DNA of 64,000 bases. Origin: Undaria pinnatifida. Lineage: Eukaryota > Sar > Phaeophyceae > Laminariales > Alariaceae. Positions 1 through 64,000 of this stretch are shown in pieces. Every line of letters begins with the position of its first letter. Positions within the stretch are counted from its first letter, which is position 1. A program made the position numbers and the translations under genes. The notes beneath the pieces are model-generated. The model had not been told where the DNA came from. It did no database searches and saw only the letters and a list, made by a program, of their open reading frames with translations. The stretch lies in NCBI GenBank assembly GCA_012845835.1, contig JABAKD010000041.1, positions 62,001 to 126,000 on the forward strand. The letters are read 5' to 3'.

Positions 1-1958
1 TAACTTCCAGGCGTAACCGGGAAGTCCGATTCCGACATCGTTGACCAACGCGTCCAACCGGTCAGGTAGACGACGTTGTTGGGGCGAGACGCTATCCCCA
101 AACTAGTGTCCCAATCAGAGCCTCCAATATAGGCACTATAATCAAGGCGGTCCCCCGACAAGGTAAGCCGGGTCAAAAAAGCATCCACGTCCCCACCAAT
201 TTCATCATCAAGAGCGTCACTCGTAGTCGGAAACTGGGTTGATTCGGTGCGGCCGGTGAGCAAAGGTCGATTCAGATCATCCAAATCCAGGGCCAGGACC
301 GAATCTGCCAGCTCACCACCAAGATAAGTCAAATAGTCAGCTTCCGTTCCTGCCTGATTCAACTTCAAGACGAACGCATCACTATATGAAAATCCGCCAG
401 ACTCATTACAATTCCCATCGGTGCCACAACTATCATCGTAAGCGCCGGCAGTTGTTGCTAAATCTGTAGAAATGGTCAGACCTGCCACAATCGCTTGCCC
501 TGCAGAATCAGCCTCCAAAGCGAAGGCACGATCTTCGCCACTGCCACCGACAAACGTGCTATAGCGCAGTTGGGTACCAGCAGGCTCCAGGACGGTCACA
601 AAGCCATCAAAGACACCACCAAAGCTCGTATCATAGGCACCAGAAGTAGTTGGGAAACCAGTTGCCGAGCGGGTCCAGCCAGCCACATAAACGGCATCAT
701 CAACACCAACTGTCAAAGCGGTGATGCTTTCCTGGCTGTCACCACCCAAATAGCTTCCCCAAAGCAGCTGGCTTCCATCCGCTGCGACCTTGACCACAAA
801 ACTGTCCCGCTCACCACCATGGCTACTGTCGTAGCCTGGCAGACCGGCCGGTAACAGATCTGGTGAAAATGTACCGCCGGCCACATAAGCATTCCCACTC
901 TCGTCCAATGCCAATGCCCGTGCATCATCAAAATTCTCGCTCGCAGTCCCGTTAATGAAAGTCCCGAATATCAGGTCAGATCCATCATCAGCAAATTTCA
1001 GAAGATACGCATCGGTCGGCCCCTGAAATTCATCATCGTAGGAACCCGCTGTGCGGGGGAAATCTGGTGAGTCGGTACGACCAACAAGATGAGCCTGCCC
1101 GTCCGCATCAACGGCGATCGCCTGGCCGTAATCCTGCCCGGTATCCAGCCCCATCGGGTTTGGGTTGACATGCAAAACATAATCGAGAGCGGTGCCAGCT
1201 ACATTTAATTTCGTCAGGAATATATCGATCCCATGTTGTGAGGTAGTTCCTACCGCATCCGGAAAGGTTATCGAAGTTGTATAACCGGTGGTATAGCTGT
1301 TGCCAACCGCATCAACCGCGATTCCATCAGCCTGATCCCATAATTCGTGGCCAATGAATGTACCAAAGCCAGCGGCCGGCACATTGCTGGCTTGCCCGAT
1401 TGCCACGGTATCTTCAGCAGCAAAGTAAAGGGGAATCTGCATGCTGTTTCCATTCTTCTGGAATAGCAATTGGTTGCCCTCAACGGCAACCGAACCATCG
1501 CTTTGCCAAATCAGCTTATCCGGCTCAGCGCCCAGAATCATTAAGCCTTGCCCGAAATCAACCAGCTGCCACTCGCCCCATTGCAAGGTTGACCATGTCG
1601 CTACATCCCGGAACCAGCTCTTTTCGTCAGCGCCATAATAGTAAGAGTGGGTTGTTTGATGTGGTGTTGCTCCGGCCGGTAGCGACTCCGCTAATTCAGG
1701 CCAACTCAACCGTACCGTCGTCACCTCATTTGTTGCGGAGCCAACCAGACCTAGCCAAATAGCATCAGCCGTGGCCCAGCCGATATATCCCTCACCTTGC
1801 CATTGATAAAGCACCGCCGCTTCAAATTGGCCTTCGTTGGCGATAATGGGGACGGAGTGGGGCCAGCTGGTCTCAGCCCTGCCCTTGGAAGGTGCCAGAA
1901 GCAAGGTAGCAGCAAGAATCAAAGCAAATACCGCGATGTAATAGCTGAGTTTTTTCAT
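1..1958 (-). CDS. Secreted SBBP/beta-propeller repeat protein (C-terminus beyond window)
   Basis: The frame is open from the ATG at 1958 to the window edge, giving 652 residues without a stop, so the gene continues to the left. Residues 1-27 look like a signal peptide (lysines, then a hydrophobic run ending near LLLAP). A lead-in domain of about 170 residues follows. After it come repeated blades of roughly 50-60 residues with the pattern 'AYVAG.T.S..FPTT.GAYD' and 'D.FV.KL...G..L.YSTY.GG', typical of SBBP (beta-propeller) repeats found in extracellular proteins of Chloroflexota and others. Its start overlaps the stop of the upstream glycosyltransferase by 4 nt (ATGA), so the two are probably translationally coupled. 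It is probably exported or surface-bound; the ligand is unknown. Confidence 0.85.
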   Translation of the reverse strand, partial: MKKLSYYIAVFALILAATLLLAPSKGRAETSWPHSVPIIANEGQFEAAVLYQWQGEGYIGWATADAIWLGLVGSATNEVTTVRLSWPELAESLPAGATPHQTTHSYYYGADEKSWFRDVATWSTLQWGEWQLVDFGQGLMILGAEPDKLIWQSDGSVAVEGNQLLFQKNGNSMQIPLYFAAEDTVAIGQASNVPAAGFGTFIGHELWDQADGIAVDAVGNSYTTGYTTSITFPDAVGTTSQHGIDIFLTKLNVAGTALDYVLHVNPNPMGLDTGQDYGQAIAVDADGQAHLVGRTDSPDFPRTAGSYDDEFQGPTDAYLLKFADDGSDLIFGTFINGTASENFDDARALALDESGNAYVAGGTFSPDLLPAGLPGYDSSHGGERDSFVVKVAADGSQLLWGSYLGGDSQESITALTVGVDDAVYVAGWTRSATGFPTTSGAYDTSFGGVFDGFVTVLEPAGTQLRYSTFVGGSGEDRAFALEADSAGQAIVAGLTISTDLATTAGAYDDSCGTDGNCNESGGFSYSDAFVLKLNQAGTEADYLTYLGGELADSVLALDLDDLNRPLLTGRTESTQFPTTSDALDDEIGGDVDAFLTRLTLSGDRLDYSAYIGGSDWDTSLGIASRPNNVVYLTGWTRWSTMSESDFPVTPGS

Positions 1959-3820
1959 GAACCAGATTCCAGATCAATTGTTATTAAATCCCACCATTCC
2001 GCTCCACCTGCCAGAGGCAAGCGACGGTCAGGATTAGCTAAATCGTAAAGTCCCAGGCGAACGGTGTAGCGACCGGCCGGTAAATCTACCGGCAGCAGGA
2101 TTCCATGATTGTCGACTACAGTTACCCCGGTTTGCCAACCCGTTGTCAAGGCTAAGCCGCCACCCGGCTCGCTGTCTCTTTGCGCCACAATGTTGCCGCC
2201 ACTATCAACTAGATGCAGAAATATCTTGTACCGTTCGTTGAGTGGCTGGAGCGCCTGCCACTGAAGCTGTACTGGCAAGATATCGCCAGGTAAAAGCGCT
2301 CGCTCCGGTAGCTGCGCCGCCAGCAAAACAATTTGCTCGGCAAATAACAGACCACCTTCAGGCAATGGTGCCGCTCTCATTTCAGCTTCTGCATCCGAAG
2401 GAGGCACAGCATACATCACAAAGCGGACATCGCCATACCATTGATCCACAGCCTTAAACGTTTGCTCATCCAGAAAGCGCTCAACACGCCGCTCAGGATC
2501 GCGCCCGGACTCGCCCCAGAAAATGGCATAAAGGCGGTCATGTTCAGCCACCAATCCTTGCAATTCTGCTTCCACAAGCTCCGGCGCGACAGCACCTCGC
2601 GGCAACGGATAGACGTCTGCCCCAGCCTGGTGATAGTAGGTAAAGACTTCCCATTGATTAGCCGCATTCAGAACGATGCCCGCGTTAGGATGACCCTCAC
2701 TGGCAATCCGTTCAGCCATTGCCCGATAGTCAGCCCGGGCATATTGGGTGTTATGGTATTGATTATCCAGCGCCCCGGCACTGCTCCAGAGAAATAATCC
2801 TGACAACCCCAAGGCCAAAGCAGCAGTCCAGCGACGACGCCACAGGGCAGCAAACCCAACCGCTAACAACAAGGCCAGAGGTGGAAACGCCAATAAGCTA
2901 AATTTGTAAAAGGCGGGCGACGTTGTCCCGACCAACCACAGGGAGAGCAGGGGCACAAATACAAGAGCTGCTACAAACAGCCAACGCTGGCGCATATACC
3001 AGAGGGCAGCCAACAACAAAATAACGAGCGGTAACAATGGCAGCCAAAGCGGCAATTCATTACCAATCCCGACCAATAAAAATTCAACAATATCTCGTCC
3101 AAAAGAGGTCAGTGACGTCTCTTCACCGGGGCGACCACCTGCTTGACGAAGAAAAATCGGGATCCAAACTGCGTAGAGAAGTAATGTGGCGACCATCATA
3201 CTGGCCCACTGTCGAACTCTTGGCCTCCAGGAAGCGCGCCAATAGATTAGTAGCCAGCTAGCAACAATGAGGTTATGGACCAGTAAAAATATGGGGTAAA
3301 AATAATGAGTATATAACCCGGCCACGGCCACCAGCACGTAACTGACCAGTAAGCTCGTCCTTGGCTGGCTAGCAACATACCAGCGCCACAAAAGCCAACT
3401 TTGTAACGTCGCCAGGAACGGGAGCAGGAGATACATTCGTGTCTCCTGGCTGTAATAAATCATGGTTGGATTGATTGCGACAAGAAAGGCGGCGATGAGT
3501 GGCACCGGCCGGTGCCACTGCCCACGGAACCACAACCTGCCCAATGCCAGGGTCAAGGCCGTTAAACCCACTCCTAAAAATGCCGAAAACGAACGCAATC
3601 CAAATTCACTGTCACCGACTAATTCGCGCCAGCCACGTAAGGCGATGTAATAAAGAGGCGGGTGAATATCACTGGCCGTCCCTTCCACAATGAGGTCAAG
3701 TGACCGCTCACTTAAACGAGCACTATTTCCCTCATCATTCCAGAAAGATTGGGCTTCTAATCGATAAAATCGCAGGCCGCAGGCGATTAGCAGAATCAAG
3801 ATCGCGATCCAACGCGTCAT
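1955..3820 (-). CDS. GT39-like membrane glycosyltransferase (PMT/ArnT superfamily)
   Basis: Integral membrane glycosyltransferase of the GT-C fold, expected to move a sugar from a polyprenyl-phosphate donor on the outer face of the membrane. The first transmembrane segment (residues 4-16) is followed by the acidic loop motif WNDEG (27-31) and DIHPPLYY (51-58), the conserved PMT-type signature. About ten further hydrophobic segments run to about residue 360. A soluble C-terminal part of some 250 residues ends in a beta-sandwich-like segment. I chose the ATG at 3820, which lies 14 nt after the previous gene's stop, rather than the upstream in-frame codon at 3871 that would overlap it. It sits between a cell-surface glycoside hydrolase and a secreted propeller protein, which suggests envelope glycan or glycoprotein work. 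Confidence 0.82.
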   Translation of the reverse strand: MTRWIAILILLIACGLRFYRLEAQSFWNDEGNSARLSERSLDLIVEGTASDIHPPLYYIALRGWRELVGDSEFGLRSFSAFLGVGLTALTLALGRLWFRGQWHRPVPLIAAFLVAINPTMIYYSQETRMYLLLPFLATLQSWLLWRWYVASQPRTSLLVSYVLVAVAGLYTHYFYPIFLLVHNLIVASWLLIYWRASWRPRVRQWASMMVATLLLYAVWIPIFLRQAGGRPGEETSLTSFGRDIVEFLLVGIGNELPLWLPLLPLVILLLAALWYMRQRWLFVAALVFVPLLSLWLVGTTSPAFYKFSLLAFPPLALLLAVGFAALWRRRWTAALALGLSGLFLWSSAGALDNQYHNTQYARADYRAMAERIASEGHPNAGIVLNAANQWEVFTYYHQAGADVYPLPRGAVAPELVEAELQGLVAEHDRLYAIFWGESGRDPERRVERFLDEQTFKAVDQWYGDVRFVMYAVPPSDAEAEMRAAPLPEGGLLFAEQIVLLAAQLPERALLPGDILPVQLQWQALQPLNERYKIFLHLVDSGGNIVAQRDSEPGGGLALTTGWQTGVTVVDNHGILLPVDLPAGRYTVRLGLYDLANPDRRLPLAGGAEWWDLITIDLESGS

Positions 3821-3834
3821 CGTGAACTCTTTGC

Positions 3835-5214
3835 TCAACTGTCCGCCTCTTCTTCCGTCGGCGTTAACCAATCCATCAACAGGAAGAAGGTCAAACCTCC
3901 GAACAGCAATACCAAGAAGGGTCGCGCCTGCCCCCAGCGATAGGCCAACATAGAAAATTCATCCGGATTCGCCGCTTCGGGAGAAGCAGCATATTCTTTA
4001 ATGGCATCATAAGCTGGCAAAGGGGTGAAGTTTGGCTCCAACAGTCTAAAGTAATAGACCGGTTGGTTAATCTCCTGCTCTGTAGCTTGCTTTAGGAACC
4101 AATAGTTTGCCACGCCTACCCAGGGCCAATCAGCCGCTGCTCGCTCATACGCCTCAACGGCATAACTCGCTTGTTGAGCCTCATCCACCCGTCCAAAGAC
4201 GGCTGGAATGCCATCAGGAGCCACATTCCAACCCATCTCACTGATCCAAATCGGCTTGTTTTCATCACCATTTTGCACCATGACATCGCGCAAAAGAAGG
4301 TTATGGGGATAGTTGATCACCGTAGGCCGCAAACGCAGATCGGTCGGGCCAGAAAACAGGCCATATCCCTGAGCCGACAAAATATCGAAGCATTCGCCGG
4401 CTCCTGCATTGTACATACGTTGCAGATAGATGAGGTCGTTCATATTGCGCCCATTGATTTGGATCGTGGGCGACATAGCCGCTGCTAGTACGACGATATC
4501 CGGATTTACCGCTTTGGCCCGATCATAAGCCAGACAAAGCATTTCCGTATACGCTTCCGGGTTGGCATCTTGCTCCCCCCATTCGTCGTAAATATTCGGT
4601 TCGTTCCAGAGCTGGATATAGTTGACTTGACCCTGGTAGCGCTCCACAACAGCACCAACAAAATCAGCATAATCGTTATAGTTGTCAGGCGGGGCCTTCG
4701 TTCCGATCGTATTTGTCATCGCCCGGGTCCAGGCCGGAGGATTGCCCAGCCGTACAATTAATTCCAGACCATGTTTTTCGCTCACCTCTACAATTTGATC
4801 ATATTTGGCCCAGGCATCAACTCCATCATTCTGGCCATCACCATCCAAATCGTTGCGGCGATCCTCAAAATCATCTTTCCCATGGATTTCGATATCTTCC
4901 CAAACAAATTGTTGGCGCACAAAACGAAAACCAGCTTCAGCCGCCAAGCGCAATGCCTCATCACGAACTTCGGGTAACGCTTCAGTTTGCAGGAAAGTAT
5001 TAACACCCAGAATTGGCACGTCAACATGCTCAATTTCGGCATCGGGTGCTAAATCGGGTTGCGGCCGAATCGCACTGTATAGCCAATGGACTATGCCAGC
5101 CATTTGGCCTTCCACCCCTTCCTCACCCGTCAATCCGTACGGTGAAAAGGTAGGCGGCAGTAGCGCGATCAATAGGCCAACAAGGACCAGAGGCATCAAC
5201 CAACGTTGCTTCAT
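3835..5214 (-). CDS. Membrane-anchored GH-A clan glycoside hydrolase (GH5/GH39-like)
   Basis: 459 residues. There is an N-terminal membrane segment or uncleaved signal (about 7-22) and a C-terminal transmembrane helix (about 430-450), so the catalytic part is probably exposed outside. The TIM-barrel hallmarks are clear: QLWNEPN carries the proposed acid/base Glu205, and PIWISEMGW carries the proposed nucleophile Glu326, as in clan GH-A. Residues 122-133 (DLDGDGQNDGVD) look like a calcium-binding loop inserted in the barrel. The substrate cannot be read from sequence. The gene follows the MFS gene by 7 nt and precedes the GT39-like gene, so the three are probably co-transcribed. Confidence 0.82.
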   Translation of the reverse strand: MKQRWLMPLVLVGLLIALLPPTFSPYGLTGEEGVEGQMAGIVHWLYSAIRPQPDLAPDAEIEHVDVPILGVNTFLQTEALPEVRDEALRLAAEAGFRFVRQQFVWEDIEIHGKDDFEDRRNDLDGDGQNDGVDAWAKYDQIVEVSEKHGLELIVRLGNPPAWTRAMTNTIGTKAPPDNYNDYADFVGAVVERYQGQVNYIQLWNEPNIYDEWGEQDANPEAYTEMLCLAYDRAKAVNPDIVVLAAAMSPTIQINGRNMNDLIYLQRMYNAGAGECFDILSAQGYGLFSGPTDLRLRPTVINYPHNLLLRDVMVQNGDENKPIWISEMGWNVAPDGIPAVFGRVDEAQQASYAVEAYERAAADWPWVGVANYWFLKQATEQEINQPVYYFRLLEPNFTPLPAYDAIKEYAASPEAANPDEFSMLAYRWGQARPFLVLLFGGLTFFLLMDWLTPTEEEADS

Positions 5215-5221
5215 ATGTACT

Positions 5222-6433
5222 TTAAGCCGCTACCTTAGGCGATGGCAACAACCAGACTCCGGGCAGGCTCAAAAATGCCAGGCTGGCACTTATGATGAAT
5301 GTAGGCCTTAGGCCGATACGGTCAAATAGGAAACCAACCATAAAGATTCCCAGGGCTCGAACCATAAAGTTGGCCGTAATATAGATACCGTTAGCCAGCG
5401 AACGATTGAGCGGGAAATGATCCTGTACCAGAGCCATCAAAACCGGGGTTGGCGAAATCGCGGTTACGCCCAACAGCAACAGCATGATGACTGTTAGCCA
5501 TCCCGTCGAGAAGATAAAGCCGAACATCATAATCGGGGACAAAGCCAACAAGACGGTCAACATTTGCTTACGGCCAAATCTATCACTCCAGGTCCCAGCA
5601 AATAAGGCGCCAAGAACGCCAGCCGCTTCCAGGATCGTTAACGAACCAGCGGCAATCCACAAGCTCACATTGGCCTCATCACTCATATAAGTCGGCAAAA
5701 AAGTCGTAACGCCGCCAATCATGAAATTGCGAAACAACATCAGGAGTGTCAGAGGCAGGAAGAAGCGAGCCGTTCTGGCCCAAAAGTCGCCCATTGCCAC
5801 AAAGCTCTTGGTTGAACGGGCAGCAACATCCTTTAGACGGAAATAGAGAACGGCAGAAACAATCCAGCTAACAATAGCCAGGCTCCATAATCCCCCTAAT
5901 CCCAACCATTCGATGCCACCAGCAACTACCAGTGGACCTACTGTACGGCCAAGTTCACCCGAGGCCATGAAATAGCTCATACCTTTGCCAACTTTGTCAC
6001 CCGAAACACGACCTATCATGGCTGGCGCAGGCGCATGGAAGGCTGCGATACTGATACCGGCAGCTAGTAAAATCAACGTTAGAGCAACATAACTATTGGC
6101 TAAACCTAATAAACTCATCAATGTGCCGGTTACGGCCGGTGCAAAAATGATGAAGTAGCGAACGCTTACTCTATCAGCAGCGTAGCCGATTAAAGGATTC
6201 AAAACGCTAGGGAATTGAGCCGCAATCGGCAGAATACTTGCCGCAGTGTTATTTATAGCCAGGTTGTCCCGAATAATGGGCAACAAAGGTGCAATAAAAG
6301 CACTATAGGTGTCATGGACAAAATGTCCACCAGCGATAGTAAGGACACGTTCTGCCTGAAATCCCTTTTTAACTTCCTCGTCTTCCAAAAGGGCATCAGC
6401 TAATTTTTCTTCGTCAATGGGGGGCGAGCTCAT
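5222..6433 (-). CDS. MFS transporter, fosmidomycin-resistance (Fsr)-like
   Basis: 403 residues with about 12 hydrophobic segments. After a 30-residue charged N-terminus the first helix contains GGHFVHDTYSAFIAPLLP, which resembles the Fsr/fosmidomycin-resistance branch of the major facilitator superfamily. A second-half loop DRFGRKQ fits the MFS loop signature. A good Shine-Dalgarno (AAGGAAGAG) lies just upstream of the ATG at 6433. It is the first gene of the leftward run leading to the hydrolase and glycosyltransferase, so it may carry a sugar or small metabolite rather than a drug. Substrate is not predictable. Confidence 0.82.
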   Translation of the reverse strand: MSSPPIDEEKLADALLEDEEVKKGFQAERVLTIAGGHFVHDTYSAFIAPLLPIIRDNLAINNTAASILPIAAQFPSVLNPLIGYAADRVSVRYFIIFAPAVTGTLMSLLGLANSYVALTLILLAAGISIAAFHAPAPAMIGRVSGDKVGKGMSYFMASGELGRTVGPLVVAGGIEWLGLGGLWSLAIVSWIVSAVLYFRLKDVAARSTKSFVAMGDFWARTARFFLPLTLLMLFRNFMIGGVTTFLPTYMSDEANVSLWIAAGSLTILEAAGVLGALFAGTWSDRFGRKQMLTVLLALSPIMMFGFIFSTGWLTVIMLLLLGVTAISPTPVLMALVQDHFPLNRSLANGIYITANFMVRALGIFMVGFLFDRIGLRPTFIISASLAFLSLPGVWLLPSPKVAA

Positions 6434-6568
6434 TTATCTCTTCCTTCTTCAACTGACTTGGTTCCACAAAAGGCGCCTTGGGCGACTACAAGCCAGAAGG
6501 GTATTCTAAACTATCCTGTCAGGATGGGAAGGGCGTCAGGTTAAAAATGGGGTAAACGTACGCAAAAA

Positions 6569-6604
6569 AAATAGCCATCGCCGTGGTGGTCGCGATAGCT
6601 ATTT
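6569..6604 (-). terminator. Rho-independent terminator downstream of the TspO-like gene
   Basis: AAATAGC (6569-6575) pairs with GCTATTT (6598-6604) and ATCGC (6577-6581) with GCGAT (6592-6596), with one mismatch. On the minus strand the hairpin runs straight into a T tract (complement of the A run at 6564-6571). It lies 170 nt past the TspO-like stop. The rest of the 6434-6773 gap holds the repeat copy at 6672 and nothing else I recognise. Confidence 0.75.
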
Positions 6605-6671
6605 CTTATGAATTACAGCCCAATCGCAGGGAATGTGAGCTGGAATATCTTAGGGAATGAGAGGAAGATCT

Positions 6672-6690
6672 GCCGCGGATTAACGCTGAT
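6672..6690. repeat. Copy of dispersed GCGGATTAACGCTGAT intergenic repeat
   Basis: GCCGCGGATTAACGCTGAT matches the arms of the hairpin repeats at 46159-46223 and 48901-48955 and the single arm at 60817-60836. Here only one arm is present, between the TspO-like gene and its terminator. Confidence 0.6.
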
Positions 6691-6773
6691 ATATTAGATA
6701 ATACGTCATGTGCTTGCCTTCCTAAGTGAAACCAATCAGGTAGCTGAAGCTTTACCGATTAGGCAATAGTGCC

Positions 6774-7583
6774 TTAAGCCTCTTGTGAAATGAATTGTTG
6801 AGAAGTCCGCGCTATGCTTTGTGTTCGCACTGCTCCAATCACGGCGATGGTGATGATAAGTCCGGCCGCGAGCAACGCCGTATTGGCAATCAGAGCAACA
6901 CCGATAAAAGCTGTACGAATTCCAAAGAGTGCCCAGATGAGTACCCCGGCATAGGCAAAGTCACGCCGATTATTAAGAAGCAAAGCCACTACGGCAACAG
7001 CTACCATCATCATGATCCCCGACCAGGTTTGCCCCGCAATACCAAAGCCATCCCAGCCATAATAGGCAGCCACCGAAGCGATATTAGCAATAGTAGCAAC
7101 GCTGATCCAGCCCATGTAAATACTGAATGGAAAGTGGAAAAACAATCTCTGAGCAACCGTGCGTTCGTTATGATGTTGGCCATTTTGCAGTCGTGCATAG
7201 GTTACGACCAGGGAAGCCAATAACGCCACCATAAAAATAACCGAGAGTGTATATAGCCCATAGTGCCAGGTAAAGAGCCAGACGCTGTTGAGAATGCTAC
7301 TTAACACGAAAAGCCACCCAATTTGGTGAATAGCTGGCTGATGTCGCTGGCTGGGCAAAGCCTGATAAACCATAAAGCCACCCAAAGCGAGATAAATCAG
7401 CCCCCAGATAGCGAAGGTGTATCCGGCCGGTGTAAAAAAGGAGGGCAGTGCGTCGGAGATGTCACCAGCCGTCCGACCATTTAGCGGCAAAACATTTGAC
7501 AAAACATTAACAGTCATCACCCCAATATAAGCCGCGATATTGGCGATAACTAAGATTTTAGAGGAAGTTGTTTTCGTTTCCAT
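6774..7583 (-). CDS. TspO/MBR-related tryptophan-rich sensory protein
   Basis: 269 residues from the ATG at 7583. It is highly hydrophobic, with about seven to eight membrane segments. The block FFTPAGYTFAIWGLIYLALG is characteristic of the long TspO/MBR-like family annotated as tryptophan-rich sensory proteins, and NSVWLFTWHYG and FSIYMGWISVATIAN also fit. Classical TspO binds porphyrins and cholesterol; function in this long branch is not established. An in-frame ATG at 7640 would add 19 residues, but a minus-strand promoter-like sequence between the two ATGs favours 7583, possibly on a leaderless transcript. It has its own terminator, so it is probably monocistronic. Confidence 0.78.
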   Translation of the reverse strand: METKTTSSKILVIANIAAYIGVMTVNVLSNVLPLNGRTAGDISDALPSFFTPAGYTFAIWGLIYLALGGFMVYQALPSQRHQPAIHQIGWLFVLSSILNSVWLFTWHYGLYTLSVIFMVALLASLVVTYARLQNGQHHNERTVAQRLFFHFPFSIYMGWISVATIANIASVAAYYGWDGFGIAGQTWSGIMMMVAVAVVALLLNNRRDFAYAGVLIWALFGIRTAFIGVALIANTALLAAGLIITIAVIGAVRTQSIARTSQQFISQEA

Positions 7584-7589
7584 AGGCGA

Positions 7590-7619
7590 AGCATACAACA
7601 CCTGTCTATGTTTTGTCAA
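7590..7619 (-). promoter_or_regulatory. Sigma70-type promoter for the TspO-like gene
   Basis: On the minus strand TTGACA (7619-7614), an 18-nt spacer, then TATGCT (7595-7590). The predicted start point falls at or next to the A of the ATG at 7583, which would give a leaderless mRNA. The -35 is perfect and the -10 matches four of six, so this is a sequence-based guess. Confidence 0.4.
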
Positions 7620-7668
7620 TGTATTGTCGGGTTTGTCCATATTTCACCCGGACGGTTGCATTGGCCAA

Positions 7669-9302
7669 TTACTCTGTCAAAGTGGCTGGCTCACTCGCCG
7701 GAATGGTGGCAATTTCATTGTCGATCATGAAGATTAGTATAAGGACGCTCAATAACGCTAGTCCAGCCGACATCAGCATGACGACACGGAATCCATCAAT
7801 ATAAGACCAGTGAATAGCCTGTTGTACGGCAATAGCGACTTCGGGGGTAAGACCGGCCGGTAGCTCTAACCCGGCCAGACTAGCCGCCCCCATCTGCAGC
7901 GATTCCCGTGTCGCAATAGACAAGCCCAATATCTCCGCCCGCGCTGCGAGACCTGACCGAAACCAGCTTAACATCACCGCCCCAAAGACCGCGATAGATA
8001 ACATCTGCCCAATCCGTGAGGCCGCATTATTAACGCCAGAAGCAATCCCCGATTGCCGCTGGGGCAAGGCACCCAGGGCCATTGTGGTCACCGGTACCAC
8101 AATTCCTCCTAAACCAATGCTATAAACCAAAATCGCCGGAAACCAGCTTGTCCAATATCCGCTCGCTTCGCCCGGTCGCAGGAAAAGCAGGAAACCTACA
8201 ACTGTAATTAAAATACCAACTGTCAAAATGGGTTTGGCTCCAATCCGATCAGCCAAAGAGCCAACCGCCCTGGAAAGCAAAAAAATCGTTATCGCCAATG
8301 GCAAAACGGCAAGGCCGGCAAGGGCGGCCGAGTAATCTTGCACTTGCTGTAGAAACAGGGTGATAAAAAAGAATGGCGCGCCCAGTCCTGCATACAAAAC
8401 CAGTGTCAACAAGTTAACACCAGCAAAGGTGCGTTGTCGGAATAAGGAAAGGGGAATCAAGGGATTAGAAACATTAAATTCAATAACTATGAACCCAACC
8501 AAACTGAGGGTACCGATAACCAAGCCCCCAGGACCCAACCGCTCGTCCAGCCTAAATTGGGCCCTTCAATCAAACCAAACAAGACACCGGCCAACCCTAT
8601 CATCAAAGCAATAGTGCCAGGCCAATCCAGCTTTGGGGAAATCGTCTCGTCGCGGCTGTCGGGCACATAATTGTGGGCTACGTAATAGGCCACAATGCCC
8701 AAAGGTACATTCAGGAAAAAGACAGACCGCCAGCTAAAACTGTCAACAAGCCAGCCACCCAGGACCGGTCCAGCCATGGTCACCAATGGAGAGAAAGTGG
8801 CCCAGGTACCCAACATCTTGCCCCGGCGTTCAGGTGCCACACTGACATTGATAACCGCTAGCGAAGCAGGCACCATGACTGCCCCACCGACTCCCTGCAA
8901 GAACCGGCCGACGATTAACAATATTGGATTGACCGACAAGCCGCACAGGAGCGAAGCACCGACAAATAGAGCAACGCCTATCTTGTAGACTTTGATGCGT
9001 CCATAGATGTCGCCCAGAACGCCGCCGAGAAGCAACAGTACGGAAAGCGTCAATAGATAGATATCGACGATCCATTGCAAATCGCCGATATCGGCATTTA
9101 ACGAACGTTGGATTGCGGGTAAGGCGACATTTACCGCAGTTTGGTCAAGATAGGTCATCGCTGTCCCCAGGATAGCAACAACCAGGACCATTCGTTCAAC
9201 AAAGCGAGCGTCAGCCAATGTATCTCCCAGGTCGTCGAGCTTGAAAGCAAACTTCTTTACGGCCCGAAATGAGTGTAACCTTTCTCCACTCTTAAAACAC
9301 AA
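7669..9302 (-). pseudogene. DHA2-type MFS drug exporter, frameshifted
   Basis: Two overlapping minus-strand frames make one 14-TM DHA2 (EmrB/QacA-type) transporter. The N-terminal part (8487-9302) has MTYLDQTAVNVALPAIQ, GGVLGDIYGRIKVYKIG and GRFLQGVGGAVMVPASLA. The C-terminal part (7669 to about 8538) continues from FGLIEGPNLGWTSGW into the second half. The switch falls at a run of five C (8525-8529 on the plus strand); one base appears to be missing. It could be a real inactivation, phase variation in a short homopolymer, or a sequencing error. The start is unclear: the TTG at 9302 lacks a ribosome site, and the ATG at 9191 begins exactly at TM1. Confidence 0.75.
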
Positions 9303-9327
9303 AGTTCCCGGACAAGCCGGGAACTTT
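9301..9327 (-). terminator. Perfect 11-bp hairpin upstream of the MFS gene
   Basis: AAAGTTCCCGG (9301-9311) and CCGGGAACTTT (9317-9327) pair perfectly around a 5-nt loop. On the minus strand TGTGTTTT follows, so it may terminate leftward transcription from the decarboxylase gene. It touches the earliest possible start of the transporter. The 9303-9651 gap also holds the hairpin at 9576 and a short repeat at 9372. Confidence 0.5.
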
Positions 9328-9371
9328 GAATGCTATGCAACCTTCTTCCCTCTACTCAGTGGTATAAATCA

Positions 9372-9393
9372 TTGCTGGGCCTGCGGTGACTTA
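9372..9393. repeat. Short intergenic repeat, copy 1 (with 23455-23476)
   Basis: TTGCTGGGCCTGCGGTGACT at 9372-9391 (22 bases to 9393) matches the stretch at 23455-23476 in 19 of 22 positions. Both copies are intergenic. It could be chance or a remnant of a dispersed element. Confidence 0.25.
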
Positions 9394-9575
9394 CCGTAGA
9401 GTCTCAAAAGGTCTTTCAGAGCGTGAGTCAAACAGCCAGCCTGCCAAATCAATAGCGCGACCTTTATCAAGCGAAACCCCTACTGAGGCTGATTTGACTT
9501 CTCAAGGGCGGAGGTCCTTCGCTTTGCCTGATTTTTTCGCGTGGCAGGTTTAGTTTCGCTCAGGGAAAACCACGC

Positions 9576-9615
9576 TACGTTTGTGGCTGGCGCATTGACG
9601 CCAGCCACAAACGTA
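9576..9615 (-). terminator. Perfect 17-bp hairpin after the decarboxylase gene
   Basis: TACGTTTGTGGCTGGCG (9576-9592) pairs perfectly with its complement at 9599-9615 around the loop CATTGA. It starts 36 nt past the decarboxylase stop. On the minus strand GCGTGGTTTT follows, a weak T stretch, so it is probably an intrinsic terminator or 3'-end stabilising stem. Confidence 0.6.
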
Positions 9616-9651
9616 TACCACTGATAAACTTCGCGTTCAGGTTGCCAAACT

Positions 9652-11148
9652 TTAACCACGCAACTCTTCGTCCAATTCATCACCAAGGCGTACAACCAGT
9701 TCGGCCACGGCCCGAATATCGTCCAGTGTCGTCCGGAAATTCACTACACAGGCCCGCAATACAAATCGCTCATCTAGCACAGCATTTGAGACAAATGCTT
9801 CACCTGATTGGGTAATCCGATCCAATAGCGCTCTGTTTAACTCATTCAAATAGTCTTGATTTACCGGATCATACCCATCAATATCAACAGGAACATAACG
9901 GAATGTCGTTATACTCAGATTATTGGTAAACGCCTCCAATTCTGGCATCGAGACGGCTAAGTCGTAGAGGTGTCGCGAGGCAGCAATATCGTCACGCAGC
10001 ATCTGCTCATAGCCGCCTCGGCCAGCTTGCTGCAAGGTTAGCCACACTTTCAGCGCCCGGAAACCACGCGAGTTTTGTGGCCCGTATTCGTAATAATTGG
10101 GCAGACCACGCTGTGATTCATCAAAGTGGTAATACGTTGGATGGAACGAGAAGGCATCGACCAGGTTGTTGGCATCTCTAACCAACAAGGCCCCCGCCTC
10201 CAGAGGTGCATAAAGCCATTTGTGCGGGTCAAAGGCAATGGAATCGGCCAAAGCCATTCCTTGCAATTCATGCGGACTCTCTGGCAACATCGCCGCTACC
10301 GCACCATAGGCGCCATCAACATGAAACCATAACCCATACTCGCGACTAATTTCGGCAATCTCAAACAAGGGATCTACGGCCCCTAACTCTACCGTGCCAG
10401 CCGTTCCAGCCACCAGGAAAGGAGTGAATCCTGCGGCCAGGTCCGCTTCAATTTGCCGGCGTAAATCAGCTACTATCATTCGGCCATCAGCATCCACTTC
10501 AATGTGGCGAATGGCATCTAAACCAAGACCCGATAAATCAGCCGCTTTCTCAATCCAGGTGTGAACACCGGCCGAAGCGTAGGCCACCATCCTGGTCGCA
10601 TTAGGGCTGGCCACACCTTCGCGACGGATATCCCAGGTCGCCTTTTTCTTGCGAGCGGCCCAAAAGCCTGTGATATTGGCCATATTGCCACCACTTAGTA
10701 GCAAACCTCCACTGTCGGCAGGAAAGCCTATTAGTTCAGCCAACCAGCGCATTGTCTGCTCCTCGATTGCTGAGGCCATCGGCGACAACGCCGCCGCCCC
10801 AACATTGCTGTTAATCGCAGAGGCCAACATATCAGCCAGAGCACCCATTGGCGAGGCCGAAGAGGTGATATAGCCTAGAAAGCGGGGATGGCCATTAAAG
10901 GTAGAGTTCGCTTTTAACAATGACACTGCATCAGTTAGTAATTGACCGGCGTCAGCTCCATCTTGAGGCATAGGGTTGTTGCCAAGACGCTTGTAGATAT
11001 CTTCAGGTTCGGTAGCAGGAGCGACGGGCAGCTCTGGTAATTCATCGAGAAAACCAGCAATTTGATCGACAAGATCATAGCCGACATTACGGAATGACTC
11101 TGGACTCATTTCGAGCGGTTGCTCACGGACAGTTTCAACTTTCAACAT
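9652..11148 (-). CDS. PLP-dependent group II decarboxylase (aromatic amino acid/glutamate type)
   Basis: 498 residues, close to the usual length for group II amino acid decarboxylases. It has GGLLLSGGNMANITG (cofactor phosphate region), HVDGAYGAVAAM with Asp278 expected to contact the pyridine nitrogen, and FDPHKW with Lys310 as the PLP Schiff-base lysine. The N-terminal segment GHPRFLGYITSSASPMGALADML is typical of the tyrosine/DOPA/tryptophan decarboxylase branch (quoted stretch about residues 87-109). The reaction would be removal of CO2 from an amino acid, giving an amine; exact substrate is uncertain. A site AAGGAAA precedes the ATG at 11148. It follows the PIG-L gene by 38 nt and ends in a strong hairpin. 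Confidence 0.88.
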   Translation of the reverse strand: MLKVETVREQPLEMSPESFRNVGYDLVDQIAGFLDELPELPVAPATEPEDIYKRLGNNPMPQDGADAGQLLTDAVSLLKANSTFNGHPRFLGYITSSASPMGALADMLASAINSNVGAAALSPMASAIEEQTMRWLAELIGFPADSGGLLLSGGNMANITGFWAARKKKATWDIRREGVASPNATRMVAYASAGVHTWIEKAADLSGLGLDAIRHIEVDADGRMIVADLRRQIEADLAAGFTPFLVAGTAGTVELGAVDPLFEIAEISREYGLWFHVDGAYGAVAAMLPESPHELQGMALADSIAFDPHKWLYAPLEAGALLVRDANNLVDAFSFHPTYYHFDESQRGLPNYYEYGPQNSRGFRALKVWLTLQQAGRGGYEQMLRDDIAASRHLYDLAVSMPELEAFTNNLSITTFRYVPVDIDGYDPVNQDYLNELNRALLDRITQSGEAFVSNAVLDERFVLRACVVNFRTTLDDIRAVAELVVRLGDELDEELRG

Positions 11149-11186
11149 GATTATTTTTCCTTTTAAACTAGTTTTGGTTCTATTTT

Positions 11187-12032
11187 TTAACTAACTTCGT
11201 TCAAACTTGGGATTTGGGTACGTAGACCAGTAAATAGGTCAATTTCAGCTTCATCAGCAGGTTGCTGCGTCAGGTCAAAAACCCGAAAATAGCTTTGCTT
11301 GCCCCAAAGTTCCCGCTGAGTCGATTCCGGTAAGCGGGATAATGATTCATAACCCGGTAATTGTGATTGATGGGCGCTTACTGCTTGCCAGATTTGCTCC
11401 CATTGACTAGAGCTATCCAGCGTTGTGCAAAAGGACCAGGTTGGCCAGGCCACCGGCCGGCGTTCCACACCATCAATATTCATGACCAATTCACCCATTG
11501 CCAGCTGATACGTTTGAAATACAGCCGGGTCAAAAGTGCGATAATAAAATTTCTGGACCTGATAAGGGAGTTGATCAAAGTGATCGGTATAACGTTCCGA
11601 GGCAGCAAATTGAATGGCTGTGGCCGTCATCTGGGCAATTGCAATATGATCGGGGTGTCCATATGCGCCAAAGGGATCAAAGGTGACGACGACTTGTGGG
11701 CGAACCTCGCGGATATAACTGACGATATCTTTAACGAGCTTGCGGCTATCTGCCTGGCTCAATGAACCATCCATATAATCAAGCAAACGTGTTTCGGTAA
11801 CACCTAAGATCTCGGTCGCTGTATGCAATTCAGCTGCTCGGATTCGACCAAGCGCTTCTGGACCAGGGTTCTCTTCGGGGGCCCCAAACCAACCAATTTG
11901 GCCGGCCGTAGCTGTCAATACATAAGTGTCAATCCCTTCGGCAGCATATTTGGCAAATGTGCCACCGAATCCAAATGATTCATCGTCGGGATGGGCCATA
12001 ACGCCCAGGATTTTGAGTTGTTCTTTATACAT
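11187..12032 (-). CDS. PIG-L family deacetylase (LmbE-like)
   Basis: 281 residues from the ATG at 12032, chosen because GGAAGGA lies at the right distance upstream; the longer in-frame extension to 12101 has no support. The zinc-binding AHPDDE motif is at residues 13-18, and FDPFGAYGHPDH supplies the second histidine/aspartate group. The family hydrolyses N-acetyl groups from GlcNAc-type substrates, including thiol precursors (MshB, BshB), glycolipid and antibiotic intermediates. A second, distinct PIG-L protein is encoded at 45354. The substrate is not predictable from this sequence. Confidence 0.85.
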   Translation of the reverse strand: MYKEQLKILGVMAHPDDESFGFGGTFAKYAAEGIDTYVLTATAGQIGWFGAPEENPGPEALGRIRAAELHTATEILGVTETRLLDYMDGSLSQADSRKLVKDIVSYIREVRPQVVVTFDPFGAYGHPDHIAIAQMTATAIQFAASERYTDHFDQLPYQVQKFYYRTFDPAVFQTYQLAMGELVMNIDGVERRPVAWPTWSFCTTLDSSSQWEQIWQAVSAHQSQLPGYESLSRLPESTQRELWGKQSYFRVFDLTQQPADEAEIDLFTGLRTQIPSLNEVS

Positions 12033-12155
12033 TGCTAATGTCCTTCCTCTTAAGTTTGTTTCAGACTTATGAGGAAGAATAATCAGCAACCGTCCCAACA
12101 ACGTCGCACGACAGCAGGATACCTCAGACGATATTCAATTTGGGTAACAGGGATA

Positions 12156-15100
12156 TTAGAGTAGGCCGAGCTCTTGCAAAGTTGCTTCTGCTTCTTGCTC
12201 ATTTTCAGCAGCCAGAATTTCGCGCAACCCGAGGGCCAACGTTCCGGCCGGTTCACCACCGGTCAACGCAACAGCCAACTCTCGCCCAATGGTCGGCCAC
12301 AACCGTTGCATTGGAGTATCGGCCACAATGAGAAGTTCCCCGTCGGCGACAAAAATTGCCCGAGTCGTTTGCGGTTCACTTTGAAATTGTTGATCGGCCA
12401 ATGTCAGTTGATGACGCATCTGCAATGGGGATTGTTCATTTACCGTGAGCGTCGCAAACCAGTCCGGTAGTTGCCCCATCTTTGCCAGGCGCTGGATTAG
12501 AGCCGCCCGCGATACAATCGTCGCCGCAATATCCTGGCGCGGCATTCGCTTGCTGGACTGGTCGATTAGCTGTTCACTTAATGTCGTTAGCGGCTGCACA
12601 CCGGCCTCAACCCAGACGGAAGCCATCTTACTCTGCTGGCTCAAACCACGCTCTCCCAAGGTGGCGAACCGACCCGCTAACGCCTCGTCGTCAATCAGGA
12701 CACATTGTTCCGGACGTAACCAGTCGCCAGGTGAGGTGGGGATGACCGGCCGGTTTACCAACCGGGCCAGCCCGGTCGCTAACTCAGGCTCAGCATCTAG
12801 ACGCTCAGCTAAAGCCAACCACAACTGCTGAGCCAGCTCAACATTGCCATTGGATACGAGGAGCCGCTCAATGAGATCGCTACCGTGGGGTTCAGACCGG
12901 ACTCCCAACCATTCGTACAGAGAGGCCATCGCCCCGGACTCCACAGGCTCGGCAATCGCCACCTCTTCACCCAACAAAGTCATAACTTGCCGATCCAGAT
13001 AAACGGTTGCACCAGCCCGAAAACTGCCATCTAAACAAGGAATGAGCGGCAGCTCTGCGTAATCTGCTTGTAACTCGTAATCATCACGGAACTCACCCAA
13101 GCGCCTGGCCAATAATTGTAATAATTGATGGCGCCCATCGGCAGGTAATACGCGATCCTGTCGCAGGGCACGCGGTAGCAGCTCATATATGTAAGTATCA
13201 AAATCGAGCTCACGGGTCCCCAAATCTTGCAAGAACTGGCGGCGCCCGCCAACCCAGCGCAGATCAACCAAAGCTGCCAATCCCAGCGGCTCGTTAAAAC
13301 CACCCGGGATAAAAAGTGATTCCAATGGACGCAGTTCACCATCAATCGGCATTAATGGCAAGCGGCGCAATAAGCCAATCAACTCCATATCGTCGACCAA
13401 GATCTCGATCTGGCGTCCTTCAAACCAACGAAACAACAGCTCAATATCCAATCGACCGGCGCGCCAGGCCGATTCCAATTCTTCAACGGTCAAAGAACGT
13501 AGATAGGTGATCCCTTGACGGGCATTAAACTCCGTAACTGCGTTTCCGGGGAAGGTTAAGGGATCGATATCCGGATGTAGCCAATTGACGTCTACAAACA
13601 GGGCTTGAACTTCCTCGTTACCACGAAATGTACGGCGTAATGAGGATAGCCACATTCGTTCGGTAACTACAATTGCCAACTGGCTTAACTCAGCCAGGCT
13701 TTCACGTCGCTGATCCGGCCGGTAAATATCCATCAATAGTTCATCAATTAGCCCCCACAGCAATCGCCAGGAAGCAAAATCACGCAAATAAGTCGGAGCA
13801 CTGAACAAAGGCTGCGGCCGGGTCAGATTCTGAGCCCGCAAAGCGCTAATGAGATCAGCCAGCGTCAAGCTATTACAACCCAACTCATTGCTCGACATCA
13901 AGGGAATGAATTCTGCCAGGTTAATGTCCACTACCGCCAGACCCATTTGGCTCAATAAAGAAGCAGCAGCTCGTGACGCTGAACTTTTTAGCAAAATTCT
14001 CTCGGCCCCAACTCCCCAGCGACCTTCTAGATCGGGGAAAATGGGCAGCGCAGCCAACTGAGGCGTCACCAACTGCCAAAATTGAGCCAAGACTGTCGGC
14101 TTCTCGTCAAAACCAGCTTGAGCCGCCGTGTCAGATAATTGTTGCAACAGGTTCCAGAAATTGGTCACACTCAACCGATCTCGCAATAACGGCAGATTAT
14201 TAGCAATAGCGGCGGCAGCTCCGGTTAAGGCGGCCTCATTCCATTCCGCCTGAAAACCAGCAGCGAATTGTAATCGTTTGCGATCAGTAGTCGGGAAAAA
14301 GTCGGCATTTATCTGGGCGGCCAGGGGCAAGCGCTCTTCGGTCGGCAAGCCTGCAAACAAGCGCCCTGGCTCACCACTTTCCATTAAAGGCATCGCCAAT
14401 TGCACGGCAGCGTTACGATTGTCTTCTATTTGGAATTGATAGCGGGATTTAAGCCCGCTCGCCGCCTCGGCAAAATTACCATGGAGCAAAAGATAATTAC
14501 TCCTGGCTCCGGTAACATCTTGCAAAATCAGCTCGTCATCCGCCAATGTTCGCGTAACCTGTTCAATGATCTTGCCATTACGCTTTACCGTGAGTCTGGT
14601 TAATTGACGCAGAAAGAGGGCCGCTTCACCAAGGAGCACAGCAACCTGGGCCGCAAACCCGTCTAATTCATCGAGCTGCCAGGCTGGAAGCCGTAATGCG
14701 CGCCGGACTTCAGAGTCGCCAGCGGTTGCCCAGGGCAACAGAAAGCGCGTCCCGGTTGTCTCGGCTTTTCGTTCTAATATACGTTCTTCAGCCACGGCTT
14801 CCGGTCGGATCACCCAATGCCGTCCGCCAGAAAAAATCTCCGGCCGGTCCGTCACCAGATAAACCACGACAAAACCGATCCCGAAAGCGCCGGTTGTACC
14901 CGCTTCGTCTCGTTTACCGCCGCTAGCTATTTGCTGCAGTCGCTCAAAATCAACCGGCCGGAACTCACCATCATTCTCAATAATGAGCGCCTCGTCAGTA
15001 ACATCAAAGGTTACTGAGCTGGCTTGCGGGCGACCCGCTTCATCCCGGACATCATCAGCGTTTTGAATAAATTCATAGGCTAAAGAGGTCGTCCCGGCCA

Positions 15101-15173
15101 GATCACGCAACTGCGCTTCCAGGAAGCCTAAATAATCGACATTTTGGGCACGAAAGCTAAACTCTTCACTCAT
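12156..15173 (-). CDS. Sacsin-like GHKL (HSP90-type) ATPase, 1005 aa
   Basis: The N-terminus is a GHKL ATP-binding domain of the sacsin/HSP90 type: LAYEFIQNADD (31-41) is the N box, IIENDG (64-69) the G1 box and TGAFGIGF (94-101) the glycine-rich lid. The other 800 or so residues have no family I recognise; they are leucine-rich and alternate short helices and strands, without membrane segments. The ATG at 15173 lies 5 nt after the helicase stop, so the two genes are surely co-transcribed. The longer frame to 15197 would overlap the helicase and was rejected. GHKL ATPases of this kind occur with helicases and nucleases in defence loci and also as lone proteins, so a role in phage defence or RNA/DNA surveillance is inference only. 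Confidence 0.75.
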   Translation of the reverse strand: MSEEFSFRAQNVDYLGFLEAQLRDLAGTTSLAYEFIQNADDVRDEAGRPQASSVTFDVTDEALIIENDGEFRPVDFERLQQIASGGKRDEAGTTGAFGIGFVVVYLVTDRPEIFSGGRHWVIRPEAVAEERILERKAETTGTRFLLPWATAGDSEVRRALRLPAWQLDELDGFAAQVAVLLGEAALFLRQLTRLTVKRNGKIIEQVTRTLADDELILQDVTGARSNYLLLHGNFAEAASGLKSRYQFQIEDNRNAAVQLAMPLMESGEPGRLFAGLPTEERLPLAAQINADFFPTTDRKRLQFAAGFQAEWNEAALTGAAAAIANNLPLLRDRLSVTNFWNLLQQLSDTAAQAGFDEKPTVLAQFWQLVTPQLAALPIFPDLEGRWGVGAERILLKSSASRAAASLLSQMGLAVVDINLAEFIPLMSSNELGCNSLTLADLISALRAQNLTRPQPLFSAPTYLRDFASWRLLWGLIDELLMDIYRPDQRRESLAELSQLAIVVTERMWLSSLRRTFRGNEEVQALFVDVNWLHPDIDPLTFPGNAVTEFNARQGITYLRSLTVEELESAWRAGRLDIELLFRWFEGRQIEILVDDMELIGLLRRLPLMPIDGELRPLESLFIPGGFNEPLGLAALVDLRWVGGRRQFLQDLGTRELDFDTYIYELLPRALRQDRVLPADGRHQLLQLLARRLGEFRDDYELQADYAELPLIPCLDGSFRAGATVYLDRQVMTLLGEEVAIAEPVESGAMASLYEWLGVRSEPHGSDLIERLLVSNGNVELAQQLWLALAERLDAEPELATGLARLVNRPVIPTSPGDWLRPEQCVLIDDEALAGRFATLGERGLSQQSKMASVWVEAGVQPLTTLSEQLIDQSSKRMPRQDIAATIVSRAALIQRLAKMGQLPDWFATLTVNEQSPLQMRHQLTLADQQFQSEPQTTRAIFVADGELLIVADTPMQRLWPTIGRELAVALTGGEPAGTLALGLREILAAENEQEAEATLQELGLL

Positions 15174-15178
15174 TTCGG

Positions 15179-17290
15179 CTAAACGGCCTCTTCCCACACT
15201 GAACGGTACGCGTCGTTTTTCTCACAATAATCGATCAATCTGGCGAAGAACGGTGCAACGGTGATTGTCGCGCTATCACCGATAATGATTAGCTTTCGCC
15301 TGGCTCGCGTTAAGGCCACATTCAACCGGCGTGTCTCTGCCAAAAAGCCAATTTGTGCATCAGCATTGGAACGGACGAGCGAGATTATAATCACTTCCTG
15401 CTCGCGCCCCTGAAAACCGTCAATCGAGTTGACTTCAATACCGTCACCAAGCAGGTCTCGCAGGAGGTCAACCTGCGCCGAATAGGGTGTGATGACGGCC
15501 ATAGCACCGGCCGGTACCCCTGCCTCACGCAGCTGATCTACTTTACGAACCACAAGAGCAGCCTCTTCTTTGTTACTACGGCTCTTACTGTAATCATCTG
15601 TGAGTTCATCATAACTGGCCCCCGCCGTATCGATATAGGTTAGAGCGGTTTGGGTTAAATCGATAGCAGCAACAGCATCCCAATCAGTCAACAAATGAGT
15701 TGCTACTGATGGATCAGCCAACAACGTCCCTTCGTAAAACTCATTGGCACTAAAACCCATGATCGTCTCATGCATACGATATTGTACGTCGAGGCGGCGA
15801 GCCAACTGGTCACCGGCCCGATTCATCAATAACTCCATCATGCTACAACCAAACCCTTCCTTTTCAGCCGGATGAGACAAAATCGTCGGCGGTAGCTGCT
15901 GGTGGTCACCAGCCAACACGACCTTTTTACTTCGCACTAGCGGTATCCAACAGGCTGGCTCGGTACTCTGACCAGCCTCATCAATGACACAGCGGTCGAA
16001 CTCTCTTTGGCCCAGAGTTGCACTATCAATGCCAGTCAAGGTGACTAACACCACTTTGGCTTTATCCAAGACACGATCGACCGCATGTGCTTCGAGCAAG
16101 CGAGCCTCATCCAACATTTCACCAGCTTCACGCCGCAACGCCTCTCGCTCGCCCTTGGCGGGTCTGGCGCGACGGAATTTGCTGGCCTGGCTGTGCAAGC
16201 CAGTTGCTTCTTTGCGCATCTTTTTAGCTTGTCGATAATCCGGCTCTTTTTCGACCAAATTATCCAATGCAATCTCTTGCAGAGCGGGCAAGATACGGAC
16301 TGGATGGCCTACTCTGACGATATTGATACCGCTGGACAAGAGTCTTTCAGCAATATTATCAACGGCAAGGTTACTTGGTGCGCAAGCCAGGACCTGCTCC
16401 CCATTAGCGACCGCCGCCAGGATTAAGGACACCAGAGTCGTCGTCTTACCAGTGCCGGGCGGTCCATGAATAATGGCCACATCCTCGGCCATCAAAGCGT
16501 GGCGCACAGCCGCCTGTTGCGACTCATTTAACCCTTCTAAATGGCGTGCTAAACCTTGAGGCAATAGTTGCTGGCGAAAAACTGCCTCACGTTCGCCCAA
16601 AATCACATCACGCAATTCGACGGCGCGACCAGCCGTAGCTGCCTCTATGCGGCTTAGAGCACGCTCCATCCGTTGGCGGGCTATTTCGTCACTGGCCAAC
16701 ATAATGGCATAAGTTGGATTGTCACCGGCCGGTTCTGGCTCATATCTTAATGCCAGCTCAATAAATGTCTTACGCAATTGACTTACAATTCCGCGCCACG
16801 AATTTTTAGCCTCGCCCTCTTCCTGCAAAATAATGGGCGATCCTACGGACAGGCGACTCCAGGGAATCTTTGCATGCTCATTGCGAGGCCCCAGGCGCAA
16901 CAGAAATCGCCCCCCCAGACCCAAGTCAGCACCTTTTGTTACCAGGCGCCGCAAACGAAAATCGGCTTTACCTTGATCAATTGTCCGCTGCTCACGTTCA
17001 GCTTCAGCCTCCATCGTTAACCAACGACGTAGCTGCTCAAAATGGGCCAAACCCACTCCTGATCGTTGCTGCCAGGCGCGAACCTTGCGGTTATCAACCT
17101 CAAAACCATCCAGGGCTCGAACTGCCCGCTTTGCCAGACTATCCTCCAGCCCAATCGTGGCCATTCGACCACTGACCTCAATGCGGCCAATTGCCTCTTT
17201 CTTAATACGGGCATCCTCTATTAATAAGCGCAAAACACGCCCTTTGCTATACGAAGGCGGCAAGCCGTCTATAAAGATCAAATCACTCAT
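15179..17290 (-). CDS. SF1 helicase (UPF1/IGHMBP2-like) with N-terminal DbpA-type RNA-binding domain
   Basis: 703 residues. Residues 3-75 match the small RRM-like domain of DbpA helicases (EDARIKKEAIGRIEV, RMATIGL, ALDGFEVDNRKVRAW). The motor follows: Walker A GPPGTGKT (276-283), CAPSNLAVDNIAE, motif II DEAGQ (437-441), GDHQQLPP (461-468), QYRM (503-506), SIDGFQGRE and LNVALTRARRK. Order and spacing fit UPF1/IGHMBP2-type 5'-3' helicases acting on RNA or DNA. A charged helical insert (about 350-400) lies between motifs Ia and II. I chose the ATG at 17290; the upstream TTG at 17347 would add 19 residues. It is the first gene of a two-gene unit with the sacsin-like ATPase and is divergent from a lipoprotein gene 116 bp away. 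Confidence 0.82.
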   Translation of the reverse strand: MSDLIFIDGLPPSYSKGRVLRLLIEDARIKKEAIGRIEVSGRMATIGLEDSLAKRAVRALDGFEVDNRKVRAWQQRSGVGLAHFEQLRRWLTMEAEAEREQRTIDQGKADFRLRRLVTKGADLGLGGRFLLRLGPRNEHAKIPWSRLSVGSPIILQEEGEAKNSWRGIVSQLRKTFIELALRYEPEPAGDNPTYAIMLASDEIARQRMERALSRIEAATAGRAVELRDVILGEREAVFRQQLLPQGLARHLEGLNESQQAAVRHALMAEDVAIIHGPPGTGKTTTLVSLILAAVANGEQVLACAPSNLAVDNIAERLLSSGINIVRVGHPVRILPALQEIALDNLVEKEPDYRQAKKMRKEATGLHSQASKFRRARPAKGEREALRREAGEMLDEARLLEAHAVDRVLDKAKVVLVTLTGIDSATLGQREFDRCVIDEAGQSTEPACWIPLVRSKKVVLAGDHQQLPPTILSHPAEKEGFGCSMMELLMNRAGDQLARRLDVQYRMHETIMGFSANEFYEGTLLADPSVATHLLTDWDAVAAIDLTQTALTYIDTAGASYDELTDDYSKSRSNKEEAALVVRKVDQLREAGVPAGAMAVITPYSAQVDLLRDLLGDGIEVNSIDGFQGREQEVIIISLVRSNADAQIGFLAETRRLNVALTRARRKLIIIGDSATITVAPFFARLIDYCEKNDAYRSVWEEAV

Positions 17291-17406
17291 ACTGTGACTG
17301 TAACGCAGTTTGCCTTCCCCTACCAACGGTTCATGCTCGTTTGGCAACTAAGGGGCTGCAACATAAACTACGGGACGTGATATCAATCAGCTGGATATAT
17401 TTGACT

Positions 17407-18168
17407 ATGAAAAAAATAAAACCATTTCTTTTACCATTAATGCTTATCCTGATGGCTCTGGCCTGTGGAGTTGAACTGCCTGAAGAAGATCCGTTTGGAG
17501 ACAATGGCAACGACGATGTTGTTGAATCCTTCGAGGCATTACCTTTCTATGGGGAGTTAAATTTCCTCGTTTTGGAAGAAGGTAGCGAGCTTCCCCTGGC
17601 TAGCGTACAACTTAAAATAGAAGAGCTCCCGGTCGAGGGAGTAGATGAGAACGACATAGCTTATAGTGATGAAGACGGATTTATCATCGTTAACCAAACC
17701 ATCCCTGGAGTCGGTTACTATGGGGACGATGGACCGGAAGAGCCTATTTTCACCTTCTCAGCCCCAGGTTATGAAACTGCCGTGTTTACCGGCGAGCAAT
17801 TAGCCGAAGCAACTGGCTACGACCCTTACGACAATCCGGATGAACTCTTTGAATTTACTATTTACCTTTTTCCGCTCGATGGTTCGGCCACTCTCGAAGG
17901 CTCGGGCACGGATAGTGCCAGCTCCGAAGCGGTTGATCTGTTGTTAGTTGCCACGACTTCTGAGGAAGAACGGGAAGCATTTAGCCAGCTTTGGGACACG
18001 AGCATTGAATTGGGTTTTTCAGCCTTTGATGCCAATGGTGAGCCGGTTGAGCTAAGTGGCGACGCGTTCCCGGACAATGTCGCGTCTATCACCTTGCGTG
18101 TCGATGGGCAGACGATTGTGCATCAGCTCATTGATCCCGAGAATATTTTCTGGTTGATGGAAGAGTAG
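17407..18168 (+). CDS. Lipoprotein of unknown function
   Basis: 253 residues from the ATG at 17407. KK-rich start, hydrophobic segment and lipobox LALAC-like sequence (MALAC, cysteine at residue 20) point to signal peptidase II processing and membrane anchoring. The mature part is very acidic (DDVVES, EEDPFGDNGNDD) with beta-strand-like segments; residues around 55-110 could be a carboxypeptidase-regulatory or Ig-like fold. No enzyme motif is visible. The longer frame beginning at 17341 would overlap the divergent helicase's start region. The next lipoprotein gene starts 3 nt after this one, so they are a pair. Confidence 0.75.
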   Translation: MKKIKPFLLPLMLILMALACGVELPEEDPFGDNGNDDVVESFEALPFYGELNFLVLEEGSELPLASVQLKIEELPVEGVDENDIAYSDEDGFIIVNQTIPGVGYYGDDGPEEPIFTFSAPGYETAVFTGEQLAEATGYDPYDNPDELFEFTIYLFPLDGSATLEGSGTDSASSEAVDLLLVATTSEEEREAFSQLWDTSIELGFSAFDANGEPVELSGDAFPDNVASITLRVDGQTIVHQLIDPENIFWLMEE

Positions 18169-18171
18169 GAT

Positions 18172-18549
18172 TTGAGAGTTTTCCGGCCGGTACTCTGTCT
18201 GGCTCCCCTACTCACGATCCTTTTGCTCGCCTGCAACTTGACCAGCCAGCTCGCCAGCAACGACAGCAATATGGATGAGTTGATTGTTTTGACATCGGAT
18301 GAAGCAGTGAGTTTCGATAACGGGGAACTCCTGGTTCACTTCAATGGAGCCACCCGCGAATGGAGTGATGACGGAGACAGTTATTATGCTGATTTCACCA
18401 TTACTGTATCCGGAAACAAACAGGACATCGGCCTAACTGTAGGCGATGTCCTGTCATTGGATTCTTATTTCGTTTTTCTGGATTATGCCATCGATACAAG
18501 CGCTGAGATCATCGTCTCCACCACGCCGTTTCCGACAGTCCAACCGTAG
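18172..18549 (+). CDS. Small lipoprotein of unknown function
   Basis: 125 residues. It starts at TTG 18172 immediately after the stop of the preceding lipoprotein gene, with AGGA close upstream, so translation is probably coupled. The lipobox is LLLAC (cysteine near residue 21). The mature domain of about 100 residues is acidic and beta-rich. Inside the coding region an inverted repeat (18420-18454) could form a 15-bp stem with one bulge. I recognise no family. Confidence 0.68.
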   Translation: MRVFRPVLCLAPLLTILLLACNLTSQLASNDSNMDELIVLTSDEAVSFDNGELLVHFNGATREWSDDGDSYYADFTITVSGNKQDIGLTVGDVLSLDSYFVFLDYAIDTSAEIIVSTTPFPTVQP

Positions 18550-18564
18550 GCGGGATCTCAGCCA

Positions 18565-19044
18565 TTAACCACGCAAGCGGTCGCCAATAATATCAAGCTG
18601 CCCGGCATGCTCACGTTTGTGAGCGTAGTTCATGTATACCAACAAGTCGTCCAGACAATAATCTTCACCATACCAGGGAATGGTCCCATTCTTGCTAAAT
18701 GTCTCCGGCGAGACCTGCCTGGCAAGATTCATCATCTGATCAAAATGGCTGCGATATTCAGCCACAATTTCGTCAGTCGACATCGTTTGTCGTTGACGCA
18801 CTGTGAAATCATTATAATCACCACCGTGCTCAGCCCAGCCATCCAATGTAGCGATATGGGCACCAGTGACTATATTGTCCATGACTTCGGCACATAGCTT
18901 TTCATAGGTAGCCATATGAGCCAGGATATCCTTGGCCGACCACCAACCACATTGCCCGGCTACTTCCATCTTATCTGCCGGGAACTTTTCAATCGACGCC
19001 ATTAGCGTCCCATCCCCGAAGCGCATCATATCTAGAACATTCAT
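18565..19044 (-). CDS. DinB-family protein (ClbS/DfsB-like four-helix bundle)
   Basis: 159 residues from the ATG at 19044, fixed by GAGGAGG seven nt upstream; the frame to 19080 is an unsupported extension. The pattern of a helical bundle with W-SAKDILAHMATYEKL in helix 2 and a C-terminal AHKREHAGQ provides the three histidines usual for metal binding in DinB proteins. The family includes thiol-dependent transferases and the colibactin-resistance protein ClbS; the specific activity is unknown. It is the last of three minus-strand genes beginning with nicotinate phosphoribosyltransferase and faces the small lipoprotein gene 15 nt away. Confidence 0.78.
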   Translation of the reverse strand: MNVLDMMRFGDGTLMASIEKFPADKMEVAGQCGWWSAKDILAHMATYEKLCAEVMDNIVTGAHIATLDGWAEHGGDYNDFTVRQRQTMSTDEIVAEYRSHFDQMMNLARQVSPETFSKNGTIPWYGEDYCLDDLLVYMNYAHKREHAGQLDIIGDRLRG

Positions 19045-19090
19045 CTGATCCTCCTCTTCGACGCCGCCAACTATTGACAACGGGTCCTAT

Positions 19091-19573
19091 CTACCAAAGT
19101 CCAGCAAGCTGCCGTAAAACGCCTAACTCACCAATGTGATAAGCATTATGATCCGCGGTGATCAAGATCTCTCGCAGCATGTTATGCCCTTCCCAACCAC
19201 GGTTAATGGGAGCGAAGAGATTGAAATCAGGATCGTTGATCAAATCAACCATCTTTTGTCGATCTGCCAAAAAGCCATCAATTGTCGCTTGCCAACCTGC
19301 AGCGTCGGTCGTCGAGCCTTTTGCTGGCCAATAACCGACAGGAAATTCCAACGCTGTATATTCGTCGGCAACCATATAATCCAGCAGATCTAATTGGCAG
19401 ATACGAATATGTTCAATGAGCTCCCAGAAGCTGTATTCAACATTGTTTACCACAGTATTAATATGTGACATTGGAAAATCTTTAACCGCGTCCTCAAAGG
19501 TCATGTGAGCCTGACCAACGACGAGGTTTTTAACCAACTCCTGGCGAAAGATATTATTTTCTTCGGGACTCAT
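19091..19573 (-). CDS. DinB-family protein
   Basis: 160 residues, ATG at 19573. The fold markers are the helix YSFWELIEHIRICQLDLLDY with its histidine and the C-terminal ADHNAYHIGEL with two more, matching the DinB metal triad. It lies 3 nt after the phosphoribosyltransferase stop and 46 nt before the other DinB gene. The two DinB proteins are clearly different in sequence, so this is not a recent duplication. Related proteins use thiol cofactors; no substrate can be assigned. Confidence 0.8.
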   Translation of the reverse strand: MSPEENNIFRQELVKNLVVGQAHMTFEDAVKDFPMSHINTVVNNVEYSFWELIEHIRICQLDLLDYMVADEYTALEFPVGYWPAKGSTTDAAGWQATIDGFLADRQKMVDLINDPDFNLFAPINRGWEGHNMLREILITADHNAYHIGELGVLRQLAGLW

Positions 19574-19576
19574 GGT

Positions 19577-21130
19577 CTAAACACCTTTATGAGACTTAAT
19601 CAAATCTTGTTTCAGTCGCCATAAGGCAGGCGTCAATGAAACATGATAAATGTGAGGGTTAATGAGGCGGCGCACACCAGCATCCAAATGAGCCAAATCT
19701 TCGTTGCGGCGGGCACGCATTTCTTCCATCGACGGTGAGGGACGAACGCGCTTACCATTAACTAAAACGGGCTCCAATAAGGGCTCTATTCGAGCGACGC
19801 GCTCCCGGCCAAGCTGGCGGTAGGTATGTACTTCGTTGGGATGATGGAGCATTAGCGATTGTCCGGCAGTTGGATCATCACTATCGAGGCCCACCAGATC
19901 AGCTGTAGCTCGGCCACGATCATCATAGATACGCCAAACATTTTTACTGCCTGGATTCGGCGTTTTTATCGGGTTTTCAGAGATTTTAATGGCTGGTATC
20001 CATTCATCGTTATCTCCGGCAATAGCGACCAGCTTATAAACACCATCCAGCGCGGCGTGGCCTTTAGAGGTGATTAGATTCGTGCCGACACCATAGACAA
20101 GTCGTTTACTGATTTTTTCCGCGTCTAGCCCGGTGCGATCTGCTTCATCACGAATCTGTTCCAATATTTGTAATATTGTCAGCTCGTCAAGCGAGCTGGA
20201 CAGAACGATTGAGGTATCAGGAAAACCAGCTTCGTCGAGCATTCTGGCAGCGCGCACGGCAAGGAAGGCAAGGTCGCCTGAGTCGAGACGGATGCCAACC
20301 GGCCGGTGCCCCTTGGCCCGCAAATCTTCAAACACCTTAATCGCATTTGGCACGCCACTTTTCAACGTATTCACGGTATCAACCAACAAAAGACAATCAT
20401 CAGGATAGATATCTGCATAGGCTTGAAAAGCTGCCAGTTCCCCTTCACCCAACGCCAAAAAGAGTTGAATCATACTATGGGCATGTGTACCCTTTGGCGG
20501 ATAGCCCACAGCCTGAGACAAGCCAACATTAGAAGTAAAGGCTGCACCACCAATCATGGCAGCACGCGCACCAGCGTTGACGCCACGCTCATGTCCCCGG
20601 CGCATACCAAATTCGAGCAGTAATTGCCCTCGCCCTGCTTGACTTACCCGGGCCGCTCGCGTGGCTATCAAAGTCGGATAATTCAACATATTGAGCAGCG
20701 CCGTTTCCAGAATTTGGGCCATCGCCAAAGGACCTTCGATCATGGTCATCGGTACATTGGGATGGATGACCCGGCCCTCTGGTATCGCTTTTAACGAAAT
20801 ATCGCGGAAATGTCCATTTTCACGTAACCAGCTTAGAAAGTCTTCGTGAAACAACGGTGCTCCGGTCGCCCCAACCTGTTCACGTAAAAATGATATCTCG
20901 CCATCCCCAAATGAAACTTCTTCCATCCAATCCAGTAACCATTCCAGCCCGGCAGCGATGCAATAGCCAGCCTGATGGGTCCCATAATCAGGGTAACTTC
21001 GGAAAAAATGGTCAAATTGGGCCACTTTATTATGCAAACCCCGTTTGAAATATAGCTGCGCCATTGTCAGCTGATACATATCGGTAAAAAGGATACCTTC
21101 GGCTAATTGTTTTTTGGCATGTTTCGACAT
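19577..21130 (-). CDS. pncB: Nicotinate phosphoribosyltransferase
   Basis: 517 residues from ATG 21130 (a GTG two codons earlier at 21136 is possible). Joins nicotinate and PRPP to give nicotinate mononucleotide, the first step of the NAD salvage pathway. Family marks: [17 protein letters not shown] near the N-terminus, the [12 protein letters not shown] helix, [26 protein letters not shown] with the phosphate-binding loop, and [12 protein letters not shown]. The size fits the long PncB branch. It leads a three-gene unit with two DinB proteins. No clear ribosome site precedes it. Confidence 0.9.
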
Positions 21131-21194
21131 AAGCACATAATAGCATTAGTTGGGCCAAGGTAGGAACTTTAGGGTCCTATTTCCCCTGCACAAC

Positions 21195-21233
21195 AAAAAA
21201 CGCCACCAATTCTGTAGAAACTGGTGGCGTTTT
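21195..21233 (-). terminator. Strong terminator after the CAP-domain gene
   Basis: AACGCCACCA pairs with TGGTGGCGTT (arms about 21199-21208 and 21222-21231), flanked by an A run on the left and TTTTATTTTT on the right, so it could work in both directions. It mainly ends the leftward CAP gene that stops at 21262. Confidence 0.85.
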
Positions 21234-21261
21234 ATTTTTCAAAGTTTATCTTGTAAATCAG

Positions 21262-22671
21262 CTAATCTGCTGTGCTAAAGCTCCAGGAGAATGTTTGGCC
21301 ATTTGCAAATACGGTCGCCGTATAGGTCTTGCCTGCCTGCAATGGATTACGTGGCAAGATTACCACTGCATCCCTCTCACCAAGAACAAAGCGGCCATTA
21401 GCCTGCGCATATTGGTCTGGATTCGTATAGGTTGTTTCGCTGAAGGCACAAGCTGGTATAAGCACACCATCGACAGCCAAAGTGAAGCCGGCAACCGACG
21501 GGGTCAAGCTACCATCACCTAATTGCACGATTAAAGGTGGACCGGTTGGTCGTGTATAACCGGCACAGCTATCAACCGGATCAGGCCATTCATACAAACT
21601 ATGTCTGACGATATTGGTAACTGAACCGTCACCAGGGAAATAGATTGGGAACGTTTGACTCTGAGGCACATCGCCAATCATTGTCGAGACATCGAGGACT
21701 GCAGACATATGGAAATTGCCCACGGCCTCGTTGTAATCACCATAGCCAACCTCCGTCAAAGCAGGATCAATGATACGTACGAGGTGGAATGGGGCTGAAA
21801 TCCAGAAATTTGTCGCCCACTCGTGCCCGGCTTGCACTTGCGTCGTTGAGAAAATATTGCCATTGCGGGCGGCCTGCAATCCTGCTTCAGTGAATAGTGG
21901 ATTATCAGATCGCTCCGTATGAGCGATTGGTTTATCGTTAATGACCATGTAACGGGCATGAGCCTGGCTTCCAAAACTCAAATCCTCATTTTCAACCAGA
22001 TTTGCCAACCCAGCCATTGAACGGAATGTATTTAGATAGGTCAACCATTCCGCTGATGGTGTTGAGCCTTCGCCGACTGGAACCTCGGCCACGCTCACAA
22101 TATCGGGAGCTGGTTCTGGCTCCGGTACAAACGAGAGAATAGCTTCAGAAAAGACTGGATCGGTGTTGACTTCTGGCAACGCTTCACCAGATATTGCGGC
22201 GTCATCCCGTAGCAAAGAGACTGATTCGGTAAAGCCCCCGGACGTTTGGGCGACAGCGACTGAGGCAGCGCCAATCGCACCAAGCGAGCGCAAACAGAAA
22301 TTGATTCCGGTATGGATCAATCCGGTTGACTCCGAAATTTTTACGGATAGAGGGTTAGATGAGATGACCGACCAATGGCCCGCGCCGGGTGCGGCACGCA
22401 CTTGCCAATCTCCCGCACCTGCGGCGACTAAACCATAGCTGCCGTCACTACCGGTATAGAGGTCAACGAGAGAATCATTGGTCGCAAAGATAAGTGTCAT
22501 GCCAGTGACCGGCCGGTCACCACTGTCAGCTTTGTAAGTACAGGTTCCATCCCCATTGGCATCTTGATAGACCATGCCCCGAATACCCCCACGGGGGGTC
22601 GCAGCAATCGTCGTTAATGCCAATATAAACGCCACAATACCTACCCAAATTGAAGGGCGGGCCTTTATCAT
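21262..22671 (-). CDS. Secreted CAP (SCP-like) domain protein with SdrD-like N-terminal module
   Basis: 469 residues with a signal peptide (about 1-26) preceded by AGGAGG at 22677-22682. Residues 28-125 resemble an SdrD/SpaA-type B module (GIRGMVYQDANGDGTC, GSDGSYGLV). A linker follows, then the CAP domain from about residue 205 (WLTYLNTFRSMAGL, SQAHARYM, VGYGDYNEAVGNFHM). The C-terminus adds a Big/Ig-like beta domain (AGKTYTATVFANGQTFSWSF). CAP proteins are extracellular and have varied roles; no catalytic role is implied. It is monocistronic, with a strong terminator. Confidence 0.82.
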   Translation of the reverse strand: MIKARPSIWVGIVAFILALTTIAATPRGGIRGMVYQDANGDGTCTYKADSGDRPVTGMTLIFATNDSLVDLYTGSDGSYGLVAAGAGDWQVRAAPGAGHWSVISSNPLSVKISESTGLIHTGINFCLRSLGAIGAASVAVAQTSGGFTESVSLLRDDAAISGEALPEVNTDPVFSEAILSFVPEPEPAPDIVSVAEVPVGEGSTPSAEWLTYLNTFRSMAGLANLVENEDLSFGSQAHARYMVINDKPIAHTERSDNPLFTEAGLQAARNGNIFSTTQVQAGHEWATNFWISAPFHLVRIIDPALTEVGYGDYNEAVGNFHMSAVLDVSTMIGDVPQSQTFPIYFPGDGSVTNIVRHSLYEWPDPVDSCAGYTRPTGPPLIVQLGDGSLTPSVAGFTLAVDGVLIPACAFSETTYTNPDQYAQANGRFVLGERDAVVILPRNPLQAGKTYTATVFANGQTFSWSFSTAD

Positions 22672-22960
22672 ACTGTCCTCCTGAAATACCGTTCATATCT
22701 CTATGGCACGCTCGTTTTCCGTCCAAAATCGAGCACCAGCGGCAATTCATATAGTTCGTAGTCGACTACAATTACATATTTTGCCACGAATATGACCCCT
22801 TTAGTATACATAATGCGTGAAATTTTGGAAATAGATAACAGCCTATGGCTGATAGAGGTTTACAATTATTGCTTTTAGACATTATCTTGTAGCAGAACTA
22901 TGACTATTTGTGCACGATTTGTTCGCACCGTACAATTGACCTGTTCGAGGCGCTCAAATT

Positions 22961-23437
22961 ATGAATGCTGGCAGTAAATATTTCCCTCTCTATAAACATC
23001 TGATTGAGTCCAATCTCGATGAGTTAACGTTGCGCTTCAGTGAAATAGAACATTTGATAGCAATTGCTCTGCCCCAGACGGCACGCAAACAGCGCGGTTG
23101 GTGGAGTAACCGGTCAAAGGGTCCTGTTCAGGCAAGAGCCTGGATGGATGCCGGCTATCATTCCCGGGTCATTGACCTGGCCGGGGAAACTGTCACGTTT
23201 CGTAAGCCAGGGCTTGTCTACAACGTTAAGCGCGAAGGAGATATCATTCTCTGGCACGCTGACTTGATCAAGGCGCTTCGTTATCATATGAAAATGAACC
23301 AGGCCGAGTTCGCTCAAGAATTGGGTATTCGCCAACCAACCGTCAGCGAATGGGAAACTGGTGCCTACTCCCCCAAACGTTCCTCCTCAAAATTACTTAC
23401 ACTCATCGCTGAGAAAGCTGGCTTCACCTACGAGTAG
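22961..23437 (+). CDS. Regulator: DUF7662-like N-domain fused to XRE-type helix-turn-helix
   Basis: 158 residues. Residues 6-90 resemble a small domain I associate with DUF7662: FPLYKHLIE, LTLRFSEIEHLI, LPQTARKQRGWWSN, QARAWMDAGY and VIDLAGETVTFRK. Residues 105-158 are a Cro/C1 (XRE) helix-turn-helix with MNQAEFAQELGIRQPTVSEW and a SPKRSSSKLL tail. The pairing suggests a DNA-binding regulator whose first domain senses or binds something unknown. In the 289-bp upstream gap a weak promoter, TTGCCA (22781) with 18 nt to TATACA (22805), is the best candidate. TGTTCG occurs twice (22919 and about 22942) before the start and may be an operator. It precedes a small gene with a strong promoter. Confidence 0.72.
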   Translation: MNAGSKYFPLYKHLIESNLDELTLRFSEIEHLIAIALPQTARKQRGWWSNRSKGPVQARAWMDAGYHSRVIDLAGETVTFRKPGLVYNVKREGDIILWHADLIKALRYHMKMNQAEFAQELGIRQPTVSEWETGAYSPKRSSSKLLTLIAEKAGFTYE

Positions 23438-23454
23438 ACACTCTTTACAACAAC

Positions 23455-23476
23455 TTGCTGGACCTGCAGTGACTAA
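23455..23476. repeat. Short intergenic repeat, copy 2 (with 9372-9393)
   Basis: TTGCTGGACCTGCAGTGACT and two further bases match the copy at 9372 in 19 of 22 positions. It lies between the XRE regulator and the promoter of the 60-residue gene. Confidence 0.25.
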
Positions 23477-23519
23477 ACGCAAAACTTAAACTTGATGAAA
23501 AGAAAGTTCATGCCCAATA

Positions 23520-23548
23520 TTGACATTTTATACGCTAAGGCATATTAT
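23520..23548 (+). promoter_or_regulatory. Near-consensus sigma70 promoter of the small gene at 23592
   Basis: TTGACA (23520-23525), a 17-nt spacer and TATTAT (23543-23548): eleven of twelve consensus bases at ideal spacing. The start point should be near 23555, giving a leader of under 40 nt. A short palindrome TACG-TTAC-CGTA (23553-23564) overlaps the predicted start and could be an operator. Confidence 0.72.
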
Positions 23549-23591
23549 TACTTACGTTACCGTATATTATGAACGAGTCAGGAGATGTTTA

Positions 23592-23774
23592 ATGAGCGCA
23601 TATGATTTGGATACATTGTTACAGAAATGGGAGCGGGCAGATCTATCTGTGGAACAAGCAGTTGGGCAACTACTATTATTACTACATTTGGTGACCAAAA
23701 GGATTGGTCAGCTAGAGAAGTCTCAACAGGAAATTAGGGTACAGCTAAAAAAGGGAGAAACTTCAGCCGAATAG
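23592..23774 (+). CDS. Small helical protein of unknown function (60 aa)
   Basis: 60 residues from the ATG at 23592, supported by AGGAGATG upstream and a near-consensus promoter. Residues 2-20 are mixed and residues 20-55 form one long amphipathic helix (AVGQLLLLLHLVTKRIGQLEKSQQEI), possibly a coiled coil for dimerisation. No signal peptide and no known family. It lies 154 nt after the XRE regulator and could be its partner or target, which is inference. Confidence 0.6.
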   Translation: MSAYDLDTLLQKWERADLSVEQAVGQLLLLLHLVTKRIGQLEKSQQEIRVQLKKGETSAE

Positions 23775-23813
23775 TGGTCCAATAACGTGAGGCTGTTGTT
23801 AGAAGGTAAAAAA

Positions 23814-23843
23814 AAGGGCCGCTTTGCGAACAAAGCGACCCTT
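23814..23843 (-). terminator. Terminator of the RRM gene
   Basis: AAGGGCCGCTTTG and CAAAGCGACCCTT form a 13-pair stem with one mismatch and a CGAA loop. On the minus strand it runs into seven or eight T, giving a strong Rho-independent terminator for the gene ending at 23867. It can also act on the rightward small gene. Confidence 0.88.
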
Positions 23844-23866
23844 CTCTTACTATTTGGGTTACTGGT

Positions 23867-24190
23867 TTACCAGCGACGACCACGGTCGCCACCGCCACCG
23901 CCACGGTTACCACCGCCGCCCCGGTTTCCGCCGCCACCACGATCTTCGCGGGGACGAGCTTCATTTACGCGCAAGCTACGACCTTGGTAATCTTGGCCAT
24001 CTAAAGCAGCGATAGCTGCTGTAGCACCGGCATCGTCCATTTCGACGAAGCAAAAACCACGGAAACGGCCCGTGTCCCGATCTGAAATCATTGCGACTGA
24101 TTCGATCTCGCCATGGGGGTCAAACAGATCGCGCACGTCGTCTTCAGTTGCCTGAAACGACAAATTACCTACATATATCTTCTTTGTCAA
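23867..24190 (-). CDS. Glycine-rich single-RRM RNA-binding protein
   Basis: 107 residues. One RRM fills residues 1-80: RNP2 is IYVGNL (5-10) and RNP1 is RGFCFVEM (44-51). The tail is RGG/GGGGN repeats ending in GRRW. This layout matches bacterial Rbp proteins, often cold-inducible and bound to single-stranded RNA. The start is TTG at 24190 with GGAG ten nt upstream; no ATG fits the conserved N-terminus. A leader of about 110 nt and a TATAAT box at 24308-24313 lie upstream. It has its own terminator. Confidence 0.88.
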   Translation of the reverse strand: MTKKIYVGNLSFQATEDDVRDLFDPHGEIESVAMISDRDTGRFRGFCFVEMDDAGATAAIAALDGQDYQGRSLRVNEARPREDRGGGGNRGGGGNRGGGGGDRGRRW

Positions 24191-24307
24191 CTTAAAAATT
24201 CTCCAAAATGGTGTCTTGCTTGGGGTTCAGAACGAAACTGGGCAAACATGACCGTGAAATTCGAATTCTGAATGTACACTACTTGGGGTCATATGTCCAG
24301 CTTTTCT

Positions 24308-24313
24308 ATTATA
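24308..24313 (-). promoter_or_regulatory. Possible -10 box for the RRM gene
   Basis: TATAAT on the minus strand in an AT-rich stretch, about 115 nt before the TTG start; no good -35 is visible. The predicted leader is long and untranslated, as is common for cold-regulated genes. A perfect 8-bp stem (CATTTTT-ATC-GAAAAATG region, about 24341-24359) lies just upstream. Confidence 0.35.
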
Positions 24314-24531
24314 AAAACAATATTGCCCTACTCTAAGGGTCATTTTTATCGAAAAATGATGCTTTTATCTTAGATTTGGTCAATTATTGCGATTTCCCGC
24401 CATGGAGCCCAAAACCCCGTATTAATCAATTTTCTCTAAACAGCGGCTTCCGGGTGGCCAAAACATCTAAAAAAGTCTCCAAAGTTGCTTAACACCTTCT
24501 CAATGTTGGTTTGGGGTCGTTCGCCATTTTC

Positions 24532-24639
24532 GCAAGAGAATGAATTCCCTCGCTAGTCCGGCAAGTGCCTCCGGCACTAAAATGGCCTTGCGTGCTCTTG
24601 AGCACTTTTTAGTTCTAGCGGAGGAAGTTATTCTCTTGC
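24532..24639. repeat. 108-bp inverted-repeat element with nested hairpins
   Basis: The 25-bp ends (24532-24556 and 24615-24639) are inverted copies agreeing at about 20 positions; both begin GCAAGAGAAT when read inward. Inside are two small stems, GTGC-C-TCC-G-GCAC (24565-24577) and GTGCTC-TT-GAGCAC (24592-24605). It could be a MITE-like remnant or a structured RNA. It occupies the middle of the 615-bp gap before the aldo/keto reductase gene. An open frame across it (24540-24740) has no ribosome site and is not a credible gene. Confidence 0.5.
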
Positions 24640-24805
24640 AGAGAACGCAAATCACGTTTGGAGATCCCCCTTATCAACCTCTCACTCAAGTTCAGACCTA
24701 TCAACTTGCTGGCCTGTTTGTGTTGCAACTAAGCGCATGACAAAGCGACAGGATAGGTTATCATCCCGGATGCATTGTTGATCCTGATCAATTGTTGGAG
24801 GAAGT

Positions 24806-25777
24806 ATGAAATTCAAGCCATTGGGTAACACCGGAGTAAAAGTCTCCGAACTTTGTATGGGTGTCATGTCGTTTGGTGGCGACGCTGACGAAGAAACTTC
24901 TGCAGCCATGTACCATCGCTGTATTGAAGCCGGTATCAATTTCTTCGATACGGCGAATGTGTATTCACAAGGGCGCTCGGAAGAGATTCTAGGCAAATTG
25001 ATGAAGGGGAAACGTGACGACCTCGTTATTAGCAGCAAGTTTATGGGCTCGATGGGTTCAGGCCCCAATAATCGTGGTGGTTCACGACTTCATATTAGAC
25101 AAGCCGTTGAAGCCAGCCTTAAGCGCCTGCAAACTGACCATATCGATGTCTACTTCCTACACACCTTTGATGACCACACACCGCTTGAAGAAACATTGCG
25201 GGCGCTTGATGATTTGGTGCGGCAGGGCAAAATTCTTTATCCGGCCGCCAGCAACTTCGCCGCCTGGCAAGTCATGAAAGCCCTTGGCATTTCGGCTCGC
25301 AATGGCTGGGCTCGCTTCGAATGTCTCCAACCCATGTACAACCTGGTAAAACGTCAGGTTGAAGTGGAGATTTTGCCAATGGCTGAAAGCGAGAGTATCG
25401 GAGTTATCCCGTTTAGCCCGCTTGGTGGTGGTTTGTTAACCGGTAAATATGGCGCGAAAAAACGCCCAGACAGCGGTCGCTTACTTACCAACAAGATGTA
25501 TCAGAAACGGTATGCAGAAGAATGGCATTATGAAGCGGCTGAGAATTTCTCCACCTTGGCCAAAGAACTTGGCCATGAACCCGCAAGTTTAGCCGTCGCC
25601 TGGGTCGGGGCTCATCCCGCCGTCACCGCTCCAATCATTGGTGCACGCAATCTGGAACAATTGGAAGGCTCATTGAAATCAGTCGATATCGATATGACAC
25701 CAGAGCTAAGAACACAAATCTCGGACCTCACCCCTACCCCACCGCTAGCCCATGATCGTGAAGATCAACGGAAATAA
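24806..25777 (+). CDS. Aldo/keto reductase (YajO/Tas-like)
   Basis: 323 residues, ATG at 24806 with GGAGGA upstream. NADPH-dependent reduction of a carbonyl is expected. The catalytic tetrad is intact: Asp48 and Tyr53 (FFDTANVYSQG), Lys78 (VISSKF) and His119 (YFLHTFD). The cofactor region PIIGARN is near residue 280. It resembles the voltage-gated K-channel beta-subunit-like/YajO group. The aminotransferase gene starts 10 nt later, so they form a two-gene operon. Confidence 0.88.
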   Translation: MKFKPLGNTGVKVSELCMGVMSFGGDADEETSAAMYHRCIEAGINFFDTANVYSQGRSEEILGKLMKGKRDDLVISSKFMGSMGSGPNNRGGSRLHIRQAVEASLKRLQTDHIDVYFLHTFDDHTPLEETLRALDDLVRQGKILYPAASNFAAWQVMKALGISARNGWARFECLQPMYNLVKRQVEVEILPMAESESIGVIPFSPLGGGLLTGKYGAKKRPDSGRLLTNKMYQKRYAEEWHYEAAENFSTLAKELGHEPASLAVAWVGAHPAVTAPIIGARNLEQLEGSLKSVDIDMTPELRTQISDLTPTPPLAHDREDQRK

Positions 25778-25787
25778 GGTAACAAAC

Positions 25788-26813
25788 ATGAGCGAAATGA
25801 TCCGTCTAAATTCAAACGAAAACCTGTTAGGTCCCTCTCCAATGGCGGTTAAGGCGATGCAGGAGGCTTGTTTAAACTCACATGTCTATCCAGGCAATGA
25901 TGATCAAATCTTAACCGAGAAGCTAGCCGCCCGCATTGGACAAGGTGTCAAAGCCGAGCAATTTGTACTAGGTAATGGCTCGGGTGACGTCCTGCGCATG
26001 TTGGTTCAGCATTATGCTGGCGAAGATGAAGTTGTCCTCATGCCCAAACCTACCTTTGCTGCCTATAAACGATTAACGAGAGTTCATCGTAGCAATCTAG
26101 TTGAGGTCCCTTTAATCGATTATCAAATTGATATTCCCGGTCTGCTCGCTGCGATTACGGATAATACAACCCTGATTTTCCTCTGTAATCCTAACAACCC
26201 GACGGGTCAATACGTTAACCATGAGCAAATGGGGGCTTTCCTGGAGCAAGTTCCGGATCATGTTGTTGTTGTTGTCGACGAAGCGTATCAGGATTTCGCC
26301 GACGCTCCTGACTTTCCAAATATGATGGAATATATCAACGCCGGACACAATGTCATCGTAGCCAGAACATTTTCTAAAGTCTATGGCCTGGCCAGTATGC
26401 GCATCGGCTACGGGTATGGCAAAGAAGAATTGGTCACGCCAGTACGTAACAACCGGGTAAGATCGGAAACTGGAATAATGGCCTATAAAGGCGCCGCCGC
26501 CGCATTAAACGACGAAGAACATATCGTCAATTCAATTGAGATGGTTAAGCAGGGTCGTGAATATTTTTACAAGGAATTTGATCGACTTGGTTTAGATTAC
26601 CTACGTAGCCAGGCATTCTTCATCACCGTCAGAAATCCACCGGTTCCAACGGTAACCATTGTTGAAGAAGCAGCCCAGCAAGGTGTACTTCTACGCCATG
26701 CTGATGTTTTTGATATGCCTGGATATCTGCGTGTCTCAATCGGACGACCGCAAGACAACGAACGGGCCATCGAGGTTATTGAAGGGATCTTTAAAGCACA
26801 CGGGGTGCTGTAA
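25788..26813 (+). CDS. Histidinol-phosphate aminotransferase-like class I/II enzyme
   Basis: 341 residues from the ATG at 25788; the longer frame from 25752 overlaps the upstream gene. PLP enzyme of fold type I: LNSNENLLGPSP at the N-terminus, CNPNNPTG (133-140), VDEAYQDF (163-170) and TFSKVYGLASMRIGYG with Lys197 as the Schiff base. This is the HisC/Cbl-like subgroup. No his genes are nearby, so it may act on another aromatic or phosphorylated amino acid together with the reductase. A strong terminator follows the stop. Confidence 0.85.
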   Translation: MSEMIRLNSNENLLGPSPMAVKAMQEACLNSHVYPGNDDQILTEKLAARIGQGVKAEQFVLGNGSGDVLRMLVQHYAGEDEVVLMPKPTFAAYKRLTRVHRSNLVEVPLIDYQIDIPGLLAAITDNTTLIFLCNPNNPTGQYVNHEQMGAFLEQVPDHVVVVVDEAYQDFADAPDFPNMMEYINAGHNVIVARTFSKVYGLASMRIGYGYGKEELVTPVRNNRVRSETGIMAYKGAAAALNDEEHIVNSIEMVKQGREYFYKEFDRLGLDYLRSQAFFITVRNPPVPTVTIVEEAAQQGVLLRHADVFDMPGYLRVSIGRPQDNERAIEVIEGIFKAHGVL

Positions 26814-26817
26814 CAAA

Positions 26818-26852
26818 AAAGAAGGGAGGCGGGCTACCCGCCCCCCTTCTTT
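26818..26852. terminator. Bidirectional terminator between convergent genes
   Basis: A 16-pair stem (arms 26818-26833 and 26837-26852, one mismatch, 3-nt loop) with A residues on the left and T residues on the right. It serves the rightward HisC-like gene and the leftward BNR gene. Confidence 0.92.
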
Positions 26853-26855
26853 CAT

Positions 26856-29800
26856 TTAAACGGTTGGTAAGACGCCGGGTACGCTGGCCGAAGAAAGCTT
26901 TTGATTAAACTCGTCCAATTCACCTTCCAGCAAATTGCCGAGCCGCACTAATTGCTCATCTATCTCACCAGAAAGCACATCACATACCTCAACCGCGGCA
27001 TCTGTCGGACCGTAACTACCTAAAGTTATGGCTCCAACAAGGGCAGAAATTTGTTCTAGCAAACGCATCCCCACATTGGTCGGTTCTGTCCAACCAGGGC
27101 GCAGGCCTGGTACCGCAAGCACTTCCTCGATCTCGAGTACTGCTTTGGAAACGGCTCCTGCTTCTGCCGCCAGTGTAGGATTGTCAGCTGCCAGGCGTTC
27201 CTGCCAGCCGTCCAATTGACTGCGTAAGCCACGCATTTGATTGATAGCAGCGGCTGCTTCGCCAAATTTGTCATTGATACGTTGCCACAGGTTAGTCTGA
27301 GCTTCCAGTTCTTCTTGAGATGCTAGAGCAGTGTAATCCTTTAGCACGTTCAAGTTGCTGGTTACCTTCTGACCTGACGTCTCAATCGTCACCGTATATT
27401 TACCTGGCGCAACAATAGCGCCTGACATAAAGATTGAACCGGCAGCATCCTTACTTTTAACTTTGGTTGGAGGATCTGTCTGGAGATCCCAGACAAAGCG
27501 ATTCCAACCTGCACCGGCCGGTATAAACGGACCATCCTCGTCACTATCATCCGGCCCCTTGCTACGATGGGTGCAAACTAAATTGCCCGCCGCATCATGG
27601 ACAGTCAACGTAGTGGCAGCCGCCTCAGCTAGATGATAAGTAATCAAAGCCCCTTTCGGTGGATTATCTCCAGAATCCAGGTAATTGGTCTCCACCGTAC
27701 CATCTTTATTTACTGTCGCTTCAAAGACAGTTAACAGGCCCAGCGTAGCCATATAGTTTTTACCTGGAGCACCCCGGAATGCACCTTCAAATACATAGCG
27801 CATGCGACGGATAGCATCACGTGGCGCAAACAGATGTAGCGCTTTTGACTCAATCTCAGCGGAGTAGTTATGCAATGGTGTCAAATCATCCAGAATCCAG
27901 AAAGCCCGGCCATGTGTCGCCACAACCAGATCTTTTTCCTTGATTTTCATGTCATAAATGGGACAGACTGGCAGATTAAGCTGGAACTGTTCCCAATTGG
28001 CGCCATCATCGAAAGAAATGTACAGCCCGGCTTCAGTACCCGCATAAAGCAATCCTTCACGGTCAGGATCGGCTCGAATGACACGGGTAAAGTGATCGTC
28101 GGCAATACCGTTGTTGATAGCGGTCCAACTTTGACCATAATCTGTTGTCTTGAACAGATATGGTTTGTAGTCGTCCATCTTGAAGCGGGTAGCGGCAACA
28201 TAAACTGTGCCAGCATCATGAGGGGAACATTCGATGGTATGGAACATAGTCCAATCACCCAAGCCCGGTGGCGTTATATCCTGCCAGCTTTGTGCATTAT
28301 CCCGTGTGATATACATCAGCCCATCATCACTACCCGTGTAGATCACGCCAGCTTCATGATTGCTCTCGTCCATCGCAAAAATTGTGGCATATACTTCTGC
28401 CCCACCCATTTCGCGATTTATCGGACCACCGGAAATACCTAAAGTCGCCGGATCAGCTTTCGTCAAATCCGGGCTGATCGGTTGCCAGCTTTGACCTTCA
28501 TCCTTTGTCTCGAAGAGGAGGTTACCACCCGCAAAAAGCCGATTCGGATCATGCTTGGAAAATACAATTGGATAGGTCCAGGAGAAGCGGTATTTCAATT
28601 TTTCCGCTCCAAATCCACGCTGCGAGCGGGGCCAGGTCGTCACCAATCTGATTTCACGGCTGCGATGATCATAACGTTGGAGCGCATTACCACCACCAGG
28701 CGAGCTACCAATCGCGCCGACAAATACGATATCAGAATCCTTGGGGTCAGTAGCAATCCAACCACTTTCACCACTTCCAGCCAGATAACAATCTTGCCAG
28801 GTTATCGAACTATGATGGGTACGACTTGGCACACTGATACTGCTGTTATCTTGTTGGGTACCGTAAACACGATAAGGTGCCTGATTGTCAGTATCCATCC
28901 GGTAAATCTGACCAGTTGGCTGATTATAGATTGTCGACCAGGTCAAGCCGGCGGTGTAGGAAACGTTGGCGCCACCATCATTACCTTGAATCATGCGGGT
29001 GTTGTCGACCGGGTCAATCCACAGGTCATGGTTGTCACCATGGGGCGTTCCGATCATGTCATATGTGCGTCCGCCATCACTCGATTTAAAGAAGCGCAGG
29101 CAATTTACATAGATTGTGTCAGCATCTACTGTATCAGCTGTAATATGGGTGTAGTACCAGGCGCGGGAGAGAAGATCAGTCCTATTACTGACTAACATCC
29201 AGTTCTCGCCATAATCATCGGAGCGATACATCCCTTCGTCTTTGGCTTCAATGAGGGCCCAAACTCGACCTGGTTTGGCCGGGGAGACAGCCACCGCTGA
29301 CTTACCCCAGACACCGGCCGGTAAACCACGATTACCGGTGATTTCGGTCCAGGTCTCTCCACCATCAGTCGATTTATAAAGACCGCTATCTTCGCCACCA
29401 CTGGACATCATCCACCAGTTACGGTATGTCTCCCAGATGGTCGCATAAATGATACGTGGATTATTAGGATCGATGCTCAGGTCTACAGCGCCAGCCTTAT
29501 CACTCTTGTAAAGTACCTTGCGCCAACTCTCACCACCATCGGTTGACTTAAATACGCCACGTTCTTCATTCGGGCCAAAAGCATGCCCCAGGGCTGCTAC
29601 ATATACGATATCGGGATTGGTTGGGTGAACCCGGATCTTACCGATGAAGCGGGTCTCTTTTAAACCCACATGTTTCCAGGTTAGACCGCCATCTGTCGTC
29701 TTATAAACGCCGTCCCCATAAGAGACATCGATACGAATGGTTGACTCACCCGTACCAGCATAAATGACATTAGGGTCACTCTCAGCGACGGCCAAAGCGC

Positions 29801-30005
29801 CGACGGCGGCCGTGTTAAAGTAGCCATCAGAGATATTTTTCCAATAACTTCCACCATCTTCAGTTTTCCAGACACCCCCGGCACAGGCGCCAAAATAGAA
29901 GACATTGCGATCTTTGGGATCTCCAGCGACTGTGACGACCCGACCCCCACGGAAGGGGCCGATATTGCGCCACTTGAGCAATCCTTCGAAATTATGTTGG
30001 GACAT
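26856..30005 (-). CDS. Large BNR/sortilin-like beta-propeller protein (1049 aa)
   Basis: Residues 1 to about 700 contain many BNR/Asp-box repeats (S.DGG..W): KTEDGGSYWKN, KTTDGGLTWKH, KSTDGGESWRK, KSTDGGETWTE, ETKDEGQSWQP and others, forming one or two propellers of the VPS10/sortilin-like type. A beta domain (about 760-900) and a helical C-terminal part (QEELEAQTNLWQRINDKFG and on) follow. Close relatives usually carry a signal peptide; here the protein starts directly at MSQHNFEGLLKWRNIGPFRGG-like sequence, with a good site AAGGAG before the ATG at 30005. It is therefore either cytoplasmic or exported another way. Glycosidase activity is often annotated but not shown for this group. Confidence 0.85.
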   Translation of the reverse strand: MSQHNFEGLLKWRNIGPFRGGRVVTVAGDPKDRNVFYFGACAGGVWKTEDGGSYWKNISDGYFNTAAVGALAVAESDPNVIYAGTGESTIRIDVSYGDGVYKTTDGGLTWKHVGLKETRFIGKIRVHPTNPDIVYVAALGHAFGPNEERGVFKSTDGGESWRKVLYKSDKAGAVDLSIDPNNPRIIYATIWETYRNWWMMSSGGEDSGLYKSTDGGETWTEITGNRGLPAGVWGKSAVAVSPAKPGRVWALIEAKDEGMYRSDDYGENWMLVSNRTDLLSRAWYYTHITADTVDADTIYVNCLRFFKSSDGGRTYDMIGTPHGDNHDLWIDPVDNTRMIQGNDGGANVSYTAGLTWSTIYNQPTGQIYRMDTDNQAPYRVYGTQQDNSSISVPSRTHHSSITWQDCYLAGSGESGWIATDPKDSDIVFVGAIGSSPGGGNALQRYDHRSREIRLVTTWPRSQRGFGAEKLKYRFSWTYPIVFSKHDPNRLFAGGNLLFETKDEGQSWQPISPDLTKADPATLGISGGPINREMGGAEVYATIFAMDESNHEAGVIYTGSDDGLMYITRDNAQSWQDITPPGLGDWTMFHTIECSPHDAGTVYVAATRFKMDDYKPYLFKTTDYGQSWTAINNGIADDHFTRVIRADPDREGLLYAGTEAGLYISFDDGANWEQFQLNLPVCPIYDMKIKEKDLVVATHGRAFWILDDLTPLHNYSAEIESKALHLFAPRDAIRRMRYVFEGAFRGAPGKNYMATLGLLTVFEATVNKDGTVETNYLDSGDNPPKGALITYHLAEAAATTLTVHDAAGNLVCTHRSKGPDDSDEDGPFIPAGAGWNRFVWDLQTDPPTKVKSKDAAGSIFMSGAIVAPGKYTVTIETSGQKVTSNLNVLKDYTALASQEELEAQTNLWQRINDKFGEAAAAINQMRGLRSQLDGWQERLAADNPTLAAEAGAVSKAVLEIEEVLAVPGLRPGWTEPTNVGMRLLEQISALVGAITLGSYGPTDAAVEVCDVLSGEIDEQLVRLGNLLEGELDEFNQKLSSASVPGVLPTV

Positions 30006-30115
30006 TCTTTTCTCCTTAGCTCTTCAGTTGTTAATAGATGATTGTCTAACAATTGTAGGCAATCTATCAATTTTGCCCACCAGATAAACTATCAATTTTG
30101 CGCCTACGAAATGAT

Positions 30116-31321
30116 TTAGAAACCGCGCTCCTTGATTGTAGCGGCAACAGAACTTTCAAAATTGGGATCAGTGATTGCCGCCCGATTCAAGGATAGTGAC
30201 GAGATGTTGTGCGGTGTATTACCGTCAATAGCCAACTCGCTCAAGATTTGCCCAAAAAGACTGGCAAATTTAAAGGCATGTCCAGCACCCACACACAGAA
30301 GGATTTGCGGATGGTCCGGCAAATGATCGATGATAAAGCGACGATCACGTGGCATCGTATAAAGACAGGTTTTCGAATATAGCTTGGGACCAAGGAAGCC
30401 GGGAATATGTTGTTTAAGCCATGCTTCCTGGAACTCTTCTACAGCGACGTCCGGTTCAAAGGTGCGCGTTTCTGGTGTAACGACAGCTCCGGTCATATCG
30501 ATAGCAGCCTTGGTTGCCACTTCGCCATGAATAGGAAAGCCGTAAACCCCACCAATAGTCGTAGGGACCAGAAAAACTGGAAAACGGTCCGGCATAAAGT
30601 CGCGCACGTTCGGGGTTGAATAATATGTAACCTGCTCTTGAGTCACAGTCAGGTTTAGATCGATATCAAACTGGGTGAGGAATCGTTGTACCCAGGCACC
30701 GGCCGTTACAATCAGCTTACCGGCCGTAAATCTTTGTCCACCCGCTATCACCTCTACGCCATCAGCCGTCGGCTTTATAGATTCCACGGGGCAATTGTCA
30801 AGGATAGTCGCTCCGTTCTTGCGCGCCAATTGCTGATGAGCTGCATTACCTTTAGATGGATCGACGAAACCTGTATCTTTTTGATAAATAATTTCGTGAT
30901 GATCTTTAACTTCAAATTGGGGGAAATGCTTTTTGAATTCCTGGGCATCCCAACGCTCGTAGGGAATATTGTGATAATCCATTGAACGGACAGATTCACG
31001 AACAAAGTCGAGAGCGGATTCCGGTGCATCGTCAGATTCCCAGGCGACGCCACCAGTTTTTGTGACTATTTTCAAGCCAGACTCTTCTTCGACAGCGGCC
31101 CATGCCTTATAGGTATAAGGCGTCAGGGGCATCAACTCCTCATCATATCCATATAGGCGGATAATACGCGAATAATCCTGAGAACCGCCATTATTGTGGC
31201 CAAGTTCGAACTGTTCTAATCCAAGAACACGCTTGCCAGCGCGCTTGGCCAACCAGTAAACGGCGCCGCTTCCGATACCTCCGCACCCTAATACGATATA
31301 GTCATAATCTGTGCTACCCAT
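30116..31321 (-). CDS. Monomeric sarcosine oxidase / N-methyl amino acid oxidase-like flavoprotein
   Basis: 401 residues. The N-terminal FAD site is VLGCGGIGSGAVYW (10-23) with GLEQF as the end of the second strand. GGSQDYSRIIRLYGYD (45-60) is the family flavin loop. Cys319 in KTCLYTMPRDRRFIID matches the covalent flavin cysteine of monomeric sarcosine oxidases. It should oxidise an N-methyl or secondary amino acid, giving formaldehyde or an imine plus H2O2. AGGAG precedes the ATG. It is a single gene divergent from the catabolic operon at 31529. Confidence 0.86.
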   Translation of the reverse strand: MGSTDYDYIVLGCGGIGSGAVYWLAKRAGKRVLGLEQFELGHNNGGSQDYSRIIRLYGYDEELMPLTPYTYKAWAAVEEESGLKIVTKTGGVAWESDDAPESALDFVRESVRSMDYHNIPYERWDAQEFKKHFPQFEVKDHHEIIYQKDTGFVDPSKGNAAHQQLARKNGATILDNCPVESIKPTADGVEVIAGGQRFTAGKLIVTAGAWVQRFLTQFDIDLNLTVTQEQVTYYSTPNVRDFMPDRFPVFLVPTTIGGVYGFPIHGEVATKAAIDMTGAVVTPETRTFEPDVAVEEFQEAWLKQHIPGFLGPKLYSKTCLYTMPRDRRFIIDHLPDHPQILLCVGAGHAFKFASLFGQILSELAIDGNTPHNISSLSLNRAAITDPNFESSVAATIKERGF

Positions 31322-31410
31322 GAATTTACTCCTATTCTTTTGTCAACATCCCTTGCAAATACTTAAACCTTTCTCTTTTCATTGGGTTGCATCTGAAGGT
31401 AAGGTAGAAT

Positions 31411-31499
31411 CGATGCGTCGCTTTACTTTGAACCGTATCCTGTCCCTAAGCGACCTGTCCCATCGAGTATACATCGTCCTTACAGCTTGGACCTGTCCC
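31411..31499. promoter_or_regulatory. Stem and triple CCTGTCCC motif in the divergent control region
   Basis: CCTGTCCC occurs at 31439, 31454 and 31492. The first two sit in a possible hairpin: CGATG plus GTCGCTT (31411-31423) can pair with AAGCGAC (31448-31454) plus CATCG (31461-31465). The region lies between the sarcosine-oxidase-like gene and the nucleoside hydrolase operon, so it could be an operator array or leader structure. No clear -35/-10 pair is visible. Confidence 0.35.
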
Positions 31500-31528
31500 A
31501 ATCCGGTCCTTCTAGGTAACAAAACTAC

Positions 31529-32461
31529 ATGGAACGTTTAATAATTGATACTGATCCTGGCGAGGATGATGCCCTGGCTATTATGATGGCTGAGGCTCAT
31601 CCTAATGTAGTAATAGAAGCGTTAACTGTTGCGCCGGGTAATGTAGGCCTCAAGCATACAACGAACAATGCGGCGGTTATCCTGGATCAGCTGGGGCTAG
31701 ATGTGCCTATTTACCCTGGCTGTCGCACCACTTTTGTGGTGCCGGGAGCAGATGCCTCCGATGCTCATGGGCAAGATGGCCTGGGCGATAGTGGGTTACG
31801 CTCGAACCGGCCGGTTCAAACAAAACATGCTGCCCTGGCCCTCATAGATATGGTCAACGAATCCCCTGGCGACCTTACGCTCGTCACACTAGGTCCCCTG
31901 ACCAATATCGCTACCGCCCTAAAACTAGACCCGGAACTACCACGTAAGCTAAAGCGCACAGTCGCCATGGCCGGAGCTGTCACCGGACAAGGCAACACAA
32001 ACTGGTGTACCGAGTTCAATGTTTTTGCCGATCCGGAAGCTGCTTATGCAACTTTCCATGGCTGGGGCGCGGTTGACTGCCAAATCGAGGTGGCTGATTG
32101 GGAGCTAACGACCCGTAGTGGCTTTAGCAAAGAAGTTCGGGCTGAATGGGCCGCTTTAGCGACCGCCAAATCTGAATTCTTTGCCACAATCTCAGCACAT
32201 TCAAATCGCTTCATTGAAGAAGTTCGCGGCCGGACAGTTCAATATTTTGCAGACCCGGTCGCCATGGCGATCGCCCTCGAACCCGATATCATCAGCAAGA
32301 GTCAAACTCATCATTTGACAGTGGAACTGAATGGCGCATCTACTCGTGGACAAACGGTTGTAGATTGGCTGGACAACAGTGGCCAGGCCAAGAATGCCAA
32401 AATCGTCATGAGTCTCCACCACCACCGCCTGCTGGAACTTGCTTATAACGCTCAACTCTAA
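31529..32461 (+). CDS. Inosine-uridine preferring nucleoside hydrolase family protein
   Basis: 310 residues. The calcium-binding signature DTDPGEDDA (7-15) and the second acidic site TEFNVFADPEAA (near 166-177) are intact, as is NVGLKHTTNNA. The family cleaves the N-glycosidic bond of ribonucleosides to base and ribose. It is the first gene of a five-gene plus-strand operon with a peptidase and aromatic oxygenases, so its true substrate may be an unusual N-riboside; that is inference. AGG lies near the ATG. Confidence 0.88.
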   Translation: MERLIIDTDPGEDDALAIMMAEAHPNVVIEALTVAPGNVGLKHTTNNAAVILDQLGLDVPIYPGCRTTFVVPGADASDAHGQDGLGDSGLRSNRPVQTKHAALALIDMVNESPGDLTLVTLGPLTNIATALKLDPELPRKLKRTVAMAGAVTGQGNTNWCTEFNVFADPEAAYATFHGWGAVDCQIEVADWELTTRSGFSKEVRAEWAALATAKSEFFATISAHSNRFIEEVRGRTVQYFADPVAMAIALEPDIISKSQTHHLTVELNGASTRGQTVVDWLDNSGQAKNAKIVMSLHHHRLLELAYNAQL

Positions 32462-32471
32462 GGAAAAATCG

Positions 32472-33647
32472 ATGCTGGAAACTGCCCTCAATGATCTAAT
32501 GGAACTGTTGCCGATCCCTGGCGCCCCAGGTGAGGAGGCCGATGTAGCCGCTTTTTTACATAGTCGATTACGTGCTCTGGGAGTCCCGGAATCGGCCATT
32601 GCCTACGACCAGGCCCAGGATCAGAGTGAATATGGCGGCAATGTTGGCAATCTAATCGTCAAGCTACCTGGTGAGCGCTCTGGCCCCACCATCATGTTTA
32701 GCACCCACATGGACACCGTCCCTGACGCTGTCGGCTGCCAACCACGTTATGACGAAGCCAACAATCGTATTGTCAATGATGCGCCAGGGCGGGCACTCGG
32801 CGGCGACAATCGTACCGGCTGCGCCATTTTGCTCCATATCGTGCGCCATTTGCTGCCCCTTGATGGCGAACACGTCCCGACATTAATTGTCTTTTTCATT
32901 CAAGAAGAGGTTGGTCTGGTTGGTGCTCGCGGTCTGGATCTTAGTTTGCTGGGTGACGCGCTACCTGATATGTGTTTCAACCTCGATGGAGGGAGTGTCG
33001 ACCATTTTGTCACGGCGGTTATCGGTAGCGAACGTTTTACCATCGATATAACCGGCATTCCTTCACATGCCGGAGCATATCCAGCCAATGGCACCTCAGC
33101 TGGCATCATCGCCGCCGAAGCGTTAGCGTGGCTCAACCAAAATGGCTGGCATGGCCGCATTGAAAAGCCGGATGGTGTCGGTACCGCAAATCTGGGCATT
33201 ATCCATGGTGGCCAGGGGTCAAATGTCGTCATGCCCTCTCTCAATATTTTGGCCGAAGCACGCTCCCATGACCCTCAGTTCCGCCAGAAAATTATTTCAA
33301 CCTGGCAGGACGCGTTTCGCAAAGCAGCTACCGAGATCCAAAACCAGCATGGTCAGGGCGGCGAGGTCGCTTTTGGTCCAGGTCCCACCTATGAAGCATT
33401 TGCCTTAGCTGATGATGCTCCAGTTGTACAAGCCCTCATGCGGGCCGCCCAAAAAATCGATATGCCTGCCACAACGGTCAGTAACGATGGTGGTATGGAT
33501 GCCAATCACATTGTGGCCCATGGTATCCCGGCGGTAACGATAGGAACTGGCATGCGCCAAATTCATACTGCTGATGAATGGATTAAGCTGGAAGCATTCT
33601 ACAAAGCATGTGATCTGATGATCGCCACCGCTACCTTGGAGTTTTAG
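32472..33647 (+). CDS. M20 family metallopeptidase (peptidase T-like)
   Basis: 391 residues from ATG 32472 (AAGGA upstream, 10 nt after the previous stop). Zinc ligands and catalytic residues of the M20 family are in place: STHMDTV (His79, Asp81), GGDNRTG (Asp112), IQEEVG (Glu145/146), NLDGG and the C-terminal IHTADEW histidine. The lid domain has ITGIPSHAGAYPANG. Typical activity is cleavage of tripeptides or N-acyl amino acids. Its tight link to HpaB- and LigB-like enzymes suggests deconjugation of an aromatic amide, but this is inference. Confidence 0.87.
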   Translation: MLETALNDLMELLPIPGAPGEEADVAAFLHSRLRALGVPESAIAYDQAQDQSEYGGNVGNLIVKLPGERSGPTIMFSTHMDTVPDAVGCQPRYDEANNRIVNDAPGRALGGDNRTGCAILLHIVRHLLPLDGEHVPTLIVFFIQEEVGLVGARGLDLSLLGDALPDMCFNLDGGSVDHFVTAVIGSERFTIDITGIPSHAGAYPANGTSAGIIAAEALAWLNQNGWHGRIEKPDGVGTANLGIIHGGQGSNVVMPSLNILAEARSHDPQFRQKIISTWQDAFRKAATEIQNQHGQGGEVAFGPGPTYEAFALADDAPVVQALMRAAQKIDMPATTVSNDGGMDANHIVAHGIPAVTIGTGMRQIHTADEWIKLEAFYKACDLMIATATLEF

Positions 33648-33649
33648 CG

Positions 33650-35107
33650 ATGCGCACCGGTGAGGAATATTTAAAAGCCCAAAATGATGGTCGGGCTGTC
33701 TATATTGACGGTCAGCGGATCGCTGATGTGACAAAAGATCCACGGCTTAACGGTGGAGCACAGACCGTAGCCGAACTCTACGATTTACAGCACCGGCCGG
33801 ATCTCATCGATACCATGAGCTACGTCTCAGCTGAAAGTGGGCAACGCATTGGTCGAACCTTTAGCGAGCCCCGCAGTCGTGCAGAGCTCAAGCTACGTAG
33901 TGAAAGTATCGCCCATTGGATGCGTCATACTTTTGGTATCTTCGGTCGTAGTCCTGATTACATGAACGTTATTCTGGCCAGTATGAATGCCGCCGCAAGC
34001 TTTTTTGACGAATCAGAAATCAACAATGGTTTCGCCGACCATGTCCGCGCTTACTACACCTATTGCAGCGAGAATGATTTAGCACTGACCCACGTCAATG
34101 TCAATCCACAAGTTGACCGAAGCAAAGCTGTACACGAGCAGGAATATGATCTCGCCTGCAAGGTTGTAAAAGAGAGTGACGCTGGTTTCTATATCTCGGG
34201 TGCGCGTATGGTAGCCACTTTGGGTGCTCTGGCCGATGAATTGCTCTTTATGCCTTCAGGTATGGTCCCGGCCGCGCCTGAAGCTGCTGATTACGCTCTG
34301 ATGTTTGCGTTGCCGTCGGCCACCGATGGCTTGAAAATCATTTGCCGGCCGAGCTTAGTTCCTCAGGGGGCTGCCCATCAGTTGGACCATCCGCTCTCCG
34401 GCCGGTTCGACGAGACTGACGCTTACATTATCTTCGACAACGTCTTTGTCCCCTGGGAACGGGCCTTCATTTATCGTGATCCAGTCCTATACAATAGCTA
34501 TTATCAGCGCACGCTTAGCGGCAACCACCAGCTCCATCAGGGTGTCATCCGCTCCGTTTGCAAAGCCGAGTTTTTTACCGGTCTGGCCTGCTATATCGCC
34601 AAAGCGACGAATGTTGATCAGTTTCCCAATGTCAAAAATACATTAGCCCGCATTTTACTGCATACAGAGACTCAGCGGGTCCTGGTCGATCGGCTTGATG
34701 AGCTTGCTGAGGAAAGTGAATGGGGTACTTATATCGCCCGCGTTCGTGATCTTGACCTGGCACATACCCTTTTTTATGAAAAATTTGAGGAGATGGTTCA
34801 GGCGATTCGTACCATTGGGGCTGGTGGTATTGTGGCAATGCCTTCTTACGCAGAATTGTATGGTGAGTTAGGTGAAGATGTCGCCAAATTTTACCGGAGT
34901 GCTAACCTGGATAGTGAGGCTCGCATTCAACTATTCCGGCTAGCGGCCGACGCCTCTATTTCGACCTTAGCGGGGCGGCAAGTACTGTACGAGCAATATT
35001 ACGCCGGTGACCCGGTCCGACGGGCCAATGGAGTTTATAATCGTTTTCCCAAAGAACACCTCTTAAAATTAGTCGAGAACGCCCTGGAGCAAATGAAATC
35101 AAGGTAG
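33650..35107 (+). CDS. HpaB-family FADH2-dependent monooxygenase (4-hydroxyphenylacetate 3-hydroxylase-like)
   Basis: 485 residues, the usual size for the large oxygenase component. Typical features are the N-terminal MRTGEEYLKAQNDGR, the acyl-CoA-dehydrogenase-like helical core, ADYALMFALP, FDNVFVPWERAF and the C-terminal helical bundle. The enzyme would hydroxylate a phenol next to the hydroxyl using FADH2 from a separate reductase. No HpaC-type reductase is encoded in the window. The start lies 2 nt after the peptidase stop and GGAG overlaps the end of that gene. Confidence 0.88.
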   Translation: MRTGEEYLKAQNDGRAVYIDGQRIADVTKDPRLNGGAQTVAELYDLQHRPDLIDTMSYVSAESGQRIGRTFSEPRSRAELKLRSESIAHWMRHTFGIFGRSPDYMNVILASMNAAASFFDESEINNGFADHVRAYYTYCSENDLALTHVNVNPQVDRSKAVHEQEYDLACKVVKESDAGFYISGARMVATLGALADELLFMPSGMVPAAPEAADYALMFALPSATDGLKIICRPSLVPQGAAHQLDHPLSGRFDETDAYIIFDNVFVPWERAFIYRDPVLYNSYYQRTLSGNHQLHQGVIRSVCKAEFFTGLACYIAKATNVDQFPNVKNTLARILLHTETQRVLVDRLDELAEESEWGTYIARVRDLDLAHTLFYEKFEEMVQAIRTIGAGGIVAMPSYAELYGELGEDVAKFYRSANLDSEARIQLFRLAADASISTLAGRQVLYEQYYAGDPVRRANGVYNRFPKEHLLKLVENALEQMKSR

Positions 35108-35116
35108 CAAGGTAAC

Positions 35117-36151
35117 ATGGCACAAATCACATTGGGCATTGGTATGTCCCACTCCCCTCGTCTCGTCTCACAGCCAGCTGATTGGCTCCATTTTGGTAGT
35201 TTTGCCAGTTCGATGGGTGGCTTTGTAGATATTGATGGTGAATATGTACCTTCCGGTAAAATCATTGCCAAATATGGTCAACAATTTGCTGAACAAACTT
35301 CTCTCGAAGTTTGGCAAGAACAATATGATAAGGCCCAGGCGTCAATGGCTCATTTGGCCAAGACTGTAAAGTTTCACAAAATTGGTCTTCTAATCGTACT
35401 TGGCGATGATCAGCATGAAATGCTAACCGGGCAAAATTACCCTTCTGTCTTAGTCCATTGTGGTGACGAATTTAAAATGGTCGATAGCCAGGCCAAATCC
35501 AAACGGCGAGGGATAGGCCCTTTACCCGGCTTCCTGAGCGAACAGATTTCAGCTGGATGGTATATGGATGGCCCCCATCTCTATCCCAATCACAAAGAGC
35601 TGGCTGAACGTATTGTCACGGAAATGATAGCTGATGGGTTGACCCCAGCAGTAACACGCGAAAATGGTGATGATCCAGCTTACGGTATGGGGCATGCTAT
35701 CGGCATCGTAATTAGTAAAATCCTGGGACACAATAGTGAAGAAGATAGTCCGCCGAATATTCCGGTTGTTCCTATCCTTCTGAATACCTATTTCCCACCC
35801 AATCAGCCCACACCAACCCTGGCCTGGCGAATCGGACAAGCTTTGAAACGAGCAGTTAGCAGTTTGCCAGATAACATCAATGTCGGTGTTGTCGCCTCGG
35901 GCGGGTTAAGCCATTTCATTGTAAATGAAAGTTGGGACCAGGAAATTTTGGCGTTGCTGCGTGCCGGGGATCCACGCCAGTTGCAAGCTATCCCGATGAA
36001 AATGTTGCAGTCGGGTAACTCTGAAGTATTAAATTGGATCGCTGCCGCCAGCGCTTGCAATCATTTGCAAGTTCAATGGGACCGGTATGCACCAGTTTAT
36101 AGTCAGCCCCATCGGGAAGGTGTTGGGCTGGCGTTTATGGAATGGGCATGA
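35117..36151 (+). CDS. Class III extradiol ring-cleavage dioxygenase (LigB superfamily)
   Basis: 344 residues. Iron-ligand and catalytic motifs of the LigB fold are visible: MSHSPRLV with His12, LGDDQHE with His100 and Glu101, and VVASGGLSHFIV with the late histidine. It would open a catechol- or gallate-like ring made by the HpaB-like hydroxylase 9 nt upstream. The group includes protocatechuate 4,5- and gallate dioxygenase catalytic subunits; no separate LigA-type small subunit is seen. Its TGA stop overlaps the next start by 4 nt (ATGA). Confidence 0.86.
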   Translation: MAQITLGIGMSHSPRLVSQPADWLHFGSFASSMGGFVDIDGEYVPSGKIIAKYGQQFAEQTSLEVWQEQYDKAQASMAHLAKTVKFHKIGLLIVLGDDQHEMLTGQNYPSVLVHCGDEFKMVDSQAKSKRRGIGPLPGFLSEQISAGWYMDGPHLYPNHKELAERIVTEMIADGLTPAVTRENGDDPAYGMGHAIGIVISKILGHNSEEDSPPNIPVVPILLNTYFPPNQPTPTLAWRIGQALKRAVSSLPDNINVGVVASGGLSHFIVNESWDQEILALLRAGDPRQLQAIPMKMLQSGNSEVLNWIAAASACNHLQVQWDRYAPVYSQPHREGVGLAFMEWA

Positions 36152-37566
36152 TAATTGAAGCCGACAAAAGACTTTCCCAGTCACTTATTTGGCAGATCCA
36201 GCGTGAATATTTTGAGTCAGTAGGGCAGCAAGCGTGGCAGGATGATGTCGTTCCCCACGAAATCAGCTGCAATCCCTATATGGCACAAAGCTACGGCAGG
36301 GTCATTCTGGGCTACCTCCGTGACTGTTTGGAGGCGCGTCGCTCTGAAGGCTTTAAATGGGAAGTTGATCAGCCAGTTTACGTCGTGGAACTGGGAGCTG
36401 GTTCGGCCAGATTAACCCATTATCTTATCCATTACCTGCTCCCCAAATTACAAGAGCCACCATTTGACCAGGTGCAGCTTAAGTTTGTGGTCACAGACTT
36501 TGTACAAGCGACAATCGACTTTTGGCTAAAACAACCGAAATGGCAGCAATGGGTTGCCGACGGACTACTCGACTTTGCGCATTTTGATGCCATTAATCCA
36601 GCCCCACTGAGCTTAATCCAGGCAGGCATCACACTTGATCCTGATCAGTTAAAGAATCCCCTAATTCTGTTAGCCAATTACTTTTTCGATTCGATTCCTC
36701 AGGACAACTTTGCCATAAAAGATGGGCAGCTTTGTGAGAATTTGTTGACTTTGCTCAGCGATAGACAGGAATCGGATCTACAGGATCCCGAATTTTGGCG
36801 TCGCATTCGCTTTGCTTATGAAGCGATACCGCTTGAAAGCAATCCATATGATAACCAGCAGTACAACCAAATCTTGTTCAATTATGAAGCGGTGTTACCG
36901 GACACAAGTCTAAGCTTTCCTAATATGGGCATTGATTGCATACAATATTGGCGTCAATTTGGTGACGGGCGCCAGCTGTGGCTCACCAGCGATCTTGGTT
37001 ACAGCTTGCCAGATGCATTGATCAACCAACCCGACCCGTTGCCTAACCTGCATGGCAGCTTTTCGATGATGGTCAACTACCATGCGATCAGCCAATTTGT
37101 GCTACTCAATGATGGCGAGGCACTCATTCCCGATTATTATCAGGATAACCTGCAAGTTTTGAGCTACCATCTCGGCACCTTACCAAACTCATTGGCCGAA
37201 ACCAGCCGTGCCTTTAACGATGCCATTGCCGATAATGGCCCAAATGATTATTTTGCGATTCGCAATGTTTTTGCCGAAAGCTATTTCAATCGGAGTTTGT
37301 CTGAGCTGCTGAGTTTTGTAAGATATAACGGCTACGATATCCACATATTCAGGGAAGTTCAACCGGCGCTTCTGCTCCAATTACCTCATGCCAAATCCAG
37401 TTGGTTTCGAGACGTCTGTTTGGTTCTGGTCAATGTTTGGCAACGCCATCTACCCCTTGGCGATAAAGATCGCGTTGAAGCTTTGATGACACCTGTGCTT
37501 GAACTGATGGATTTACAGATTGACATCGACACTTTAGCCGAACGAATGAGTGACGAGGAAGAGTAA
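36148..37566 (+). CDS. SAM-dependent methyltransferase-like protein
   Basis: 472 residues from the ATG at 36148 (ATGA overlap with the dioxygenase stop); the ATG at 36142 is the alternative. VYVVELGAGSARLTHYLIHYL is a class I SAM-binding motif I (residues about 77-97), and KFVVTDF is the strand that usually ends in the acidic adenosine ligand. The remaining 330 residues are not a known catalytic domain; the C-terminus is helical. Similar large proteins are annotated only as methyltransferases with unknown substrate. As the last gene of the aromatic-oxygenase operon it may methylate a pathway compound, which is inference. Confidence 0.68.
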   Translation: MIIEADKRLSQSLIWQIQREYFESVGQQAWQDDVVPHEISCNPYMAQSYGRVILGYLRDCLEARRSEGFKWEVDQPVYVVELGAGSARLTHYLIHYLLPKLQEPPFDQVQLKFVVTDFVQATIDFWLKQPKWQQWVADGLLDFAHFDAINPAPLSLIQAGITLDPDQLKNPLILLANYFFDSIPQDNFAIKDGQLCENLLTLLSDRQESDLQDPEFWRRIRFAYEAIPLESNPYDNQQYNQILFNYEAVLPDTSLSFPNMGIDCIQYWRQFGDGRQLWLTSDLGYSLPDALINQPDPLPNLHGSFSMMVNYHAISQFVLLNDGEALIPDYYQDNLQVLSYHLGTLPNSLAETSRAFNDAIADNGPNDYFAIRNVFAESYFNRSLSELLSFVRYNGYDIHIFREVQPALLLQLPHAKSSWFRDVCLVLVNVWQRHLPLGDKDRVEALMTPVLELMDLQIDIDTLAERMSDEEE

Positions 37567-37567
37567 G

Positions 37568-37942
37568 CTAATCCGCAGCTAACAGGAACGCAGTCAAATA
37601 TTGAACCTGGGTAGGGCTCAGGTTGAGATTTGGCATCGAAGCTTCTGGCTTGATCTCCATCGGGTCAGCCAACCATTGAGCCAAAAACTCCGCCGAACCA
37701 GCATAATTGGTCAAATCCGGGCCCGTTTCAAACCGGTCGCGAACACCATTGATTGCCTGATGCGTGTGGCAAGTAGCGCACCCTTTTACCTGAAACAATG
37801 TTTTACCCTGAGCCTCTTCATCAATTGACGTTTGAATTGGCATTTCGGACTGAGTTGCGTTTCTGCCCGCTAAGGCAGGCAGAAACGATAAAAACAGACA
37901 AAAGAAAGCCGCGACCAATAAAAGTATTGTCCTTCTATTCAT
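37568..37942 (-). CDS. Small exported c-type cytochrome
   Basis: 124 residues. Signal peptide 1-26 (ILLLVAAFFCLFLSFLPALA), then one class I cytochrome c domain with the haem motif CATCH (55-59) and the likely axial methionine in EASMPNLNLS (near residue 104). It acts outside the cytoplasmic membrane as an electron carrier. AAGGAG precedes the ATG at 37942. It follows the FixH-like membrane gene by 16 nt, so both are probably co-transcribed. The convergent operon on the plus strand stops only 1 nt away. Confidence 0.9.
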   Translation of the reverse strand: MNRRTILLLVAAFFCLFLSFLPALAGRNATQSEMPIQTSIDEEAQGKTLFQVKGCATCHTHQAINGVRDRFETGPDLTNYAGSAEFLAQWLADPMEIKPEASMPNLNLSPTQVQYLTAFLLAAD

Positions 37943-37958
37943 GTTGCTCCTTCAGCAG

Positions 37959-38489
37959 TTAATCACCAGCGCCCTGAGTTACTGATGTGACGGGTTGACG
38001 TCGCTGCTCAAGCCCAAAGTTAAGGGATGCAAGACCCAGGAGTGCTAAAGCAGCCCAGCGTAAAATGACAATATAGTCGGCTACGAAGAGGGGTTGAGTT
38101 TGAGCAACCTCAGTGACCTGCGCCCTGGCAACAGTCTGCTCAGGTAGCTCTAGCTGTTGAGGGAAAGGTGTGGCTACGATTTTCCACTGCCATTGACCAG
38201 ATGAGGGAAAGATGACCTCGGCGCTGAATTGGCCGGTTACATTGGTGGAACTAGCTTCAAATATGATGGTTTCGCCCTCAGCCGAAGTTAGGTGAATCTC
38301 GGGTGTTGCCCAGTCAGACGGGGTTTGGCCATGTTGCAGGACCATAAACGAGATGAATAGGGGCTCGCCGGCAGTCGCTGGGCCGGGCGCCTCATCCAAT
38401 GAGATGACCACCCACCCACCAGCACCGGCCGGTACTATCCACAAAACCAGTAACATCAAAGTCAGCATAAAGATTATCTTCAGTTTCAT
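37959..38489 (-). CDS. Membrane-anchored FixH/YtkA-like protein
   Basis: 176 residues from the ATG at 38489, six nt after GGAG; ATGs at 38492 and 38501 are possible. A signal peptide (about 1-22) is followed by a beta-sandwich: WVVISLDEAPGPATAGEPL, FMVLQHGQTP, GQFSAEVIFPSSGQWQWKI. A C-terminal transmembrane helix lies near 143-160. The pattern fits the FixH/YtkA-like group found near cytochromes and copper proteins. Its place just upstream of a cytochrome c gene supports a respiratory or metal-related envelope role, though the function is not known. Confidence 0.65.
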   Translation of the reverse strand: MKLKIIFMLTLMLLVLWIVPAGAGGWVVISLDEAPGPATAGEPLFISFMVLQHGQTPSDWATPEIHLTSAEGETIIFEASSTNVTGQFSAEVIFPSSGQWQWKIVATPFPQQLELPEQTVARAQVTEVAQTQPLFVADYIVILRWAALALLGLASLNFGLEQRRQPVTSVTQGAGD

Positions 38490-38566
38490 CATTTGCTCCA
38501 TTGTTCAGATTCGGTACAGATTTAGATTAGTCATTGTCACGTCGGCCTGGCATAGGTTTCTGTTAT

Positions 38567-39295
38567 TCAGCGGAGCGACTCAGCAACTGCCACTGTCTCA
38601 GCCAAACTCATCCCACTTTCTATGCGAAAGGTTCGCTCGTTGTCGGTCCAAACAAGCACATTGCCGGCAACCAACTGCCATTGTGTATTCTCGCTACCGC
38701 TCAATAAGATTTGATGCGGACCGGGGAGCCAAAAAGCAAAAGTGTCGTCAACCGTCGTCTGGATTACTGCCTCAGCGCTAGCTTGCTTCAACCCATAATG
38801 TGACGCATCAATCTGGAACAGAGACAGCTCGGCCTGACCAGTGTCGTCCAACCAGACGAATATGGTGACTCCCCCGGCACTTTCTGAGTCAGCCAAACGT
38901 TGCCAAAAAACCATATCGGGTTCAGGATATCCGGCCGGTTGCAGCAACGGGAATTCGCTCCGCGCGCTGGCCTCTTGCAAACTCATCTCATGAGCAGCAA
39001 GCGAAGGGTACTCCTCCAGGAATTGGGGCTCGCCGGCGGCCCCGGTTAGCTCAATATCAACTGCACCGACCCGTAGAAATGTCAATAATGACGCCCGGCT
39101 TTGGGGCACAATCAGGGCGACCGCCAATAAGGTCACAAGGATGGCAAAGGCAACCAGGACCGGCCGGTGATTAACTAGTCTGGTCCGCTTCTTCTCTGCC
39201 AAAGCACGGCTCACTCCTCCAACGACATCTGGTGTCAACGGAAAATGGAGTTTACCTGCCAGGGCTTCTATTTTTTGTTCAAATTCATCTCGCAT
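38567..39295 (-). CDS. Putative anti-sigma factor (DUF4367-like membrane protein)
   Basis: 242 residues from the ATG at 39295, two nt after the sigma factor stop. Layout: a charged cytoplasmic N-terminus of about 45 residues, one transmembrane helix (VLVAFAILVTLLAVALIVP), then an extracytoplasmic domain with HEMSLQEASARSEFPLLQPAGYPEP and a C-terminal ESGMSLAETVAVAESL, as in DUF4367 proteins. The gene order, coupling and topology identify it as the probable membrane anti-sigma partner of the ECF sigma factor. No zinc-type HxxxCxxC motif is seen at the N-terminus. Confidence 0.75.
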   Translation of the reverse strand: MRDEFEQKIEALAGKLHFPLTPDVVGGVSRALAEKKRTRLVNHRPVLVAFAILVTLLAVALIVPQSRASLLTFLRVGAVDIELTGAAGEPQFLEEYPSLAAHEMSLQEASARSEFPLLQPAGYPEPDMVFWQRLADSESAGGVTIFVWLDDTGQAELSLFQIDASHYGLKQASAEAVIQTTVDDTFAFWLPGPHQILLSGSENTQWQLVAGNVLVWTDNERTFRIESGMSLAETVAVAESLR

Positions 39296-39297
39296 CG

Positions 39298-39963
39298 TCA
39301 ATCCAATAACTGCGGAAAATCTTTCTGAATAATGGCGCGCAATTGGCGCTGAGCCCGACTCGAACGTGATTTGATGGTCCCAACGGGGACATCCAGCACC
39401 CCAGCACTTTCAGCTTCAGAAAGCTCCATAAAGTAACGTAGGTAGATCACATCCTGTGATTTGCGACTAAGTTGTCCTACCGCTTGCCATAATTGGTCCG
39501 AACGCTCCGCTTTATGAGCTTTTTGCTCCGGTCCTGCTATCATCGTTATAGTGTCCCGCTGCTGACTATCCCACCGCTGTAGTTGCTGCCAATAGCGCCG
39601 CAAACCACGTCGCCGATTCCGGGCTAAATTAATGGCCATACGAAAAAGCCACGGTTTTATAGGCTGTCCTTCTTTTAGACTGTCCAGCTTTTCGTAAGCA
39701 CGAATAAAACAATCCTGCGTAATATCTTCAGCTTCACCGTTATCGCGCAGGATTAAGTAGACAATCCGGAAAATCGGCTGTTGATATTGCGAGACAATAG
39801 GTTCCCAGGCGGATACATCACCTTCCTGGGCGCGCTTTATATTGTTCGCTTCAAGCGTTTGCTCACTACGAGCTTCGCGACTGACCATCATTAATTGACT
39901 ATACACCGGCCGGTAGCCAAAGGTTCCCTTTTCCCCAGCCCAGGTGCAAAGGGCATCCATCAC
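39298..39963 (-). CDS. ECF-type RNA polymerase sigma factor
   Basis: Up to 221 residues. Region 2 is QPIFRIVYLILRDNGEAEDITQDCFIRAYEKL and PWLFRMAINLARNRRR; region 4 is LSRKSQDVIYLRYFMELS followed by VPVGTIKSRSSRAQRQLR (helix-turn-helix for the -35). Start uncertain: GTG 39963 gives 221 residues; ATG 39891 or 39888 gives a size closer to standard ECF proteins, and would leave a palindrome copy (39905) in the 5' region. It is coupled to the anti-sigma gene. The target regulon is unknown. Confidence 0.88.
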   Translation of the reverse strand: MMDALCTWAGEKGTFGYRPVYSQLMMVSREARSEQTLEANNIKRAQEGDVSAWEPIVSQYQQPIFRIVYLILRDNGEAEDITQDCFIRAYEKLDSLKEGQPIKPWLFRMAINLARNRRRGLRRYWQQLQRWDSQQRDTITMIAGPEQKAHKAERSDQLWQAVGQLSRKSQDVIYLRYFMELSEAESAGVLDVPVGTIKSRSSRAQRQLRAIIQKDFPQLLD

Positions 39964-39995
39964 TCGCGTCGATTTCGGACCATTCAGGAGGAATA

Positions 39996-40499
39996 ATGAC
40001 TCGCAGACGACGTTCCAAATTTGAGATTCAATTTAGCAAGATTTGGCGGCAGATCAAAAAAGGTGCACGCTATGTCTGGCGTCACACCATCGTTTACAAT
40101 TTGCTGTTTATCGCGATTATTGTTTTACTCGGGTCATTGTTAATCAATACGGCCTATAAAGAGCTATTTACGTGCCGTTATATCATTAATGATTCGTGGA
40201 ATTTGCCGGGCTTCTTTTGCGAAGGGGCTAACTTCTCACCAGTCGTAACTATTCCCGGCCTCAACTCCCTTATGAATCCGCCTCTAGAGTTTGTCAGGAG
40301 ACTCTCAATCGGATCGGTGCTTTTCCTTTTCGTGGTATTAAGTGGTTACATCACGTTTGTCATCAATAATTTAAAAAAGGTGACTCGCCTTCTTAGTTTC
40401 AATAAACAAGAATGGGCCAATTTACTTTCAGTCATGCGTATCTTTGTAACTGTGCTATTTTTGTTTGTAACAATTTTTTATCTTCAGGTTCGATTTTAG
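39996..40499 (+). CDS. Small membrane protein of unknown function
   Basis: 167 residues. The first 30 are strongly basic (TRRRRSKFEIQFSKIWRQIKKG), then three transmembrane helices lie near 35-52, 105-122 and 145-163. The loop between the first two contains two cysteines (FTCRY and FFCEG) that could pair outside the membrane. AGGAGG precedes the ATG. It is divergent from the ECF sigma gene 32 nt away and lies 8 nt before a dehydrogenase gene. I recognise no family. Confidence 0.65.
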   Translation: MTRRRRSKFEIQFSKIWRQIKKGARYVWRHTIVYNLLFIAIIVLLGSLLINTAYKELFTCRYIINDSWNLPGFFCEGANFSPVVTIPGLNSLMNPPLEFVRRLSIGSVLFLFVVLSGYITFVINNLKKVTRLLSFNKQEWANLLSVMRIFVTVLFLFVTIFYLQVRF

Positions 40500-40507
40500 G
40501 AACTTTT

Positions 40508-41503
40508 ATGACTCGCCGATATATGCTTCATGCGCCTCGCGACCTACGAATAGAGTCCATCAATTTGCCAAAGCCGGGACCAGGCGAGCTACATCTCCGT
40601 AGCCGACTGGGGGCGATCAGCACCGGCACAGAAAGCGCCTGGTATTTTGGCACCGACCCGCAAATGGATCCCCAATTCAAACCGCTACGCTTCCAGCGGC
40701 CCGAGTTCCCCAAATTTCTTGGCTATGAAAAAGTGGCCGAAATCGTCGCTATCGGCGATGGTGTAGACGGGCTAAAGGTGGGCCAACGGGTAATCGCTCC
40801 CTACGGTCACGCTGAAGAAATCATTTGGCCGGCAGCAAAAGTGGCTCCGATTCCGGTAGGAATTAGTGACGAACAGGCGATTTTCTCAACACTTTTCAAT
40901 GTGGCCGCGCAAGCAGTACGCCGTTCTGAGATGACGTTAGGTGATGATGTTTTTGTGACCGGTGCTGGTGTCGTTGGTCTGGCCTGTATCGTCTCAGCGC
41001 GGCTTTCCGGGGCCAAGCGAATCATTGTTAGCGACTTACAACCTAAACGTTTAGCTTTAGCGCGCGAATTTGGGGCTGACATTCTGTTAAATCCAGCCGA
41101 TGGCGATGTAGCAACCGAAATCACCGAACGTTACGGGCCGGGGGCAATTGACGTCGCTTTCGAAAGCTCCTCTTCATACGAAGCGTTGGCCGACACCCTG
41201 GCTGTCACCAAGCGGAACGGAAAAGTATGTGTCGTCGCCCAGCTCAAAGGAGCTTATCCGCAACATCCCATTTTCGGCATGGACTTTCATCTTGGTGAGC
41301 TAACAATGATCTCATCCGACGGCGGCTGGGATGTGCAAAAACATGCTGAATGGTTTTTTGGTCACATCCAGCGTGGCTATATCCGCAATCTCGAGAATCT
41401 AATTTCCCACCGCGTCCCATTTACTGATCTGAATAGCGGCTTTGAGCTGATCGAACACCAATCTGATCAAGTTACCAAAGTGGCTGTCACATATACAGAT
41501 TAA
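40508..41503 (+). CDS. Medium-chain dehydrogenase/reductase, BchC-like (no obvious zinc ligands)
   Basis: 331 residues from ATG 40508. It has the MDR fold: a GroES-like N-domain (PGPGELHLRSRLGAISTGTES), then the Rossmann motif VTGAGVVGLACIVSARLSGA and IIVSDLQPKRLALA. The catalytic cysteine expected in C-G-S-D is replaced within GAISTGTES, and no structural four-cysteine lobe is seen, as in BchC-like and some sugar-type MDR proteins. It probably uses NAD(P). The longer frame from 40412 overlaps the membrane-protein gene and was not used. Confidence 0.8.
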   Translation: MTRRYMLHAPRDLRIESINLPKPGPGELHLRSRLGAISTGTESAWYFGTDPQMDPQFKPLRFQRPEFPKFLGYEKVAEIVAIGDGVDGLKVGQRVIAPYGHAEEIIWPAAKVAPIPVGISDEQAIFSTLFNVAAQAVRRSEMTLGDDVFVTGAGVVGLACIVSARLSGAKRIIVSDLQPKRLALAREFGADILLNPADGDVATEITERYGPGAIDVAFESSSSYEALADTLAVTKRNGKVCVVAQLKGAYPQHPIFGMDFHLGELTMISSDGGWDVQKHAEWFFGHIQRGYIRNLENLISHRVPFTDLNSGFELIEHQSDQVTKVAVTYTD

Positions 41504-41596
41504 TTATTGTTTGCCACAGGCTTTGGCATTAGCAATCATAGTTTAGAGGAACATATCCTTTAAAAAAACCGTGCCAATGATCGGCAATAACAACCA

Positions 41597-41622
41597 GCTC
41601 CAAAAGAACTCTTTTTTGGAGC
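41597..41622. other. 9-bp hairpin before the second aldo/keto reductase gene
   Basis: GCTCCAAAA (41597-41605) and TTTTGGAGC (41614-41622) pair perfectly. It may end the dehydrogenase transcript or act in the leader of the AKR gene that starts 22 nt later; T residues lie inside the stem rather than after it, so terminator function is uncertain. Confidence 0.4.
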
Positions 41623-41643
41623 AAAAACTTTCAAGGAATTATC

Positions 41644-42549
41644 ATGCAGAAAAAAAGATTAGGTCGCACAGATTTAGAAGTTAGCGTACTTGGCGCTGGC
41701 CTTTCAGAAATTGGATTCCATCTAACCAAAGAGAATATCGATCAGGCTGCGCAGGTTTTAAATGGCGCCCTGGATGGTGGTATCAACTTTCTGGACACCG
41801 CGGCTTGCTACGACATCAGTGAAGAGCTCATTGGTGAGACCATCGCCCATCGGCGTGACGAATATATTTTGGCGACCAAAGCCGGCCATGCAGCCGGTGG
41901 CTACAAAGGTGAGGATTGGACGGCCCAAACGGTCACAGACAGCATCGAACGCAGCTTAAAACGGATGAAAACCGACCATCTCGACCTCGTCCAGCTCCAT
42001 TCCTGTAGCGTTGAGGTATTGGAGCAAGGTGATGTGATTGAAGCACTATTGGATGCCCAAATGGCCGGAAAAACCCGTTTTGTCGGTTACAGTGGCGACA
42101 ATGAAGCAGCGGCCTGGGCCATTCAAAGTGGTATTTTCGACACCCTTCAGACCAGTTTCAACTTAGTAGAGCAACGAGCCCGCGCCCTCTTGTTTGACCA
42201 GGCGGTGGCTCAGGATATGGGCATTATCGTGAAACGCCCCATTGCCAATGGTGCCTGGGGTGCTGCCTCAAGTCCAAGCAGCTATGCTGATCCATATTTT
42301 GCCCGGGCTGAAGCGATGGACCATATGAATCCACCGGCCGGTGCCCCCGACAATCGCATCCTACTCGCCCTCGGCTTTGCTCTGGCCCATGAAGCTATCA
42401 CGACAGTTATCGTTGGCACCAAAAATCCAGCCCATATGCAAACGAACCTGGAATGGATGAATGGGTCATTGCCGATTGCCTCAGAAGCAGTTGATGAGTT
42501 ACATAAACGTTTCGAAGCTCTGGACCAGGATTGGGTGCAATTAACGTAA
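41644..42549 (+). CDS. Aldo/keto reductase
   Basis: 301 residues. The catalytic tetrad is intact: Asp51 and Tyr56 (FLDTAACYD), Lys79 (LATKAGH) and His119 (VQLHSCS). The C-terminal cofactor region is VIVGTKNPAHM. It differs from the AKR at 24806 in the loops, so the two are not recent duplicates. The sulfotransferase start overlaps its stop by one base (TAATG). The nearby sulfotransferase suggests joint action on an alcohol or carbonyl compound, which is inference. Confidence 0.87.
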   Translation: MQKKRLGRTDLEVSVLGAGLSEIGFHLTKENIDQAAQVLNGALDGGINFLDTAACYDISEELIGETIAHRRDEYILATKAGHAAGGYKGEDWTAQTVTDSIERSLKRMKTDHLDLVQLHSCSVEVLEQGDVIEALLDAQMAGKTRFVGYSGDNEAAAWAIQSGIFDTLQTSFNLVEQRARALLFDQAVAQDMGIIVKRPIANGAWGAASSPSSYADPYFARAEAMDHMNPPAGAPDNRILLALGFALAHEAITTVIVGTKNPAHMQTNLEWMNGSLPIASEAVDELHKRFEALDQDWVQLT

Positions 42550-43451
42550 TGAGCCAATCACAAATGAGACATCGGGCCCGTAACTACGAAGAATACAAAG
42601 CACTCATTACCTATCAGTCGGACGAGGATGAAACGCCTCCGGTAATTTTCGTGCCGCGCGAATCTGACGTCATCATCACTCCATACAGCAAATCGGGAAC
42701 CACCTGGTTGCAACAGATGGTCCATACTTTGCGAACTCGCGGCGATATGGAGTTCGATGATATCTCCAGAGTTGTGCCCTGGATTGATGTAGCCAATGAT
42801 TTGGGCATGGATATTGAAGCAGTACAAAAAGCGGCGCCTCGTGCTTTCAAAAGCCACAATAGTTGGTACAAGATCCCTAAAGGGGGTCGCTATATCGTCT
42901 CGATTCGTGACCCACGTGATGTTCTGGTTTCAAGTTATCGCTTTCTGGAAGGTTGGTATTTTGAACCAGGCGCTCTCACAATCTCGGAATTTTCCAGGAA
43001 CTTCCTGAACCCCAAGCCGGACTCAGGTTATTGGAATCATTTACGCTCCTGGTGGCCACAACGCCATCGAGAGAATGTTCTGATCTTATCTTTCGAGACT
43101 ATGAAACAGGATTTGCAGGGGACAATTGAAAAGGTCGCCCGCTTCGCCGGTATCGATTTAGACGACGAGTTACTTGCTATCGTGTTACGCAACGCATCAT
43201 TTGCCTTCATGAAAGAGCATGGGGACCGTTTTGACGATTTGTTGATTCGGGAATGGAGTGAGAAGCGTTTAAATTTACCGGCCGGTAGCGACTCCAGCAA
43301 AGTGCGTAAAGGTGAAGTCGGAGATCATACCTACGAGCTAACACCTGAAATTGTCGACCGTCTGGATGAGTTATGGCATCAGGAGATCACCTGCCGCCTG
43401 GGAATCGTCGATTATGCGGCGTTGCGGGCGGAAATAATGGGTGCCCGGTAG
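42549..43451 (+). CDS. PAPS-dependent sulfotransferase
   Basis: 300 residues from the ATG at 42549. The PAPS-binding loop is YSKSGTTWLQQM (46-57), the catalytic histidine lies in FKSHNSW (His103), and the 3'-phosphate site is VSIRDPRDVLVSSY (117-130). The C-terminal RKGEVGDH loop (near 255-262) is typical of cytosolic SULT1-like enzymes. It moves sulfate from PAPS to a hydroxyl or amine. Translationally coupled to the AKR. It ends within a palindromic element. Confidence 0.88.
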   Translation: MSQSQMRHRARNYEEYKALITYQSDEDETPPVIFVPRESDVIITPYSKSGTTWLQQMVHTLRTRGDMEFDDISRVVPWIDVANDLGMDIEAVQKAAPRAFKSHNSWYKIPKGGRYIVSIRDPRDVLVSSYRFLEGWYFEPGALTISEFSRNFLNPKPDSGYWNHLRSWWPQRHRENVLILSFETMKQDLQGTIEKVARFAGIDLDDELLAIVLRNASFAFMKEHGDRFDDLLIREWSEKRLNLPAGSDSSKVRKGEVGDHTYELTPEIVDRLDELWHQEITCRLGIVDYAALRAEIMGAR

Positions 43452-43520
43452 GGGGCGAGGCAGCCGGGAACATTTTTATGTCTCTGGGGACGGCGATCGG
43501 TCCCGGCTGCCTGCCCCTAC
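43448..43520. repeat. GTAGGGGC-type intergenic palindrome
   Basis: GTAGGGGGCGAGGCAGCCGG (43448-43467, arm to 43469) and TCCCGGCTGCCTGCCCCTAC (43501-43520) form a stem of about 19 pairs with a 2-nt bulge. It begins inside the sulfotransferase stop codon and lies between convergent genes, so it may double as a terminator. The shape is that of a dispersed intergenic palindrome family, though I see only this copy. Confidence 0.5.
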
Positions 43521-43524
43521 GGGT

Positions 43525-43578
43525 CCGGTTTTATAAATTCGACGATCATCACGTCCATTCCGAATCTTATAAAACCGG
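43525..43578. other. Inverted repeat overlapping the class III aminotransferase stop
   Basis: CCGGTTTTATAAATTCG (43525-43541) pairs with CGAAT-TTATAAAACCGG (43561-43578) with a single bulged C, a 17-pair stem. The aminotransferase stop lies in the right arm. With the palindrome at 43448 it gives two back-to-back stems between convergent genes. Confidence 0.5.
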
Positions 43579-44916
43579 CAAATCCGCGAACATTTCTCGA
43601 CACGATTTCGCGAATCGATCGATAATCTCGCTTAACTCGGCCCGCGTCGCCAAATAGGATGGCGCTAAAATCGCCGCATCACCCGCTTCATGGTTGACAA
43701 AGCCATTGACGGGATAACAAATTACCCCATTGGCCATCGTCTGAAACTTTAAACGTGCCGGGATCTGCATCTCGATCACAAAGGGGGTTTTGTTTTCCTC
43801 GTCAGCCACAAACTCGACACCCCAGAAAAAGCCACGTCCGCGGATATTGCCTATATTTGGGTGGTCAGCAAGTGCTTCATTTAGCTGCTTCCCAAACCAA
43901 ACACCATCCGCTCTCACTTTCACATCCAGCTGTTGCTGCTCCATGATAGTTTGCACAGCCAATGCTCCGGCGCAAGCAGCGGTATGGCCAGTAAAGGTAT
44001 GACCGGTGATGATTCGCCCATGGTTTGCTTCAATAACGTTACCAATGTGTTCGGTAAAGATTGAGGCTCCGATCGGAATGTAGCCGCCGCCCAACCCTTT
44101 GGCCACAGCTAACAGATCAGGCTCAACATTGTCATGCTCCAGTGCGCGCCAGGGACCTGTTCGACCGCAACCACTCATGACCTCGTCGGCGATGAGCAAG
44201 ACGCCGTATTTGTCGCATATTTCACGAACACGTTGAGCATATCCGTCGGGGTTCAGCATGACACCCATAGCCGCGCCTACAACTGGCTCGAAGATAAAGG
44301 CCGCAACTCGCTCGGGGCCAAGCTCTTCGATTTTAGCTTGCAACTTGTCGGCGTAATGGTGGCCCACTTGATCCGGGTCGAGACCGGCCGGTAAGCGGTA
44401 CATATTTGGTGTTGGAATCTGGTACGTCTTGATTAAGCCACCTTCAAATGGAAACTTGCGCTGTCCAAACCCAGTCACAGATAAGGCGCCAAAAGTGCTG
44501 CCATGATAGGAGCGGTCACGACTGATTAACAGCTTACGCTCAGGCTCGCCATTGGCATGGTGATATTGCATAGCGATGGATAAACAACCTTCAACCGCCT
44601 CAGAGCCACTGCTCGCCAATACCATCTGGCTCAAATTCCCACCAGCTCGACGGGCCACAATCTCGTTCAATCCCAATAATGGCTCACTATCAAAATGGTT
44701 GCGGTAACCATGTGCGATTCGGTCTAATTGATCCTTAATTGCCTGCGTCACAACTGGGTGACGATGGCCAAGGCAGAAAATGGCCGCCCCTCCTGAGCCA
44801 TCCAGATAGCGTTTTCCATTCTGATCGTAAAGGTTTACACCATCCCCATAATCGATCATGGGCAAGTCACGGGTGGCAAAGGTAACGGTTTCAACTTTAG
44901 GTGAGCGAGCAGACAT
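43567..44916 (-). CDS. Class III (omega-type) aminotransferase
   Basis: 449 residues. PLP fold type I markers: GSEAVEGCLSIAMQY, RSYHGSTFGALSVTGF, LLIADEVMSGCGRTG (Asp244, Glu245) and LLAVAKGLGGGYIPIG with Lys273 as the Schiff base. The group covers GABA/omega-amino acid:pyruvate and adenosylmethionine-8-amino-7-oxononanoate types; the substrate is not certain. GGAGG precedes the ATG at 44916. It stands alone between convergent structures and the 437-bp gap. Confidence 0.88.
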   Translation of the reverse strand: MSARSPKVETVTFATRDLPMIDYGDGVNLYDQNGKRYLDGSGGAAIFCLGHRHPVVTQAIKDQLDRIAHGYRNHFDSEPLLGLNEIVARRAGGNLSQMVLASSGSEAVEGCLSIAMQYHHANGEPERKLLISRDRSYHGSTFGALSVTGFGQRKFPFEGGLIKTYQIPTPNMYRLPAGLDPDQVGHHYADKLQAKIEELGPERVAAFIFEPVVGAAMGVMLNPDGYAQRVREICDKYGVLLIADEVMSGCGRTGPWRALEHDNVEPDLLAVAKGLGGGYIPIGASIFTEHIGNVIEANHGRIITGHTFTGHTAACAGALAVQTIMEQQQLDVKVRADGVWFGKQLNEALADHPNIGNIRGRGFFWGVEFVADEENKTPFVIEMQIPARLKFQTMANGVICYPVNGFVNHEAGDAAILAPSYLATRAELSEIIDRFAKSCREMFADLPVL

Positions 44917-45353
44917 AATTTAGCCTCCAAATCCTCTGAGCAAAATGTTCTTCTCTTCAATTTGCTGCCAGCAGCTACGATTTATTTCCATACTGCTCAC
45001 AAAGCAACCGATTGAGACAAGCCACGATGCAGTGTATAGTCGAAATGGTACTGTGCCACCTAATTGTTGCCAACAAGTTGATAGAGTCGTTCTGAATCTG
45101 AGCAGCAACCGGACTCTTGTTGACAAATGTTTCTAACCGGCCAGTTAATCCAAACCCCACTTGCTAACGAAGATATGATCCCCATGGTAAACTGGTTTAA
45201 TAGTGATGGCTAAGAGGCTGATATCCCTACCTTACGCCAACAGCTACCCACCTTAGTGAAACTTAAAACATGGTTACGGTCGCAGAACTGACAATAAAAT
45301 AAAAGACATCAGTATTACAGCGATAAACCCACAAACCCAGATAAGGAAATATA
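44917..45353. other. Gene-free stretch, 437 bp
   Basis: Upstream of two divergent genes. Small open frames here lack ribosome sites and family matches. I see a near miss of the iterated palindrome (about 45136) and a weak CTGACA-17-AGTATT promoter-like pair before the PIG-L gene, but nothing firm. Confidence 0.4.
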
Positions 45354-46145
45354 ATGCAGAAATTGATGGCTATCTTTGCCCATCCAGATGATGAAGGCGT
45401 TATTTCAGGTAGTATGGCCCGCTATATAGAGGCTGGTGCCGAAGTAACATTAGTATGTGGCACAAGAGGCGAAGTCGGCGAGATAAGCGACCCCTCGCTG
45501 GCTACACCGGAAACACTCGGCGCAGTCCGCCAACAAGAGCTAGAAGAAGCTTGCGCGGCACTGGGAATCCAGAATCTGGAATTCCTCGACTATCGCGATT
45601 CAGGTATGGTCGACACACCGGAAAATGAAGATCCCCGGGCCCTGGTCCAGGCTGATCCCACTGAGTTCAAAGCAAAAATCAAAGCCCTATTCACAAAATA
45701 TGAGCCCGATATCGTGATCACTTTTGAACCGTTTGGTTGGTATGGTCATCCAGACCATATTGCCGTCGGCAAATGGGTCAGCGAGCTATTCCCACCCAGT
45801 GGAGACGGTTTTCAACCTGGCCGACTTTACCATGCTGTTATCCCGTTTAGTCGGTTTAGAGGCCTGATTCAGGCAGCCATTGAGGCGGGTTATATAGAAG
45901 AAAGTGGTTTTGGTGATGGCCCACCACTTCCGGAACAACTTGTCGCTGAAGCCTCCATCACCCACGTAGTGGATACCACCGCTCAATACGATAAGAAAAG
46001 CCTCGCCAGGCAAGCACACCGCACCCAGTTTGGACCGGACCATATGTTCCACAAAATCCCCAAAGAGTTCATGATGGGTGCCAATAGCAACGAGCATTTC
46101 ACCCAGGTTTACCCGTCGCCCAGGAAAAATGATCTCTTCGGGTAA
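45354..46145 (+). CDS. PIG-L family deacetylase
   Basis: 263 residues, ATG at 45354 with AAGGAA upstream. Zinc motif AHPDDE at residues 9-14 and a second histidine/aspartate site in FEPFGWYGHPDH. It resembles the MshB/BshB-type N-acetyl-GlcNAc-derivative deacetylases in size and motif order (CGTRGEVGEISDP near 40 is typical of the mycothiol-like branch). With two DinB proteins in the window it may belong to a low-molecular-weight thiol system, a weak inference. Single gene facing the gamma-glutamyltransferase. Confidence 0.85.
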   Translation: MQKLMAIFAHPDDEGVISGSMARYIEAGAEVTLVCGTRGEVGEISDPSLATPETLGAVRQQELEEACAALGIQNLEFLDYRDSGMVDTPENEDPRALVQADPTEFKAKIKALFTKYEPDIVITFEPFGWYGHPDHIAVGKWVSELFPPSGDGFQPGRLYHAVIPFSRFRGLIQAAIEAGYIEESGFGDGPPLPEQLVAEASITHVVDTTAQYDKKSLARQAHRTQFGPDHMFHKIPKEFMMGANSNEHFTQVYPSPRKNDLFG

Positions 46146-46155
46146 GAGTTCTTTT

Positions 46156-46265
46156 GCCGCTGATTAACGCGGATTTTTTACTGAAGTGGAATCCACAACT
46201 ATGAGAAATCCGCGCTAATCGGCGTCAATCAAACTTGCCCTGAGCGAAGTCGAATGGGCGGCAAG
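46156..46265. repeat. Composite intergenic repeat, copy 1
   Basis: First part: GCTGATTAACGCGGATTT (46159-46176) and its near-complement at 46206-46223, an 18-pair hairpin with two differences. Second part: CTTGCCCTGAGCGAAGTCGA at 46234-46253, running to 46265 and repeated at 49026-49055 and inverted at 48864-48893; its ends CTTGCC/GGCAAG can themselves pair. It fills the gap between the convergent PIG-L and gamma-glutamyltransferase genes. Confidence 0.75.
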
Positions 46266-46269
46266 GCTT

Positions 46270-47967
46270 CTAATTTCCCACAGTAGGCCGGAAGCGGGCA
46301 CCCGGTCGCGAAAGGCCACCACTTAAGGCCATCGGAGAACCGTCAGCTCGCCAACAGGCTGCACCGGTCAAGGTGCCGTCAGGGTTGTAAAGGACTCCGT
46401 TCATGCCTCCGGCCACGGCAGCCACTTCCATGAGTGTATGGCCCCGCTCAACGAGCCCCGGACGGATGGAAGCCGCAATACCCTTCTCTACTTCCAGCTC
46501 CTGACCTTGTGTCCAAACCCGGGGCGCTTCAACCGCTTCCTGCAGACTCATCCCATGATCAATGACATTGACAATCGCCTGTAGTACAGCCGGGAAAATT
46601 CGCACGCCACCAGGTGTCCCCAGCGCCATAAAAGGATGGCCATCCTTTTGGACTATCGTCGGTGACATACTGCTTACCATCCGTTTGCTTGAGCCGACAG
46701 AGTTGGCCTGACCTGGATGGGGGTCAAACAGAGCCATGGTGTTATTCAAGATGATTCCGGTGCCAGGCACAGTTACCTTGGAGCCAAAGATATGATTAAT
46801 GGTTTGGGTCAGGCAAGCGATATTGCCATCGGCGTCGGCAGCCGTAACATGAGTGGTATTGGCAGATTCGGCCGAGGGTGGAATGCCCGGCGAGGGAATC
46901 GCAGCCACATTCATATCAATACCCATCCGCCGCGAAGCCGCATAGTCGGCTGAAATCAACCATTCCACCGGCACTGTAGCCTTGTCCGGGTCACCAACAT
47001 GGGCGGCCCGATCGGTAAAAGCGATCTTGAGGCATTCAGCCAGTAAATGAATCATCTCCGGAGTGCCATACCCAAGCGACGCGACATCATACCCTTCCAG
47101 TAACTGCAAAATCTGCAGGATATGGATCCCTCCGGAACAAGGTGGTGAAGGCACGACGATTTCATAGCCTCGGTAATTGCCGCGCACTACCGGCCGGTCA
47201 ATCGTGCGGTAACTACGCAGATCGTCCATCGTCATAAGGCCGCCATTCTTTTGAATATCGTCGATGATCAACTGGCCCAACGCCCCATCATATAAAATCC
47301 CTGGCCCTTCCTGAGCAATTGCCCTTAGCGACTCAGCCAGCTCCGGTTGCCGGATCAAATCACCTGCTTTAACCGGCACGCCTCCGGGCATAAAGGTACG
47401 GGCCGTCTCCGGAAATTGGCTTAATTCTTCGACTGAAATCGCGGTGCAATCATTTAAATAGTTAGTAGCGCGAAAACCCCTTTCGGCAAAGCGTATAGCA
47501 GGTTGCATCACATCAGCCAGGCTAAATTTGCCATATTTCTCGACAATCTCGGCCCACGCCTTTAAATTGCCTGGTACCCCAACTGCCTGGTAGCCTAACT
47601 TGCTCTTGTGCCCTTCTGTTTGCATGTAATCCGGCCAGGTATCAGCGACCGGTTTATAGAGTTCAGGATGAGCAGCAGCTGGCGCGGTAGCGTAATTGTC
47701 GATGATGATATTGCGTCCATCGGCCAGACGGATATTCATCCAGCCGGCCCCAAAGATTCCTACCATCATTGGCTCGACCACATTAAGGGCAAACAAGGTT
47801 GCCGCGGCAGCATCTATCGCATTACCGCCCGCCGCCAACATCTCGGCTCCGGCCGCTGAGCCCAATGGATGATTGGCCGTCACCACACCCCGTGAGCCAA
47901 CAGCGGCTTGTTTTTCACTCTGGAATTGGGTGCCAGCACGGCTGCGCCAATCTAGTTGGTTTTTCAT
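46270..47967 (-). CDS. Gamma-glutamyltransferase family protein
   Basis: 565 residues. The precursor has the usual large-subunit start GVVTANHPLGSAAGAEML and EPMMVGIFGAGWMNI, and the self-cleavage/catalytic site NTTHVTAADADGN with Thr371 as the likely nucleophile of the small subunit. The late ALGTPGGVRIFPAVLQ motif is also present. It hydrolyses or transfers the gamma-glutamyl group of glutathione-like compounds, or acts as an acylase. No signal peptide is visible, unlike the periplasmic enterobacterial enzyme. It follows the alpha/beta hydrolase by 2 nt. Confidence 0.88.
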   Translation of the reverse strand: MKNQLDWRSRAGTQFQSEKQAAVGSRGVVTANHPLGSAAGAEMLAAGGNAIDAAAATLFALNVVEPMMVGIFGAGWMNIRLADGRNIIIDNYATAPAAAHPELYKPVADTWPDYMQTEGHKSKLGYQAVGVPGNLKAWAEIVEKYGKFSLADVMQPAIRFAERGFRATNYLNDCTAISVEELSQFPETARTFMPGGVPVKAGDLIRQPELAESLRAIAQEGPGILYDGALGQLIIDDIQKNGGLMTMDDLRSYRTIDRPVVRGNYRGYEIVVPSPPCSGGIHILQILQLLEGYDVASLGYGTPEMIHLLAECLKIAFTDRAAHVGDPDKATVPVEWLISADYAASRRMGIDMNVAAIPSPGIPPSAESANTTHVTAADADGNIACLTQTINHIFGSKVTVPGTGIILNNTMALFDPHPGQANSVGSSKRMVSSMSPTIVQKDGHPFMALGTPGGVRIFPAVLQAIVNVIDHGMSLQEAVEAPRVWTQGQELEVEKGIAASIRPGLVERGHTLMEVAAVAGGMNGVLYNPDGTLTGAACWRADGSPMALSGGLSRPGARFRPTVGN

Positions 47968-47969
47968 GA

Positions 47970-48836
47970 TTACCTCTGGATGAATTCGGTCATGACTTGG
48001 AGGAACTTTTCCTGCTCTTCGATGTAAAGTTGGTGAGCGCTATTCTCAAAAACGACGAGTTCGGCGTTGGGAATTCCTTCTAACATCACTTCGGCTTGCT
48101 TCACCGTCGTGCGCCAATCAAAATGGCCAGCCAAAATCAGGGTAGGCACCTGGATCTCTTTAAGACGTGGCCGCAAATCAAATTTAGGAGCTTCATGCTT
48201 ATTCCACCAATGGAGAACCTCGAGCGAAAAGATCATGCGCTCAACGATATCGTGGCCAACCTGCGGATCGTAATCATTGAACCAGATGGCGAAATATTTA
48301 TGGAACCTGGCTTTGGCTTCGACATCATTTTGCGGTGGGTTTTCGCGACGATGCTGAATAATGTCAGCAAGCTCGGGCTTACGGATTTTTAGGGCATCCA
48401 GATTGGCTTCGCTATCAGCTTCGTGCTCTGGTCCGGTATAGGCACTGGTAGCAACAAGGATGACATGGGAGACAGAGTCGGGGTATTCTAGAGCATAAAG
48501 CTGGGCCAGGAAGCCTCCATGTGAATGGCCGAAGACAGCAATTTTGCCCAGCCCAAGATATTGGCGTAATGCTTCCAGGTCACCAATGGTGTTTTCGCGA
48601 GTGTAGCTGTCGTGGGGCATGCGTTGGGACCGGCCGGTCCCGCGATAATCCACGTAGATTAGCTGCATAACTTCGCCGAGGGGATCCATCCAGGGACGAA
48701 AGTAGCTATGGTCAATCACCGGCCCACCATGGAGCACAAAGCAGACCGGTCGCTCCACCATCTCACCACCGGCCGGAGCCAACTGCGACCCGACCACATC
48801 AAAATAGAGTTCGGTACCATTTACCTTTGCACGCAT
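47970..48836 (-). CDS. Alpha/beta hydrolase (proline iminopeptidase-like)
   Basis: 288 residues. Oxyanion segment LHGGP (35-39), nucleophile elbow GHSHGG with Ser105, acid in AGHFDWRTT and base in ENSAHQLYIEE. The HGGP and VDYRGTGRS motifs point to the proline iminopeptidase/epoxide-hydrolase-like group. It is the first gene of a pair with gamma-glutamyltransferase, so both may break down peptides or gamma-glutamyl conjugates. Cytoplasmic; no signal peptide. Confidence 0.85.
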   Translation of the reverse strand: MRAKVNGTELYFDVVGSQLAPAGGEMVERPVCFVLHGGPVIDHSYFRPWMDPLGEVMQLIYVDYRGTGRSQRMPHDSYTRENTIGDLEALRQYLGLGKIAVFGHSHGGFLAQLYALEYPDSVSHVILVATSAYTGPEHEADSEANLDALKIRKPELADIIQHRRENPPQNDVEAKARFHKYFAIWFNDYDPQVGHDIVERMIFSLEVLHWWNKHEAPKFDLRPRLKEIQVPTLILAGHFDWRTTVKQAEVMLEGIPNAELVVFENSAHQLYIEEQEKFLQVMTEFIQR

Positions 48837-48863
48837 AATTTACACCTGTAGAAAAGTTTTGGC

Positions 48864-49055
48864 CGCCCATTCGACTTTGCTCAGGGCAGGCCAAGTTAAT
48901 GCGGATTAACACTGATTTTTCTCTTAGCAATCCGCGGAAATCAGTGTTAATCCGCGGCGAAAAGATCCGAAGAGATTTTGTGATCTACCTAAAGCGACAT
49001 ATAAATCCAAAATCTGCGTAATCTAGCCTGCCCTGAGCGAAGTCGAATGGGCGGC
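48864..49055. repeat. Composite intergenic repeat, copy 2 (inverted flanks)
   Basis: Two 30-bp arms, 48864-48893 and 49026-49055, are inverted copies differing at one base; both contain the CCCTGAG-GAAGTCGAATGGG core. Between them GCGGATTAACACTGATTT (48901-48918) pairs perfectly with 48938-48955. Both parts recur at 46156-46265. The whole 230-bp gap between the hydrolase and LLM genes is made of this element. Confidence 0.8.
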
Positions 49056-49066
49056 AAAAGTTCCGA

Positions 49067-49942
49067 TTATTTGCCTGATTCGAGTTCAAACAACTTGCTC
49101 ACTTCCTCGATACGGTTGAGATGTTCAGCCGCTGTCGTGAAGCCGCAGCGCAACGTGTTGACACCAGCCTGTTGGGCGCCCAACTTCTGCCAGGCTGCGG
49201 CTTCGGCCACCATCTCCTTGTCATCCATCTTCGCATGTAGCCAGGCATCAATGCCAAAGGTAGCCGGGTCGCGACCTTCAGCCTCAATGAACCCTTTTAG
49301 CACATCAAGGCGCGGTGCCACATCAGCAGCTTTACCGCCGCCAGGAAACCAGCCGTCAGCCATACGGGCCATGCGCTTGAGAACCACGTCCGCATAGCCA
49401 CCCATCCAAATCGGAATGGGTCGCTGGCTGGGCATAGGTAGCAAGCCAGCATCCTGGATAGATTCGCCATCACCTTCCATAGTCACTAATGGCTCAGTCC
49501 ATAGCGCACGCAGCATGGCGACCTGAGCTTCTATTCGCTTACCCCGTTGCGCAAAATCCTGCCCCAGAGCTGCAAACTCGACCGGATTCCAACCGACACC
49601 AACACCTAACCGCAAGCGTCCATTTGAAAGAAAATCAAATGAAGCAGCCTGCTTGGCGACCAGTGCGGTTTGTCGTTGTGGCAAAATCAAGATGCCAGTC
49701 ACAAACTCGATCGTTTTAGTAAGGGCGGCCCAATGGCTAAAGAGCACAAAGGGCTCGTGAAATGCATCAACATTGGTGTAAGGCCCTTTCCAGCCGCCTG
49801 GCCTATCAGGATTGGCGCCTAACACATGGTCATAGACCAACACATAGCTATAACCGAGGCCCTCGGCAGTTTGGGCGAAGTCGCGAATCGCAACCGGATC
49901 GAGGGGGAATTCATTTTGGGGGAAAACAACACCTAATTTCAT
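49067..49942 (-). CDS. LLM class F420-dependent oxidoreductase
   Basis: 291 residues of the luciferase-like monooxygenase fold, typical of the F420 group (TIGR03619-like): MKLGVVFPQNEF, LGYSYVLVYDHV, FVTGILILPQRQTALVAKQA, LRLGVGVGWNPVEFAALG and PIPIWMGGYAD. Usually a hydride-transfer enzyme using F420; FMN use cannot be excluded. GAGG precedes the ATG at 49942. Monocistronic. Confidence 0.86.
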   Translation of the reverse strand: MKLGVVFPQNEFPLDPVAIRDFAQTAEGLGYSYVLVYDHVLGANPDRPGGWKGPYTNVDAFHEPFVLFSHWAALTKTIEFVTGILILPQRQTALVAKQAASFDFLSNGRLRLGVGVGWNPVEFAALGQDFAQRGKRIEAQVAMLRALWTEPLVTMEGDGESIQDAGLLPMPSQRPIPIWMGGYADVVLKRMARMADGWFPGGGKAADVAPRLDVLKGFIEAEGRDPATFGIDAWLHAKMDDKEMVAEAAAWQKLGAQQAGVNTLRCGFTTAAEHLNRIEEVSKLFELESGK

Positions 49943-50086
49943 TTACATCCTCATTGGCACCCCAGGGCGCCTGCGCAAAAACATAGTTTCTGCATTATCA
50001 CTCATCTTGCTACTCTAACCCACTCAGGTTTTGCCCCTTGCCAGTAGCGGTAGAAACAGTAAAGTAAACAGGAACAAGGAGAACTC

Positions 50087-50818
50087 ATGGATTTATTCGT
50101 TATTCGCCACGCCCAATCAGCCAACAACGCCCTTTGGGCCCAATCCCGATCTGATGCGGGTCGCTTCCCTGACCCGGAGCTTACTGAATTGGGAGAACGT
50201 CAAGCACAACATTTAGCCAATTATTTGTCAACAAAAAATGATGGTAGCAAACAACCTGTTACAGGAAATCGCTATGGTCTGACCCACCTTTACAGCAGCC
50301 TAATGGTCCGGGCAATTGTGACTGGCAGTTACGTTTCCAAGGCATTGGATCTCCCCATTGCAACCTGGGAACTGGTTCATGAATGGGGTGGCATCTTTAG
50401 CGTCGATGCTGAAACAGGTGAGCGGACCGGGATCGAAGGGCCTAATCGCGCCTATTTTGAAAATCGCTTTCCACATTTACAGCTGCCAGACACTTTAGGT
50501 GAGACAGGTTGGTGGAACCGGCCCTATGAGCAGCCGGATGCATCATTGGGCCGAGCAACCAAATTTCTCAATGAACTCATTGACAAGCATGGTGATAGTG
50601 ACGACAAGGTGGCGATCTTTACTCATGCGGGCTTTTCGCACGCATTTATGCGCGCAGTCACTCAGTTTCAGCGCTTAAATGAGCTACCGGCCGGTGCTTT
50701 TCAAATTGGCTTCTTCAAGAACAATACCGGCATTTCTCGCCTGCGCTTCACTGGTGAACATATCCGGGTCCTCGGTTTCAACAATGTCAGCTTCCTGCCC
50801 GATGACCATGTTACCTAA
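50087..50818 (+). CDS. Histidine phosphatase (phosphoglycerate mutase-like)
   Basis: 243 residues. The phosphoryl-accepting site RHAQS lies at residues 7-11 (His8), with ELTELGERQAQHLANYL next and the second histidine in FTHAGFSHAFM. The YSSLMVRAIVTG block supplies the second arginine. The family includes mutases and small-molecule phosphatases; the substrate is unknown. AAGGAG precedes the ATG. Confidence 0.85.
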   Translation: MDLFVIRHAQSANNALWAQSRSDAGRFPDPELTELGERQAQHLANYLSTKNDGSKQPVTGNRYGLTHLYSSLMVRAIVTGSYVSKALDLPIATWELVHEWGGIFSVDAETGERTGIEGPNRAYFENRFPHLQLPDTLGETGWWNRPYEQPDASLGRATKFLNELIDKHGDSDDKVAIFTHAGFSHAFMRAVTQFQRLNELPAGAFQIGFFKNNTGISRLRFTGEHIRVLGFNNVSFLPDDHVT

Positions 50819-50862
50819 TCAATGCCTATTCAACCGGCCCGTTCAGTTGGGTTGAATCTGAA

Positions 50863-51837
50863 TTATGCGGCACCAAAGGTTAGTCCCAGTTGATTTAACC
50901 ATTGACGGTAACTGATGGCGGTGCGATCAGAACGCAAGTGAAGCTCAGCCTGCAGGTCCAGCGGCAATAGTTCGGGTCTTTGTGACTCAACGATTGGTGC
51001 ATCCTGGGCGAAAATCTCATCTTGCCAGGCAATGAGCTCTTCTGCAGGTGTTTCATGGCTGTAATTCATTGCCATCCACATCCAGACTGTGCTGGCCACT
51101 GCGTCATGGGGCGTCACCATCAGCAAGATAGAAAAGCTGGGACCATCTGACTCTTTCAAGAGGTAGGCAGTAAGCGGCCGGTAAGCCCGGTAAGTGTAGG
51201 CAACTGTGTCGCCGACACCCGTGCCATATGGATCCGGTTGATAAACACGAACCCCCTGGGCCAATACGCCTTCGCTGCTGATTTCAGCATGATAGTCGGC
51301 TATTTCCGGGCGACTTCTCACACCCAAAATACCTTCATGTACAAAGGGAAAATGAGCAATATCGAGAAAGTTCTCGACGATTCTTGGCCCGGCTGCTTGC
51401 AAAGGATATGGACCACACAGCAATTTGCGGTACGCCTCATTTTCCCATTCAGGAAATGGCGGAATATCATGTTCGGGCTCACCAAATGTTACCCAGACAA
51501 GATCATATTGAATGCGGGTTCGGTACTTTTTGACTGTGGCTTTTTCGGGTGGTACTTGTTCAGGGTGGGCCGGGATGTGGACACAGCGACCAGCGGTGTT
51601 GTAGGTCCATCCATGATAAGGGCACTCAAGCCGTTGCCCATCATCCACCACTTTGCCAAGAGAGAGCTTCGTACCGCGATGAACACAGAGATCTTGCCAA
51701 ACCATTATCTGTTCGCCGCTACGCCAGATGACGAGATCCTCGCCTAATAAACGTATTGGCAACAATTTGCCAGGTTCTAACTGCGCTACGCTGGCAACCG
51801 GGTGCCAATCATTTATCAGGACTTTGTCATCAATCAC
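50863..51837 (-). CDS. Rieske-type aromatic ring-hydroxylating oxygenase, alpha subunit
   Basis: 324 residues from GTG 51837 with GAGG upstream. The Rieske [2Fe-2S] site is CVH (Cys51, His53) and CPYH (Cys72, His75). The mononuclear iron site is NFLDIAHFPFVHEG (Asp159, His162, His167). It adds oxygen to, or demethylates, an aromatic substrate, with electrons from a reductase not encoded nearby. Size and motif order fit the phthalate/vanillate-type short alpha subunits. It faces the histidine phosphatase gene. Confidence 0.88.
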   Translation of the reverse strand: MIDDKVLINDWHPVASVAQLEPGKLLPIRLLGEDLVIWRSGEQIMVWQDLCVHRGTKLSLGKVVDDGQRLECPYHGWTYNTAGRCVHIPAHPEQVPPEKATVKKYRTRIQYDLVWVTFGEPEHDIPPFPEWENEAYRKLLCGPYPLQAAGPRIVENFLDIAHFPFVHEGILGVRSRPEIADYHAEISSEGVLAQGVRVYQPDPYGTGVGDTVAYTYRAYRPLTAYLLKESDGPSFSILLMVTPHDAVASTVWMWMAMNYSHETPAEELIAWQDEIFAQDAPIVESQRPELLPLDLQAELHLRSDRTAISYRQWLNQLGLTFGAA

Positions 51838-52059
51838 ATTTTTGCCTCAAACATTAAATTTAATTCTGCCATTATACGCGCCCTAAGGAAAAATACTGGT
51901 CGAATGATGCGAGGCCACTCTTAAGCCACGCGGAAGACTTCATCATTAACTGGTTACTTGCCGATTTCAATCTCCGTGGCAAACAGAATTCAGAGAGAAC
52001 GTAAGGAACGCTACAATGGGCGCGTCCTTCTCGGGCAACACAAAACGGGAGTTTAAATC

Positions 52060-53436
52060 GTGAAAAAATACGATGTTATTTGGATAGGAACTGGGCAGGC
52101 GACCGGAACAGTCGTGCCTCGATTAGTGGGAAGTGGTAAAAGTGTAGCCATCGTTGAGGGTGGCCGTTTTGGTGGGAGCTGCGTCAATTACGGTTGTACG
52201 CCGACGAAAACAATCGTGGCTAGCGCTCGGGCAGCTCACATGGCACGCCGCGGTCCGGATTTCGGCGTTGTGACTGGCGATGTCTCTGTCGATTTCGCCA
52301 AGGTCATGGAGCGTCAGAACGACATGCGCAATGGAGCCAGCAACGGTCTTGATAATTGGTTGAGCAACCTGGACAATGTTGATGTCTATCGCGCTTTTGG
52401 CACCTTTGAAGATAAAGATACGGTACGCGTGGGTGACGAGCTGATCCAGGGTGAAACGATTGTCATCAATGCTGGCGGGCGACCACGTATCGTTCCCCTG
52501 GATGGACTAGATACCGTAGATTGGTTAGACAATGGGCGGCTACTGGATCTGACAGAGCTACCAGAACATCTGGTTATTGTCGGTGGTAGCTATATCAGCC
52601 TGGAGTTTGCCCAAGCGTTCCGTCGTTTGGGCAGCCAGGTGACTGTACTCGAGGGTGGTTCCCAGCTCATGTTCCGTGAAGATGAAGATATCGCAGCGAT
52701 TGCTCAGGAATTTATGGAAGAAGAAGGAATAACTTTCCATCTAAACTCCAGAGTTAATCGGGTGGCCCAGGAAGCAGATCAACAGATTGATGTCTTTTTT
52801 GAGCAAAATGGTGCCGCAAAACAGGTACGTGGCACACATCTGTTGCTAGCAATAGGCCGTGTACCCAATAGTGATCGCTTGAATCTGGAAGCGGCCGGCG
52901 TGGAAGTGAACGAACGCGGTTACATAATTGTCAATGATGTCACTCAAACCAATATTCCCAACATTTTTGCAGTAGGTGACATTAATGGTGAGGGCGCCTT
53001 CACCCACACCTCGGTAAACGATGGTGAAACATTCTGGGATCATTACTCTGACAGCGGCGATCGCTTATTGAGTGACCGCATAACTACCTACGCCATGTTT
53101 GTCGACCCGCCGTTGGGTCGCGTAGGCATGAGTGAAAAAGAAGCACGTCAAAGCGATCGTAATATCCTGATGGCCACCCGACCCATGCGCCACATTTCGC
53201 GAGCTCGCGAAAAAGATGAAAAATCAGGTTTGGTGAAAATCCTGGTCGATGCGGACACGGAAGAGTTTCTGGGAGCAACGATTCTAGGTGTAGGCGGCGA
53301 TGAAATCGTCAATATGTTTACGCCCTTCATGTACACGAAAAGCTCTTACAAATTGTTCCGCAAGGCAGTTTTGACCCATCCTACCGTGGCAGAATTGATG
53401 CCCTGGATTCTGGATGATTTGAAACCTTTGGAATAG
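52060..53436 (+). CDS. Class I pyridine nucleotide-disulfide oxidoreductase (mercuric reductase-like)
   Basis: 458 residues from GTG 52060. FAD site IGTGQATGTVVPRLVGSG (9-26), redox disulfide GGSCVNYGCTPTKT (Cys41, Cys46), NAD(P) site VIVGGSYISLEFAQAFRRLG and the C-terminal dimer motif LTHPTVAELMP with the catalytic histidine. No N-terminal HMA domain and no C-terminal vicinal cysteines for mercury, so dihydrolipoamide-dehydrogenase-like or general disulfide reduction is more likely than Hg(II) reduction. A perfect hairpin follows. Confidence 0.86.
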   Translation: MKKYDVIWIGTGQATGTVVPRLVGSGKSVAIVEGGRFGGSCVNYGCTPTKTIVASARAAHMARRGPDFGVVTGDVSVDFAKVMERQNDMRNGASNGLDNWLSNLDNVDVYRAFGTFEDKDTVRVGDELIQGETIVINAGGRPRIVPLDGLDTVDWLDNGRLLDLTELPEHLVIVGGSYISLEFAQAFRRLGSQVTVLEGGSQLMFREDEDIAAIAQEFMEEEGITFHLNSRVNRVAQEADQQIDVFFEQNGAAKQVRGTHLLLAIGRVPNSDRLNLEAAGVEVNERGYIIVNDVTQTNIPNIFAVGDINGEGAFTHTSVNDGETFWDHYSDSGDRLLSDRITTYAMFVDPPLGRVGMSEKEARQSDRNILMATRPMRHISRAREKDEKSGLVKILVDADTEEFLGATILGVGGDEIVNMFTPFMYTKSSYKLFRKAVLTHPTVAELMPWILDDLKPLE

Positions 53437-53447
53437 CAAATTATCAG

Positions 53448-53489
53448 ACAGTCTTCGGCATGGCGCTTGGGCGCCATGCCGAAGACTGT
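53448..53489. terminator. Perfect 19-bp hairpin between convergent genes
   Basis: ACAGTCTTCGGCATGGCGC (53448-53466) and its exact complement (53471-53489) are separated by only TTGG. It starts 11 nt after the reductase stop. No T tract follows, so it may stop polymerase by stem strength or protect both 3' ends; the opposite gene ends at 53624. Confidence 0.6.
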
Positions 53490-53623
53490 GCTCTAGTCAG
53501 CTGGCGTCTAATTGCTACGGACTGTGGGACGGGTTCTCTCGCGTAGCACGACCAAAAGATGAGTCGCTTAGAAAGCTCGAGAATGTATTCCCGCCTGGTT
53601 ACAGTCAGAGCAAACTCGCGGGG

Positions 53624-54781
53624 CTACTTGGCTCTGAGTTGGGCGGGCAGGGTGAAGCTAAAGGTGCTTCCCTGGCCAAGCGTGCTTTCGACACCAACCT
53701 CGCCACCAAGCTTTTCGACAATTCGTTTGACGATTGACAGACCAAGGCCGTGGCCCTCGATGCGAACCTCGCCCAGGCGATCAAATTTGCCAAACAATTG
53801 GGATAATTGGTTAGGGTCTATTCCGGCACCATTATCCTTTACCCAAAAGCGAACCATTTGATTCTCCTCAAGGTTGCCACCAAGCTCCACACGGGGCGGT
53901 TTTCCACCATATTTGATAGCATTGCTAATGTAGTTGGCCCAAATTTCTTCTACCCAGGGTGCATAGCTTATGGCGCCGGGCCAATTATCGGGCTTAATTA
54001 TTTCAACTTTGCTCTCTTCGATGAAACGAGCCAACCTAGCCTCGGCCTCAGCCACAATCACGTTTGTATTGATTGGCTTACGCACAATTTGATCTTGCTT
54101 ACGGACGCTGGCAAATAGTAGCAATTCGTCCACAATATTTACTAATCGCTCGGTATTGCGGGTGAAGGTGTAAAGAATCTTCTCGATTTCAACAGGGTCC
54201 AGGCTAGCCCACTTATCTTCCAGATAATAGGCGTAACCCAGAACGATTGAAAGAGGGCTTTTTAAGTCATGGGCAACGGTATCAGCAAAGCTATCCAGGT
54301 CAGCAATCAGCTGTTCTTGCTCCACTGCCATCTTCTTACGGACTTCTATGTTGCGGACGTAACTCTGAATTACCTCGTTCCCTTTAGCACGAATCAGGCA
54401 GCTGCTTACTTCAACCGGAATCAGATTACCTTTCTTGTTGCGGTAATAGCATTCGTAAACTTTGGTGCCACTTACGGAAGATTCCCAGCGTACTTGTCGG
54501 GCGTCACCATTATCAGCGGCAACCTCGATTACGCTAAGAGGTTGGCCATCCAATTCACCAGGGGCGTAGCCAAAACGTCTGACCGCGTGAAAATTAGTCT
54601 TAATGATTTTGTAACTACCTGGGTCAACAATAAAAATGGCATCACCAGCCCCCTCAAAGAGGTTCTCGTAATCCCTTTTGGCATTATCAAGCTCTACCTG
54701 TAGGCCAGCGATTTCTATCTGCGCGGCAGCAAGGTCTCGCTCCATTTTTTGGTACTTTGAGATCTGGTTTGTATCGTTCAT
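53624..54781 (-). CDS. PAS-domain sensor histidine kinase (soluble)
   Basis: 385 residues. A coiled coil (10-40) leads to one PAS domain (about 41-150: DAIFIVDPGSYKIIKTN, FGYAPGELDG, ECYYRNKKGNLIPVEVS). HisKA has H171 in VAHDLKSPLS. The ATPase domain has the N box YISNAIKYGG, G1 KDNGAGID and G2 GHGLGLSI. No transmembrane segment, so it senses an internal signal. No response regulator is adjacent. It resembles phytochrome-like/LuxQ-like cytoplasmic kinases. Confidence 0.9.
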   Translation of the reverse strand: MNDTNQISKYQKMERDLAAAQIEIAGLQVELDNAKRDYENLFEGAGDAIFIVDPGSYKIIKTNFHAVRRFGYAPGELDGQPLSVIEVAADNGDARQVRWESSVSGTKVYECYYRNKKGNLIPVEVSSCLIRAKGNEVIQSYVRNIEVRKKMAVEQEQLIADLDSFADTVAHDLKSPLSIVLGYAYYLEDKWASLDPVEIEKILYTFTRNTERLVNIVDELLLFASVRKQDQIVRKPINTNVIVAEAEARLARFIEESKVEIIKPDNWPGAISYAPWVEEIWANYISNAIKYGGKPPRVELGGNLEENQMVRFWVKDNGAGIDPNQLSQLFGKFDRLGEVRIEGHGLGLSIVKRIVEKLGGEVGVESTLGQGSTFSFTLPAQLRAK

Positions 54782-54940
54782 AAATGAAAGTGCAATGGAC
54801 TATACAGCTACTTTACAATGGCTCCGTACACAAAAAAGCACACATTCATTATAACCGAAATTGTGGTAGCCAGGCGTGAGAATGGCGAGAAAGAAGTCAT
54901 CTGCGTTAGCCAGATCCCCAGAATAGATCCCCAAGGAGCT

Positions 54941-56431
54941 CTAAACTGGATCTGGGTCATCCAAATAGTTCATTTCAGGTTTGAGATCCCAACGGCAAAC
55001 ATCTTCCGGCTGTGTCTTATGGGCCCACTGCTTCAGGAGATTGGCATCCAGCTTCTTGGCGGCCATCGTGGTACGGACCGTTTCGGGATTCCAATCAGAC
55101 AGGAGTCGCTCTGTCATGGCGTCCAACATTGTTTTAGCAGCAGAATCATTGGCTAGATCGACCATCTCCTCCGGGTCATCTGCGAGGTTAAATAGCTGCC
55201 CAGGTTGATTGTGGTAATAGACAAGTTTCCAATCTCCCTGCCGGATCATACGCTGGTAGCAACCACCGGCCGGTGCAAACTCATCCGAACAATATTCCGA
55301 GAACGCGATATCCTCCCAATCTTCTGGTACCTCGCGACCATCAACCAGACTCAGAAAATCGCGCCCCTCCGAATGGGGCAAAGGCGGCGCATCAATCGCC
55401 GCCAAAATAGTGGCATTAACATCCAGGGCCGACACAACCCGATCACATTGTTGACCGGCCGGTATCCGCCCGGGCCACGACATAATCAAGGGCACCTTGA
55501 CCGACTCTTCGTAAAAGACATGCTTCCACCACAAACCATGCTCCCCGAGCATATCGCCATGGTCACTCGTGTAAACAATCAAGGTGTTTTCAACCAACCC
55601 ATTTTCCTCTAAAGCGCGCAATATCTGCCCGACCAAAGCATCCACACGCGTAACCAGCCCCCAATAGGCGGCCCTTGCTCGCCGTGTTTCTGCTTCGGTA
55701 ACCGCTTCAATTTCGGTCGCTTGCCGCCACCAGCGTAGAAATGGATGCTGCTCGGCGGCAAACGGCCTTGGCTTAGCAGGTAGTGGGACCGACTCTTCAT
55801 AAAGCTGATAATCTTCCCGGCGTGCCACAAAAGGTGCATGGGGCAACATAAAGCCAACGGTTAGATTAAATGGCTCATCAGAACCTCCCGACCGTCTAGC
55901 GATACCAACTTGATTAAGATGATCCACGGCCGCTGCAGCCACAACTTCATCATGCACCTGATAAGCCGATTGGCCGGCGCCAGAGCGTTCCAGGCTGATA
56001 CGCTCGGGATCATTCGTCCCTTGCAGATAGCCCCGGTCCGTCCCTGAACCACCCAGGTAATTTGATTCGTGATCACCAACCAGGCGCTCGGTATAACCAC
56101 GGAGCTGGTCAGGGCCTAACGAATGGAGGCGACCGATGAGAACCGGCCGGTAACCCGCTGCTCCCATACTGTGGGCCAATGTCGGGATTCCTGAATTCAA
56201 GCTATGTTCGTTTGTCCATACTTCGTTTTGAAAGGGATGCTGTCCCGTTAACATCGACATACGCGAGGGCACACAGATGGGGGACGGACAGTAGACATTG
56301 TTAAACATCACCCCATTGGCAGCCAGCCGATCCAGGTTGGGCGTTTGAACCAGTTTGTCACCGTAGCAACCGAGCACCCTGGGCGTATGTTGATCGGTGT
56401 GGATATAGAGCAAATTGGGCCGATCAGCCAT
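54941..56431 (-). CDS. Sulfatase (formylglycine-type, CxPSR)
   Basis: 496 residues from ATG 56431. The formylglycine motif is CVPSR (53-57), with YHTDQH-like IHTDQH (10-15) supplying early metal ligands and YTSDHGDMLGEHG the later ones. It hydrolyses a sulfate ester or phosphonate. No signal peptide, so probably cytoplasmic. Its start overlaps the ThDP gene's stop by 8 nt, a clear operon link; the longer frame to 56632 lies inside that gene and is rejected. The formylglycine-generating enzyme is not in the window. Confidence 0.88.
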   Translation of the reverse strand: MADRPNLLYIHTDQHTPRVLGCYGDKLVQTPNLDRLAANGVMFNNVYCPSPICVPSRMSMLTGQHPFQNEVWTNEHSLNSGIPTLAHSMGAAGYRPVLIGRLHSLGPDQLRGYTERLVGDHESNYLGGSGTDRGYLQGTNDPERISLERSGAGQSAYQVHDEVVAAAAVDHLNQVGIARRSGGSDEPFNLTVGFMLPHAPFVARREDYQLYEESVPLPAKPRPFAAEQHPFLRWWRQATEIEAVTEAETRRARAAYWGLVTRVDALVGQILRALEENGLVENTLIVYTSDHGDMLGEHGLWWKHVFYEESVKVPLIMSWPGRIPAGQQCDRVVSALDVNATILAAIDAPPLPHSEGRDFLSLVDGREVPEDWEDIAFSEYCSDEFAPAGGCYQRMIRQGDWKLVYYHNQPGQLFNLADDPEEMVDLANDSAAKTMLDAMTERLLSDWNPETVRTTMAAKKLDANLLKQWAHKTQPEDVCRWDLKPEMNYLDDPDPV

Positions 56432-58166
56432 TATCACCCTCGGCCAGACGGAATTGGACAGCCTGAGTGCCTCCTGGCGGAATGCCAAGTGGTAGACGAA
56501 CATCGAGCAGATAAGGGCGCCCTTCTTCCTCGACAATCCGCAGCCCTTCGGCCATCGCCGCATCCAACTCGCCTTCGTTATGGACAACGCGGCCGTCCAC
56601 GCCGAAGCCCGCGGCAATCTTGACCGGCTCAATTGTCGAGAGTACGACGCCGCTGTATTTGCCAGTCTGCTTCATCGCGCCATTTGCATTGCCAAAAGAG
56701 CTGGCGACGACACCATACGCCTGATTATTGGAAATTACGTACAAAACCGGGATTGAATGATGTGCTGCCGTCCACAATCCTGAATCTGAATAATAGTATG
56801 ATCCGTCACCAACCAGCCCTATTACTGGTTCTGTCGGTGCACCCAATTTGGTGCCCACAGTTGCTCCGACTCCCCAACCTTCAGAGGCACCACCAGCCCG
56901 AAATGTCTTGATGGTGTCCGGGTTATGGGCCGAGTCCATAAAATCCAGCGGGACCGCATACTGCTCAACCATCAGCTGACCACCACCACGACGGGCCAGG
57001 GCCCGATCAATCGCATTTGCCAGAGCAATAGGTGGCACACGGGATGGATCAGTTTGGCTCCGTGCGTTGAGTTGCTCCAAACGTTGTTGACGGAGCTGGT
57101 CAGCTATATCACTCCCCCATCTGCGTCGAGCGACATAATCATCTGGTTTGGATAAGGCCTGAACCTTGGCGAGCAATGCTTGTAATAGTTGTTTCTCATC
57201 CGCCAAAATCGCCAAATCAAGACCCGGAATGTTACGGAACCGCTCGGGTGAAGCACCAGCAGCAATCAATTTGTCGACCCCGGCGAATGGGGTCATATCG
57301 CTGGCCCGACCCTGGCCACGATGAGTTACACCAATGGCAAGGATTAAATCTGGGTTTACCAAATCAACTGCTTGATTGATGCGGCCCATATGCAAGGCGT
57401 GATTCCGGTCGACGGCCCGATGTTCATCATAATTTGCCGCCACCGGGAGGCCAAAATGGTCAACCAGGGCAGTCGCTTCGGCCACCGCATCTCGTTTCCA
57501 GATTCCATCACCCACATAAAGCAATGGTCGTTCAGCATTGTTCAGTGCCGTCAAAATCGTATCAATATCAGTCGCCGCTGGGGATCCAAGCTGGGCTGGT
57601 GCCGGTTTCCCAACGATTAAATCGGTCGTAATTTGCCGATCGTCCAATAATTTGTCATAGACAGCTAGATGAACCGGCCCCAATGGTGGTGTCATGGCCA
57701 CTCTCAGAGCACGTTCAATTGCTTGCGGCAATCCTTCCGGCTCAATAATGGTCCAGCTCGCCTTGGTCATCGGTTTGGCGATATCTGTTGGCCCCACATT
57801 GTGGCTCAGGTCTAGCGTGACCATATCGGCGAAACTGCCTGTGTCACCTGCAAAGGTGATGATGACTACTGGCAATCCATCAGCCCAGATGTTGTATAGC
57901 TGGCCCATACATTGGGCTAGCCCAGCGCCGAGATGGACTACCATAACAGCTGGCTCAAGCGCAGCCTGGGCATAGCCACCAGCCATTGAAGCGACATTGC
58001 CTTCATGCAGTGCCAATATCCCATTAATCTCCGGATGCGTTTGCAAGGCGTCGAAAAAGCGCGCTTCACGCGACCCGGAATTAAAAAACACATATTCCAC
58101 ACCGGAGGCGGCAAGTTGCTCAACCATAATATGGGAAGGAGAAGCGGTAATTGTTTTCAACTGCAT
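56424..58166 (-). CDS. Thiamine diphosphate-dependent enzyme (acetolactate synthase/benzoylformate decarboxylase-like)
   Basis: 580 residues with the three-domain POX layout. Glu55 in ALHEGNVAS is the cofactor-activating glutamate. The ThDP signature is GDGSYYYSDSG through ISNNQAYG (about residues 452-482). The middle domain (about 195-340) is a Rossmann-like fold. The reaction is decarboxylation or carboligation of a 2-oxo acid; the exact type is unclear. GAGGAAAG precedes the ATG. It sits between a sulfatase and a CoxL-like gene. Confidence 0.87.
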   Translation of the reverse strand: MQLKTITASPSHIMVEQLAASGVEYVFFNSGSREARFFDALQTHPEINGILALHEGNVASMAGGYAQAALEPAVMVVHLGAGLAQCMGQLYNIWADGLPVVIITFAGDTGSFADMVTLDLSHNVGPTDIAKPMTKASWTIIEPEGLPQAIERALRVAMTPPLGPVHLAVYDKLLDDRQITTDLIVGKPAPAQLGSPAATDIDTILTALNNAERPLLYVGDGIWKRDAVAEATALVDHFGLPVAANYDEHRAVDRNHALHMGRINQAVDLVNPDLILAIGVTHRGQGRASDMTPFAGVDKLIAAGASPERFRNIPGLDLAILADEKQLLQALLAKVQALSKPDDYVARRRWGSDIADQLRQQRLEQLNARSQTDPSRVPPIALANAIDRALARRGGGQLMVEQYAVPLDFMDSAHNPDTIKTFRAGGASEGWGVGATVGTKLGAPTEPVIGLVGDGSYYYSDSGLWTAAHHSIPVLYVISNNQAYGVVASSFGNANGAMKQTGKYSGVVLSTIEPVKIAAGFGVDGRVVHNEGELDAAMAEGLRIVEEEGRPYLLDVRLPLGIPPGGTQAVQFRLAEGDNG

Positions 58167-58261
58167 ATTTCTTTCCTCACTCTGTTCTGGTAGAAGTCGG
58201 AGTTGCTGTCCGCTAATTGGATGAATTAGCAGCTAACTCCCGGGCTAAATTTATCGCCTGA

Positions 58262-60592
58262 TCACTCTGTCGGATGAAGGAGCGACCAAATCTTTTCAGT
58301 CGTTAAAGGCATATCAACATGGCGGATTCCAAGGTGAGAAAGCGCATCCACAACCGCATTGACAATAGTCGGCATAGAACCGATTGTAGATGCCTCGCCA
58401 ACACCTTTTACGCCAAGTGGATTCAAAGGGGATGGCGTCTCAGTCCGATGATTTTCGAAATGAGGAAAATTGTCTGCCCGGGGAATCGCATAATCGAGAG
58501 CAGAGCCGCTAAGGAGGTTTCCCATCTCATCATAGTGGGCGACCTCCCAAAGTGCCTGTCCCAAACCCTGGGCCAGACCACCATGTATTTGACCCTCGAC
58601 AAGCATTGGATTAATAACCCGACCACAATCATCGACAGTCAGGTAGCGCAAAATTTCCAGGGCACCGGTTTGCTTATCGATCTCGACCACAGCGACATGG
58701 CTACCAAAGGGAAAGATGCGCTCTTCCGGCTCAAAATCTTTGTCTGCTTGTAAGCCGCCCTGTTGCTCGGTAGGCAATGTGGGATCGGTGGCGGCAGCGG
58801 CGACTTCAGCCCAACTCAATGAGCGTTCGGGAACACCCACAACCTGGAACTGGCTATCAACAACTGTAACATCGAGGGGGGATGCTTCTAAAAGATGGGC
58901 AGCAACATGGCGGGCTTTCTCCAGCACTGTTTGGGAGTTTAGCCGTACGGCACTCCCGGCCAGAGCTGTACTACGACTGCCATAAGTCCCCATTCCGCGT
59001 GGGACAATGGCTGTGTCACCGTGAAGTACCTCAATCTCTTCCATAGGAAGTTGCAACGTATCGGCCGCGATTTGGGCCCAGGTCGTTTCATGTCCCTGAC
59101 CATGGGGGGAGCTACCAGTCTTGATGGTGACCTTCGCATTTTCGTCCATGAAGACGCCACCAGATTCGAATGGGCCAGGCCCACAAACTTCAACGTAGGT
59201 GCACAACCCTACTCCAAGCAATTTGCCACTATCTTTTGAACGCTGGCGCTGTTTTTCACGCCAACCTTCATAGTCGCTAAGCTCAAGCGCCTTTTCAAGA
59301 TTAGGCAGATAATTGCCACTGTCATAAGTGGTGTTGGCAGCTGTTTTATAGGGGAATTTTTCGGGCGGCACATAGTTACGACGCCTTAATTCGGCCGGGT
59401 CCAAACCCATTTCATCCGCTAGAACATCGACAGCTCGCTCAATCAGAAAAGCGGCGTCAGGACGTCCGGCACCACGATATGGTTCGGAGGGATGTTTATT
59501 CGTGAAAACGCCAGTTGCTTCGGCATGGATCTTGGGAATGTCGTAGACGCCGGTCATCATGGAGATTGTAATCGCCGGAATAAGTGGAGCGATAGTGCCG
59601 TAGAAAGCACCACAATCCTGGCGGAGCTTGAGTGAGGCGGCCAGGATCCGGCCGGTTTCATCTGCCGCCAAGCCAATGGTTCCTTTTTGGTCCCGACCAT
59701 GGCTAGTCACCAGATAATCTTCGCTACGCGAAGCAGCCCATTTGACGGGGCGACCAAAGCGGCGCGCCAGGTAAGGCGCTAAAATCTCCTCACCATGCGT
59801 CCCCCCTTTCACCCCAAATCCGCCGCCCACCTCAGGCGCAATAACGCGCATCTTGTTTGGTGGGCAAGCGAGGGCCGCAGCCAATGAGTCACGCAAACCA
59901 TGAGGAGATTGGGTAGTCGACCAGACGGTATAAGAGTCAGAAGCCGCTTCGTATTGAGCCAAAACGGCGCGTGGTTCCATCGCATTTGGAATGACCCGCT
60001 GATTGGTAAGCGTCAATTCAATGGTATGTGCAGCAGACGCGAATATGGGGGCGACATCCTCCCCCACAGGCCCCCAACAGAAGGCTAAATTACTATCCCA
60101 CTCTTCATGGATAATGGCCGCATCAGAAGCTAAAGCCGCTTCCGGATCTACCTGGGCAGCTAGCGGATCGTAATCCACAAAAACCAGCTCTACTGCATCC
60201 TGTGCCGTGTAAGAATTTTCAGCCAAAACCAAAGCGACCGGCTCGCCAACAAAATGAACCTTACTCGAGGCCAAAGGATAGCGTTGAGCCATCTTGCTGT
60301 CTGAAAATGGCGCTCCATCAATGGGGAAACCAGGCTTCAAGGTGGTGGCAAAGCTACTATTCACGTCGGCAGCGGTCAGGATGGCGACTACACCTGGCAG
60401 GGCCAGCGCTTCACTACTGTCAATCTCGCCAACTCGGGCATGGGCATAGGGGCTGCGCACAAACGCTAAATGGAGAGTGTCCGGAAGCTGAATATCGGCC
60501 ACAAAGAGACCTTTCCCTGTAATAAGACCGGGATCCTCGCGTCGCTTGACTCGAGCTCCCATAAACTTGGGTAAGGCTTGTACAGAATCCAT
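58262..60592 (-). CDS. Xanthine dehydrogenase family molybdopterin subunit (form II CoxL-like)
   Basis: 776 residues, the usual size. It has the N-terminal domain (RVKRREDPGLITGKGLFVAD) and the molybdopterin part (EVGGGFGVKGGTHGEE, DCGAFYG). The active-site loop is PYRGAGRP (371-378), the form II (AYRGAGR-like) version rather than the AYxCSFR of true CO dehydrogenase. The C-terminal GVKGVGEAS carries the catalytic glutamate. No CoxM (FAD) or CoxS (2Fe-2S) gene is adjacent, so partners must lie elsewhere. It probably hydroxylates an aromatic or aldehyde substrate. AGGAGG precedes the ATG. Confidence 0.88.
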   Translation of the reverse strand: MDSVQALPKFMGARVKRREDPGLITGKGLFVADIQLPDTLHLAFVRSPYAHARVGEIDSSEALALPGVVAILTAADVNSSFATTLKPGFPIDGAPFSDSKMAQRYPLASSKVHFVGEPVALVLAENSYTAQDAVELVFVDYDPLAAQVDPEAALASDAAIIHEEWDSNLAFCWGPVGEDVAPIFASAAHTIELTLTNQRVIPNAMEPRAVLAQYEAASDSYTVWSTTQSPHGLRDSLAAALACPPNKMRVIAPEVGGGFGVKGGTHGEEILAPYLARRFGRPVKWAASRSEDYLVTSHGRDQKGTIGLAADETGRILAASLKLRQDCGAFYGTIAPLIPAITISMMTGVYDIPKIHAEATGVFTNKHPSEPYRGAGRPDAAFLIERAVDVLADEMGLDPAELRRRNYVPPEKFPYKTAANTTYDSGNYLPNLEKALELSDYEGWREKQRQRSKDSGKLLGVGLCTYVEVCGPGPFESGGVFMDENAKVTIKTGSSPHGQGHETTWAQIAADTLQLPMEEIEVLHGDTAIVPRGMGTYGSRSTALAGSAVRLNSQTVLEKARHVAAHLLEASPLDVTVVDSQFQVVGVPERSLSWAEVAAAATDPTLPTEQQGGLQADKDFEPEERIFPFGSHVAVVEIDKQTGALEILRYLTVDDCGRVINPMLVEGQIHGGLAQGLGQALWEVAHYDEMGNLLSGSALDYAIPRADNFPHFENHRTETPSPLNPLGVKGVGEASTIGSMPTIVNAVVDALSHLGIRHVDMPLTTEKIWSLLHPTE

Positions 60593-60816
60593 TTCGCCTC
60601 CTGACGGGAAAACTCCGAGGCCATTATTGATGGTCGCAGAGTTGGGATTTGGGACAAAACTAGGTCATGATGGTAACCAACAGTTAGCAATAATAATGAT
60701 AGCGCCCCACGTACAATGAGGCCATCAGTTCCATGTTAGGTCAGAAAAAGTTCCCTTCCACCCATCCGGCCCCACTCACAGCAGGCTGGAATTGCACGGA
60801 ATAATTGATCTAAAAT

Positions 60817-60836
60817 AATCCGCGCAAATCAGCGGC
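60817..60836. repeat. Single arm of the dispersed intergenic repeat
   Basis: AATCCGCGCAAATCAGCGGC is, in reverse complement, 18 of 20 bases identical to the arm starting at 46156. The rest of the 60593-60849 gap shows nothing I recognise. Confidence 0.6.
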
Positions 60837-60849
60837 AAAAAAAGCTATC

Positions 60850-61977
60850 CTAATCTGGCAGAACCTCCAGGAAACGCTCAATCTCATGACGCTCATTATA
60901 AAAAGTAGGCGAGATACGCAAGTTGCCGGCCCGAATGGCGAGATGAACTTTAGCATCAGTCAATCGCTGTTCAATGGTGTCAGCTGGTATTGAGGGGTGG
61001 CGAAAGGCCAAAACTCCCGAGCGTTCACCTTCACCCAATGGTGAAATGATTTCATACCCTTTCTGGTGCAAACCCTCAAGGGCCAGATCATTCAATTCAC
61101 GGATGTGGCTTTCGACCGCAGGCATCCCCAATTCCAACAATTGCCGAACGGCCGCATCCAACCCCCAGATGCCTGGGAAATTGACGAGAGCTTCCTCGAA
61201 ACGACCGGCATTCTCCCGTAAGGTCAAATCATAATCGAGGTGGGCTTCTGATTTGTTGACCGTGTGGTAACCTACGTTTTGGGGCCAAATCTTGTCCATC
61301 GACTCCTTGCGACAGTAGAAAAAGCCGGTGCCAATTGGACCTAACAGCCATTTGTGAGCCCCGGCCGATAAAAAATCAATATGATATTGGGAAACATCAA
61401 TATCGAGCACCCCAACCAGTTGAATCGCATCCAGATTTAAGAGCACGCCGCGGCGCTGACAAATCTCACTTAGCTTAGCCAGGTCGACGCGAAATCCATT
61501 CCAAAATTGGACTGCGCTGACGGATACCAGGCGGGTACGCTCATCAATGGCAGCCTCGATCGCTTCAGGGGTGACGCGACCGGCCGGTGCCTCAACCCAT
61601 TTCACCTGTACACCGCGCCGAGCCAAATTCAACCAGCAATAAACATTCGACGCATACTCTTTCTCGGCTATCACCACATTGTCACCCGGCTGCCAATCAA
61701 GCCCGTTGGCAACGATCAAAATGCCTTCGGTCGTATTTTTAACGTAGGCAATTTCGTCCCTATCAGCACCGATGAGTTGAGCAATCCGAGCTTTATGCTC
61801 CGTGTCGGCAATTTGGCACCAGTCCGGATAGTTAATACGGCCACTATCCCGCACCTGTCCCATAAAGCCATCGACGGCTTCAATGACCCGGGTGGACATC
61901 GCCCCGATTGAGGCGTTGTTGAGATAAACCATATTCTCTTTTATGGGAAATAAGGGGTGTACATGGCTAAAATCCAT
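60850..61977 (-). CDS. Class V aminotransferase (cysteine desulfurase/isopenicillin epimerase-like)
   Basis: 375 residues from the ATG at 61977; the frame to 62049 is rejected. PLP fold type I, class V: YLNNASIGAMS (18-28), VKNTTEGILIVANG, LNLDAIQLVG (Asp183) and SAGAHKWLLGPIG with Lys209 as Schiff base. No cysteine in the usual desulfurase active-site loop is evident, so a desulfurase role is not proven. A DMT transporter gene diverges from it and its coding start lies within 65 bp. Confidence 0.85.
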   Translation of the reverse strand: MDFSHVHPLFPIKENMVYLNNASIGAMSTRVIEAVDGFMGQVRDSGRINYPDWCQIADTEHKARIAQLIGADRDEIAYVKNTTEGILIVANGLDWQPGDNVVIAEKEYASNVYCWLNLARRGVQVKWVEAPAGRVTPEAIEAAIDERTRLVSVSAVQFWNGFRVDLAKLSEICQRRGVLLNLDAIQLVGVLDIDVSQYHIDFLSAGAHKWLLGPIGTGFFYCRKESMDKIWPQNVGYHTVNKSEAHLDYDLTLRENAGRFEEALVNFPGIWGLDAAVRQLLELGMPAVESHIRELNDLALEGLHQKGYEIISPLGEGERSGVLAFRHPSIPADTIEQRLTDAKVHLAIRAGNLRISPTFYNERHEIERFLEVLPD

Positions 61978-62041
61978 CAAGTTGCTCCATTTGGGGTGGC
62001 AGGATTGTTGTAGGGTACCGGCCGGTATTGTAGTATACGCA

Positions 62042-63052
62042 TTGCCCATTCAACCAATTCGTGGTCGTGGACCGGAGTTCAACATTAATCAACGCCCTAC
62101 TTCTACTAGCGACCTTTCCAATACGACTGCAAATTTCGGTCTATTTTTTCTAATTGCGCTGTTGGCCCACACCGGCCGGGGCATGAGTCCACCGTTAGCT
62201 CGCTATTTTCAAGTCGTCGTCGGCCTTCCCCTTTTCGTCTTTGTAATTATTCCGGGCGTTCCGCTCCTCCTCGGTCACATCTTTTATACCTTACCCAAAT
62301 CTGGATTCGCCATATGGCGGAATCGGATACTCTTTGCTACCTCCAGCTTGCTGGTTCTTCGGGTCATTAGCAATATCAGTGCGTCACGTTTTACCAAAGC
62401 GATTTACGTCCAGCTATTTGCCTTGATGATACCGTTTTTCGTCGTCATTTTGAGCCAGATCTTTCTCAAGGAAAAGCCACCAAAGTACACCTGGACAGCC
62501 ATTATTTTGTCCTCTATTGGTGCCTTCCTGATGCTAAGTTCCGATATCGGTACTGACGGCATCGCCTTCGGTTTGAGTCGTCTCGACAAAATTGGGATTG
62601 GTTTTGCCATCGCACAAGCCATTATCGCCAGTGGCCACTTCGTAATGCTGCGTCGGGCCAAGCAAGCAGGGATTGCCAATCATGAAATTCTGACCTCACA
62701 AAGTGTGATGGTCGCCCTTGTCGCCATGCCAGTTAGCCTGGCCACCCGTGAAGATTGGAGCATTCTGTTTACCATGAGTAGTTGGCAATGGGCCGCTTTG
62801 GTTTTCTTTGCATTCGTGCCGGTTTTAGCTGCGAACTGGTTCCAGATAACAGCCATCGCCAATATTGGCGCAAACGCTTTTAGTAGTGCATTACCGTGGC
62901 GCTTGTTGACAGTCTTGATTGTCGGCTGGTTTTTGTTGGGTGAAAGATTGGAATCTGTCTGGCAAGTGCTGGGTGCGATCATCGTCTTTTTGACTATCAC
63001 AGGTTATTTTTATCTAAGGCAAAGAGATGAGAAATTGACCCGATCCGGGTAG
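62042..63052 (+). CDS. EamA/DMT-family transporter
   Basis: About 336 residues with ten hydrophobic helices and two EamA repeats (GLFFLIALLAHTGRGMSPPLARY; ALVFFAFVPVLAANWFQITA, then RLLTVLIVGWFLLGERLESVWQ). The long loop between TM1 and TM3 fits the family. Start uncertain: no ATG lies upstream of TM1 except 61943, which is inside the divergent aminotransferase gene. The in-frame TTG at 62042 is my choice. A copy of the iterated palindrome (62017) lies just before it. A MOSC gene follows 8 nt later. Confidence 0.72.
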   Translation: MPIQPIRGRGPEFNINQRPTSTSDLSNTTANFGLFFLIALLAHTGRGMSPPLARYFQVVVGLPLFVFVIIPGVPLLLGHIFYTLPKSGFAIWRNRILFATSSLLVLRVISNISASRFTKAIYVQLFALMIPFFVVILSQIFLKEKPPKYTWTAIILSSIGAFLMLSSDIGTDGIAFGLSRLDKIGIGFAIAQAIIASGHFVMLRRAKQAGIANHEILTSQSVMVALVAMPVSLATREDWSILFTMSSWQWAALVFFAFVPVLAANWFQITAIANIGANAFSSALPWRLLTVLIVGWFLLGERLESVWQVLGAIIVFLTITGYFYLRQRDEKLTRSG

Positions 63053-63060
63053 GATAATTT

Positions 63061-63897
63061 ATGAATCGTCTAAAAATTGGCTCAGTAAAAGCGCTCTTTC
63101 GTTATCCCGTAAAATCCATGTCTGGAGAGAAGGTCGCAACCATGGCCCTGAATGAAAAAGGGGCTGTTGGTGATCGGGCATTTGCGCTGCGTAAGCGTGA
63201 TGGCCGCTTAATGACGGCGAAGCGTACCGGCCGGTTGCTCCAATACCAAGCCAGCTACAGTGACCCCGACCTGACAAAAATTGTCGTTACCTGTCCTGAC
63301 GGCCGTCAGCTTCATGAAGACGAATTAGCTAGCGGAGAAACACTCTCCGCGCTCTTAGAGCAAGAAGTTAACCTGGAGCGTTGGCAGGCAGAGCAGCTAA
63401 ATTATGGTGAGTTAGATGCCAGGACAGTTTTTGCCGACGTGCCCCTGGCCACTGCACTAGCTGGCAAGAAACGACAACTTCAGCCAGACGCCGACCGTTA
63501 TGATCTCGCCCCGGGCACATTTTTTGATTCGGCCCACCTCCATCTGTTAACTACCGGGACCCTGGCCCATTTGCAGGGGTTAATTGGCCCAGACGCTCAG
63601 GTGGATGCACGCCGTTTTCGACCAAATATCTTAATCGAATCCGACCCAGCGTTAAGCGGGTTTATCGAAGATGAATGGTATGGGGCCAAGCTACAAATCG
63701 GCGAATCCGTACTGATACACGAAATATGGCCCACATTACGCTGCGTCATGACCACATTGCCACAGAATGATCTACCGAAAGATGTTCGTATGTTACATGC
63801 TGTAGTTAAACATCATGAGACCCATTTGGGCGCATTTGCAGCGGTAGAAAACGCTGGCACCATTAAAGTTAGTGACGCAGTGACCTTGATAAAATAA
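63061..63897 (+). CDS. MOSC domain protein (molybdenum cofactor sulfurase C-terminal-like)
   Basis: 278 residues. The N-terminal beta-barrel (VKALFRYPVKSMSGEKV) is followed by the MOSC core with RRFRPNILIE and the likely reactive cysteine in LRCVMTT (near residue 233). Such proteins bind the molybdenum cofactor or carry sulfur. AGGA precedes the ATG. Adjacent to the DMT transporter (8 nt). Molybdo-enzyme genes nearby include the CoxL-like gene at 58262. Confidence 0.86.
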   Translation: MNRLKIGSVKALFRYPVKSMSGEKVATMALNEKGAVGDRAFALRKRDGRLMTAKRTGRLLQYQASYSDPDLTKIVVTCPDGRQLHEDELASGETLSALLEQEVNLERWQAEQLNYGELDARTVFADVPLATALAGKKRQLQPDADRYDLAPGTFFDSAHLHLLTTGTLAHLQGLIGPDAQVDARRFRPNILIESDPALSGFIEDEWYGAKLQIGESVLIHEIWPTLRCVMTTLPQNDLPKDVRMLHAVVKHHETHLGAFAAVENAGTIKVSDAVTLIK

Positions 63898-63927
63898 TAA
63901 TCAGACAACGACTTCTGGAGGAACATC

Positions 63928-64000
63928 ATGTCAAACCTAATGCCAATTGAACCGGGAATGAAAATCGCAGCCCAGGTATCGCCCGAAGCTGATGCAGACG
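63928..64000 (+). CDS. Start of a further gene, perhaps a DUF442-type phosphatase
   Basis: ATG at 63928 with GGAGG upstream; the frame is open to the window end (24 codons). The start PIEPGMKIAAQVSPEAD resembles the opening of DUF442/TIGR01244-type proteins, but too little is visible to be sure. Confidence 0.4.
   Translation, partial: MSNLMPIEPGMKIAAQVSPEADAD

Follow-up and report, generated by a model that had tools for sequence, protein, structure and literature searches.

A CGGCCG-core highly iterated palindrome with lineage-specific outer bases in relatives of two Chloroflexota genomes

Described highly iterated palindromes and the motif of the window

The closest described system is HIP1 of cyanobacteria, which was first described in 1995 as cited by Elhai 2015 (PMC4390886). 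In that paper, highly iterated palindromes (HIPs) are characterized as GC-rich palindromes that rank as the top 8-mer, with an observed-to-expected ratio (O/E) of tens and about 500–2500 copies per Mb; their symmetric extensions keep the palindrome and differ by lineage, and one-nucleotide deviations fall mostly on the first and last positions. According to the same paper, each cyanobacterial HIP genome encodes a methyltransferase predicted to recognize part of HIP, and alternate HIPs of single cyanobacteria are given in Table 2, namely GGCGCC, GCSGC, RCCGGY, and GGGATCCC.

The sequence analyzed here, hereafter the window, is a 64,000-base stretch with 50% GC (G000:C50:62001-126000), located on a bacterial contig within a 511,146,479-base, 68-contig assembly. 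A preliminary description had counted 27 copies of ACCGGCCGGT from 843 to 63235 and at least 41 CCGGCCGG cores; our recount gave 27 and 41. The individual copies are as follows, none being assigned a strand.

843..852, ACCGGCCGGT, outside long ORFs
2072..2081, ACCGGCCGGT, coding (PAG)
3504..3513, ACCGGCCGGT, coding (HRPV)
7852..7861, ACCGGCCGGT, coding (PAG)
12745..12754, ACCGGCCGGT, coding (NRPV)
15506..15515, ACCGGCCGGT, coding (PAG)
16724..16733, ACCGGCCGGT, coding (PAG)
20298..20307, ACCGGCCGGT, coding (HRPV), nicotinate phosphoribosyltransferase; L013 and L015 have CACCGGCCGGTN at the equivalent site
22508..22517, ACCGGCCGGT, coding (DRPV)
27513..27522, ACCGGCCGGT, coding (PAG)
29313..29322, ACCGGCCGGT, coding (PAG)
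31806..31815, ACCGGCCGGT, coding (NRPV)
38424..38433, ACCGGCCGGT, coding (PAG)
39159..39168, ACCGGCCGGT, coding (HRPV)
39905..39914, ACCGGCCGGT, coding (YRPV)
42333..42342, ACCGGCCGGT, coding (PAG)
43277..43286, ACCGGCCGGT, coding (PAG)
44383..44392, ACCGGCCGGT, coding (PAG)
47189..47198, ACCGGCCGGT, coding (DRPV)
48629..48638, ACCGGCCGGT, coding (TGR)
50686..50695, ACCGGCCGGT, coding (PAG)
55265..55274, ACCGGCCGGT, coding (PAG)
55454..55463, ACCGGCCGGT, coding (PAG)
56142..56151, ACCGGCCGGT, coding (YRPV)
61579..61588, ACCGGCCGGT, coding (PAG)
62017..62026, ACCGGCCGGT, coding (PAG)
63226..63235, ACCGGCCGGT, coding (TGR)
1672..1679, CCGGCCGG core, flanks T..T, outside long ORFs
7423..7430, CCGGCCGG core, flanks T..T, coding (PAG)
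11453..11460, CCGGCCGG core, flanks A..C, coding (RRPV)
12244..12251, CCGGCCGG core, flanks T..T, coding (PAG)
13715..13722, CCGGCCGG core, flanks T..T, coding (YRPD)
14840..14847, CCGGCCGG core, flanks T..T, coding (DRPE)
14954..14961, CCGGCCGG core, flanks A..A, coding (FRPV)
18183..18190, CCGGCCGG core, flanks T..T, outside long ORFs
33793..33800, CCGGCCGG core, flanks A..A, coding (HRPD)
34398..34405, CCGGCCGG core, flanks T..T, coding (SGR)
38931..38938, CCGGCCGG core, flanks T..T, coding (PAG)
48769..48776, CCGGCCGG core, flanks A..A, coding (PAG)
59648..59655, CCGGCCGG core, flanks T..T, coding (TGR)
62172..62179, CCGGCCGG core, flanks A..G, coding (TGR)

The density of CCGGCCGG is 641 per Mb. 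About one core had been expected from base use and the control word GGCCGGCC had been counted once; we obtained 1.0 by composition against the 41 observed, and one control word in the window. Dinucleotide shuffling of the window (100 shuffles) yielded ACCGGCCGGT at a mean of 0.02 and a maximum of 1. Codon shuffling (300 shuffles) was applied to 47 long ORFs, essentially non-overlapping, in which 39 CCGGCCGG were observed against 3.1 shuffled, 27 ACCGGCCGGT against 0.42, and 1 GGCCGGCC against 1.8. The runner-up palindromic 8-mer had 6 copies compared with the 41 of CCGGCCGG, and the HIP1 word GCGATCGC was not overrepresented (3 copies in 64 kb). It had been proposed that the motif would not be special at the codon-shuffled level or if other GC palindromes were equally frequent; with both comparisons run within the window, the motif stands.

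The flanks of the 41 cores were A..T in 27, T..T in 9, A..A in 3, A..C in 1, and A..G in 1, such that the symmetric A..T extension preserves the palindrome in 27 of them. The T..T and A..A classes are reverse complements of one another. No strong consensus was found beyond 10 bp, the top share at any flanking position being 34/82. The mean spacing of 1,560 bp agrees with the earlier estimate of one core per 1.6 kb and fits an exponential distribution (KS p = 0.76). The copies are spread over genes on both strands, but the figure of 40-odd genes has to be lowered: 38 copies are shared among 25 of the 47 ORFs, of which 7 are on the + strand and 18 on the − strand, and 3 more lie outside the long ORFs. 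The whole 511-Mb assembly contains 453 ACCGGCCGGT, including the 27 in the window, and 413 of the reversed control word. The 12-mer CACCGGCCGGTA has 12 copies between 61.5 and 186 kb of contig C50, 6 of which fall beyond the window; C47 has another 4, and the other contigs together have 39. The motif thus extends past the window on C50 and onto a second contig, and it is from parts of two contigs, C50 and probably C47, that the genome of the window bacterium is known.

Dialects of the CGGCCG core among related genomes

The CGGCCG-core HIP is strongly enriched in many relatives of two named Chloroflexota MAGs, with a symmetric outer base peculiar to each of many lineages, and ACCGGCCGGT is the dialect of the window's lineage. 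CGGCCG was at least twice as frequent as GCCGGC in 38 of 98 related genomes, a number that serves as a guide only because GCCGGC is an imperfect control: G044 is rich in both hexamers, and G015 and G084 favor GCCGGC. The CGGCCG:GCCGGC ratio peaked at 271 in G018 and 159 in G021, the latter having CGGCCG at about 5 per kb. In sampled flanks, the outer base of the relatives was symmetric and lineage-specific, giving ACGGCCGT, GCGGCCGC, TCGGCCGA, or any base. The count of ACGGCCGT exceeds 5,000 in 26 genomes. Its O/E was 112 in a 15-genome pool, and the 7.5-Mb genome G050 contains 15,176 ACGGCCGT, or about 2,000 per Mb, against 183 TGCCGGCA. Whole-genome counts placed the motif genome-wide in the relatives instead of at one locus. 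The C dialect of the window was not found among the 98 relatives, in which CCGGCCGG makes up at most 27% of CGGCCG (G031) compared with 59% in the window. The shared core with its dialects is a larger finding than is visible in the window alone.

Placement of the window was examined with NAPRTase. Of the loci taken from named genomes, 58 in number, L013 and L015 alone showed a more than 3-fold excess of CGGCCG, and the window grouped with these two (94/82) in a tree using 40 of the 58. A second tree, using 27 of 30 loci, placed it weakly (53/90) with G001/G002/G005, and the nearest sequences by identity were G038, G026, G050, G043, and G046 (71–72%). These trees do not establish a single clade of enriched genomes, the non-enriched G075 adjoining G035.

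Filling of permitted sites and its possible causes

We next give a measure introduced here, which is not a published HIP criterion, namely the filling of sites that the protein sequence permits. In the window, 37 of 42 permitted WCCGGCCGGW sites were filled, compared with 0.92 expected, while SCCGGCCGGS filled 0 of 35 and ten other 8-mer palindromes filled 0 to 2 of 31 to 87 permitted sites each. Filling in the relatives amounted to 228/266 for ACGGCCGT (16 genomes), 22/31 for TCGGCCGA, 14/21 for GCGGCCGC, and 45/57 for CGGCCG in G021. HIP1 was used as a calibrator on the cyanobacterial plasmids pSYSM and pAQ7, in which GGCGATCGCC filled 20/23 and 40/50, and GCGATCGC 25/40 and 58/71, respectively. 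Permitting positions were also in excess, numbering 42 in the window proteins against 16.3 in shuffled proteins and 161 against 45.4 in 11 A-dialect genomes; the proteins of pSYSM and pAQ7 are likewise bent to permit HIP1. The motif therefore fills most protein-permitted positions, these positions are more numerous in the proteins than expected by chance, and HIP1 on the two plasmids exhibits the same statistics.

No dependence of filling on the distance to another copy was detected. In the A-dialect pool, the nearest other copy lay 208 bp from 228 realized sites and 254 bp from 30 unrealized sites (p = 0.30), though not all of these sites are independent because the pool includes close relatives. 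The lack of spacing dependence suggests a per-site bias. It disfavors uptake as well as selection that would maintain a single site in each kb, and a need for one copy per kb, whether in repair or in uptake, is unsupported. Among the roles suggested in the preliminary description, repair-type or binding-type biases are the remaining candidates. Two of the 5 unrealized sites in the window have a copy no more than 40 bp away, which hints at spacing dependence but in numbers too low to carry weight. In the A-dialect genomes, ORFs of at least 150 aa had a motif density of 1.75 per kb and the sequence outside them 1.83, and the odds ratio of filling was 99 in the A-dialect pool and 375 in the window. 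One-off octamers were scarce within CGGCCG (31 vs 93 expected from codon use in the A dialect) and more frequent at the outer base (39 vs 26), and the window gave 2 inner one-offs vs 7.7 expected and 6 outer ones vs 2.9; the shortage arises partly because permitted sites are filled. By base composition, hexamer one-offs were not depleted (0.7 to 2.8 in enriched vs 0.8 to 2.0 in non-enriched genomes).

Our main reading, to which we assign a probability of about 0.5, is that the CGGCCG dialect HIP is kept by a site-autonomous fixation bias through a dimeric reader, likely by biased repair or conversion. The bias would retain or favor each copy individually, raising the odds at a site about 100- to 375-fold (ln odds 4.6 to 5.9), and would not act through a regional need for one per kilobase. 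The strict symmetric specificity, in which mainly the outermost base drifts, suggests a dimeric reader, and this putative protein of restriction- or modification-enzyme type would recognize the site. Most likely, a mismatch within or next to a site would be resolved in favor of the strand with the exact site, and exact sites would escape mutation. Weak selection with a scaled coefficient of about 5 to 6 leads to the same equilibrium as such a repair bias, and the present data fit either. A wider proposal is put forward tentatively: HIPs may be general in at least two phyla, a putative strict dimeric reader being the source of a fixation bias that is site-autonomous and independent of methylation. 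As the outer-base specificity of this reader drifted from one lineage to another, genomes would be rewritten into dialects and proteins shifted, with HIP1 as the cyanobacterial case.

The alternative that survives best, though we regard it as doubtful, is a methyltransferase-linked HIP as proposed by Elhai 2015, in which an orphan enzyme modifies a cytosine of the palindrome and methylation-directed mismatch repair makes and keeps the sites, the enzymes differing by lineage or being not yet recognized. The one-off pattern resembles that given in that paper, where cyanobacterial HIP genomes all encode an enzyme predicted to recognize part of the HIP (PMC4390886). Enzymes were compared between the 38 enriched and 46 non-enriched genomes, omitting the 14 of 98 between the two cut-offs; the genomes are of uncertain completeness, and recent loss of an enzyme would leave the motif standing. 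C5 enzymes were commoner in the enriched genomes (21/38 vs 7/46, p = 0.00016), as were D12 enzymes at matches below 1e-19 (31/38 vs 19/46, p = 0.00029), an excess that shared descent alone could produce. None of PF01555, PF02086, and PF00145 tracks the motif across the 98 genomes. A C5 match below 1e-9 was missing in 17 of the 38 enriched genomes, and the methylation role suggested in the preliminary description finds no shared enzyme among the relatives. In 6 of the 38 (G004, G005, G007, G037, G040, and G046), C5 and N4/N6 matches below 1e-9 are both lacking. Weaker or fragmentary matches do occur in some of the six: C5 fragments in G004, of which one lies at a contig end, N4/N6 matches down to 4e-8 in G040, and N4/N6 matches near 5e-4 only in G007 and G046; G005 and G037 gave no C5 or N4/N6 match at 0.001, and G005 has no D12 match either. 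Moreover, PF01555 matches number 2 (weak) in G046 against 24 and 25 in its close kin G048 and G050, but the motif density of the three is almost equal.

The C5 enzyme L095/L094 of G001/G002 was rejected as a partner, as it is Dcm-like and its distribution differs from that of the motif: orthologues above 60% identity were found only in G001, G002, G021, G028, and the non-enriched G093. Its loci (3.7 and 2.8 kb) share the same downstream neighbor, and no restriction gene was seen in them. A 35-residue piece of an enzyme of this type lies at a contig end in G004. Two D12 enzymes of enriched genomes, scanned against NCBIfam, belong to the Dam family of adenine methylases. Vsr repair was also rejected as the driver, as PF03852 occurs in only 6 of 38 enriched genomes and 11 of 98 overall. 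The relatives examined therefore do not agree with one conserved enzyme, be it a methyltransferase of C5, N4/N6, or Dam type or a Vsr nuclease.

Less probable again is weak selection on putative binding sites of an abundant nucleoid or chromosome-organizing protein with drifting outer-base specificity. For equilibrium odds of 99 to 375, a scaled selection coefficient as low as about 5 to 6 suffices, strict palindromes suit a homodimer, and amino-acid choices are shifted toward the motif. Near-misses of binding sites are usually enriched in a graded manner, however, whereas octamer one-offs inside the core fall below the codon-based expectation, and it is difficult to see how a copy could bring a distance-independent benefit where 2 to 5 are already present per kb. 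A DNA uptake sequence built up by biased transformation is very improbable. The present motif resembles the uptake sequences of Neisseriaceae and Pasteurellaceae in copies per kb, lineage dialects, and location within ordinary genes; but it is palindromic, its CGGCCG core reaches about 5 per kb in G021, and its filling showed no dependence on a neighbor about 200 bp away, although such a drive should fade once a fragment has a copy. A spurious origin in base composition, codon use, a transposable repeat, or the assembly, for which GC-rich content alone would speak, is refuted by the codon-shuffle and permitted-site controls and further opposed by the many genomes with different dialects and the lack of a strong consensus beyond 10 bp, leaving it a negligible chance.

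Comparison with known systems

A Chloroflexota group thus contains thousands of exact palindrome copies with lineage-varying outer letters, in close parallel to HIP1. As a second bacterial group with HIP1-like quantitative behavior, dialects, and variable methyltransferase content, it turns HIPs into a comparative problem: the gene of the putative reader could be sought through co-variation with the outer base, the enriched genomes with no detected cytosine methyltransferase offer a place to test the methylation model, and the permitted-site measure provides a common yardstick across systems. The reshaping of proteins genome-wide by a short DNA word also bears on codon-bias, dN/dS, and compositional analyses.

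CGGCCG and GCGGCCGC are the EagI and NotI sites of type II restriction. Restriction usually leads to avoidance of sites, whereas these identical sequences have accumulated here. DNA uptake sequences (DUS/USS) are likewise short and genic, with thousands of copies and dialects between lineages; however, they are non-palindromic, accompanied by graded near-misses, and tied to competence, unlike the present palindrome with its octamer near-misses inside the core below codon-based expectation. The alternate cyanobacterial HIPs described by Elhai 2015 are also GC-rich palindromes, which replace HIP1, and RCCGGY overlaps the ends of ACCGGCCGGT. They are sporadic, found in one or two genomes each with a predicted methyltransferase, whereas the core described here is common to many related genomes and has dialects.

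HIP1 itself (GCGATCGC / GGCGATCGCC) differs in its phylum and in its core, which is CGATCG in place of CGGCCG, such that no GATC lies inside the present motif; the outer base here is A, C, G, T, or any, and no shared partner methyltransferase was detected among the relatives. The window motif behaves as a HIP in frequency, spread, symmetric extension, and outer-base one-offs. The preliminary description had called it a HIP1-like palindrome of different sequence in Chloroflexota, which is borne out by density, O/E, symmetric extension, one-offs, filling, and protein reshaping, a verdict calibrated on HIP1 itself; a partner methyltransferase is the exception, C5 enzymes having been found in 21 of the 38 enriched relatives. 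Its statement that no equivalent is published for Chloroflexota was not contradicted by the PMC literature searched. Both motifs are strict GC-rich palindromes at hundreds to thousands of copies per Mb with lineage-specific symmetric extensions, and in both the one-offs lie mainly at the outer base, the permitted sites are filled, and the proteins are bent toward the motif.

Iteration of the palindrome in the window and its contig

The counts of the preliminary description were obtained again: the window (64,000 bases, 50% GC) contains 27 exact copies of the palindromic 10-mer ACCGGCCGGT, 41 of its 8-mer core CCGGCCGG and one of the composition-matched control GGCCGGCC. Dinucleotide shuffling left a mean of 0.02 copies of the 10-mer, and when synonymous codons were shuffled in the 47 long ORFs, 0.42 copies were expected against 27 observed for the 10-mer and 3.1 against 39 for the 8-mer. 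Other GC palindromes are not equally frequent, the runner-up palindromic 8-mer having 6 copies. The flanks of the 41 cores are A..T in 27, a one-sided deviation (T..T or A..A) in 12, and other in 2. A transposable repeat is ruled out, because the copies in the window are spaced exponentially and show no strong consensus outside the 10 bp. Copies had been assigned to 40-odd genes; they actually lie in 25 of the 47 long ORFs, with 3 copies outside these. All 20 PAG tripeptides of the window are written as CCGGCCGGN. One region of the window encodes the following:

12156-17347, minus strand: sacsin-domain protein (1013 aa; PADLOC TmtA, E 7e-204), its gene overlapping that of a 722-aa helicase of the SF1 type (MkoA match)

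These two are a candidate defence pair, and the sacsin-domain gene, the first of the pair, alone carries 5 motif copies.

The window sits on contig 50 of a 68-contig assembly of 511 Mb, which is far above bacterial size. Its ORFs are long and densely packed, and its nicotinate phosphoribosyltransferase is nearest to those of Chloroflexota (Anaerolineae). Across the assembly, ACCGGCCGGT totals 453 copies, 27 of them in the window, and the reversed control word 413; the first 10 kb of each of contigs 1-20 together contain two copies of the 8-mer and none of the 10-mer. We infer that contig 50 is a bacterial cobiont or contaminant contig in a eukaryote-sized assembly. Of the 12-mer CACCGGCCGGTA, contig 50 has 12 copies (6 beyond the window), contig 47 has 4 and the remaining assembly 39; by its 4 copies, contig 47 probably derives from the same bacterium. 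The nicotinate phosphoribosyltransferases of two rumen bacteria (L014, L023) group among Chloroflexota sequences and were perhaps acquired by transfer.

Enrichment and dialects in relatives

Among 58 loci from named genomes, found through nicotinate phosphoribosyltransferase, CGGCCG with any flank was enriched 18-fold over composition in Chloroflexi MAG-182 (L013; 44 in 14.8 kb) and 13-fold in Chloroflexi MAG-171 (L015; 31 in 11.5 kb), and more than 3-fold in none of the others. Other words were enriched elsewhere. TGATCA reached 6- to 11-fold over composition in L005, L010, L026 and L031 at small counts (7 to 13), recalling the word of picocyanobacteria described by Elhai (2015; PMC4390886). 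CTCGAG or CGAGCTCG was enriched in L030, L035, L042 and L058 (titled Acidobacteria, Thermoanaerobaculia/-ales and Acidimicrobiales), with 14 copies of CGAGCTCG in L058 (17-fold).

In 98 genomes, namely that of L013 and its relatives, the CGGCCG/GCCGGC ratio is at least 2 in 38 (termed enriched), below 1.25 in 46, and between in 14, which were excluded from tests. CGGCCG numbers 22,240 against 1,218 GCCGGC in G001 (6.5 Mb), 13,814 against 51 in G018 (8.0 Mb) and 21,019 against 132 in G021 (4.1 Mb); in the latter two, GCCGGC is strikingly scarce, as if avoided. In G084 (locus L149; 3.1 Mb), GCCGGC numbers 23,451 against 6,866 CGGCCG and is possibly a further iterated word. The enriched genomes all belong to this set around L013 and need not form a single clade.

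The outer base around CGGCCG is symmetric and frequently lineage-specific, forming what are called dialects here. In sampled loci of the relatives, A accounts for over half of the flanks in 21 genomes (20/20 in G007, for example), T for 24 of 28 in G011, and G for all 28, at 14 sites, in G018, whose G-flanked CGGCCG is the NotI sequence; G003 carries A or T, and G001, G002, G021 and G044 any flank. The A dialect is confirmed by whole-genome counts of its word ACGGCCGT: 26 of the 98 genomes have more than 5,000 copies (maximum 15,176), and in these the control TGCCGGCA has 40 to 459. GCGGCCGC and TCGGCCGA were counted in the sampled loci. Among the relatives, G015 (loci L181, L234) holds 3,665 TGCCGGCA, 14 ACGGCCGT and only 447 CGGCCG genome-wide; it has a dialect with a changed core, the control itself being the word. 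The C dialect accounts for 41 of the 70 CGGCCG in the window, a share found in none of the 98 genomes, where the maximum is 27% (G031) and G001 has 1,710 of 22,240.

Filling of protein-permitted sites

Codon positions where the protein allows the motif were compared with those bearing it. In the window, 42 sites permit WCCGGCCGGW and 37 of them carry it, where codon use predicts 0.92; SCCGGCCGGS fills none of its 35 sites, and ten further palindromic 8-mers, with 31 to 87 permitted sites each, fill between 0 and 2. Among the relatives, ACGGCCGT fills 228/266 sites (16 genomes), TCGGCCGA 22/31, GCGGCCGC 14/21 and TGCCGGCA 8/15, and CGGCCG fills 45/57 in G021 and 135/214 in G001/G002. As a pool, 15 genomes that lack the word gave 0/33 for ACGGCCGT and 24/351 for CGGCCG, against 30 expected. 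The measure is partly circular, because a new motif itself brings in permitting residues. Its non-circular parts are the unfilled sites, only 5 in the window against 16.3 offered by shuffled proteins, and the surplus of permitting positions over shuffled proteins. The window has 42 such positions where 16.3 are expected, and 11 A-dialect genomes have 161 where 45.4 are expected; in the latter, three other words stayed within 1.2 standard deviations. Permitting positions for the control SCCGGCCGGS were also in excess in the window (35 against 20.9, z 3.3), presumably due to peptides shared with WCCGGCCGGW.

At one conserved phosphoribosyltransferase site, the residue varies, K and Q being most frequent. 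In the window, in L013 and in L015 it is R, with a spelling that yields CACCGGCCGGTN; R also stands in L014, L019, L030 and L058, of which only L030, whose genome is 68% GC, contains the word. G005 has CCGGCCGG there and G086 CCGGCCGA. The recurrence of the word in relatives, at this single orthologous site, is suggestive of residue replacement towards it and is not proof.

Each site appears to be filled irrespective of its neighbours. If every kilobase required a site, whether by the saturation argument of Elhai (2015; PMC4390886) or for uptake, filling should depend on neighbours. No such dependence was seen in the A-dialect pool of 16 genomes, among them close kin: the nearest other copy lay 208 bp from 228 realised and 254 bp from 30 unrealised sites (p = 0.30), 8 more unrealised sites being dropped for want of a second copy on their locus. 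In the window, 2 of the 5 unrealised sites are within 40 bp of a copy. A-dialect density is 1.75 per kb within and 1.83 outside ORFs of at least 150 aa, and the word is favoured over alternative permitted spellings by odds of about 99 in the pool and 375 in the window.

METHYLTRANSFERASES, Vsr and the comparison with HIP1

Elhai (2015; PMC4390886) reports a matching methyltransferase for every HIP genome. Of the 38 enriched relatives, 21 have C5 and 29 N4/N6 matches below 1e-9, and 6 have neither. These six include G004, with C5 fragments of which one lies at the end of a contig; G040, with N4/N6 matches to 4e-8; G007 and G046, with N4/N6 matches near 5e-4 only; and G005 and G037, with no C5 or N4/N6 match at 0.001, G005 also lacking a PF02086 match. 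G046 lacks a C5 match and shows just 2 weak ones to PF01555, against 24 and 25 PF01555 in its close kin G048 and G050 (G048 also 2 C5), while ACGGCCGT per Mb is 1,931, 2,088 and 2,023, respectively. C5 (p = 0.00016) and D12 (p = 0.0003) are commoner in enriched than in other genomes, a surplus that may reflect shared descent. In G001/G002 the C5 enzyme resembles Dcm, and the D12 enzymes checked (L156, L167) are both Dam-family. Vsr is present in 6 of the 38. By these family-level matches (C5, N4/N6 and D12), in genomes that may be incomplete, the methyltransferase model is weakened rather than excluded. Seven genomes (G017, G019, G026, G032, G048, G050, G094) are unusually methyltransferase-rich, with 19 to 25 PF01555 matches each.

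The motif finding is real, strong and wider than had been claimed, and the view that Chloroflexota have no published equivalent was not contradicted: searches of open-access literature on iterated palindromes, judged mostly by abstracts, gave no report of one in that phylum. Selection on HIP1 was reportedly the subject of a 2018 study.

For calibration, 50 kb each of the plasmids pSYSM (Synechocystis PCC 6803) and pAQ7 (Picosynechococcus PCC 7002) were used, not chromosomes. GGCGATCGCC fills 20/23 and 40/50 permitted sites, respectively, and GCGATCGC 25/40 and 58/71; permitting positions for GGCGATCGCC number 23 against 4.7 and 50 against 6.0 in shuffled proteins. In the A-dialect pool, octamers one base off inside CGGCCG number 31 against 93 expected from codons, in part because permitted sites are filled, and those off at the outer base 39 against 26; hexamer one-offs in enriched genomes show no depletion relative to base composition alone. 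The same pattern, scarce inside and not so at the outer base, is given for HIP1 by Elhai (2015; PMC4390886). The HIP1-like character proposed earlier is thus borne out in filling and protein excess, the two palindromes looking alike in kind and strength in this plasmid comparison. On the measures made here, the palindrome works like HIP1, and highly iterated palindromes with dialects are now found in a second phylum.
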